Below are positions 1-64,000 of a stretch of 64,000 bases of DNA, one piece after another. This DNA comes from Alentia gelatinosa. Lineage: Eukaryota; Annelida; Polychaeta; Phyllodocida; Polynoidae. The stretch's first letter is position 1, and every line of letters begins with the position of its first letter. The stretch is taken from assembly GCA_950022655.1 (NCBI GenBank), contig OX465582.1:92456704-92520703 (forward strand), given 5' to 3'. A model generated the notes under the pieces. It did no database searches. It saw only the letters and a list, made by a program, of their open reading frames with translations, and had not been told where the DNA came from. Made by a program: the position numbers and the translations under genes.

Positions 1-133
1 ATATCAATGTATTAGTTATTAAGGACAAATGGATGGAAGATCGTCAATGTGTTTGATGAATCTATTTAGTCAATAAAACTTTACTTTACCAACAACAACA
101 AAAATATAACAAACCTGAATGGTCGTCCTCTAG

Positions 134-295
134 GAACGCTTCCTGATCTCGGAGAAGGTGGTTGGTCCAGGCCTGAAGACACTGCGTTTCCTGGCCCAGC
201 AGAACACCTGCGTACAAGGTGTGCTGATGGATAAACTGGACGAATTACTGACTGTCAAATGCTGCGGGGAACAACTGGCATTGGCCCTGCTTGAG
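134..295 (+). CDS. Channel exon 1 of window: RIH helical region
   Basis: Residues 1-54 of the partial protein, phase 0 to 0, acceptor TCTAG and donor GAG|GTAAGA. Contains GLKTLRFLAQQNTCVQ and LMDKLDELL, resembling the IP3R segment with a helical FLQNFC...NQ motif. It is preceded by 133 bases of intron. The last ~30 exon bases are also the first unit of a 44-bp tandem array. Confidence 0.85.
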
Positions 296-3200
296 GTAAG
301 AGACGAATAGAGGGTCAACTGGCTTTGACACTGCTTGAGGTAAGAGATGAATAGAGTGTGAACTGGCTTTGATACTGCTTGAAGTAAGAGATGAATAGAG
401 TGTGAACTGGCTTTGACACTGCTTGAAATAAGAGACGAATACTGTCAACTGGCTTTGATACTGCTTAAGCAATTCTCTTTTGATATTCTCACAAATCTAG
501 TGCTGTTGATAGAATGATTGTTACACAACAACGTATCAATTACTTTTTGTTCTGGTTATCATGATCTAACTCGGTAAGGCTCGGAAAAATTACTGCCCGC
601 GGCTTACGCCTTGGGCAGTAATTTTTCCGAGCCTTACCTCGTAACTTTGACTTATGTTCACCGGAACCTAGTTTCCCTCTATTCCTGCTAACTGGCATGT
701 TTAGGTCTTTCGTTCTGCTTATCATTATTCATCGCTGCTAACTGGTTGTTTACATCTTTTGTTTTGCTTATCATGACCTATCGCTGTTTACATCTTTCAT
801 TATGCTCATCATGATACATTGCTGTTAACTCACAGGATTACATCTTTTATTCTGCTTATCATGATCCATCGCTGCTAGCTTACACATTTACGCCTTTCAT
901 TCTGCTTATCATGATCCATAGCTGCTAGCTTACATGTTTACGTCTTTCATTCTACTTATCATTTTTTTTATTTTTTTTTTTTTATTCAAAATAAAGGTAA
1001 TTACAGTCACCCTAAGTGGGCGCTTTTCACGTAATTCCGTAAAAGAAAGGACAATACAGGACAATACAGTACAATATCGCAATAAATCGGTGTATTAAGT
1101 TACATAATTATAACATCATCGTATGTTTATTTGTAAGCTGTGACCATGCAGGAAACCAGGACTTAGAACCAGTAATCTGGATTTTTCAAAAGAAAGTCTT
1201 TTACAAATATTTAAAAAAAGGAGTTGTCTTGGATCTTCTGTATGTTCACAGGAAGTTGGTTCCATATTTTGTTCCCTATATACAAAGGAGAACGTCGATA
1301 TCTTTCACTTCTGGGCATGTCAATGTTAAGTACGATCTTGTTCTGGTATCTTGTAGTTCTTGTTGGCATTTTACAGTGTGCCGGGTCATCTGACCACTGA
1401 CGCATCAGAACCATGAGTTGAGTAGTCCAACGATACCTAAGTTGCCGTAATCTGCACTGAGCGTAGAGGTGTTCGATGCTGATGTCTCTATGTTTTCTGA
1501 TTCCTATTGCTGCCCTCAGGCAATGATTGAATAGCGTTAGTAACTTTTTAGTTACTGACTGTGCACAACTGAGATAGAGATAACCAACATAATCCAATTT
1601 GGGCATTATCATTTGTTTCACTTTTTTTAGTCGACTAGCCTTTGGTAGAAGGTTTTTCATTAAACGTAGCTTGTAAAGCTTCTGCCTCACATCATAAATT
1701 GTATTATTCTAGTTTTGTGTCCAGAGCCACACCCAAATACTTGAAACTTATAACAAAATCTAATTTCTCGCCTTGTATCTGACAATACAAACCATTTGTT
1801 TCTTTAGGTTGCTTACCAATCCACATCTGTTTTGTTTTCTTCATATTTATTAACAGTTTGTTTGTCAGACACCATCTTGATATATTGTCTAGGTCCTTCT
1901 GCATGTTTTGGATCACTTCTGCAGGTGTTTTTGCCCTGGACACCAAGACCAGGTCATCAGCATACATTTTGGCGGTACAATACTCAATACAATCAAAAAT
2001 ATCGTTTATGAACAAAATGAAAAGTGTAGGACCCAATACAGATCCCTGGGGAACTCCACACTTGATTGGCATGGTATTTGATATAGCGTCACTTAGCTTC
2101 AGGGATTGCGATCTATTAGAGAGGTAACTTTTAATAATATTTATTGTATCATTGTGCAGGCCAAAAGTAGATAATTTCTTGAATAGAATCAAATGAGATA
2201 CGCTATCGAATGCTTTTTTAACATCAACAAAAGTACATAAATTATAAGTTCCTTCGTTTATTCCGGAATATAGTTCTGACAAGAGGTAAAATACTGCTTG
2301 GCTGGTCGAACGACCAGGCATAAAACCAAACTGATATATATTTATAAGATTAGCCCTGACTAGGTGATCAATTAGCTGTTTCTGAATTACCTTCTCCATT
2401 AGTTTTGATAGCATTGATACTACAGTTATTGGTCTCCAGTTGGAATATAGAGATAAGTCACCAGATTTTGGAATTGGGGTTATTACCCCATTCTTTTGTG
2501 ACTGCGGGAATCTAGATGTTGATAAGACCATATTTAATAAATTTGTGATTAACTCAATATTGCTTATCAAAATTTGCTTTAATAATCCTGATTTTAAGTG
2601 TGGTATACCAGTAGATTTATTCGTATCCATGTCCTTCAATATTAGATATAGGTCATTTGACCGTATATCTTCAAGTTTAAGAGTTTCAAGATGTGTTGAT
2701 TTGTCACCAATATCAATCAAATTATTATTATCAGTAACATATGTATTGTTCACCTCGTCATCATAAATATTAGCCACCTCATCAGGCTGTATCTGTCCTA
2801 GAATGGAGAGTATTTTACTACCAATGGTAGTGAAATACATATTCATATCATTTGCAATTTGTTTTCTATCTTCTGATGATTTACCAAGTAAATTAGGGAA
2901 TTCCTCAGCAGATTGACTAGGGTTCCAATGTCGATTTAGAATTCGCCAGAAACGTCTACTGTCGTTTTTATTTTCAGCTAGTAACTTTTCCAGGTTGCTT
3001 GATTTATGAGCTCGGATTTGGGCACTTATTAGTTTTTTTAAGCGTCTAATTTCTGTTATTTGCGTTTTATCATCGGAATGCGAAGCCATTATACTTGTTA
3101 GTAATTTTGCTCAGGTATCTATATTATTATTAATATAAGCGGGTAGTTCAATACCGTCTTTAACTCGTATTTGATACTTCCTTATTGGGCATAGATCATC

Positions 3201-6200
3201 AATCACTTTTATCAGGTGATTCTCAAAATCACCGATAATGTCATACGGTTCACCATTGTCCGGAATTATATAGTTACCTATTTTTGTATGCAGATCTTCC
3301 AAATTTACCTTTTTGAAATTCCTACCTGTAATAGTAATTCACTTTACTTTAGCGGATATGTGTTTTCTAACAGCATATACCGGTACGTGATCTGTGAAGT
3401 ATAGATTTACAGTTCCCGATTTGCTGATATATTTGCAATTTGTATAGAAGTGGTCTATGGTGCTTTTACCTTTATTAGTTATATAAGTGCTATTGGTTGA
3501 TAATAAAGTGAAGTCATTATTTGTTAAGAATGTGCGAAGAACTCTGTATTTTAAACTCATTTTAGACGTTACATCAACATTAAAATCACCTTGCACCCAA
3601 ATTTCATAGTTTTTAAAACATGGATCTTGAACTATTTCTTGCAGGAAGCTGTAGCATAATTTAATATTTTTAGAGGTGGTCGATATACCGATATTATCAA
3701 TAGTTTTTTATGATTAGGCTCACATACTGTACAGGTAAGCACCTCATAAGCAGGAGTGGAAACGCTATAATTTTCTATACGGGTTAGATACGGTTTAACT
3801 CGGGTATTCGCGTATAAAGCCACTCCTCCACCTATCTTGTCCCAGTCATATTTCCTGTCTAGTCTAGTTAGAAACATATTATTCAATGTTAACAAATTAG
3901 GGGCGTGTTTTTCTTTTAGCCATGATTCAGTAATTGTAATATAACTGCATTTATCGGAAATCATTTTTAATTGGTCCATTTTAAATAGAGACTGTGCACA
4001 TTGACATTCAAAAACAATTCTCCCTTTAATCTAGTAAATTCATCACAACTTATTAAAGACATGCATCATGATGCATCGCTGCTAGCTTCCATGTTTATGT
4101 CTTTCTTTCTGCTTATCATGATGCATCGCTGCTAGCTTCCATGTTTACATCTTTCTTTCTGCTTATCATAATCCATCGCTGCTAATTCTTATGTTTACAT
4201 CTTTCACTCTGCTTATCATGATACATTGCTGCTAACTCGCACATTTATGTCTTACATTTTGCTTATCATGATCCTATAACCACTAATTTTTTATTTTGCA
4301 GATATTCCGAAACCACACTGAGCACTGCCTTCGGCTCCAGGCGCAACATGTTCAGACGATTGTTAAACTTGCTGGCCGCTATCGTGCAAGAGCATCTTCA
4401 TTTCTGTCGGTTAGTCTGCAGCTGAATATCATGTTTTGCTCCTAGAAGGCAGTACTTTCACCTTTTTCCCAGCACACTTAACTTCTAAGAAAATGTCACG
4501 AATGTGTCAAATCAAATTTTAGTGAGACTCTTTTGAATTATCAAATCATCAAATACAGTTATGAATACATATAATTTCCATTAATACTATTAATGTTGAT
4601 GTCTAGAAGAAATGAACAGATACAATACAGAACTTAAGAACTTATTTTAACATAAGCATTCTCTTTAGCTTCTGAAAGCCATCATTAAGATGGAGGATTC
4701 AGGAACGTTGCTGAAGCGGAACCAGCAGCTAGTTACAAAGTACATCATGGAGAACTACAAGTCTGCTGCCTACGTTATGAGCCTAGGCGAAGAAGAGAGG
4801 TATGTTAACCCTTATTATGCTCCATTCTCATAATACATTGGCCAATCACTGCCCTTCTTTCACTTCACTGACCAATTACTGCCCTTCTTACACAACACCA
4901 ACCAATCACTGCCCTTCTAACAAACACTGACCGATCAATGCCCTTATTACACAACATCTACTACTAACTTCCCTTCTTACACAACACCAACCAATCACTG
5001 CCCTTCTCACAATACCTGACTACTAACTGCCCTCCCTACAAACACTGACCAACCACTGTCCTTCTTACAAACACCGACCACTCACAAAATTTTGTACACA
5101 ACATGGACCACTAACTGCCCATTTTACAAAAGCTGGCTTGAAATACTTTTAAGGTAGATATATAAGGTAATTAAGAACCTAAAGTAGGACATTGTTCTAA
5201 TGTTGTTAATGAATAATAATAAAGTGAAGAAAACACAAAAAACCAGACACATTTGATTTCATTTAAAATGATGTATTGCAACCAAGATGACAATGGTGGT
5301 ATGGTGTATGGTATCAACTGTGAACACGACGTTTCGTACTAATTTATATTATTATATACCTATGCACTAAGTGACCCACCATACTGTACGCTGCTGGGGG
5401 GTTCCTTCGTAACGTACATATTACGCGATAAGCCGTGTAGCATCGTACCTACATACAGATTGCGTGCTTTGAACCATACTATGGCGTGCTTTGCGCTTAC
5501 TACGGCGTGCTTTGAGCTTACTACGGAGTGCTTTGAACAAATAACGCATTCTGATTGGCCGAGAGGCCGACAACACGACTCTGGGCAGAAGAATTGCAAA
5601 TGGCGGACGCCCTTCACTTTGCGTGTTCTGATGCGTTTTACACGCGCAACGCAACAAATTATCACGTGTATTGACCAAATCTCGAGCCAACTAACGGTTA
5701 GAAATAACCTGATACCGTTTAAATAGCTGAAATATGCGTATTTGAACGATAACAACATTGACACTCGGCGAGCGGGCGTCAACAAAGGAGGCTGTATGTG
5801 TGTGACGTCATTATCGGGGGTTCCCTACGCTCTGGGAAATCCCGATGATAACTTCATCGCAGCCGCACCGTCAAGTCGGCAAGGCGAGTGATGTTATTGT
5901 TCAATATTGCATATTAACGCCATTCAAACGGTCTCAGGTTTAAGCTACACTTTAGTTGCTTCGATATTTGGTCAATACACGTCATAACTCGTTCCGTTGC
6001 GCGTGTAAGACGTACCGCAACACGCGAAATACTGACTTGGCAATGTTGGGAGAATTTAGTTTGACCTTTGAACTAGCGGTGGCGCCTCCTAGAGTTTCAT
6101 AAGTGTATTTGACTTCCGGGTTAATCGTGGGATGTACTTACCGCGCTGAGTGACAGGCAAAGTGTCAACAGAGTCGATTTACGGTGAGTTTAGGACGATT

Positions 6201-9200
6201 GTAACCAATCTAAGGTATATAATAATAAAAAAACATGTTGATGACGCCAGTACGGCCAAACTTATTCTCAGAGTCGACGATAAATCGTTCTGAACGAGGT
6301 CGGCATGTTTTTTAATATTATTATATACCTATGCACTAAGTGACCCACCATACTGTACGCTGCTGGGGGGTTCCTTCGTAACGTACATATTACGCGATAA
6401 GCCGTGTAGCATCGTACCTACATACAGATTGCGTGCTTTGAACCATACTACGGCGTGCTTTGCGCTTACTACGGCGTGCTTTGAGCTTACTACGGAGTGC
6501 TTTGAACAAATAACGCATTCTGATTGGCCGAGAGGCCGACAACACGACTCTGGGCGGAAGAATTGCAAATGGCGGACGCCCTTCACTTTGCGTGTTCTGA
6601 TGCGTTTTACACGCGCAACGCAACAAATTATCACGTGTATTGACCAAATCTCGAGGCAACTAACGGTTAGAAATAACCTGATACCATTTAAATAGCTGAA
6701 ATATGCGTATTTGAACGATAACAACATTGACACTCGCCGAGCGGGCGTCAACAAAGGAGGCTGTATGTGTGTGACGTCATTATCGGGGGTTCCCTACGCT
6801 CTGGGATCAGGTGATGAATGAATCAGTTGTTGAATACCCTATGATTCATGGGTAAAAGGGGAAAAGACATATATAAAGTACACACAGTTAGTGGATACAG
6901 CACTGCTTCTGCTGTGAAGTATGGTGTAGCTGGTCATTAATTTTTCTTTTTGGACAATTTTATTGAGGTAATATAGTGGGTCTTGACATGTTTCTTTTTC
7001 TGCTTCAGACTTGAGATTCTCATCGGTAAACAGCAGCCTGAGAGTCGGGTGTATCTCATCAGACTGATTGAGCTGCTGGCCACCTGCGCCGAGGTAAGAG
7101 CACCTCTAAACAGCGAGTGTACTGTGTAAGGGAAGATGGCCCACTGCAGCCACCTTTCTCCTTCATCCCCAGCAGTGGTAGATCTACTGCTGTATCAAAG
7201 GTATTTTTTCTCCATAGACTTAACATTGGGCACTCTAACGCCCATTAGATATTTAGGAAAAATATCCAATCGGGGATTATGTCACAAATGATAGCCCATT
7301 AGTCAAGGTTAAGGGTGAGATAAATTAAGAAACCCATTCAAGTTTAGTGTCAGATCTCGAGCTATCTCGTTTAAAACACTACGTAATTCACGCGGCTTCG
7401 CCTTGTGAATTACTATGTGATTCAAACTCGATGGGATATGAGCTCAGACCCTAAACTCTCATAGGTTTCCTCTATATATTATTAAAGACCAGTCCTTCCC
7501 ACACCATGTCTCTCTGGCTTGGTGTACAACCACCTTTATCCTTCATCCCCAGCAGGGGTAGACTTTAGAGGAAACCTATGGAAGTTTACGGTCAGAGTTT
7601 GTATTCCATTGAGTTTAAATTGCGTAGGATTCACAAGGCGAAGCCGCGTGAATTACGTAGCGATTCAGACAAGATTGGATTGAGCTCTGAACCTAAACTT
7701 GGATAGGTTTTTGAATTTATCTCACCCTTCACTAATGGGCTAAATTTGTGACGTTATTCCTCATTGGGTATTTTTCCTAAATATCTCATGGGGGTTGGAT
7801 ACGAGTTCCCGATATTAAGTCTATGGAGAGAGAATACAAGGGGTGAGATAATTACTACTATATTAAAGGCCAGTCCTTCACCTATCATGTATTATCCCCA
7901 CTGAATATATATCTGCGGAATCAGTAAAACAGAACCCATTATGTAAAACCTGTCAGATACCATATCTATAGTATGTGGATTCAGATCCATGGTATATTGC
8001 CTTAGAAACTATGCTCTGTAAACCACTTGAGGTTGATGTCATAGTTCACTTGCTGACGCTTGTGTAATGCTATAAGACAACCTCTCGCTCTTTACGGCCG
8101 CCTGTCCATGGTAGCATTTGTTAAATATTGTCTATATCTATGTGTTGTGGTGTGCATCCACCTTTCTCCTTCATCCCAAGCAGTGATAGATTTGCTGCTA
8201 TATCAGAGACCAAACTTTCCCAAACATGTAAATGTGGTGCTAGATCCCCTCAGTAAAAAAGGGTGAAATCTCTATCCATCTCATAGATACTATCACGACC
8301 CCTGTGGAGCACAAGTAGTGATAAAAGGCTGCACATTGAGAAAGTCTGACCGAATGTAAAATAACCCTAAACCTAATTCTAACTCTCACCATATCCCAAG
8401 CCCTAATTCTCTCCCTAACCCTATCCCTATCCCTATCCCTAATCCTATCCCTTACTCTATCCCTATCTGTAACCATAATCCTAACATTAACACTACCCTG
8501 CAGCAGTAGGTGAGGAAATTTTCATGAAACAGATGCTCTCTTATACACACCAACTGGCAGCTCCAGCCCATCCGGGTCCAACTCCACTTGCTCATTATCC
8601 CTTATCCCTGTATAAAGGACAAGAGGCCGGAGTTGGGAAAATAAATCTATTGAATTTTATAAAAAAAAATCTAAGGATCTTAGTTATCCTTATGAATATT
8701 GATTATTGAAGAGAGGAAAATGATATTAATGATTGATATACATGTAATGATAATAGACTCTTAGAATGATGAGTCAAGTATATTGAATATATAATCTAAC
8801 AAAATATAAGAGAAAGGGCCTACGAAGGTAGGTAAAGTTGGAGAGGTGTTGGTGGATGGGTGAAAAATGAAGTGTGTGTGTGGTGTGGAAGCAGAAGCAC
8901 CCCTCTGAAAAGATCTGACACTCTCTAAGTGGTATTCGGTATTAAAGTCCAAATAAAGCCACTAGGGTGCCAAGTACACAGTTTTCCAGCTAGGTGGCAT
9001 CATTGAGATTAAAGGAATCTTTGGGTTGGATTGATGTACGTGTTTAGCACGGGAGGCAGGCCACTTGATTCTCAAGGCTCTAAGCCTAGTTTGTTACGAA
9101 TTCTTCTCCCATAGAGCGTAGTGAGAACCTTGTACAGAATACCGCTTAGAGATCTTATGAGAGGGGTGCCAGAAGCAAGGGTGAGGAGGAAAGATATAAG

Positions 9201-12200
9201 GTGGAAGAAAACCTGAGAAGCATGGTGCTGGGTTAAGACACCAGGGGGGAGGCACACATGTGATGCACAATGTAGAGGTGAGGAGGAGCAATTACCACCC
9301 CTGACCAAAGACAATGGTTCAAGTTGCCACCTATGCCACCTCCAAAAAATCTGCCATCCATGGACAAATGATATTCTTGACCACCTTATAATCTCTACAG
9401 TAGTCAAAATTTGTAGTGGGATTTTGGCGGTCCTATACAATGACTTAGGCTCGTAAATCTGGAAACTTGCTAATATGCCTTTTTATATCCACCAGGGGGA
9501 GAACCGGTACGTTGAGTCACTCTGTCAGACACTGCTGACAGCGCCAGAGCTAATCAACATACTCAACAACCGTCATGTCCCCATGTTGTCCAAGGTCGGC
9601 TTCGCACGCTACTTAATCTGGTCCTACATGTTGACAGCACGGAACATTATCGAGAGTGGGGTGGATGAGATGCACCATGACCCGTGAGTGTCTTATTCCT
9701 TCTTTTGATAATATACATTTTTTTGGCAAGATAAAATAGTGATAACCTTATTAGATCATTTCAGAGAAAAAAAATTCTTCAAATATTATGGTGTGTCACG
9801 CTTGGGTAATTACTTGAAACTTGTACACGATCTTCTTTATTCCATTTACAGTTCTTGAAATAGCGTTGCATCTCTGCAGTGGGCAGCGCTCTTCTGTAGT
9901 CTCTAGCCTTTTTCTGTGTGTCCCTTCTTTGTATTGGGCAGCATTACTCTCAAGTAGACAGTCTTTCTCTGCAGCGGATGGCACTAATTATCATCATATA
10001 CCTATGGCTGTATCAAGTGCGTATACTGCCCGCTCCTACCGATGGCGTATTTATACCCGTACAGCACAGTGTGCCGTACGGGGTATGTGATCACGTGACT
10101 AGATAAAATATCGCCATTTTTATAAGTATTAGGTATATAATAATACAAAAACGGGCTGACCATCTTCGTACATCAAGATACTTGGTAAAATTATTGATCA
10201 AATACATCCCTCTGCCTCCGGCATCGGGATGTATGTAATCAATAATTTCACCGCATATTTTTGACGTACGAAGATAGTAAGTCAGTTTCCGTATATCAGT
10301 AGTGAGCAGCAATTCCCCATATTAAAGCACATCCCTACAATGGGCAGTACTACTCTGTATTGGGTAGAACCTCTCTGGAGTGGGAAGCTTTTCTGTGTAG
10401 AGGGCAGCATTTCTCTGTAGAGGCCAGCATTTTTCTGTAGTCTGAAGTCCTTTTCTTCCTTTTTTTTTTATTAGTATTTTTTTCATATTGAAGGACCTCC
10501 TAAAATTGGCAGTTATACTATGTGGTGGGCAATACCTCTCTGTAGTTGGTAGCACTTCTTTGCAGTGGGTGGGAGTTCACCGCAGTGGGCAGCCCTTTTT
10601 TATAGCACATGGCACTTCTATATAGAAGGCTGCACTTTGCTACATTAGATGGCAGCTTTTCTGCAGTGGGTAGCACTTCTCTGCAGTGGGTGGCACTTCT
10701 TTCTAGTGGGTAGCAACTTTCTGTAGTAGGTGGTATTTCCTGTAGTGGTTAGGCCTACTCCTCTTTAGCCTATAAGACACTGACATATGTTCCAGATTCA
10801 TCCTGACCATCGGCTCGGTGAGAGTCGGGAATGAATTTTTGATTATACCTATAAGACACCGACATGATGACTATCCCCGATCACACTTCCCTCTTTTATA
10901 ACCTCATAAACTACCCAGGATAAGATCAAAGGAAGCGGCCGGGTGCCGGGCCCGGCTGGGCCCCGGGCCGAGTGATAAGTATATATATGCAATAATGCAA
11001 AGTTTAGTAGCTTCCAGTCTATTTAAAATATCAGAAAACGGTTTTCAGATGTATAATCGGCTCTGTCTCACCTACAAATCGATATTAGGTACTTCTAAAT
11101 CGGACTGGCGGATGAATTGTTACAGACCCGACTGATCTGTCGGGCAAAGGTAGAATCGGGCACAGTGGTCGGGTCGGTGTCTTATAGGCTTTAGGCTAGT
11201 CCTTCCCTCTATTGGATGGTCCTCCTTACTGGATGGTCCTAAAGGTAGTTCTTACATCTTATTTGCTTTTCAGGCAATGTAAGTAGAATCTACAGCCCAA
11301 AAATCCGTCTAGTTCAAAATATTCTGAGAATCTAACAGTTGACCCATGTAGAATTTGCTACTGAATAGTAGGTGTGATGCACAAATAATCAATGGGTTCT
11401 GTTGCAGGTTTTTAATCTTTCGCTATTTTTCAACTTTTGATTTCAGTGAAATGTGGAAACACTTCCGGATCCTCCTTACAGCCATGTCCCGTGTCAACAA
11501 AATGATGCATAAAGCGAAATCTGGTCTGTCCATCAGCGAGCATGAGAGGTGAGTTGTCCAGAGTCACCACTAAAGTGAAATAAGACTTGGCCATCAACAA
11601 GGATCTTTGGGAAGTACTATTTTGATCAAAGTTAGTGCTAAAATGAAATCAGACCTTGCCATCAACAAGACTATGGTGAGTAATACTTAGATCAAAGGTA
11701 CAGCTAAAGGGAAATTTGACTTGGCCATCAAGAATCATGACTGATGAGTAATACTGAGATCAGAGTTACAGGTTAAGTGAAATCAGATTCAGCCATCAAT
11801 ATGGGTTATTGGTGAAACGTCTCTAGGTTAAAATTACTGCTAAAGTGAAATCAGACCTTGCCATCAAGAAGGGTGATTGGTGAGTAATACTTAGATCAAA
11901 GTTACAGGTTAAGTGAGATCAGACCTTGCCATCAACATATCTGTGATGGTGAATCATACTTAGGTTACAGTTACCGCTGAAACGAAATCAGACCTTGCCA
12001 TCAGGGTGATTGGCAAGTAGTAATTAGATAAAAGTTACAGCTAAGGGGAAATCATACTTGGCCATCAATATATCTGTGATGGTGAATCATACTTAGGTTA
12101 CAGTTACCGGTGAAAAGAAATCAGACCTTGCCATCAGGGTGATTGGCAAGTAGTACTTAGATAAAAGTTACAGCTAAAGGGAAATCATACTTGGCCATCA

Positions 12201-15200
12201 ATATATCTGTGATGGTGAATCATACTTAGGTTACAGTTACCGCTAAAATGAAATCAGACTTGGCCATCAACAAGGGTGATTGATGAGTAGTACTTCAGTT
12301 AATTACAGCTTAAGTGAAATCAGACTTGACCATCAATGTGGTGTTTGGTGAATCATACCTGGGTTAAAGTTGCCGCTAAAATCAAATCAGACCTTGCCAT
12401 CAACAAGACTGATTAGTGAGTAATACTTAGATTAAAGTTACTGCTAAAATGAAGTCAGACCTTGCCATCAACCAGGGTGATTGGTGAGTCATACTTAAGT
12501 CAAAGTTACAGCTAAAGTGACCTCAGACTTGGTGACCAATGCAACAAGAGTGAGTAATACTTAGGTCAAAGCTAATGTTAAAGTGAAATCAAACTTTTCC
12601 ATCACCAAGAATGATTGGTGAGTAATACTTTCTTTTTATATAAGAGAGCTGAACTCTGTTTGTTTATCCTGAAAAAAACAGGTACATAGTCAAAGTAGTT
12701 ACTTGTCTATTCTGTACGAACATATGAACAATCCCTCGATGCACAATTGTATATCCAATAGACCACACTTGCTCACTCCAAAGATGAACAATGGTGAGTA
12801 ATACTTAGATCAAAGTTACCGCTAACGTGAAATCAAACTTGTGACTAGTGAGGATGACAGATGAGCTGTTTTGAGTGTAATCAGCCATTAGCAATGATAA
12901 AGATTTATGAAATCCTGACTTTTCATTAGGCCCAAAATACTGAACTCTATTATCCGAGCTGCAATGGCATGTTAAAAAACTTTGTGTTTCAGGATTGCCT
13001 TGCCAAGGAAGTCCATCTTCGTAGATCTGCTTCATGCGAGCAAAGACTTTGCGAAGACTCCGCTCCTCATCGCAGCTGCCAACACAGACATTGACTGTGA
13101 AGGCATCATCAAGTACATGTTACACGTGGGCTTCCACCTTCTGCAGGTGAGATTACTATCTCTGCTTGGTACTTATATAGAAAGAATTGATCATGTTGTA
13201 CATGCTACAAAACGAGATGGGAAATTGTTGTTTTTTTACGGAACGAGGCCCCAGAGTGAGTTCCATAAATAACATCAATTTGCATTTGGTTTTGTAGTAT
13301 GAATAAGTAGGTTGGGTCATTATGTATTTATTATATATACCTAAATTTGATAAAATCTTGCCATATATTGCCATAGAAGAGATGTCGATGTGAAACCCCC
13401 ACACTGCTGATGTATCAAAGTATTCAGTATAAAAGTTTATCCTACCCCTAATAAAAAACTCCATAGGCTTAACATTGGGTCACTGTATTAGATCTGGAGT
13501 TCAGAAAAATGAAAAATATTGCTCTAGTGGGATACACTTGACAAATGATGTCATTTGTTAATGTAGAAGTAATTTAGACAGGCAGGGTAGGATAAATTCT
13601 AAACCAAACTCGAGTTAGTCTTGTTATTGTTCATCGCACTCCAGCAAGATTGTGTATTACTGCTCTCGGCTTTGCCTCGCGCAGTAATACGAGATCTTGA
13701 TGTCGTGCGATAGACAACAACACGACTAACTCTTGTTTGGTTTCTCCATATTATCCTACCCCTAATAAAAAACTCCATAGCGTTAACATTGGGTCACTGT
13801 ATTCGGTCTGGAGTTCAGAAAAATGAAAAATATCGGTAAAAATAACAGGTAGTGAATTACTGCGCGAGGCGTTAGATGACCGTAGTGAGAAGCAGACCTG
13901 ACTGGAGTATGATAAACACTAACACTACTGACTTGAGTTCAGTTTAGTATTTATCCTACCCCATCTCCAATAATTCATTTGTTACCCGCATGCAATTAAT
14001 AATATTTTACTGCACGCTCACCAGAATACAGTGAGCCAATATGGTGTTTTTTATTAGGGGTAGGATAAATCTTCTGAAGCTACTCTGAACATAAATGATT
14101 CACATAAAATCCCTTCCTGACTTCCCACAGACATTCTTCAGCAAGTTCTACAAGGAGGACAAAGAAAACTACCCAGAGGAACCAGAAATACTGAGGAAAA
14201 TAGCATCCACTACGCTTGTAAGTCGACCTCCCTTTAACAATCAACCCAGGTCTGTTTTCAATATTTGAGTTAGAAAACAAATACGAGTCTACTAGGTTTG
14301 ATTGAAGTGGTTTTTGTTATGTCTGTTGTAAGTTACAGGATGATAGTCTTAGTTATCCAACGTTTCGGCGTTTGTTGCCTGCATCAGTGCTTTAAAGACA
14401 AATGTGGGTAGGTGTCGCAGCGCCCCCGTTATTGCTCAATTTAACACTGGTGCTGCCATCTAGTTTCATGAAAATGTAACAGTTTCCCATAGACACAAAT
14501 ATGGAAACACTTATGGCCTTCCCATAGAAAATAGCATGGTGACATTGTATTTTTTAGCATTTCTCATTTGTACATGTTCCATGTACAGTATCGTAATCCA
14601 AAATTATTTGAAGCGTAAGCACATCAGTGTCATTTAGCAACAAAGTCAGAATATTGCATTTTCCGATAGACACCAATAGTTAAGCACTTACCTTTTCAGA
14701 TGGCCTTCCCTCTGATGTTAGCATGGTGACATGCCACATATTTTTGCATTTTCTATTTGCTGATATATAAAACTTATATCACCCTGGGTTATTTGCAAAA
14801 ATCAAAAGAACTTAGAAAAGTAAGTTTGGTGTGATTTTCTTAACTTAATTTTTTTCAGGTAGTGCTGTGTGTGTAAAGCTAGTTTGGTGTCATTTGTTAA
14901 TGTAAAAAATGATTTCTTTCAGATATTCACAGAGTTTTGTGGAGAATTCACCACGAAGAATGAAGAGTTGGCAGTTATAATAGAGTGCATTGAAACCTTC
15001 GGCCACTGTCTTAAAGTCTCACAGCCGGTAAGAGATGTCTTCCCAGTACACTGAGATGAGATCATGAAATTTAAATGCAGGTTAGATGAACATGCAAATA
15101 TAAACCTCTTAGTCCTGTTTTTTCAGTTGTGACCATTTGTGATAATGACAAGTTAGTGACTGTTTCAAGACCATTGGGTTCCAGAGACAAATGGTCATAA

Positions 15201-18200
15201 TACTAGCGACCATTTTGAGGGGTAAAGGTCTTGGTCACTGTTTTGTGTTCCAGAGTCATGACAATTTTGTGACCATTTAACTCAAATGGTCTCAAAAACA
15301 GTGATAGGGTCAGTAATGTCATACATGTATGATATTCATACTAAAACTTATCAAAATTAAAGATATTTTCAATGTAGGATTTTATATACCTTTTTCCCAA
15401 ATTACATAATTTTCCAATGACAATTTCATTTATGATCATGTTTCACCAGAGCCAGTGACAACTGTTGACACTGCTCTGCTTGACTGCCTTGTTTACATCC
15501 TACTGCAGTACTCGACCCTAAGTTGGTGTGATAATCTCTTACTACTGTTTGGAATATTTCATTATATACACTTCCACTGTATCAAATGAAACAATACTTA
15601 CTGTGATGTATTATCCATGTCTGTTATATCTAATTCACAAATTTCATAATTTTCTGTTAAGCAATATACATGTGAGACCTTTTCTTTTTCTGAATGGGCC
15701 TCTGACAAACAGTATTCATAACAGCCTAACAGTGACCAGGACTGAGGAACGGTTTGCAGTCATGATCACTCTTTTGGTCTCCCAAATTGGTCACTTTTTT
15801 TCTATCAAAACTAATAAAGACGTTGCTGTCTGAAATATAGAACTCTGAATTTTGATAAGAAGATGCAGAAACAAACCTCTCAAGAAAGATCACTTAACTG
15901 TCCGTGCGGTCAATTTCTTACACAAAGATGGTCAAAATTGTCCTCACTGCTGCCAGAAAGAGTTTTTTTCATTTAACACAGTTAACACAGTAGCCATACC
16001 ATATACGCTTAATAGCGTTCTACCATATGATAGTCAGAATACATGAAGTGAAAAAGGTACAGGACAAGCCTAAACACACGCACAAGTACAAAGTACAGTA
16101 CACGGAAACAGAGTTTGCCATATATGGTTATATGCAAAGTGGTTTGAGACTTGAAAAGACAGCGTAAACAAACTTTGAAAATATATCTCTTTGGCAAACC
16201 CACTGTATAGCAACTGCATTACATTTTATGCAGAGCAGTACAGACTTGAATATCCAAGTCCATGAGCTCAGCATTTGTATCCCATTTAATGAGTTACAAA
16301 TCCTGTAGGCTGTGTGGTGTGGCATAAAGCGCAAGATCCACTAAGGCGATTTTCCATGCGAATTTGGGTTCGCAGACGTTCACAGATGTTCGTAGACATT
16401 CGCATGGACATGCAAATGCCTTGCGACAATATTCAATATATTGAATATCATTGCATGGGATTCGCACAGTCGCATGGATCGCAGACGCTTTCGCTTGGTC
16501 GCCTTAGTGGATATGGCGCTATAGATGCAGCGCAGATTTGGTGGAATGTTTTTCCATTGATATACTTCAATAAACAGTTTGTTTACACTCCCTAGAATGA
16601 AACCCGGTTTTCGTGTATACACATCACAATGTATACACATATGCCATTTTCTGGTAACCTAAAAAAACATCAATACTAGACACTGGCACGTGTATCAAAT
16701 CTCTTCAGAGATGACCAAGCAGCTTGGAGAAATGAAATTTGGTTACTATAGACCCATGGATACGACCACGGAATTATGATAACACCATTGAAATGAGTGC
16801 AATTATTGGTAAAATAATTCCTATTTTCAGTTTATGTTGTTCACTCGGCGGCTTACGCCATTTTCAAATTATCATAAAAGTATGGATAATAGGGTTCGGA
16901 GAATGAATAACTTATTGCTTAATGTTTTGTTAAATAGATAAGAAGGTTATGCTCATATTTTAGGAATTCGAACGGATCTGCAATGAAACAAACCTCAAAA
17001 CGACGCTGAAAAAGGCCAAAGTGAAAATAGATGATGTAAGAAGAATTCACATATTTTTTTCTGAAACATTTTGAAGTGTAATCTAGGTGAAGGGTTTCTG
17101 TTTCAAATACCATGTTTACTGCATTCACAGGCTCAAGCTTCCTGGTCCGTTTATTACTTACAGCTTCATTAGTATCGGCCCAAATGTTTCTACTGCTTCG
17201 TGTAATAATCTACTGATTCACCTTTGATATTTGTACATCATAATACTTGGACCCTATCTTTTAGGTAAAAAAGGTTAAAACAGGTTGAAACCTTTTTATT
17301 GGGGGAAAATTGTAAATCATAATACTCTTTTGTTACCAGCAGTAAGACTTTTCATTTTTATCAGGTAAAGATTGTAATCATAATAGTTTGACTGTGTGGT
17401 TAGATAATAAAAGGATACAACCAGTAAGACAGTTTATTGGGTAAAGATTGTACATCATAATACTTCCAGGACTCTTTTGTTAGGTAACAAAAGGATACAA
17501 GCTAAAAGGCTTTTTCCTGGGTAAAGATTGTACATAATAATATTTGGACTCTTTATTATGTAACAAGAGGTTACAACCAGTAGAACGTTTCATTTTTATT
17601 GGGTAGAGATTGTACATCATAATACTTGGACTCAGTTATCAGCTAACAAAAGGACACAACCAGTGAGACTTTTTATTGGTTAAAGATTGTACATTATAAT
17701 CTTTGGACTCTTTTGTTAGGTAGCAAAAGGTTACAACCACGATGAACAATTACTCAACAAGAAGATGCACAACTTCGGAAAGAGATTGGCCATCTACCTG
17801 GAGAACCAGAACACGCTGAAGGCACAGCTTGGCATTTTTTCTTCAAGGCGTGAGTTGTGCTTACTGCAGGATATAAATTAAATGTATAATTAAAATCGCC
17901 ACGTAATTCAATGACTATTTCCATGGTCTATATAATGTGAAAACTATAGCAAATTTCGTTATGATATTGTTTTAAATCAACATCCACTGCACGAAAACCA
18001 CCATTTTATTCATCTATACGCCATCGCAGAAGTGCATGTATTGGCTGAATATTGACTTGTTTTCATATGCATACGCCCAGGCCTTATATACGACGGACGC
18101 GTCTTGGCTGTATTTCACACCAGGCGTATATGCAAGGAAATACCCTCTGCCCCCGCTGGCTCCCTTTGTGTTGGTATAAGTACAGGTGTCATCAGTAGGA

Positions 18201-21200
18201 AACCCTCCCCCAGCACCGGGACTGAGGTGACACAACCTAGGTACATATCAGACATTATTGTCCACCTAATACAAAGTGTCCATAGAAAACACATAGGGAG
18301 TTTGTATTGACATACCCAGCGCATACGAATTTGTTGTATGCTCCGGGTGGTGCATACAGAAAAATAGTGCGTACGGGAAAATAGTGCATAACTTAAATGA
18401 ACTGATATCGACATGCCACTTGCCCAGAAAAGGTGGATAATAAATACAATATAGACTGGTTTCAGATAAAAGCGGTTGTATGCTCCTCGGAGTTGACTCT
18501 GCCAATATCCTCGCTCACGCTCGGATATTACTACGCGTCAACTCATTGGAGCATACGGTCACTTGTATCTGAAACCAGTCAATATTGTGTATATATTAAT
18601 CTTTTTTTACAGCCTAGTTATATGTCAGACAATATTCATGTTTCTATTCAGACTGAGTTTGGATCAGATAATATTCATGTTTTTATACAGACTAAGTATG
18701 CATCAGCAATATTCATATTCATATACAGTTTAGGTATACATCAGACAATATTCATATTCATATACAATTTAGGAATAGATAAAACATGGTTATGACACCT
18801 GTGCGATGATACTTATTCGAGGTGAAGGCCAGAAATCCTTCCGAATGAGTTTGAAGAACGAGTTCGGAAGGATTTCTGGCTTTCACCGAGATTTAGACTG
18901 AGTTAGTTTATAGGTGTATAATAGTATTCATATTCATATACAGTCTAGGTATATCAGACAATATTCATATTCATATACAGTCTATGTGTATATCAGACAA
19001 TATTCATGTTTTCTATGCAGCCTACTTGCAAGATGAACTAGAAGTGAAGATTCCACTCGGGAGAGAATTCCAGGTTCATGTCCAGAGTTTCGCGCCAAAA
19101 GGGCCAGCAGGTTGTCAGCGAGTCCGGAGTATCATCGACCATCTCGAGTATGCCTGATTGACCCATTTTTCTCGTTAGATACTTATATACACCGCCCTGA
19201 CCATGCTGTAGAAGCTACAAAATGAGATGATAATTTAAGGTTCGTAAGGAACGAGGTGTTTACGCTGAGTTCCGTATACAAACCGTAAATTATTGTAAAG
19301 TTTTTTCGCTTGTACAAGCATGGTAGGTCGTTCTTTATTTATTATATACCCAAAATTAAGAAAAATCATTAATTTCATTTGGCTTAACAAATAATATTTT
19401 GATAAACGTTTACGGAAGTGTTCTGTATTTTTCCGTACGGAACACTGTTCCGCACGGTATTTTCTTTACGTTATTTGGCGAAACGGTGCATATTTACGGT
19501 ATAGCAGTGGTATATAGTCATATCGTTTTTATAAATGTTTATCCCTGCAGAGAACTTTCTCCGCGCTAAGTTTGCATTGATGTATAATACTTACATTTAT
19601 TTTCATGAGCTATAAAATGTTTGATATTGTTAATTATAGGATCGCAGCTTTGAATGTGAAAAACCCCGTCTTCAAACCCGATGAAGAGCTGGATATTCGA
19701 TGTCTGCAGATTCTACGGAGTTTGATCTACAACAAGTACATTGCCCTGCCAGACAACTGGTCCTCACACATCAAGCAGCACACCAAGTATTGACACTTAC
19801 CCGTCTCCGTTAACACCAGTTACTTCAGTCTAGTCACTCACAGATTAGGCACTACACTAAGTATTGACACTTACCCATCTCCGTCAACACCAGCTACTTC
19901 AGTCTAGTCAGTCACAGATTAAGCAGTATACAAAGTATTGTAATTTACTCGTCTCCATTAACACCAGTTACTTCAGTCTAGTCACTCACAGATTAGGCAC
20001 TACACTAAGTATTGACACTTACCCATCTCCGTCAACACCAGCTACTTCAGTCTAGTCAGTCACAGATTAAGCAGTATACAAAGTATTGTAATTTACTCGT
20101 CTCCGTTAACACCAGTTACTTCAGTCTAGTCACTCACAGATTAGGCAGCACACCAAGTATTGACACTTACCCATCTCCGTTAACACCAGTTACTTCAGTC
20201 TAGTCACTCACAGATTAAGCAGTACACAAAGTATTGTAATTTACTCGTCTCTGTCAATACCAGTTACTTCAGTCTAGTCACTCACAGATTAAGCAGGACA
20301 CAAAGTATTGTAATTTACTCGTCTCCATTAACACCAGTTACTTCAGTCTAGTCACTCACAGATTAAGCAGTATACAAAGTATTGACACTCACTCTCCTCT
20401 GTTGATACCAGCTACTTCAGTCTAGTCAGTCACAGATTAAGCAGTATACAAAATATTGTAATTTACTCGTCTCCGTTAACACCAGTTACTTCAGTCTAGT
20501 CACTCACAGATTAAGCAGTATACAAAGTATTGACACTCACTCTCCTCTGTTGACACCAGTTACTTCAGTCTAGTCACTCACAGATTAAACAGTATACAAG
20601 GTATTGACACTCACTCTCCTCTGTTGATACCAGCTACTTCAGTCTAGCAAAGCAATACAGATGTTTTTGTAACTTATTCATCTTTGTAACACCAGTTACT
20701 TCAGTCTAGTCGCTCACAGATTAAGCAATACACAAAGTATTGTAATTTACTCGTCTCTGTTAATACCAGTTACTTTAGTCGAGCAAAGCAATACACACAT
20801 TATTGTAACTTACTCGTCTTCGTAGCACCAGTCTAGCGGGCTGACTATCTTCGTACATCAAAAATACGCGGTAAAATTATCGATCAGATACATCCCAATG
20901 CCGAAGCCAGAGGGATGTAAGTATTTTGATGTACAAAGACAGTCACCCCTTTTTTTGTATTATTATACACCTTAAAATGGTGAAATATCAGCTAGTCACC
21001 TGATCCCATACCACGTACGTCACACTATGTTGGACGGCTATATATACGTCATGGGTAGCAGCGGGCAGTATTTGTAGGCCATATGACCATAGCTATATAA
21101 TAATGAAACTTACTGATCTTCGTTAACACCAGCTACTTCAGGCTAGTTACACACGCATTAAGTATTACATGAAATATTCAGAAGGAAATTCGCGCGATGA

Positions 21201-24200
21201 AGATAACTTGGTCCATACTCCAACCTCGTTTGACTGCAGAGCAATTCACGAAGTAATTTATCATTGAATGGGTCTCTGATTTCATCTCACCCCATATTTT
21301 AACATTATTTATTAATAAAACAAATCTCCAAATTAGCCATTGTGTATTAGGTACACTACCTTCACGACCGTCGAGTATAAGTTCCTAATGTAAGCCTATG
21401 GGGAAAAATACTGGGGTGAGATAATGAAACTTACCCATCTCTGTTAACAGCAGGTAGTGGGGCAAGATGCTACAGATTTAACCCAATCTGGGAGCTGTTT
21501 CAAAAGTCGGGAGGGTGCTAAACGAGAGTATACTAACCGCCAAAGCGAGAGCTTACAATGGCACTTGAAACGTCGCTGTTGAGGTGGAGGTGCCGCTCGC
21601 TATTGGGTATTGATAGCGGTTTTGCTGCCGCTTTGATTCAAAGTGCCGCTCGCTGTTATGGCCTCTCGCTTTGGAATGCGACATGTCACTGGCGAGACTT
21701 CACTCAGCTTTTGAAACAGCTCCCAGAGCTAAAAAAGCATAGCTCTGGCGGCCATTGTAGGGCAGAGCACGCACCCATCTCTCAATAGAGAAACGGGAAC
21801 CTACACACTCTCTATGTGTTTCTTCTGGACACTTTGTATTTTGTGGATGATAAAATGACATATCCCATTTCCAGGCTGCTTGATGAGATCAAGGCCATTC
21901 AGGATGCGTACCTAGACTACAACATCGTGAGTAAGATTCTGCCTCTACTCGACCGACCCATCGCTGTAGCTATGGAGGTTCTCAGTCTGATCGATCTCAT
22001 GCTGTTCAACGTCAGCAAAAGGATGCAGGTTAGTCACAACACATACAGGACGAGTTTCCTCGTGTTTATTCTCTCCGATAAGGCCACTAAAAAAAACCTT
22101 GTTTCTCATCACCGCGCGCACCAGAAAAAAACTATTTTTTAAATAGGTGAACCTTGATAGAAATTGTGGTGTGAAAGGTATGTGTATTTAGTATCAAATT
22201 AAAGCTCCTGATGTCAAGGGTGCATTAAATGTATAGCCAATAAAAATCTGGAAACCCTTTGTAAGCAGACACCCCACGTAAGCGGGCACTTTGGCCTGGA
22301 TTGGAGGGTGTCCACTTATGCGGGGTTTACTGTATGTCTGAAGGTCATTTTATGGCACTTCAAAAGCCATCTTTAATATAGCAAAAAAAAGCGCCCGTTG
22401 GACCTTTAGCACTGCTGACTCAAAATGTAAATAGCTATCTCGTCAATAAAAGGTTTTTAGAGAGGTTAATGCTATGTGATAAAGGCATGGTGTGAGTGTG
22501 AATGGTGTGTAGTAGAAGTATGGTTTGAGTGTGAACGATGTGTGGTAAAAGTTTGTTTTGACGGTGAATGATGTGTAGTAGAGGCAAGGTCTGGATATGA
22601 TTTTTTTTTTAATTCAAATTCATAGCAAACATTCACCCACATATGGGCGTTTTTACATGTCGGTGTGATAACAAACTTGTAATAGTACGAAGACATATAT
22701 AGGTAGAGAAGATTAGAGGGGGATTACTCGCAGGACAATACATTAGGGAGTTGTATAGAACTGCATCGAGAATCGTATAAATAGACAATACTCCATGAGT
22801 TTGGATGGGCCGCAATCGTCACCGAGGCAAAGACGAGTGACGATTATGGCACAGCCAAACAAGTGGAGTATTGTCTATTTTATGATTCGAGTGCGGTTCT
22901 TGATTTATCTCGCCCCTTTCTATGACATTGAATATCATCACAACTTCAGAATAATCAGAATATTCTTAGCAAATTCACTACGCCACAGCCGTGGCGTAGT
23001 ATTGTCACTTTACCAGGGTGATCGTTGAGTATATTTTTCTAATGTTATTCCTATGGCTAAACTTGTACCAGGGGTGAGATGATAACAAGATCGCTGACAC
23101 ACAGAGACCCAAAAGGGTATAAATAAAAAGATAGGGAGGTGTTTGGACCATAGGATCATATGTAAAATGATATTGATGAATAGGCATTTATTCCCACGTA
23201 TCTCTTTTCTCTAATAAATATGTTTTTATGAACATCTTAAATTACAAGTTGTCTTCAGTTTCTTGGATGATTTTTTGATAAAGATAAAGCGTACTCTGTC
23301 TACAATGTTCTGGTTTGGGATATTCAGTATTATAAAGAGATTTTTTCTTCCTTGTTTTCTGGTTATTCTATTTCGGATTACACAATTGGTTGGGTCATGT
23401 AAACACCACCCAATACACATGAGTAAATAGTTTGAATGTAAATGGTATGTGGTAGAAGCATAGTTTGAGTGTGAATGGTGTGTGGTTCAAGGTTGGTTCG
23501 AGTGTGAATGGTATGTGGTAGAAGTATGTATACATGAATGGTGTGTGGTAGTTTGATTTTACTGTAAATGGTGTGGTGTTTAGGTTGGAGTATAAATAAT
23601 GAGTGGTAGAAGTTTTCTTTGTGTGTTAATATCGTGTGCTAGTTTGATTTGAATTTAAATGGTGTGGGGTATAGGTTTGGATGTGAATGGTGTACGGTAA
23701 AAGTGTGAGAGGTGTGTGGTAGAAGCATGGTTTGAGAGTGAATGGTGTTTGGAGGAAGCTTGGGAGTGTGAATATTATAGCATGCTGAACTTACAATACG
23801 GAAGTGGCTGTATACCTTTTTATCCTACCCCTAAAAAAACGGTCCATAGGCATAACATAGGCAAATTTTATCCGACATGCCATGACATAAAGTGCGATTT
23901 ATGCCTCTAGGGGCATAAAAAAAATCGACCAATCAGCGACCAGATTGTGAGCTGCTCCGAAAAAAGTTCCGGTTGGACTCAAAAGTTCCGGTTGGACTTC
24001 GGTTGGTCGTTTAATCGATATTTATATTTTAGTAATCCAAAAGGGTAGAGACAGGGTAGAATAAATACGAAACCGAACTCGAGTTAGACTTGTCAGTGTC
24101 TATGCCACTCTGGTCAGGTCTGTTCCTCACTACGCTCAGCTAACACTTCGCGTAGTAATACACGACCTTCCCGTCATGGCATAAACACTGACAAGTCTAA

Positions 24201-27200
24201 CTCTTGTTCAGTTTCTACTAAGTATTTTCTTATTTATTGTTCATATGCATGCTAAGCTACCGAAAATTGGCTCACAAAATTCATCTTGAACTCTGAATTT
24301 TATATGGAACAATGTTGTGATGTCTGGCTACCATATGCAACCGCCCCATATGACGGAAAAATATAAAGATGTTCCTAATAATAGACTCTTATGATCCTAT
24401 GTACAGAATCACGTAGGGAATGAGAGTAGTTGTCATCTTGTCAACCTGTAATACTAGCAGCCCTGCATCATTTTTTAATCCTGAATTCATCTTTACAGAA
24501 ATCAGTCATTGATTATTTCAATGCAACAGCAGAGGAAATTTTCTTCATCTTTGTCAGGCAGCGAATTAAAGTGGCTAGCATGGCAGAGAAGGAAAGGTAA
24601 GTACTAACCGTACCACAAAACTTGTAAAAGTGACCTACATGGCGCAGAAAGAAAGGTAGGGACTACCAATACATATCACACGTCCAGTTAAAGTGTGTCG
24701 TGTACTATGGTGCAACATACGGAAAGGAGACTAACCTTGGTGTATAATCATGGATGTACGTAATGCTATCGTTTGCATGATGAGTGACTGATATAATACA
24801 CCTAATAAGATACGAAACGACGGTGTGTTAGATACGGAGAAAAGAAAACCTGCACATAGACATTCGGGACATATAATTTGCATTTGTTTAATAGTATGGC
24901 ACGTGATACAGTAGTGAGAGCTTTCAATAGATCAATGAAAGTTGCGACTGCTCTTGATTTAGTGTTTAGTCCTAGGAAAAAGTCATTAGTAAAAGCAGCT
25001 ATCAAAAATGGTTGAGTGTCCTTTTCTAAAGCTTGGGTTTTTTTCACACTGCACGAACACCATCATTTTATATATGAATGTGCCCGGCGTATATAAGTAA
25101 GTATTTTGGGTATACAAGGTCGTCCTATTCCCTGTAGGCGTATATAAGCGTCCAGTGAAGAGGGCTTCACTGAGAGGGGTTGGGGGGAGGTGGTGGGGGT
25201 GGCAGTGGGGGGGGGGGGGGGGGTTGGGGAGGAGGGTTTCCTACTGAGGACAGCTACTTCTACCAACACAAAGGGGCGGGAGGCGGTGGGGGCAGAGGGT
25301 GTTTCCTCTCATAAACGCTTGGTGTGAAATACAGCCAAGACGAGTCCGTATATAAGGCCTGGGCGTATGAAAACAAGTCAATATTCAGCCAATACATGCA
25401 CTTCCACGATGGTGTATATATACAAATAAAATGGTGGTTTTCGCACAGTGTCAAGAATGTCATGCGATTCCAGGTAATTTGAGATTTGTAGGTGTATAAG
25501 TAAAACAGTTTGCTAATGAGAGGGAGTAAAGACAATGGATTTCTAAGTTTCTATCTTCATGAGGTCATCTACACTCATTAATTATCCACCCCTTATATAG
25601 AACTGCATCAAGAATCATATAAATACACAATACTCCATGAGTTTGGATGTGCCCCAATCATCATTGAGGCGAATCCGAGTGACAATTATGGCACATTCAA
25701 ACGAGTGGAATATTGTGTATTTTACGTTTCAAGTGCAGTTCTGGATTTATCTCACCCCTTTCTATGACATTAAATATCATCAGGATATCAGCATAATTAG
25801 AATAAACTTAGCAAATCCATTTGGCATCATCTCACATTCACTAGGCAACGGCCTTGGCGTAGTATTGTCACTTTATGGGGTGATCGTTGAGTATTTTTCC
25901 CTATGTTATTTCTATGGCTAAACTTGTACCAGGGGTGAGATAAATACAAAGTGTCCATAGAAAACACATGGGGAGTAAATATCACCATACCCAGAGCACA
26001 CAGATATATGTGGTATACTCTGAGCTGTAAAAGCCAGTGCATACGGAAAAATAGCGCATATAAAAAATATAGTGCGTACCTAAAAGAACTAATATCAGCA
26101 CCCCGTCTATCAGGAAAAGGTGGATATCGAATACAACTTAGACTGGTTTCAGATAGAAGCGGTTATATACTTCTCGGATTTACTATGTGCCAACTCCTTG
26201 GCGTATACGACTGCTTCTATATGAAACCAGTCAATAATGGCAAACAACGAGTTCATGTGAGTTGGAGAGTATTTATATACTAAATACGAGTACATGACGT
26301 TTGAGTTATAACATGACTTGAGTTATCGTTTATCTTGATAACTGTTTACATGTAGATCATTTATGCAATATGTGAACATGTAATATGAGTTAACTTGAGA
26401 TTTGATGAGTTTGAAACCTTATCAGGTAAGAAATAAACATTTGTAATACCGAAGTATTAATTACCATCTTAGTAAGAACATGAATACCTTTGTAATACTG
26501 AAGTATTAAATTACCATGTTCGTAAAACAGAAATACGAGTATATGTTTGTTATACCTTATGTAGACAAACATGATACATATATGACATGATATAACATCT
26601 AAACAACAGAAAAAGGATAAGAGTTGGAGATTTTCTTTTTTTACACGTGGGTGGGAGGGTGGTCTAAAATAACTCCGAACTGTTTGAGTTCTCAACGGCG
26701 TCACATGCACAAGGTGCTAGTGACGTCATGTGTATATGTGTAGTATTATATAAAAACATAGTTATGACGCCTATACGATGTTACTTATTCGAGGTGTATG
26801 ACAGAATTTGTTCCGAACAGAATGACAGAATTCATTCCAAACTCGTTCTTCGAACTCGTTCCGAACGAATTCTGTCATACACCTCGAATAAGTAACATCG
26901 TATTGGCGTCATCACTGTGTTTTTTTATTATTATATACCTTAGATTGGTTATAACCCTCCGAAATCGACTCTGTTGACACTATCACTGTCCACCAGCGCG
27001 GCAAGTACATCACCATACTTAATCAGAAGTTAATTGCGCCTGCGCGAGTTAAGTTTTCTCTCCGAACAGATTTTTGGTTCTAATCGATAGCGTGAAAGGA
27101 CCTGAACTACGATTGGATAACGTGAAGTTACCCGGATTCACTTTTTACATCACCAATCGTATCTACTGTTTGTTGCGGTGTGATTAAACGGAACGGAATA

Positions 27201-30200
27201 TCGAGTTCGGAGAGTGAGGTTAACGTTTTCTAGTTACCATGGCGCCTTGGTTCGTAGTGTCTCAACTCGCTTCTTGCAATGCGTCTGACACGCGCAACAG
27301 AACGATTTATCACCTGTATTGACCAAATATCGAAGCAACTAACTTATAGCTATAACCTCATACCGTTTAAATGGCTGAAACATGCGAGATCAAACTTTAA
27401 AAACAATCGCTGTGAAGGTACGCCGACTGGCAGTGCAGTCGCCGATGACGTCATCATCGGGATTTCCCAGAGCGTAGGGACACCCCGATAATGACGTCAC
27501 GCGAATACGGTCTCCTTTGTTGACGCTCGCTCGGCGAGGGTCGGTGTTGATATCGAACGAATACACATATTTTAGCAATTTACACGGTATCGCATGCATG
27601 CTAAACGTTATCCACCTCAATATTTGGTCAATACACGTGATAACTCATTGCGTTGCACGTGTAAGACGCATCAAAACACGCGAAGTGTGAACCGCCATTT
27701 GCAATTTTTCTGCCAAGATTCATGTTGTCGACCTCTCGGCCAATCAGATTATTTTTCAAAGCATGCTATATGATGTTCAAAGCGCGCAATATGTACGTCA
27801 AAGCGCGCAATATGTACGTCAAAGCGCGCAATATGTATTTCAGTACAAAGCTACACAGTGTATCGTGCAATATGTAACAACTTACTTTACCCCTAAGAAC
27901 AGTAAGTATTTACACTGAGTTAGTGCATAGGTATATAATAATATAACACAGTAGGTGGCGTAGCTGTAGTTCGAGTTTGTTGTTACGAATGGCGGCAGAG
28001 GGCGTGAGTGATGTACCTGTACTCGTCATGCCATTAAATCTCACATGTTCTCCATAATGTGTATCAATTTATTATATTTCACAGAAAAATCATGTATCAT
28101 TTCACTTTATTACCCACCTAATACGGAGTCTCCATAGGAAATGTATAGAGTGCCTGGAATCGGCTACCCGGAGATTCTGGCATGTCAGAATCTCCTGCAG
28201 GAGATTCCGGAAAAATAGTCCTGTCTATAATGAGGTTGAATCATCATGTACTTCGAAATAAGTTTCTTGAATGTCTATTCAATGCTAATTATTTAGAATC
28301 AATCATAATAATCTCATTTACCATCAGATATCATTGACAAAACATTTTTTGCATGCTAAAATCACAGATTAATGGAGAACTATATTATTGGTGTAAGTCT
28401 ACACCGAATTACTGCCACGCTTGACAATGCTGTGGTGTCTGGAACTAAATGGCTTACAGAAACCTTTTAATTTCAATAGACTTGTTATTAACCTTGTAGC
28501 TGGTTAATAAATACAATAACGACTGGTTTTGTATATGAGTGACCGTAATCTCCTCTTAGTTGACGACATAATATCCTCGCTAATCGCTTGGATATTACTA
28601 CGCGTCAAATACTCGGAGATTACGGCCACTCGTACACAAAACCAGTCATTATTGTGTATGAATAAGGAGTGTGACTTACTGTGACTTGTTTTGTTTTCAT
28701 CAGACGTTCTATTGAGGCTCAGGCAGAGGCAAGGAGGCGGGAGTTGAGTGTGAAACTAAAGGAACGCATGCACAAGGACGCGCCTGACGACAAGGTAGTT
28801 TACACTGTTATCCTACCCCTGATATAAAATCCCATAGGCTTAACATTGGGTTTCCATATGCCGCGCTGACTGGCATAAGAAGTTTTGTATGCCACTAGTG
28901 GCATACAGAATTGTTATCACATAATATTCCAAAATCGAGGAGACGGGGTAGGATAAAATCAAAACCTGATTTGTTTTAATATTGGCCACTGCATGCCACT
29001 GGTTGAGTTTTGGCTATGGTCTTCACTCGGCTGCGCCTCATGAAGTCACTATACCAAACCCAAGTCGTGGCATATGGTGGCCAAGATTTAAACTCATCCA
29101 GTTTTACGATAACACTTTACACTTAAAGATGAACTACAAAAATGAGTCTTAATGATAATTCCATTAACCCTTTAAGGACGGCCGTCTATGGCATACCCAC
29201 ACACATGGGGACGGCTACTAGTGACTATGTTCAGTTCTACGGGATGGGGGCATTGTCCTCTGAATTCGAAATTCAAAGGTTTATCACATGATATAATCTA
29301 TTATCCTTAATATTTTTATTTCTATTATTTAGAATTCGAAAACATGAGAGTACACCTCCATTCTGTAAAAATTTCAAGTTTATTGTTAAAATATTTCATT
29401 TTCAAAAACAATTGAATAAATATCCAGCAAATGATGCCTTAAAACATCATCCGGCCTTAAAGGGTTAGAAATAAAGACCCCTCCCTCACACAGTGAGAGA
29501 ACGGGCCTGTGGTCGCGATTAGTTAGGTCAACAGCAGGGCCAGTCAGGGGGTATAATAAGCCAGGTGGGAAGTGGTGTACAGCTCATTCATATGCATGGA
29601 TCACAACAAGTAAGAGGTCGACCATGGTGGGATACCTGTGAGTATAACTATTTGATTCAATATGAGGAATTGTGGAACATATTCAGAGTGATAAACAGAC
29701 AGATACAGATACACAGACACAGATAGGTAGACATAGAGACATATGGTTACAGTATGCACACATAGGATCACACAGGTCAACATTGTGTGTGACAGACACA
29801 CATGTGCTCACACAGTCACAGGTTCTACACATGGCTCTACAGACATTGGTAAAACACACAGATTTATACAGCATAATTTATTAATTTTTTTGGGAAAATT
29901 TCTTTATTGAGATCTTAGGAAAATACAGACAGTCATCGTGTAACATATAGTGAATATATGGTGGTTCTCAACAAAGAGGCTAGGGCCTCAGCCTTTTTAT
30001 AAGGCTAGTTTCAATGGCCCGCCTTAGTTAACCATTATAGTCCAGTTTAATAACAATTTTAATGCCTTATAGGCACAATCCAAATCTATAAGATATAACT
30101 TATATATACTATAACTTTTTATACTCACTCTAACAATATGCCATGTTGTGTAGTTGTCACTGCACGAAACCTACTGCTTTACATATGTATGTGAAACACG

Positions 30201-33200
30201 TCTAACAGTAGGATTTTGCGTCTAGAAGTTTGACCTGTTATCCGACTCGTAGACGCCTTATCTAGTGGCGTATATACATGTCCATGGTGCGGTTTTGTAT
30301 ACGTCATATATACGCCTGATTCCGTTGTATATACACCACCATCCAATAGTTCCGATCTTTGCAACTTGGGGACACTACTGGTAGCATATTTCATTTTCCA
30401 TCAACCATCCAAGTCTGTATTATATGAAAAATACAATCTTATATTACCAATTTATTTTATAAAACCTTTGTAAAACCTGATTGAGTATAAATTGATTATT
30501 TACACATAATAAACGTCGCATTATGTTGTCTTTTTTACCCTTTTTTTTTTTATAGATTTGACTTTAAAACACCATTTCTAGGTATGTTGAGTCCAGGCCC
30601 ACTATATAAGAGCACTGTCCAAACTCCAAGTCATCTACTAAAATCATCTTACCTCAGCCTCACAACCCCTTCCCCCCCACCGCTGCCCCCTGCTGCCCCC
30701 CCCCCCCCTCCATGTATCACAAGGCCCAGGGCGACTAGGGCTTCACCCCCCCCCCTCGCACCGCCGAGCTGCCGATGCCGCTTTGAAGCGGCAGCCGAGC
30801 TGCCGCTAATCCGTCTACACACACTGCAGGGAGGCGGAGGTCGTGTACTAGGGCTTCACTGTGGGTAGAGTGAGTGTAGGGTGGTGGGGTGTTGGGGTGT
30901 CGGGGGGGCGGTTGGGGGTGCTGTTGGCAGGTGGCGGGTGGCGGGTCAGTGTTGGTGCATCCTCTACCAACACCCATAGGACGGGGCGGGCCGCGGGTCA
31001 CAATTTGTTTTTTTTTTGGTATCATGTCTACGCCTGGCGTATATATATTGCGCAAAGTATTTTTATCTTGAATACGCCAGGTGCGAAATACAGCCAAGTC
31101 GCGCGCGTCTACATAAGGAAACTGCGCATACATATATAAAGGCGTTAGTTTCGTGCAGTGTGTGTATCCCAGTCTCACCCTACTAACCACAGCTGGGTAC
31201 ATGTGTTCTCACTGAGACTCAGAGAGTCAGTGAAGCGTTCACAGTGATCAGAGGGCTTTTATTGGTGGTCTAGGGCTGACATGGCACGTTACCTCGTCGC
31301 AACACAGACCCCCATACCTCAGCTGGATATGCACCTGTATGCCTCGTTCCATGTGTGCCTGATGGCCGTGTGGGCGGGTCTTATTTTTTAGGATTAATTA
31401 ACAGAGCTTAATTGCTTTATATAAGCTTTAAAAAACACCAACAAGACAGGACGGAGGTCGATGTACTAAACAAAATACACTAAAACACATATAAAAAACC
31501 AACAAGACAGAACGTAGGTCGGTGTACTCTATTATAGGCCAATACACATCCAAAGCCAATGCCCGTCTACCGATTTCGGAATTTTTCTGTACCTTTTCGG
31601 AGATAAACCAAGGCATCATAACGGAGTCGGCTGTAGTTGGTAGATGTAGGACAGCTAGGCAAGGGTGAGCCACTGATTAGTGAACCACCTCCTTCAAACG
31701 TCCTTTTGTCACCGACAAGTTGTGGTTTTCATGTTCCAAAATTGGGAGCTAAACCTTTATCAGCAGGTTGATAAATCTAGTCGCAGACTGTTCCCAAATC
31801 CTAACTCCGTCGGCCGGGGGTACATAATCGTATATCTCTTGGTAAGTGTAGACTGATTTGCCTAGGACAAACACCCACCACCCCTTCTCTTGGAGGGTCG
31901 CCGGCCGAGCAAGGGGTTATGTAATTCGACTGTGACCACCAAGTTCACCAATTCCTATACGATTTTGGAACTAATCATTCATCCCTGAATCGCTAGATGG
32001 GTATCAGGCTTAACGCTTCAGGGTTGAACGATCAGTTCCCAAATCATATGGCAGTTGGTGAAGTTGTCGCAGGCAAATTACGTAATTCCTCGGCCCATAT
32101 AGGGCCACCCGATAAGGGGCCATGTACCAACGTTCCCTTGTCAGTGACTGGATTTATCAACATGTTAATAAACTTTTGGTGAGCGATTTAGGAACATTGA
32201 ATGGCAACTCTTCAGCGACAAAAAGCATCTCAAAGAGGGGGGCGGTTAACTAATCGTTGGCTGACCCTTGCCTAGATGTCCTACATATACCCACTAGGGC
32301 CAGCTCCCTTAGGATGCCTCGCCTGAGATAAATTACCCTTCCTCTGTTGCTGACAAAGGTACATCAATGTTCCGAAATCTGTAGATGTTTATTGGGCTGA
32401 AGACCTCTACTTTCTACTATAGATGTACTCTATTAACACCCCTACTCCCCACTAGGCATGTAACCTATTTACGGTCCTACTCTGTACTATACATGTACCC
32501 TGTATCCCTACTCTCAACTAGACATAGACCCCATATTTATTAACCACCTAATAAGGAGTCTTCTTAGGAATAGCATTAAGTGTGAGTATTTCGCTTCCAG
32601 GAGATTACTGAGGCCCGTAACCTCCTGTTTCTGAAATCAGGAAAATACTGGAAATAGTTCAATCGCCTCGGACAAGACTGTATGTAATCACCTCACTATC
32701 GTTCGGAGATTACTACGCGTCTTGTCCTCGTAGATTATGGCCGCTTGTATCTGAAACCAGTTAATATTGTGTATAAATACTCCTATTCTCAACAGGAGAA
32801 GAAGCTAAAGCTGAACAAAAGGGCGATGCGCAAAAAGAGCCTAAAACCCTTCTTCCATCGCTTAAAAGGAAACCATCTCCTGATCTTCAACGACAAAGCA
32901 CCGCATCAGGAAAAAGTCAAGGTATGTTGCCTCAATCTCATAGTACTTTGTAGGTAAATGCTAACGGTAAGGTGTTCAGTAGTAATTGTTCTGAAGTTAA
33001 TAATTAAACAATTACAAACGAGCCTTGAAAAGCATCAGAAAATAATCAATATTGTTTCCTTGTGTAAAGCGATAATGTGATTGAGTTCATAGGTGAACTT
33101 AAACAATAAATGCCAAAAGGTTCTTAAGCCTATAAGACACCGACCCGACGGCTGTGCCCGATTCTAGCTTTGCCCAACAGATCCGTCGGGTCTGCGTCAA

Positions 33201-36200
33201 TCGGGTCGATGTACGCACTTCACCGACCCGATTTTATTACCTTTCCTGACGCGTCGGGCATTACCACCATGTCAGATATGACCAACTCTCCCCGACCTTA
33301 AGATTTCGATGTACGCACTTTCACCGACTGTTCCCGATTCTGAACAGGCCGTTTAAATAGAGATACTACCTATCCCCCAGTCCGATTTATAAGTGCTTCA
33401 TATCGATTTGTAGGGGAGACATAAGCGAATATAGGTCTCAAAACTGTTTTCTAATATCTCAAATAGAACAGAGATTTTGCATTATTACCTATATATACCT
33501 ATAACCTGGCCTGGGGCCCAGCCGGGCTGGGCACCCGGCGGCTCTCTTTGATCTCATCCCGGGTAATTTACGATGTTATAAAAGAGGGAAGTGTGATCGG
33601 GGACAGTCATCATGTCGGTGTCTTATAGGTATCGAAGTCATCGAAATTTCATTCTCGACTCTCGCCGAGCCGATGGTCGGGATGAATCGGAGTCTTATAG
33701 GCTTAATGCCATAAAAGAAGACCTTGTCTTTATACTATCAACAGATATGGGGTATTTTTACAGAGTATAAATTCCACATGTCGTGAGGTCTTATGATGAG
33801 AGATGTACATGCTGCAGCTTGTGTTTTCTAGCTGGACATTGACCTGATGGAGACAATCGAGGAGGAGGAAGAGGAGGATGTGAAGGACCACATCACACTC
33901 GGCAACTACGAGGATGGTGCTGACGTGGTTCTAGTGTTCCGTATTCTGGCTCGGATTTGTGACGGGCAGTATGCACCACTCCAGGTAAATATATCTGGCC
34001 ATTTATCGCCTCTCTATACTACCCGCACTTTACATAGGGATTTGTGACGGGCAGTATGCACCGCTCCAGGTAAATATGTCAGCCCTTGCACCGACTCTTT
34101 ACGCTATCCACACTTCTGATAGGGCTTTGTGATGGGCAGTATGCCTGCTCTAGGCAAATATGTCAGCTCCTGTACCACCTCTCTATACCATATCCACACT
34201 TCATGTATGGCATTGCAACAAGCAATACGCCCCCCTAAAGGTAAATATGCTGGGCCTTGTACCACGTCTCTATGCTACCCGAACTTTATGTAGGGTTTTG
34301 CAACGGGCAGTATGCCCTGCTCCAGGTAAATATGTCAGCCCTTGTACCACCTCTCTACGCTATCCACACTTCATGTATGGCATTGCAACAAGCAGTACGC
34401 CATGCTAAAGGTAAATATGTCAGCCCTTGTAGACTCTTTAAGCTACCCACACTTCACATAGGGTTTTTTGAAAGGCAGTATGCCCACTCTAGGCAACTAT
34501 GTCAGCTCTTGTACCACTTCTCTACCATTCAAGGTAAATATGTTGGGCCTTGTACCACCTCTCTATGCTACCCGCACTTTACGTAAGGTTTTGCGACAGG
34601 CAATAGGCCCCACTACGGCTCACCACACTTTACGTAGGGTTTTGCGACAGGCAGTATGCCCTGCTCCAGGAAAATATGTCAGCCCTTGTACTACCTCTTT
34701 ACGCTACCCACAATTTATGTAGGGTTTTGCGCCAGTCCGTATGCACTGCTCCAGGCAAATATGTCACCCCTTGTACTACCTCTTTACGCTACCTACACTC
34801 TAAGTAGGGTTTTGCAACAAGTAGTAGGCCCCACTCAAGGTAAATATGTCTGACCTTGTACCACCTCTCTAGGCTTCACACAATTTATGTAGGGTTTTGT
34901 AACAGGCAGTACGCCCTGCTCAAGGTAAATATATCCAGCCTTGTACCAACTCTCTACACTACCCACACTTTATGTAGGGTTTTGTGACAGGCAGTACGCC
35001 CTGCTCAAGTTAAATATGTCAGCCCTTGTACTAACTCTCTATGCTACCCACACTTCACATAGGGTTTTGCTACAGGCAGTATACCACATAAGGACTTGTA
35101 CCACCCAAACGTTTCGCTACCCGGTTTTGCGATGGGCAATATGTGTCACTTCAGGTCAATATATCAGCCCTTGTTCCACCTCTCTATACTACCCGTACTT
35201 CATGTAGGGTTTTGTGATGGGCTGTATGCTTCACTGCAAGTATTGGAGATTTTAAAGTGAATTATATGAGAGCATCTCGCATTATTCCTTGTATTGTACT
35301 AGAATCCTCACGAAGCTTCTTTTGATTCTTCTCTTCAACTCGGTCGATTTCCAATTATTTCACCAAGAGCTGGTGTCGTGGCTGACACGTATTCCACTAA
35401 GGATACTGCCTGTGAGATGTTGCAATGTGAGATGTTGTGAACAAACTACTCTTCTCTTTTCCAGGACTACCTCCGTTCACAGCCAGACAACTTGCGGAAA
35501 GTGAACCTGGTGGCAGAGATGACCGTCTTCTTCTCGGGTTTATACACCCACATCAACTCGGAGACGATCATCCTCGCTACTCAGGTCATCAGCGCTATCA
35601 TGGAGATCTCAATGGTAAGTTGGGAAGTCATGGTCCTATAATAAATATCTCCTTCGTAAGTGTCCATGTTACTAGCGCTATAATAATAATCTTCATGGTA
35701 AGTATTCCGATTGTCATGACTAAAATGAATGTCTCCATGGTACCAGTTGTCATGACTACAATAAATATCGCCATGGTAGCAATTGCCATGACTACAATGA
35801 ATATTTCCATGGTAGCAATTGTTATGACTACAATGAATATCTCCATGGTAGCAGCTGTCATGACTACAGTGAATATCTCCATGGTACCAGTTGGCATGAC
35901 TACAAGGAATATCTCCATGGTACCAGTTGCCATGACTATAATGAATATTTCTATGGTAAGAGTACCAATTGTCATGGCTACAATACATATCTTCATGGTA
36001 CAAGTTGTCATGGCTACAATTAAGATCTCAATGGTACCAGTTGTCATGACTACAATGAATATCTCTATTGTAAAGTGTACCAGTTGTCATGACTACAATA
36101 AATATCTTCATGGTACAAGCTGTCATGACTACAATGCCGATCTCAATGGTACCAGTTGTCATGACTACAATGAATATCTCTATGGTAAGTGTACCAGTTG

Positions 36201-39200
36201 TCCTGACTACAATAAATATCTTCATGGTACAAGCTGTCATGACTACAATGCCGATCTCAATGGTACCACTTGTCATGACTACAATGATTATCTCTATGGT
36301 AAGTGTACCAACTGTCATGACTAAAATAATATCACAACAATGAATGTATACATAGAAACCGTCGTCATCACTACGATGAAGATCCCTATAGTACTTTCAC
36401 AAAACTAGACGTGTTTTTAACTTACTGTAATATGAAAATTACAATGCAATACATTGATTCCTATATGAAGACCTATTTACAGTTTTGACTGTAAAAGTTG
36501 CATATTGCTCAAATTGATATTGTGTGATAATCACTTTAAAGGGAAACCAGGAGAACCGGGCAGTAGTGCTGAACAACAAGATCGTGGACTATTCCAACTT
36601 CCTGCTCCGCATCTCGCAGTTTGAGGGATGTTCAGTCACACAGGTGAGCCAGATGTATCTACTGAAGAGATTTCTTAGGTTGTATTTCCTGTATTCATTC
36701 TGCAGTTATTCAGATTTTCCTAGTCTCTTTCACGACCACTTCAGGCGTACAGGGCAGCCTCCGGGGTAATGATGTCAGATGAATAAACTTCTCGCACTAA
36801 TGACACCGAATTGAAAATCTGTGTTCTACTGATATATTTTTGTATATATACTATTGATTGGTAAACTTAAAATTTAAAAAAAATTAAGATTCCTTTTCAA
36901 ACTGCTGAGGTAATTTTCACTCTGTCTTCCGACTGTACATAAACTTGTGACGTCATTACTGCCGCCATACTGCTTCCGGGTATGGAATTCCCTGCCTCGG
37001 CCACTAGACTCCAACGGGCCCACCTTGAGCCGTGAACACACCGTCTGGTGAATGATGGTCGCACTATATGCTAAGATATTTCATGAACTGCAATAGATTT
37101 GCATGCTAAAGTGACAATACTACTCCATGGCCGTGGCATAGTCAATTGCTCATGACATCATATGAATTTGCTAAGTATATTCTAATCATTCTGAAATTTT
37201 GATGATACTTAATGTCATAGAAAGAGGTGAGATAAATCCAGAACCGCACACGAATCGTAAAATACACAATACTCCACTCGTTTGGTTGTACCTTAATCGT
37301 CGCTCGGCTTCACCTCAATGACTATCGGGGCCTATCCAAACTCATGGAGCATTTATATAGAACGTCCTGACCATGCTGTACAAGTCACAGAACGAGATGG
37401 TAATTTACGGTCTGTAAGGAACGAGGCATTTAAGCCAAGTTCCGTACAAACCGTAAATTATATGAGTTCTGTTACTTGTACAAGCATGGTTGGACGTTAT
37501 ATATTTACTATATACCCAAAATTTAAAAAAAAATCATTAATTTAATTTTTAACAACCGATATGTTAATTAAACGTGTATAGCAAGGTGGTCCGTATTTTA
37601 GTGTACGGACCAGTGGTCTGTACAATATTTTTACGTATATAGTTATGTCTATTTATACAATTCTCGATGCAGTTCTGTACAATTATACAATTCTCGATGC
37701 AGTTCTATATGATTACACTGATATGTTGTTGATATGCTCGGTAGGTCGTTGGACTGAAGATGGAGCTGGCCACCCTGCTGATGGCCCTCATTGAGGAGAA
37801 CGGACCTGTACCCATCCAGATTGCCAGGGTCAGTTAGTTCATAGATCAAAAGAAAGCATTTGTGAACAATGAAAGAGTGGTGGTGAAAATAGGGTTTTAA
37901 CCTGATCAATCAGAGACCTAAATTTACACTATGTGAGGCAACACAAAGAGTTAAACAGGTAAAGTGAGGAGGGCCCACTTGATTAAGGTCAGAGACCTGA
38001 ATATACACTATGTAAGGCCAGAGCCTATAGAGATAATTGTAGAAAGTCCATGTTGCAATTCTCTCGATTTAGAGATGAACAACTTCTAATAGATTTGAAT
38101 AGTGTTAAAAAGCAGTGCTACTTCCCCTAAGTGGCTCCAGTAGCCGTGCTTAAATTAATAATAAAACACTTTGTACATAGTAACATTAAGCCCTTAACAC
38201 ATTTCTCTAGTTGAGTGGAGCACCCAAAAGACAGCACTCAACCGCCCTTCTGTACAGAATCAGTATTCTTGATAAACATGATTTATTTTATACTCATTAA
38301 GGACCTAAATAGACCGTAATCAGACAGATTAGCTTTGATAAAGACTATGTTATAGTCCAATCGTCGGTTGTGAAATAAATGCTACAATATATCAACTTGA
38401 ATATTTCAGTGGTTGTACTATTATTTTCACTTTATCTTTATTTTTGATTTATTTTGAACAGGAGGTGCGGGACACCTTGGATTTAGCCGCCATCAAAAGA
38501 CACATCTCTCTGGTGTACACCATTGTCACAGTAAGTAAGACTTGTTTCCTTTATAGACCTCTAACCCACTGACTCACACTAAAGCCCAATGCCCATCTAC
38601 CGATTTCGGAACATTTATGTACGTTTGTCGGCGACAAACGGTGGGTAATTTGTCTCAGCCGAGCCATCCTAACGGAGTCCGTAGATGTAGGACAGCTAGG
38701 CAAGGCTACACAGCGATTAGTGAACACTCGGTTTCTTTGGTTTTTGCCCTCCCCAAGCGATTAGTGGACCATTCAGCGATATTATCAGTGTGCGGATCGA
38801 GCGACGGGTTATGTAATTTGCTTGCCACAAGGTGACCGACTCCTATACGATTTGGGAACTAATCGTTCAACCCTAAATCGGTAGATGGGCATCCGGCTTT
38901 ACTCCATCCACCCACACATAACTTTAGCTAGAACTATATCATGTTTTATCAGAGTTCTGTACTTATAATTAAAAATATTGGTCATCCAAGGAGATCGTAA
39001 AGGGCGATCATCTGCAGAGAGTTCACTTCAGGGTCCGCAACCCTGTAGGTTCCCCAACATGAATCACGGTCTCAGAGATACAGATAGACATGTTTGTTTA
39101 GGTCACCAACTTCAACTTGGGGTTGAGTATCCTATTGGAAACACTTAGTACCTACCTTACAGATCAATCGAGTTCAGTCAAGATTATGGTGGAATATAGT

Positions 39201-42200
39201 TCCAAGTGTGATATAATATCTTTCATATATGAATTGAAAATATTGATTATCCAAAGAGGGACATAGAATAAAACTTATGACTAGATTCTCAATCATTTCA
39301 CATTATGATATTGGAAAAAATGAAACACCTCTTAAATACTAAGACAATCTATCTTTATTTGGTATGTGATCCATCACAAGGTATGTGATCCATCACAAAT
39401 TTTTCACTCCAATTTGACACTAACATGTATAAATAATACAACGTTTTGGTGTATGTGGGGCTCTTTAGGTGTACGTACTATTCTCTTTGTGAGAAATGAA
39501 ATTGCCTTCAGATGTCTTCACTGTATACTGTAGACATCTGAAGTCTTAACAATATGTCTTAAAGGCATATTAGACAATTTATGCAGGCGCCACCTGGTGA
39601 TTTTTAGATATTGTCAATTATCAGTCAAAACTGGTTTCTTGGGACTCATTTTAATTCTTAATGGATAAATTATATATTTTTGTCAAGTTTATCCAATTTT
39701 AGTAGGTATTATAGAATAATTTACATTTGCTTGATTCAAAAATGAAATATACTAAGAAAGTATGGTGTTCTTCCATTTTTTCAAGAAAAAGGACGATGGA
39801 TTTTAAAACTTAAATGTGTAATACTATACATCTACCATATTCTGTGAAAGTTTGAGGAAACTGACATGGGTTATACTATGTGAGAGGCAACTTCTTAGAA
39901 TTTCTTTATATGTTAGATATGTTTACTAGAACACTTGAACATCATCATATTCAAATTTTAAGAAAATGACATGGGTTTCAATATTGTAAGTTGTTTACTA
40001 ATTTTCTGATAAACAAAGTGTTAACAAAGTTGAAGGATATCAAAGCTTAACTCCAGCTTGCAGAGTCGACCATTATTCATTACCCTCTTGTATACACTCT
40101 GATATTCAATTACTTTTTTATGGTAGCACACCGATGACGACGTAGAGAAGCTAGTGCTCGGCAAATCCTCCCCAAATCCTGCACAAAAGATAAAGGTAAA
40201 AATAGTGTAATCATATAGTACTGCATCATGACTCATACAAATAGACAATAATAGACTACCCCGCTTGCGACTGGAGCTTAATATTTGGTACACCCAGTCT
40301 CAGACTGGGCGTACCTTCAGGATCACACAGTGGAGACAGGGCTTTTCTTCTGTTGCCAAGATTTATGTTCCAAAATCGTAAAGTATGTTATGGCCTTTAG
40401 CTACAACAACAGCCCTTTGTATGTAGACTAATGATAACGATAGTGAATCCTCCCCATTCACTTCTCTATGTCAGTCATGTGTTGTTGTTTTTCTGCACCT
40501 AGTTGTATCCAGACATTATGGAGACTATCAACGTCCTTGGCTTCAGGTTCTACATTCTCCTTGCCAGACTTTTTGACGTCGACCCCAAACTACAAAAACA
40601 AGGTATTCTGAAATAACATCTTGATCATCGAACTTATGAACCAACTTTTCCTTGACTTACAATCCGGGAAATTTCGAGTAAAGCTAAACATAATGTTGCT
40701 TTAGAATGTCTGGGAATGGTTTGATTGACTCCATTCTGAGGTTAATGAATTCAATTTACAATTATGTCTAGTAGTATTATTATCCAAAAAAAGCAAATAT
40801 TTCAATAATAAACTGGAAATTTGTACAGACTGTATGTGTAACATCAAATTTCTGGATTCTTTGTAATAGCTAAGAATTACAAATTATATCACTTATAAAC
40901 CTTTGAATTTTGGGCCCCCGTCCCGGAGAACTGTACATAGTCATTACTAGCCGTCCCCAAGTGTGTAGTTCTGCCATAGGCGGCCATCCTTATAGGGTTA
41001 ATAATCTATGAAGGATTTTAAGGCTGGACGATAGGACCGTTCACTATCGAGGTGTCCTAGATTTTATCAAATGAAACCTAACCATCTTCTGGCTCTTGTA
41101 TTTTCAAGGTAGCTTAGGCGGATGATATGAATATTTATTTAACGAGACCATCTTAAAACCTTCTTATTATCGTTTGTAAAATATCAAACACCCAACTGAT
41201 TAACTTGCATGTCTTTCCCTAGGCTTTGACAACCAGACGGAGAAGTTAGCCTTCCACTATTTCAAACATCAGTGCAGATCGGTGGAGATCGTGAAGGATG
41301 GTCATCTGCAGAAAGTTCACTTCCGGGTCCGCGACCCTGTAGGTATCCCAACAAGCACTGCAGTCTCAGAGTTATAAATAGACACGTTCATATAGGTCAT
41401 CAACTTCTTCTTGGGGTTGAGTTTCACATTAGTAACCCTTAGTGCCTACCTTGCAGATTAATCAAGTTCAGTCAAGATTACAGTGGAATATATATTTTTT
41501 TAAGACTTTTATTCAATCTGGCATATGGTCAGCATTTAAAAAGGCTGGTCTTAACGCAATATCACCTCCAATTATTACTACATGTGTTTCTTGTCGTTTT
41601 ATGCGATCACAGCGCAATATATTTACAAAACAAGCAAAATCTGGGTATAGTTCTAGGTGCGATATAACATCTTTCATATATGACTTAGAAATTCAGAACC
41701 TTGATAAAAATATATAAAAAAAACAATTCCTCTTTGCCTGTTCATACTCGCAACACATCAAAACCTTATAAAAGATTCTGAAATCGGACTGTCCATCTTA
41801 CATCATTTCCTAAATAGTAAGGTGCCCTATTTTGGGTACTATCAATGCCTTACACCTATTTACTGTTCTCCACCCTTTTTTAAATCTTTTTTTTTATTAG
41901 GTATCACTTCAAATATTTACATTTGGTTTTCAACCGGCCTTTTACATATCCAGGTGTACTCATATCAACCATTTTCTATCATAGATACTTTGAGATTTAC
42001 TAATACATTTAAATATAGTGGTATCCATAATAGTAACGGTAATATGACTGCATAACAATCAGTCCAATCAAATGTTATGAAATTAGCCCACATGATTCAG
42101 ATATCTATATAAGTAGGATATTATTTTTTGCGCTACAATCGTATGAATTCCTCTTTAAGTGCCCTGTTTTTGTGACACTCAATGCGTGGTATCTACTGTA

Positions 42201-45200
42201 TTCCATATTACAAGGACCTCCTGAGAGAAGAGGTCATCGAGGAGGTCAAGTGGAACATCGACCGAACCTCCACCTCTAACAAGCTGAGAGACCTTCTACG
42301 ATGGTCCAAGGACATCATCAAGGATATTGAGTACCAGAACAGATTCCTGAAAAATAAATTTCTAAAGCAATTGGCAGCTAAATGGTAATTATCCTTCATA
42401 TACAAGATCAAAACTTTATTGACCAACATGGGACAAAAACTATTTGACATATTGGATTTGGATTTATGCAACAAACCACATACATTGCATAGGGAGCCAG
42501 AGTGAACCCGCTGAAACCACAGATACCCACCTACAAATCACCATTTCCGGTGGCCAGTAAGAACGAGGCTTAGTGCCAGAGCTATGGGGGTTTGAGGCTA
42601 GACTTATGTTTTTGGTCTCGTTTGTTACTTTTGAGGTGGAGTTTATAACTATCGTCTGTAAATAACTATGTTTCAAAACTACGATGACAGTTGTTAAGTT
42701 TATCAAAAAATTTGGATCTAAAAGATTGGTGAATGAGACATATAATCTTGAACCTACATAGTCAAAGTACTGAGCGCCTATACCCGGAAATAGTATTTTG
42801 TGACCGGCTATCTGTGGTTGCAATGGGTTCACTTTGGCTCCCTATAGTAATCTCGGTGAGACTGTAGCCAAGTAAAGACAGTAGCAGTACGGACTGAGTT
42901 ACTTAAATCCAAATCTATTCTCTCTGAGATTTGTGTAATACGTATCTTGTCTCGTCTCCACAAAATTTAGATCCAAGGAAAAACATTATATGCCATGCCC
43001 CATCAAATACAGTCACTCAATATCCTTTTTAAACTCATTTCAAATAAAAAATACTCAAAAAAAACCCCATATAATACGAATAATACATGTATAAATGCTT
43101 TGGATATCGAAGCTAGAAACCCAATCCTCATGTCTGATTATAAAAAATCCCTCTGTGATATTTCTTCCATTCCAGGCAAATCTGGAACCTTGCAGCTATT
43201 TTCCTGTCTTTGGCAATCAATATCCTGATGTTGGCAACCTGGGACGCTCGAGGTCATGTGTCTGGATTACCATTAAACATCACAGCCCTACCACCAGAAC
43301 TACTCAGGTAAGTTTTAAACCTCACTGTCCTCCCACCAGAACTACTAAGGTGAGTTTTAAACCTCACTGTCCTACCACCAGAGCTACTCAGGTAAGTTTT
43401 AAACCTTAAAGTCCTACCACCAGACCTACTCAGCTACCAGCAGAACTGTTTTAAATCTCATTATCCTGCCACAAGAATTTCAAATCTAATTGTCCTATCA
43501 CCAGAACTACTCAGGTAAATTTAAAACCTAACTATGCTAATACCTGAACTTGCTAGGTAAGTTCACTTCCCTGCAACTGGAGCTCCAAAAGTGAATCCTT
43601 ATTCTCACTGTCCTGCCACCAGAAATACCTGTGAGTTTTAAAACTTACTTTCCTGCAACTGGGACTACTCATTTGAGTTTTAGTCCTTTCTGTCCTACCA
43701 CCATAACTACTCAGTTGAGATCGTTACCTCACTACCCTGCCACCATAACTATTTAGGTTCTAAACCTCATTGTCCTACTACAATGTGTACTCAGGTAAGT
43801 TCTTCCCATGCTCTAAGTTGGTTCAGCATCAATCTAAAAAGATCACCACACAATATAAGCCAACACCAAAGCTAAATCCACAGGTAGCTTTAAGCCATCA
43901 GCATCAGAAGATCGCTTGGTAAATGGCACTATACAAATTGCTTGTATTCCAGTATGGAATATTCATTTTTTTGCGATATTCACTTGAAGATAGGACATGA
44001 AGTGCAAAAAGTAATTCACCATCATTTATTGCACTTGTTACATTTCCAGTGTCAAATTTACTGTGCACAACATTCACTACGTTGGCATAATTTACTAGAA
44101 GTACAGGAATTCCCATTCAAAGCTCAGTTCTTTTTCAGCCATCAACCCCTTATCAAGTTCGAGCCGTACTACGCCATCCATCACACTCTGGCCTCCTTAC
44201 ACAACTTCAGCTCGCTCATGCTCTTTATCGCCTACTTCTTAAGGAATCATCCACGGGCTCCCAATATATTCTTCTGGAAAAAGTGGAAGTTCTTTAAGTA
44301 AGTATACAGAAAGTTCTCTGTGCTTAGAAATCTCTGACCTCACCCGATCACATCTCCAGACTAGTTCCATGATACACAACCTTCCCTCAAACACACCTAC
44401 CTTTGAATAACTACCTTGAGTAGACATTCCACGGGGCAAGGTTATAGTTGTTGCAATTGAACACAAGAGGACACCACCAGTATAAAGAAAACTAGCGGAG
44501 AACGGATGGACTGGGATCAGCGTGGTTGTGGTGTATGGAATCACGTTCCCGACGATGCCAGACTGCCCGATGCCCCAGATTAGTATGTTGGGTCCTCTTC
44601 CATTACACCAATGATATCTGTAGTATCCTACTATGTATAGTTGTATTTGTAGGTGGCTACTCCAGTCACCCTCCTCTTCTATTTACATAACCCTACCAGT
44701 GCTGCCACTCTGTGAGCAGCTGGGCTACTACTCACTGTGATTCAAATGTAGGGCAACAGGATGTCATGTGACTTCTATCTTGTATCCTCACACACAGGAA
44801 TAAACATCTCCAGCATAATCTACAAACATCTGCCAGTCTTATCATTATGGTGCAATATCACACTCTATAATATCAGAATAATAAATCAGACACTGTAAGA
44901 ATCATATTTCGTCCAGATGGAACAGGCCCTAAATGTAGCCTACTAAGCCATGCAGGCCTATCAGCACAGTGATATTCCCACAGCTGTCACCTCGTTCATA
45001 TCACACTGCATCAAACTCGTGGAGGACGACGACTTTGACCAAAACTTGTTGGTTTCTTCTTTAATCTGCACATGTATATCTGGTAGCATTTCTAGGCTTT
45101 CCAATATTTCCATAGAGAATACCTCTCAGATAGAAAATGTACACTTACAATTCTGGTCACAGGACTGGAGAAGACCCTTTCAGAGATCGAACCAGACAAG

Positions 45201-48200
45201 TCAAACTAAATAAATCAGTTTACCATTCAAGGTTATTTTTTTTGTAGGCGTTGCAAGAAGAAGAGCGATGAGCTACTGAAAACTAAAGAGGGGGAAAATA
45301 ATCGGATCGAGCTACCAGAAGAGGAAGTATCGAGACTACAGCCAAATCTGCTGAGTGGAGTGACTATATATTACCTGGTAAGTGACTAGGCACTGTTTAA
45401 ATCACATAACAGGAGGCACGATACCATGCAGCCTGGTAGCAAATAGACAGCATCTATCGTTTTTTTTTGTTTTTTGTTTGTTTTTTATTTTACGTCCAGT
45501 CAACCATTATAGGCTTTAGGTTTGTCCAGTCTTTAGGAGTCTGTGTCTACATTCATCCAGTTTGTTTCTTTGTTGTTTGTTGGTTTGATTTAATGTCCAG
45601 TTAACCATTGCAGGTTCTTACCAGACTTTCTCAAGGTTCTTTTTCACCACAAGTGTGGTGATCAAATCCATGTGATGAATTTAAGTAGAAATCTAACCTC
45701 TACACATTTACCGAGGTGAGAGTTCTTTTACTTCCCACACCACATAGGCATGGTATGAGAAGGATGGCCTTTGTTATAGCAGTAAATCTACCACTGCTGG
45801 GGGTGGAACTCGAAGTATCTATCGGTAACCACAATACTATCATTACTGGAATTTGCCCCCCGCCCCTCTGCGAAAGAAAAATAGGAGACAGGGTTGGGAA
45901 AATTAAATTTATTGAATATTGTTGATAAATTTTATATGATATAGATAAATGAATAATAAAGATATAGGTTTTGTGAATGATACTTTACCCCTGGAAGTGA
46001 CTAGACACAATGTAACTATAACCAGATACCATGTGTTGTGTAGCGATGGCAATGCCTCAATAATGTTACCCAAGACTGGCGAACACCAATTTAGACTGCT
46101 TCTGTCTAAAATATTCACAAGTTTTGTGACATGATGGCAGCTAGTGGGATCATCCAGAGTTGATGTGTGATGAACCATATGTTGTTGTGAACAGATCTAA
46201 TTAAGTTAATAAATTGGAGTGGATAAAGACTGTCTATTATTTTGAAATCACTTATCCAACTGTAGTGCTATATACTAGTAGAATCCTAGTAGTGAGTGAA
46301 ATATGTGTGTGTGTCATTTTGAGTGAAGTAGTAGTGTTGACATCTGAGTTGTGTCGCTCATTTATGCGATAATTATATAGAATGACCTGACCATGCTGTA
46401 CATGCTGCAAAACGAGATGGGAATTGTCTTTTTTTTTCACGGAACGAGCCACAGGCCGAGTTTCGTAAATAACATCAATTCCCATCGAATTCTGTGGCAT
46501 GTACAAGCATGGTGGGTCTTTCTATATTTATTTATATACCCACAATTTATAAAATTTTACCATATACTGGCATAGAAGACATGTCAGCATGAAAGCCGAC
46601 ACACTGCTTATGTCTCAACGTGTGCAGTATAACAGTGTACTGCACAGGGTTCAGTATACAATTTATACTGCATAGGGAGCATCAGTCGTAATTATCAAAT
46701 ATACTGCATGGGTATATGATAAATATCTGTAAGTCCTTGACGTTCAATCTTTCATCGACCCTGACCGAAGCACAGCCTAATCTGCTCAATGAAAATGATG
46801 ATTACGATGCAGTGCTCAATGAATTCAATGCATATTTCATCCACAAGAGAAACATCATTCATGCAGAGGACTAAAGAAGAAACCAACAAGTTTTGGTCAA
46901 AGTTGTCGTTCTCCACGAGTTTGATGCGAAGTGATATGAACGAGGCGACAGCCGAGTGAATATCATGTAGCATTCAAACGAGTTGTAGAATGACTTCTTT
47001 GACCAAAACGAGTTGCTTTCTGTATTTATCTCACCCCTATTCACATTAAAAGAATGGATGACACACATGATATAAACCATGGAAAACGGACCGCAATACT
47101 CGTAGGGGCATGGAGAACGAGTTCCAATGGTATAGGGTAATGTTAAGCCTATGGACATTTATTCCAGGGATAAGATAAAAGGTTTTACTAGCATACCCAT
47201 CGAGCAGGAGAATTTTTTGTGTGTAACCTTCATGAGTTAGCTGGAAATTGCTGTTTCGGGCGTATGATGTGATAAGTTCTCTGTTCTGACTTCAGATGCT
47301 GACCTTCTTCTCGTTCGCCGGCACCTTCATGTACTCCTACTTCTTCGCCTTCAACTTGATCAACATCGTCTCCGCCAGTGATCTGCTGAAGGGAGTTGTC
47401 AAGGCTGTCACAGTCAATGGTATGTCCTACCATGAGAAAACTAAATCATTTACGTGTTTTAGAGGCTTTGTGTATCCTGAAACTACAGCTGGACATGGAA
47501 ACTGCTAAAATCTAAAGTTACAACCATAACTTCAGCGGCTGCTGAAGTCAGGTGATCATGTGATGTTTGTCTCACTGAAGCTGGAATTCCATCGCAAAAT
47601 AATCTTATCGTATTATTTTGTAGATTTTCGTAATATTACTGAGAATTATGTAGCTCCTCTTTCAGAAATATCGGGCAGGTGAATAAGGCTCTACCTATTT
47701 GGAGCACTCGAAACTGCCCAAAGTTTCCCAAAATATCGTCGATGTCTGTTCACTCTCAGGTTTCAAAGTGAGGCTTAACGTGTGACGTCATTAATGTGAA
47801 ACCCTTGCAGGGGGTTTCCTGGGTTACTGAAACTACCTTATTCAACGAAGCCAATTGCAGTTTAAAGGCTGATAAAAATGAAAATATATGTCAGATATGT
47901 ATTCTCCAGCATTGAATATGTCTACCCAGTGACATGAATAGTATGAAGATTGAATTTTATATTCCTATCAGATGGTCAAACTGAGTTATCAGAACAACAA
48001 AGCACATAGGCGAAAATAGTAAAATTCTGTCGGGAAAGTTTGAAAAGTAAACTTCATCGGGAAAAATCATGGCCTTTCGAAAGCCATGAATATCGCTCAT
48101 GATATATCCAGATGTGTCAGAATAAATTTCGGAAATTTTCGTAAACCTTTTTTGGGGTGGAAAATTTGTGTGGCCGCCCCAAAATCGCCAAAAATTTCTA

Positions 48201-51200
48201 GGTGCTTCATCCACCGCGAAACCCACCTGTACAATTTTGACAGAAACATTACGATACTCTCTGAAATAAATTTCGGGGATTTTCTGGTTAGATCTGTCCC
48301 ACTTTAGACAAACTTGATGCTAAGAGCGACGAACTTTAATTCTGCACAGGGAGCAGCAGGCAGTAACTTTGAGACGTACATGCATAGGTATAGAATGAAA
48401 TCCATGTTTAGTTTTCATCTAATTCTTGTCAAAAGATAGAAATACACTTATAACATTTACTTACCTACACGGTTGACATAACATGAATGTTGTTTCCCCT
48501 AGAATGAGTTATTTTCTTATACCTCCATGTTTATATCTAATATGGGTAAATCTACCCTTGTTTATGCTACCTTGTACTCACATCTCATTTCATCTCATTG
48601 TTGGGTGGTTGGGATCCCCTCTGCTTATAGCCCCTTTTGTCCTAAATAGCCAACTTAACTCTCCACCTTCTGTTAGCCTAAAGGGGGGCATCCACCAACC
48701 ATGACAATGCTACGACAATGGGTTCCTGACAAGGTCCACGACTGGCCTAAGACTTGAGGCCTTGTCGTGGTTGTTGGACCTCAGTTCCCGCCAATACTCT
48801 ACGGCAAGGCCACGACAAGGCCATGAGTGGAAGCTTTTCAGGAGCCTTCTGACAAGACCTGTTCAATTTTCCCCACAACTAGACACTTGTCGTGGAGTGT
48901 CATGGCGTGTTGGGAGCGTGTCCCAGAGGTCTACGATAGGAAAGGTTGGTGGATCGTGCACTTCCCGACACGCCCCAACAACGCTGTCGTAAAGCCCCCT
49001 TCTTACGACAAGGCTGCGAAAGCGCCGATTGGAACTTTCATGTCGGCGCTTGTCGTAGCCTTGTCGTGGTTGGTGGACGCCCTCCTTAAACAACTACTAT
49101 TTTCCTAGTGTACCATCATGTTTTTCTGCTACCACACAGTGGGACCAGGCGTCAGAACGGCTACGGTCGATCCTGGAGATCTACTCATGTATTTCATGCC
49201 CTGAATAAAATTTGATTAAAAAAAAACAACCAAAAAAGACATATTTATTCTTGTATCTTCTTTGTGTTTCAGGAAAGTCTCTGCTGCTGGTTGGCATACT
49301 TGGAGTAATCATCATTTACATCTACGCACTGATAGCCTTCGCCTTCTTCAGGCCCAGTTTCGCAGAGGAGCATGAAATGTACTGCCGTTCACTATTTCAG
49401 TGCTTCATCACTGTGATGCGTTATGGAATCACAGGTGGCATTACCCAGGTGAGCCGGTGATGCAATTTTGGCATTTAAGTTCAAAAGACTAGCGACTTCA
49501 TCGCTAGATCCAATGGGTACTCTTTCTCGTGGGTTTTGGTCATGTTACAGGCTTTAGCCTTCAAAGAAAAAGTGTGTCAGTGTAATGATCTACAAAAACA
49601 GGTTTGAGTTTTTTTTCTGCAAAAGAGTCTCACTCTCGTGGCTCTTCAGTCTCACAGCGTAAGTCTGGTTTACTCTTTCTCCATGTGGGGGAGAAACTCC
49701 AAGTGGATCCGACCAGAATTAAGGGCAGGTAAGCAGCGTAAGGTCGTGGTCTCAGAGGCTGATCTCAGGCTAAGGAGATCAGAAAAATACAGTATTGAAG
49801 TGCCCCCTCTTTCTACTCAATTTATCATTGGTGCTGCCATCTGGTTTCATGAAAATGTAGCAGTTTCACATAGACACCAATAGATAAGCACTCACCTTCT
49901 TCAGATGGCCCTCCCTTAGAAGTTAGCATGGTGACATGCCAATTTTTTTGCATTTTCTATTTGCTGATATATGGAACTTATATTATCCAGAGGTATTTGC
50001 AAAACCCAATCGAATTTAGAAATCACCCAACTGTCAGCATTCATCTTTAAATTCTGTTATTGCTGTGACTCAACATTAATCATAAGTTAAGTAGAACAAT
50101 ATAGAGTACCTAGAATCGGCTACCAGGAGATTCTGGCATGTCAGAATCTCCTGCAGGAGATTCCGGAAAAATAGTCCTGTCCATAATGAGGTTGAATCAT
50201 CATGTACTTCGAAATAAGTTTCTTGAATGTTCATTCAATCTTAATTATTTAGAATCAATCATAATTATCTCATTTACCATCAGAAATCACTTTCATAACA
50301 CACTTTCCATGCTAAAGTCACAGGTTAATGGCGAACTATATTATTGGTGTAAGTCTACACTGAATTACTGCCACACTTTACAGTGCTGTGGTGTCTAAAC
50401 TGAATGTCTTGCAGAAACATTTTAATTGCAATAGATTTCTTATCAATCTCGTAGGTGGGTGATAAATACAATAACAACTGGTTTTGTATACGAGTGACCG
50501 TAATCTCCTCATATCATACCTCCGCTGATCGCTCGGATATTACTACGCGTCAACTACTCAGAGATTATGGACACTCGTACACAAAACCAGTCATTATTGT
50601 GTGTATATGTCGTAGGTAACAAACAACCCACTGGTGCTTAATGTGTTTCGAGCCACAGGCAGTTGCAGAAATGGCAAGTTGATTGGGTGCAAGTGGGTTA
50701 CAGTGGAGTACAAATATTTATTTTAGTCTGGAATAAATGTCCATAGGCTTAACGTTAGGAACTCATTCTCAACAGGTTTGCGAGTACGCAACTCGTTCTC
50801 AACGGGTGATAAACAGATAGATATTTCCAGGCTAAGATAAAATCAGAAACTTATTCGTGCTTGGTCTGAGTCCCCATTCGCCATCTCGTTTGGAGCGCTT
50901 CAGAAAATTCACTCAGCTATCGCCTCGTTCACGTTAGTGAGCTCTCCAAACTCGATGGCGAACGGGAACACTGACCAAACACTAATTGGTTTCTTTCTTA
51001 TTTTCTGATTTCATCTTAGCCTGGAACTATATATCTCTTTATCACCCGTTGAGTATGAGTTATTAGCCTGGAACTATACATCTCTTTATCACCTGTTCAG
51101 TATGAGTTACCGTACTCGCAAGCCCGTTAAAAACGAGTTCTTATAGTTAAGCCTATGGACGTTTATACCAAGCTTAGACAAGACACTGTGAAAACTGAGC

Positions 51201-54200
51201 TGATGAAGACAGGTTTTACTCACAAACCTCCCCTATCGTTTCAGGATCTGGTGTTGCAGAGGTTGATGATGAACTTTGTCAACTTCTCCCTGTTGAGCAT
51301 TTACCAGCTGAGCTTCTTCATCCTCTTCACCACCATCGGCCTCAACATCATCCTGGGTATCACTGTCGACACATTCTCCGAGCTCAGGGACCGCAAGGTG
51401 AGCAAACCCCTGGTATTTTTGTCCGATACGTTTAACATTGCTAACTCATTCTCCATGCCCCTACGAGTATTGTAGCCCATGTTCCATGGTCTATGTCTAT
51501 GTGCATTGTCCATTCTCTTAAGCCTGGCGTCCACCTACTACGATAGAAATTTAGACCTACCGATATGGCACCGATACAAAAAGCGAATATCGTAGACATA
51601 TCGGAAAGGTGGAAAGTCGTAGACATATATGTCCAGACATACCAATCCACCACGCATTATATTGGGTTTTTATCTGTGTCTAATCGCAGAAATGTGGTCA
51701 ACTGCCCCGATATTAGGTCACCTTCCGACGCGATTTTTATTTTGCATCGGCAGGAGCATCGTAGACTATATCGATGCCATATCGTAGTAGGTGGACGCCG
51801 GACCTAAGTGTGTAGAGGGGTGAGGTAAATACAGAAAGCAACTTATTTTGGTTAAAATCATTGTTCTCCAACTCTTTTGAATGCTACGTGATATTCACTC
51901 AGCTGTCGCCTCATTCAGATTACTCCATATCAAACTCATGGAGAACGATGGCATTGACAAAGACCTGTTGGTTTCTCTCCACCATCAGTCTGTCTTAACT
52001 GGTCTGTATCTACCTGTCTGTCTTTTCTAGTCTGTCATTTCTAGTCTGTCATTTCCAGTCTGTCTTTTCCAGTCTGTCTTTTCCAGTCTTTATTATCTAC
52101 ATACAGAGTCCCTATATATATGGACTCAATAAACCACGACCCATTGTTCAGAAATTGTCAGATACTATAACTATTGTATACAGATAGCAAATGCATTATA
52201 TATGGCCTCAAAGCCATTGATTACAGGGAAATAGTCCTTTTGTGCTGTTAAGCAAAAGAAAGAGCCCCTATGGATATAACAATTTATATGTCAATTCCTG
52301 GTTTTAACTCATTGAAGAAAATGTAATACAGCTTGGGTACAGCTTTTGATTGGCGGCTCTGTAAACCACTCAAAAATGACCTTGTGATACACCCATCAAC
52401 AACCATGTATTACTACAGGTGAACCTGCACCTGAGGTCTATGCCTGCCAGTCCACAAAATCATTGAGTATTGTTTATGTCAAAGAAAAGGACCCCTGGAA
52501 AGCCCACTCACTGTGTCAAATGGGTAACCGGAAGTCCACCTCCCCTGTATCTTGAAAACACGGCTTGCCACGAGTGTTCCCATAGGCGCAACGCTGAACG
52601 GCCACGAGTGGGGTTTCCAGGGGTTCTGTTTTTTTGTTTATGTCTTACCAGGATATGTGTGTCTAGTATGTGTTTTTACAACTTATAAGCCATTTTCCAT
52701 TAGGCGACAATTCGCCACTGGTCTGCAGTCGGGAACCACCAATGCCAGATCGTTGGTTGGAAACAGACGTGCAGAGAAGTGTTCACCAATGTATTGTGCA
52801 TAGATCATGCAATAAGGCTACCACCGACTGACTTGGTTAATGATCAACAGAATCAAAGGGGTTTGAAATCGCCAGTGATTGTCATTGTGTTTGGAGGACA
52901 GTTCTGTCGGTATGGAGGTGTCAAATGCTTCAGAAACAAGGCATACACAGTTCCCTCACCACTTTTTAGATACTGATATGCAGTCGTTGGCCACCACCTA
53001 CTGACTTTTAGGAGAACTCAATTAATCTGTGCCTTTTTCGTCAGCAAGTGGGAAATGGCTTTAGGTTTGTCCAGTCTTTAGCAGTCTGTGTCTACCTTCA
53101 TCCAGTTTGTTTCTTTGTTGTTTGTTGATTTGATTTAATGTCCAGTTAACCATTGCAGGTTCTAACCAGACTTTCTCAAGGTTCTTTTTCACCACAAGTG
53201 TGGTGATCAAATCCATGTGATGAATTTAAGTAGAAATCTCACCCCTACACATTTACTGAAGTGAGAGATCTTTTACTTCCCACACCACATAGACATGGTA
53301 TGAAAAGGATTGGCCTTTGATATAGCAGTAAATCTACCACTGCTGGGGGTGAAGGAGAAAAGTGGCTGCAGTGGGACAACCTTGCGATTACAAGTCCAGT
53401 GCTCTTTACCACTGAGCTAAGAGGGTGCGTCCACCAACCACGACAAGGCTGCGACACGCGCCGACAAGAAAGTTCCTATCGGCTCCTTGTCGCAGCCTTG
53501 TCGTGAGGAGGGGAGCTGTCGTGAGCCCTTGTGGCAGCCTGTCAGGAAGTGCACGCTCCACCTAAATATTCTATTGTAGACCACTGCGACACGCCACGAC
53601 ACGCCACGACACGGCTCCAAAATCGAACATGTTCGATTTTGTCACAACCTTGTCGGAAGGCCCCCGACAGGCCCTCAACAAGGTTCATGTCGCAGCCTGT
53701 TGTGGCCTTGTCGTAGCCTCATGTTGGGAAATGTGGTCCACCAACCACGACAAGGCTACGACAAGGCTTCCTATCGTAGAGCTGTCGTGGACCTTGTCAG
53801 AAAGCCGTTGTCGCAGCCTTGTCGTGGTTGGTGGACGCACCCTCTAACTCCCCACCCCAGTTGCTTTAGGTAGGCTTGCTTACAAGCATATCCAGTTTGC
53901 ACCACAAGGAGGTGAGACGACCAAGAGGGTGAACAGATTGGTAATTGCTGTCCGCCCCAGCAGACCATACCTCCAGTCTGTGTTACCGTCGTTCATTTGC
54001 AGATGAGATGTAAAATGAATTTTCTTCTGTCATTATAGTGGACAGCAGAGAAGGATATGCGTGACACCTGCTTCATCTGCGGCCGATTCAGCTACGACTT
54101 TGAACACGAGGGAAATGTAAGTATACTTTGATTCTCTATAATGACAACCATCGTAATGTTTATAGTCGACCAAAAACGAAGTCTTCATCCCGAGACTGGA

Positions 54201-57200
54201 CTGAGATTGGGGGTGATTGTAAACTCAGGCCTACAGAGCGCAAAGAATATGTCCCTTGTGTATAAAATACTGCGTGAGAAGATTGGCAGAAAGTTTGTCT
54301 TTGTCTTAGTTCTGCAACGCTGAATAATCAATTTAATGGAAATCGACTGTATTATGATTAAATGACTGATGATAGAAAGGGTGGCAACTAGTGTAGTCCA
54401 ATGGAGATTCCAAACTTTTCACTCTGATGCTCTTTGATTATACTTACAAAACCAAAAAAGAAGAAAAGAGCTTGAAAACAGACTAAAATGAATATATGAA
54501 ATCATTAACAACTGTTAAACCATGTTTTGAACATTTTTATTACATGCTTCAATGGAAGAACGGCTCTAAAGCCGAATTCGATAATTGTGTACGTGCAAAT
54601 ATTCCCTAATAAAAATTTTAAAAAAAAATCATGTATCGAGAATTCTAATAAACACTGCTCTTTATATAAAAAACAAAATTGATGTACAATGGTTCACTAT
54701 ATACATATAGTCCTTTGAGGTTACTGCTATTTGTATCTGGAACCAGTTGATATTGTTGATATTGTGTATTCATGAAGAACCTAAGTGTCCATAAAAAATA
54801 AGCAGAAATAACTCAATTATCATATAACTCTTTACGGTGGTTTGAACTGGCATGTTGTAACCTGCCTTACTGTAACATCTTGTAGAAGCACTATGATGGA
54901 TATTTGGTTGCTATTGAACCCTCTAGATGCCAATAAGCGCTGCTTTTTAAAAGAGAGTAAATTTGTGTATTGGTCCCCCTTATATAAAGAGAGAGGACAT
55001 CTTTAAGGCATTTGCTGATAGATCTTACTAGGTCTATGCATGAATAATGAAATAGCATGAGAGTGAGACTCTTGTGTAGATAAAGACCTCTTCCACTTTT
55101 TACAATGCCTTTACTTTGATGTACAGTCGTATTCTGTACAAGGTTCTCACTGCGCTCTATGCGAGAACAAGCTAGGCTTAGAGCCTTGAGAATACACTGG
55201 CACAGATTATTCCTGCTAGGTGGCATCATTGAGATTATATGAATCTTTGGGTGGCATTGATGTGCGTCTTTAGCACGGGAGGCAGGTCAGTGGATTCTCA
55301 CGGCTCTAAGCCTAGTTCGTTAAGATTCTTCTCCCATAGAGCATAATGAGAGTACAGAAGACGACTTAGAGAGTGTGAGATCTTATGAGAGTCAGACTGA
55401 AGCGATCAAGCTGCTCCCATCTATCTGGAGGCACACATATCAGAGGTTGTTTAAAATGGTATGTAATCACTGTCTCTGTGACATTCATTTACTCCTGTAG
55501 CCATGTTGAGTAGTTTCACAGTCCATGGCAAAAACTATTTATGTTTTTTTTATGTTGCAGGGCTTCAACCACCATGTCGAAAAGGAGCACAACATGTGGT
55601 CCTACGTCTTCTACCTGCTCTACCTGAAGGAGACGACAGAGAATGACTGCGGCGCTATAGACATCCATGTCCTCAAAATGGTAAGATGACACCCTCAATA
55701 CGTTTACCAATTCACGGCGGGTGATGCCATATGGCAGCAACCGTGCTGGGGCGGGTGATGCCATGTGGCAACAACCGTGCTGGGGCGGGTGATGCCATGT
55801 GGCAACAACCGTGCTGGGGCGGGTGATGCCAAAAGGGATAATTTTCTTAAATTTGCTAAATTTCGTTTTTGTGGAATAAAATCGGAAATATTGGATATAT
55901 AATCATGAGATTTTCACAATATATAGATGAAAAACCCAGCTAATGATTCCAGGTGAAATGAAAAATTAGAAATGGACAATAAATTTAATGATTGCATATT
56001 TTATCACATCCCTAAACTATAGAACTATCACAATAGGCCTGAGACCTCCTGCCCTCTGGCGGTATACATTAGCACTAGTACCCGCCCTTTACCACATACT
56101 ATTGTCACAGGTAACTGCCCTTAAAGGGTTAACATTTCCTGCTGGGGTCATCGAAATGTTAATACAACACTCCTATATATACTCAATATGTTAAATCAGC
56201 ACTTCTAGAACATCAATATGCTGAGACAACAGTCCTATATTATCAACATGTTAGGACAACACTCCTACATCCTCGGCATGCTCAAACAATATTCCTACAT
56301 CCTGAACATGGTAACAAAACACTCATAAATCCTCAACATTATGAAACAACACTCCTATATCATCATCCTTGCATTCCATCCTCAGAACTTTAGGGACGAG
56401 GTTCCTAGTCCTCCCAGACAGCTATGGCTCCTTATATCTCCTAATATCACACATTATACACGCTCATTTATTTCATTCTGACAATACTAGCTTTATAACT
56501 AGGATATATACTCTTATATCTAAGATCTATTCTTATATCTTGTGTTGTTTAATCTTTTCTCCGTTCCGTTGGAGTTGTTGCTCCGTAGTTCGGAAAAGAA
56601 TTAATTTGCAAGTGGTGGGAGAGAGTGGTGAGAAAAGATAAGCCTCGTTTACCCACACTATTCTTATATCTTACATCTAGTTTTCTATTTTGTCAAATGA
56701 ATCTCGTTTAAATGGCTTCCCCGCGTTATTGGTCATCATGAAACAACACTCCTACACCAACATGCTCAACATGTTCACACAACACTCTTATATCCCAAAC
56801 ATAAAACAACAACCCTTCATCTTCAACATGTTTTCACTATAATGCTTCATTCCCAACATCTTAAAATACCACTACTACATCCTCAACATGTTAACACAAT
56901 AATCCTACATCTTCCACATGTTAAAACAATACTCCTAAATCATCCACATGTTAAAACAACAATCCTACATCCTCAATATGGTGAGGCAGAACCTTTCCAT
57001 GTATATAACCCACTGCGCAAAAAACAACAATTTATTCACATATGTGCCATCGCTTATGTCCATGTATCGGCTGTATATTGACACGTTACTTCTTCTTTAC
57101 GTCAGCGTAATGGCTGTATTTACCACAGAGCGTATATGAAGAGAAATATTGTGTGTGAGACATGTATACTCCAGTCGTATACATTTTACACGTCTATAGA

Positions 57201-58982: not shown

Positions 58983-59850
58983 AACCACCAGTTCTACATA
59001 CTCAGATCCAAGTGGGTCTCCTTCCCGGGGCATCAAAACTACCAGTTCTACTTACAAAGATCCAAGCGAGTCTCCTTCCAGAGGCATTGATATCGCTAGT
59101 TCTAGTTACTCAGATCCAAGCGGGTCTCCTTCCAGAGGCATTAAAACCACCAGTTCTACGTACACAGATCAAAGCGGGTCTCCTTACAGGGGCATTAAAA
59201 CCACCAGTTCTACGTACTCAGATCCAAGCGGGTCTCCTTCCCGAGGCATTGATATCGCTAGTTCTACTTACACAGATCAAAGCGGGTCTCCTTTCTGAGG
59301 CATTGATATCGCTAGTTCTAGTTACACAGGTCCAAGTGGGTCTACTTCCCGAGGCATTAAAACCACCAGTTCTACTTACACAGATCAAAGCGGGTCTCCT
59401 TCCCGAGGCATTAAAACCACCAGTTCTACATACACAGATCTAGGCGGGTCTCCTTACAAAGGCATTAAAACCACCAGTTCTACTTACAAAGATCCAAGCA
59501 GGTCTCCTTCCCAAGGCATTGATATCGCTAGTTCTAATTACTCAGGTCCAATTGGGTCTCCTTACTAAGGCACTAATATGTCTAGTTCTACTTTACCAGA
59601 TCCAAGCGCGTCTCCTTACCAAGGCATTAGAACCACCAGTTCTACCTCCACAGATCCAAGTGGGTCACCTTCCAGAGGGATTAAAATCACCAGTTCTACT
59701 TACACATAGCCATGTTGGTCTCCTTCTCGAGGCATTAATATTGGTAGTTCTAGTTACACAGGTTCAATGGGGTCTCCTTTCTGAGGCATTAGAACCACCA
59801 ATTCTACTGAAACAGATCCAAGCGAGTCTTCTTTCTGTGTTCTATATGTT
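58945..59850 (+). repeat. 54-bp minisatellite seeded by the last coding bases
   Basis: GATCCAAG occurs at 58951 (coding), 59005 and 59059, exactly 54 apart; about 16 units. Each reads GATCCAAGCGGGTCTCCTTC, CCGAGGCATTAAAACCACCA, GTTCTACTTACACA. The first unit encodes RSKRVSFPRH and the stop. Long open frames here are repeat artefacts. Confidence 0.95.
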
Positions 59851-60099
59851 TCATGTGGGTTATAGAGGATTAAACCTTCCCACTTTAATATAGACATTGT
59901 ATTTATTGTCAATTACCTGAAATTCGGTGATATTATTTCAAAATGGATCGTTTTGTATCGAATTCCTTGCGACATCATTTGACTTCAAAAGGTTGAACAA
60001 TATGGCCATGTTACCACTGTGGGTTTACTTGTCAATACAGTTATATATGTATCATATCAAATGTCATATTGAAGAAACAAAGAAGGATTATTTTGAGAC

Positions 60100-60235
60100 A
60101 TGGTTAGTGTGACTGAATGTAATCTGTTCCTCGATATTTTGATCAGAAATTCTTACAGTTTTGAAGAACGAGTAGAGTATTTCCGACAAAAATATCGAGG
60201 AACAGACGTAATTCTGTCACACTTACTATATCACT
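60100..60235. repeat. Hairpin, AGTGTGACTGAATGTAATCT
   Basis: Arms GTTCCTCGATATTTTGATCA / AAAAATATCGAGGAACAGAC, outer TAGTGTGACTGAATGT / AATTCTGTCACACTTA. Confidence 0.85.
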
Positions 60236-60564
60236 TTATCATTACATATGTATATACCGGGAAATCAGTGAAACTTTTACAACTCGGTGTTTTATTGTCT
60301 CACCCTACAGTGAGGCCTGTATGAAGCATTGAATCCCTGAACATACAACTTGATCGATAGTTCATGGGTGATCCGCTAGATGGCCGCTCAGTAATGATTA
60401 GTCCGTTCACGCACCGTGCCGCCTTCGCGTCACGGTACATGAAGGTGTAACAGAGCATGGCTCCGATTGCCCAGCCCCATTTGTGAGAGGAATATCGTGG
60501 TTGGCTGTTCTATTTATAGCATCAGTTTGATAATTGGAAACCCCACGCCTTAGCCTGGCAGCCT

Positions 60565-61226
60565 GGGACCCGTTTCAATAGTCTGTAGGACGTCCGTTAT
60601 TGGGTTTAGTGACACAATAGCGGTAGTTCGCGTTGCAATAGTTAAGGGACAACCGTTTGTGGGACATAGGGTAAGAGACAGCCGCAAATAGTGGCTTGTC
60701 CCATTTCAGAAGTGGCTGTCCGGTCACTAAAAGGGTCACTATAGTGTCTATAATAGCGAGAGGGTATACCCTCTCGTTTTTGGATGTCACAAACACATAA
60801 CTTTACTTACCATAGGGATAACGCTATGAAACTTTAACCCCAGTTAGGGACACATACAACTTATAAACATGCAAAATATGAAGGATATCGGTCCATGCAA
60901 TCCAGAGATATTCACATTTGAATTTTGTCTAGAAAATGCTGCTCTGGTATCCAGTGTAGAATTACCCAAGCGCAGTCGCTAATTTATGCGGTGACCTTCA
61001 CCTTGACACCCCTTGTTCCCAGTAGGACATGAGTATGAGAGGTGGGGTACCCAACATGTGTTGTCCCAAACTAGGGACACATCCACAACAGTGACAAGAC
61101 ACACCTCCCCTTTAGTGACATGCCTATTGCAACGCGACCAAACTTTTTCTGTTATTCAAGTCACTATTGGCGTCACTAAACATGTCACTAAGTGGTTTAG
61201 TGACCCATTCTATTGAAACGGGCCCC
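60565..61226 (+). mobile_element. MITE, GGGACCCGTTTCAATAG, left arm of large palindrome
   Basis: Ends GGGACCCGTTTCAATAGTCT and ATTCTATTGAAACGGGCCCC. Contains the exact palindrome CGAGAGGGTATACCCTCTCG near 60757. No transposase. Confidence 0.9.
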
Positions 61227-61248
61227 AGGCCTAGTTAGACTATAGCCC

Positions 61249-61898
61249 GGGGCCCGTTTCAATAGAATGGGTCACTAAACCACTTAGTGACATGTTTAGT
61301 GACTCAAATAGTGAAAGGAATAGTGACAAAATTTAATTCTCGTTTCAAAAGGCATGTCACTATTGGGGTGGTGTGTCAGTTGACTGTTGGTGACATAGTG
61401 ACATTGCTGCCTGGGCCTTACAATGGATGGTGTTAGTGCTCTCGGGAACAAGTAGTGTCAAGGTAAAAGTCGCTGCAGAAATTAGTGACAGGCTTGAGAA
61501 ATCCTACACTGGCTATCAGAGCAGCATTTTCTATGACAAAATTCAAATGTGAATATCATTAGATTGCATGGATCGATATCCTTCATATTTGGCATGTTTA
61601 TAGGTTGTATATGTCCCTAACTGGGGTTAAAGTTTCATAGCTTTATTCCTATGGTAAGTAAAGTTATGTGTTTGTGACATCAAAAACGAGAGGGTATACC
61701 CTCTCGCTATTATAGACACTATAGTGACCCTTTTAGTGACCGGACAGCCACTTCTGAAATGGTACAAGCCACTATTTGTGGCTGTCTCTTATCCTATGTC
61801 CCAGAACCGTTTGTCCCTTAAGTATTGAAACGCGAAGTACCGCTATTGTGTCACTAAACCCAATAACGGACGTCCTACAGACTATTGAAACGGGTCCC
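61249..61898 (-). mobile_element. MITE, GGGGCCCGTTTCAATAG, right arm of large palindrome
   Basis: Reverse complement of 60565-61226 over nearly its whole length with scattered changes; 22 bases separate the two. Ends GGGGCCCGTTTCAATAGAAT and GACTATTGAAACGGGTCCC. Confidence 0.9.
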
Positions 61899-62300
61899 AG
61901 GTAACGGGTTCCATTTTTATGGTGCATTATTGGTAACGCCTCCTGGTTCCCCGGTCATCCGCTAGAGGGCCCGGCAGAATTAGGTGTATGACAGGTGGAT
62001 ACCAGCCAAACCACTAGGCTGGTGCCCAGGGTATAAGCTCGTCACAGGCGGGCACCAGCCAAAGTTGAAACACAGAGTAGCGTGGTTGAAGGTCGTGCCT
62101 GTTGAACCCGTTACCTGTCCCTTATTTCATTAGGGCAGGGAACCAGTCCACCCACGCCTAAGCACTGGTTTCCGATAAACCAGGGACAGAAAACTTTGAG
62201 AACCAGCGAACTGCCATTCTTCAGCTGCATGCTGGGTATGGAGGCAGGAATCTCTGTTTCAAAATGGCGGCCCTTAACAGTCTTAGTTTGAGCCCAGAGG

Positions 62301-63427
62301 AGGTGTGAAGCGCAGCGCCCCCTATACCGATCCGACTCATATATACGATCACGGCAAGCTTCGAGCGCCCCTTCCAAACATGACAGCAGTGGGGAAGGAG
62401 CTCAGGGACTAGTCCTGAGCGTTTAATATGGGACAAAACACTACTTTTTTCTAACTTGAAAAGAGCAAATCGCTCTTGTGTCGTGAATAACGGGGCGATT
62501 TTTATAAACAAAACCTCGTTAGAAAGCTAAGACTTAGGCCTATCTATTGATATATATCTGATATACCTGTGTTATGGTTAAGATTTCCTGTCATAGATTG
62601 AACATTGGAATTTGTTAGGTAAAAAACACTAAAACATGTTACCTTTCTGTCTTCACAGTGATTTGATGAAAAATCTATCGCGATGACCTATAAAAATAAA
62701 CATCTTATCTTCATAGCTATTTCAAGACAATTAAAATGATACCTATATTGTCAGGCTGTGATAGATATTTCCTGAGATACAGGAGCATTACTACTTAAAT
62801 TTCAAAAATATTATCTTTTACAAATGCTGCATTTGATTGTACTATACATTGTCATTTTACCCATATTAAACGCTCAGGACTATATAGGTAAGTATCAGGG
62901 AATAAATAAAGGTCAGATAACATCTTATTATACATGTTCATTGTAGATATAATTTAGATTATATGAATCATGGATGTTTTAAGGTTGAATTCGCTTTTGA
63001 ACTGACAATTACCCCACAACACCAAACAGCCATAAAATGAGGAGCTCTATTGAGCTCTATTATGGTTTGGAATACATTAGATGTCACTCTATCAATATTT
63101 GAAAAGATTTTTAATAGAGCTCTAACACTTTGTATGTAGTAGCTGTTCTTATTTAGCCTATTTTTGCAATTTTTTCTGCATCAGCTGTCATTTGAGAGCA
63201 GGTCGATTTACATAATTTTTAAGCAATGCCATGCCTAAAAAGAGTAAGGGAGCAACAAGACAAAGTATTATGGACCTTTTGGTAGCTTTTCTTCATCTAG
63301 AAACGCTCTAAAATGCCTGTAGAAGAGATTCTGTGTCAGGTATGTAGCAGGCTGTCAGCACACTCGCAGTGTTTTGTTTTGGTTCTCTATTATTGCTCGA
63401 AACTAGGGGGCGCTGCGCTTCACACCT
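62301..63427. mobile_element. 1.1-kb element with perfect 23-bp inverted ends
   Basis: AGGTGTGAAGCGCAGCGCCC then CCT at 62301-62323 is exactly mirrored at 63405-63427 (AGGGGGCGCTGCGCTTCACA then CCT). Weaker symmetry continues outside (TTTGAGCCCAGAG / CTGATTTGAGCC). No recognisable protein inside. Confidence 0.8.
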
Positions 63428-64000
63428 ACTCTGATTTGAGCCTGTGCACCCTGGCCCTGGTGACAACAGACTGTACTAGAGTACTAGAGCAATGATGTCA
63501 CATGCAGAGCCATGAAAGATCTGCGTGGAGAGTGAGCGGTAGCGATGACATCACAAATTCAAGTGTACATTGGGCAGGGCTCGCTTTTTATATATTCTAA
63601 TGTGATAATCTCTGTGTAGGTCATATATTTACAAAGCTGAATGTTTATTTTACAGTGATTTAGGGTGTGTGGGTAGTGCTGGGCAATTGTTTTGTGTAAA
63701 TATACCTACAGATCATGGAAACGTCGTCCACATTGTTTTTGTTTATTTTTGCTAGTGAGTATAAATGAGACACTCACGCACCGGTATATAATATAAGTGT
63801 ACATACATGCTTCTTACAGTCACATTTTGCAGTTTCAAACTAATGTATAAATTACATAACCCGATAAATACATCCACACATGAATAATTACAGTCGTTCA
63901 ATATGGTAGAAACAGTCCATTGTGACTTGCACAAAATCATGGTTGTGGGTTGTCTTTTTTCATTATCTTCTGAACTTAATAGACTTGGTAATATTTATTC

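Follow-up and report, generated by a model that had tools for sequence, protein, structure and literature searches.

Why should the minisatellites of a single gene so often contain that gene's own coding boundaries? The question is raised by a 64-kb window, the whole stretch of DNA analyzed here, in which a single large gene occupies the + strand and tandem repeats abut many of its exons. Ten of the gene's own boundaries (seven splice donors, two splice acceptors, and the stop codon) lie inside tandem copies. Below, the composition of these arrays, their placement relative to chance, and the likely direction of copying are considered in turn, together with the explanations that each line of evidence favors or disfavors.

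The Host Gene

The gene belongs to the IP3-receptor family and encodes an animal calcium channel. A simple gene finder yields 30 exons in one consistent reading phase with no phase break. Three exons (4302–4409, 40503–40602, and 44139–44297) were added by tblastn with homologs and one (14923–15027) from open frames, so that the working model comprises 34 exons, with 33 donors, 34 acceptors, and the stop as its 68 boundaries. The original prediction had counted 36 exons, and its exon numbering is retained here. The four additions were placed outside the gene finder; from coordinates alone three are in phase, and 40503–40602 requires donor 38534 to be shifted by 4 bp. Two exon ends were entered with slightly different coordinates: 4409 as 4408 (in the tests of exons 2 and 34 and in the placement test) and 44139 as 44142 (in the tests of exons 2 and 34). 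The model exons at 11447, 12993, and 28704 have no tblastn match to homologs.

When the stitched 30-exon protein is searched against IP3 receptors, it matches ITPR2 (E 2.3e-46), with homology to the pore and C-terminal region. Invertebrate IP3R-like channels match more closely, the best being the IP3R of Lingula anatina (53% over the searched region, E 6e-95). In a quick tree, where the window sequence sits on a long branch in a set without a lancelet sequence, the channel falls within the spiralian clade of one paralog (SH-aLRT 100), near Lingula and one further sequence (87), and a hemichordate grouping is rejected (p-AU 0.00123). No hit is named as a lancelet protein among 63 hits or among the 120 listed of 809, many of which are nameless. 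By this protein tree, the host gene looks spiralian rather than lancelet, and a lancelet source of the window is unlikely. Scans for tRNAs and against Rfam gave no matches.

Arrays That Span Coding Boundaries

Arrays were listed by TRF, and their copies were aligned in phase with the junction; all features described lie on the + strand unless stated otherwise. Copy alignments bear out the prediction that the exon end plus the 5' splice site is repeated after exons 1, 6, 13, 18, 19, and 27. The first exon of the window (134–295, donor 295/296; gene model and homolog alignment) runs into an array at 272–486 made of five copies of a 44-bp unit with an exon part of 24 bp. At exon 6 (11447–11548; gene model, aligned to ITPR2), 14 copies of a 67- to 68-bp unit could be aligned (11514–12649), with an exon part of 35 bp and 66% identity. 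Exon 13 (19640–19786; gene model and tblastn) is followed by 14 copies of a 74-bp unit (19752–20835, exon part 30 bp), and exon 18 (33832–33984; ITPR2 and homolog alignments) by 13 aligned copies of an 85-bp unit (33951–35202, exon part 33 bp). The shortest unit, 36 bp, is found in 21 aligned copies after exon 19 (35465–35614; gene model, homolog alignment, and tblastn), where the array spans 35596–36406 and includes 19 bp of exon. Exon 27 (43176–43307; gene model and tblastn) gives way to six copies of a 42-bp unit (43273–43572), in which exonic homology extends up to 35 bp.

The seventh donor, that of exon 15 (24499–24596; gene model and tblastn), is a case that the original prediction missed. 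Here 59 bp around the donor have been duplicated once, directly adjacent (24565–24623 and 24624–24683), and this duplication is absent from the TRF list. A scan of 60 boundaries in the 30-exon model plus eight contributed by the added exons revealed exon 15 as the sole further case. Two weaker candidates were left uncounted: the exon 17 donor at 32921, whose score of 24 equals the null maximum, and the donor at 45377, which scores 29 against a null maximum of 98.

The two acceptors precede exons 11 (17720–17849) and 12 (19021–19147), both supported by the gene model and tblastn. It had been proposed that the arrays before them repeat the intron end, the AG, and the exon start. The intron end and AG are indeed repeated at both, whereas repetition of the exon start is demonstrable only at exon 11, where six copies of a 77-bp unit (17209–17741) carry an exon part of 20 bp. 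The exon 12 array (18620–19026) has seven copies of a 39-bp unit and is interrupted at 18774–18913; the interrupting stretch holds an inverted repeat at 18826–18890 that appears foldback-like by eye. The tenth boundary is the predicted stop TAG (58980–58982) of the last exon (58776–58982; gene model). As claimed from the outset, the 3' array (58949–59833) repeats the last codons and the stop, together with 3' flank, in 16 copies of a 54-bp unit. Units differ between arrays, which fits the proposal that each array was born independently.

Exons 2 and 34 had also been named as likely cases, and neither survives direct comparison. The array at 4065–4274 stops ∼28 bp before exon 2, and the strict and loose scores are reached by 78% and 18% of shuffles, respectively. 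At exon 34, the array begins 36 bp beyond the donor, and 57% and 84% of shuffles reach the two scores. A comparison of exon 2 with the array at 685–962 was likewise rejected (15% and 36% of shuffles). The arrays at 685–962 and 4065–4274 form one 50-bp family, split by a stretch with a reverse-transcriptase-like open reading frame (1707–3110, − strand), for which a search returned no close relative (28–42% identity among the 120 listed of 1,582 hits).

Ten arrays away from boundaries were compared on both strands with 30 exons and their 30-bp flanks. None scores above the shuffle maximum, and so they are not recognizable as displaced exon-edge copies. Two arrays (4842–5085 and 55716–55831) begin 43 and 36 bp past a donor with the junction outside; the second is almost perfect, with 97% matches by TRF, and so is probably young. 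A degenerate intronic array at 8362–8483 has telomere-like units of the TAACCC type. A segment comprising the last 55 bp of exon 41223–41338, its donor, and ∼150 bp of the intron is found again 2.3 kb upstream (38990–39198 vs. 41284–41492, 82% over 209 bp). The 5' part of the exon is absent from the upstream segment, and exon 40503–40602 lies in between. Judged by this resemblance, 38990–39198 is another exon-end copy, but a distant one. Two dispersed repeat pairs, 28144–28657/50100–50602 (88% identity) and 45512–45805/53057–53351 (96%), are perhaps transposable elements.

Exon-Like Parts of the Units Resemble Their Own Exons

A repeat unit that straddles a junction might resemble the exon only by chance. 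Exon bases alone were therefore compared with the consensus of the other copies, excluding the authentic copy; at exon 15 this "consensus" is a single other copy. Matches number 20/24 for exon 1, 23/35 for exon 6, 18/20 for exon 11, 25/30 for exon 13, 25/32 for exon 15, 26/33 for exon 18, 14/19 for exon 19, 22/23 for exon 27, and 28/29 for the stop. These identities, 66%–97% at nine boundaries, are matched or beaten by none of 20,000 shuffles and by no other coding window (3,200–3,744 windows). Thus, at nine of the ten boundaries the exon-like parts are closer to their own exons than expected by chance, as the original prediction required.

The exception is exon 12, whose exon part (4/6) is equaled by 139 of 4,186 coding windows and 981 of 20,000 shuffles because just six exon bases are involved. 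A significant exon part is accordingly present in eight of the nine splice cases, and the exon 12 array shows the intron end and AG only. Two cases are marginal when the 30-exon model is scanned at its 60 boundaries. Exon 12 scores 39, barely above a null maximum of 38, and exon 19 scores 31 (z 4.2), not exceeding a null maximum of 33. Exon 19 is retained because its copy alignment and exon-only identity support it.

Arrays Contain Boundaries More Often Than Random Placement Allows

For the placement test, 56 TRF rows were merged by hand into 20 families with units of at least 20 bp and ∼2.5 copies or more. Short-unit rows (1048, 18350, 23962, 39361, and 53587) and rows of about two copies (23543, 26426, 51016, 56493, and 58450) were dropped, and the test covers the catalog that is left after their removal. 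Row 43449 was folded into the exon 27 array, and exon 15 lies outside the catalog because it is absent from the TRF list. Nine of the 20 families contain a coding boundary, compared with 0.65–0.97 expected, and nine was reached in none of 1,000,000 random placements of units of the same lengths. If exon 12 is counted as a miss, the resulting eight of 20 is reached zero or three times per 1,000,000 placements, depending on the overlap rule. Nonrandom placement at boundaries, as originally claimed, is thereby upheld within this gene. The observed and expected numbers imply a rate of birth, or of survival, of such duplications that is ∼9 to 14 times higher at coding boundaries than in introns.

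Mere protection of the DNA next to exons is an insufficient explanation, since 12 families lie at a boundary or no more than 50 bp from one, and nine of them contain it, against three that lie only beside it (P = 0.013 with a 50-bp flank and 0.00034 with a 100-bp flank). The excess does depend on counting births instead of coverage. At a self-alignment threshold of 34, 10 of the 68 boundaries (15%) fall in local direct repeats, which cover ∼25% of the region, and there is no excess by this measure. Families were counted because arrays can grow only on the noncoding side. The same scan finds 53 local direct-repeat clusters, 11 of which touch a boundary of the 30-exon model, one of these (exon 34) having failed the direct test.

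We consider it probable that these arrays are minisatellites of the "mirage" type described in lancelets. At each site, a short stretch straddling the boundary between coding and noncoding sequence would have been duplicated in tandem. The exon-proximal copy would retain its function under purifying selection, and the extra copies, landing in the intron or the 3' flank, would be neutral and multiply by ordinary minisatellite turnover. Both the neutral growth and the undisturbed splicing are things that we infer. As a guess, duplications may tend to begin within exons or close to them; wholly exonic ones would be removed by selection, and those at the edges would remain visible.

A junction-linked duplication process, as originally suggested, is possible. 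One version couples copying to splicing or RNA, through template switching in repair with pre-mRNA or cDNA, or through breaks or pausing at splice sites. Splice junctions make up nine of the ten cases, and donors (7/33) are affected more often than acceptors (2/34), a lean that is not significant (Fisher p = 0.083). However, the 16-copy array at the stop codon sits at a boundary that is invisible to splicing. The boundary concerned is therefore not always a splice site, which argues against a purely splicing-driven process. This version seems rather unlikely.

The Direction of Copying

Copies may have been made from exon to intron; in the reverse history, arrays would arise first in the intron and then overwrite the exon end, so that the exon came to resemble the array. 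These possibilities were compared by aligning the 30-exon protein with 13 homologs. The CDGQ near the end of exon 18 is present in 13 of 13 homologs, Trichoplax included, and the sequence of the following exon (DYLRSQPD) is nearly unchanged among them. Recurring residues are likewise found at the ends of exons 1, 15, and 19. Since the ends of all four exons recur in spiralians and hemichordates, these exons are probably older than their arrays. At exon 27, ALPP is common to a few homologs only. The argument for exon-to-intron copying that was first made from exons 18 and 27 therefore holds for exon 18 and in part for exon 27. On this comparative evidence, the direction is supported at exons 1, 15, 18, and 19 and partly so at exon 27, with no such support at exons 6, 12, and 13 or the stop.

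For the residues at the ends of exon 6 and the last exon, the homologs offer no clear equivalent, as overwriting would allow. Array-bearing ends are also less conserved on average than others (0.64 vs. 1.69; 8 vs. 22 ends; p = 0.14), and exon 6, exon 13, and the stop are the candidates for such a history. Differences between exon and array consensus by codon position (13/72, 10/75, and 19/72) show only a slight third-position lean. Set against the recurring ends of exons 1, 15, 18, and 19, overwriting is very unlikely as the general explanation.

Behavior of the Repeated Splice Sites

In each of the seven donor arrays, reading past the authentic donor meets an in-frame stop after 1 to 60 bases, before the next donor copy is reached. 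The exon-proximal donor must therefore be the productive one if a full protein is to be made. Authentic donors are at least as strong as any copy at exons 1, 6, 15, 18, 19, and 27, although they are equaled by one copy at exon 1, two at exon 18, three at exon 19, and one at exon 27. Exon 13 differs in that its authentic donor is weak and is outscored by one copy (0.8 for the copy vs. −2.4).

Copies of such strength are what might be expected if repeated splice sites were kept by selection because they served, for example, as spare donors, decoys, or exon-definition elements. Nevertheless, conservation of the GT and AG columns appears mixed among the copies, many donor copies are dead or weak, distal donors meet a stop codon in seven of seven arrays, and the stop-codon array has no known splice site. 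A selected function is thus scarcely probable. Taken together, the stops before distal donors, the mixed conservation of GT and AG, and the donor strengths make the array copies look like neutral by-products.

A further proposal is that the arrays are the remains of intron-creating or intron-lengthening duplications of AG|GT. In its favor, many units hold AG|GT, and intron gain through tandem duplication has been both proposed and demonstrated experimentally (PMC3443670) and has been suggested for mirages (PMC3087553). The proposal predicts that both intron ends resemble the unit, and it is the least probable reading because the other end does not: the opposite splice site is unlike the unit in nine of nine splice arrays (scores 11–16, shuffle maxima 19–24), and 135–4182 bp of other sequence lie between array and opposite site. 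This comparison used the 30-exon model, and the added exons shorten the introns after exons 1 and 27 and before exon 11. AG|GT duplication as the origin of these introns, an idea raised in the original prediction, is therefore not supported.

Relation to Known Boundary Repeats

Mirage minisatellites have been described in the lancelet genes Adh3, TnC, PGBD5, and the globins BflGb6 and BflGb9 (PMC3087553, PMC3902484). According to these accounts, they leave normal mRNA splicing undisturbed and vary in length between haplotypes or somatically (PMC3087553, PMC3902484); the authors of the globin study regard the mechanism as unclear and suggest that the repeats may contribute to intron gain (PMC3087553). 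As far as these descriptions go, the lancelet repeats and the present arrays share minisatellite-size units spanning exon–intron boundaries at 5' or 3' splice sites, with AG or GT in many but not all copies and the authentic splice site adjoining the exon. These traits are found here at seven donors and two acceptors; of the two acceptors, that of exon 11 has a significant exon part. Reported unit lengths also overlap, being 36–85 bp here and 10–72 bp in Adh3, 60 and 108 bp in PGBD5, and 150–160 bp in the globins. Unlike the lancelet cases as described, a single gene here has ten affected boundaries, including a stop codon, and some copies are just 61%–63% like their own array consensus. Furthermore, the host gene is spiralian-looking by its protein tree, and the arrays are known from the DNA of one haplotype.

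Other systems are less similar. Genes in human segmental duplications are reported to carry internal tandem repeats at exon–intron boundaries with units of ∼30 bp (PMC2812944). These are likewise minisatellite-like, but they are described as recent copy-number differences between near-identical paralogs, often present in transcripts or forming new introns, whereas the arrays here are old, diverged, and on the intron side of exons. Tandem genomic duplication as a route of intron gain (PMC3443670) also involves short AG|GT-holding segments; in that model, as outlined, exonic sequence is duplicated to give a new intron with two matching ends, whereas only one intron end is repeated here. Minisatellites reported in intron 1 of earthworm metallothionein are presented, in the available parts of that report, with no mention of splice junction content (PMC12783039). 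In the accessible portions of the open-license literature, no such arrays were found outside lancelets, the human boundary repeats apart (PMC2812944). Overall, the arrays belong to a known kind, the lancelet mirages, and are not unprecedented. What appears to be new is that one gene has so many of them, that their excess has been measured, that a stop codon is involved, and that the host looks spiralian.

A broader interpretation can be put forward tentatively, as a possibility that we would not yet favor. Some animal lineages, apparently a spiralian and the lancelets, may have a mutational process that tandemly duplicates coding boundaries many times more often than other parts of genes and so repeatedly seeds minisatellites from exon edges, stops included. 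In the present gene, which has about ten cases, a little-known lancelet oddity seemingly extends to a different part of the animal tree. The gene also offers natural cases in which splicing picks one donor among several near-identical neighbors. The origin of boundary-spanning repeats, and perhaps of some introns, could be tested by counting arrays against exon edges across the genome.
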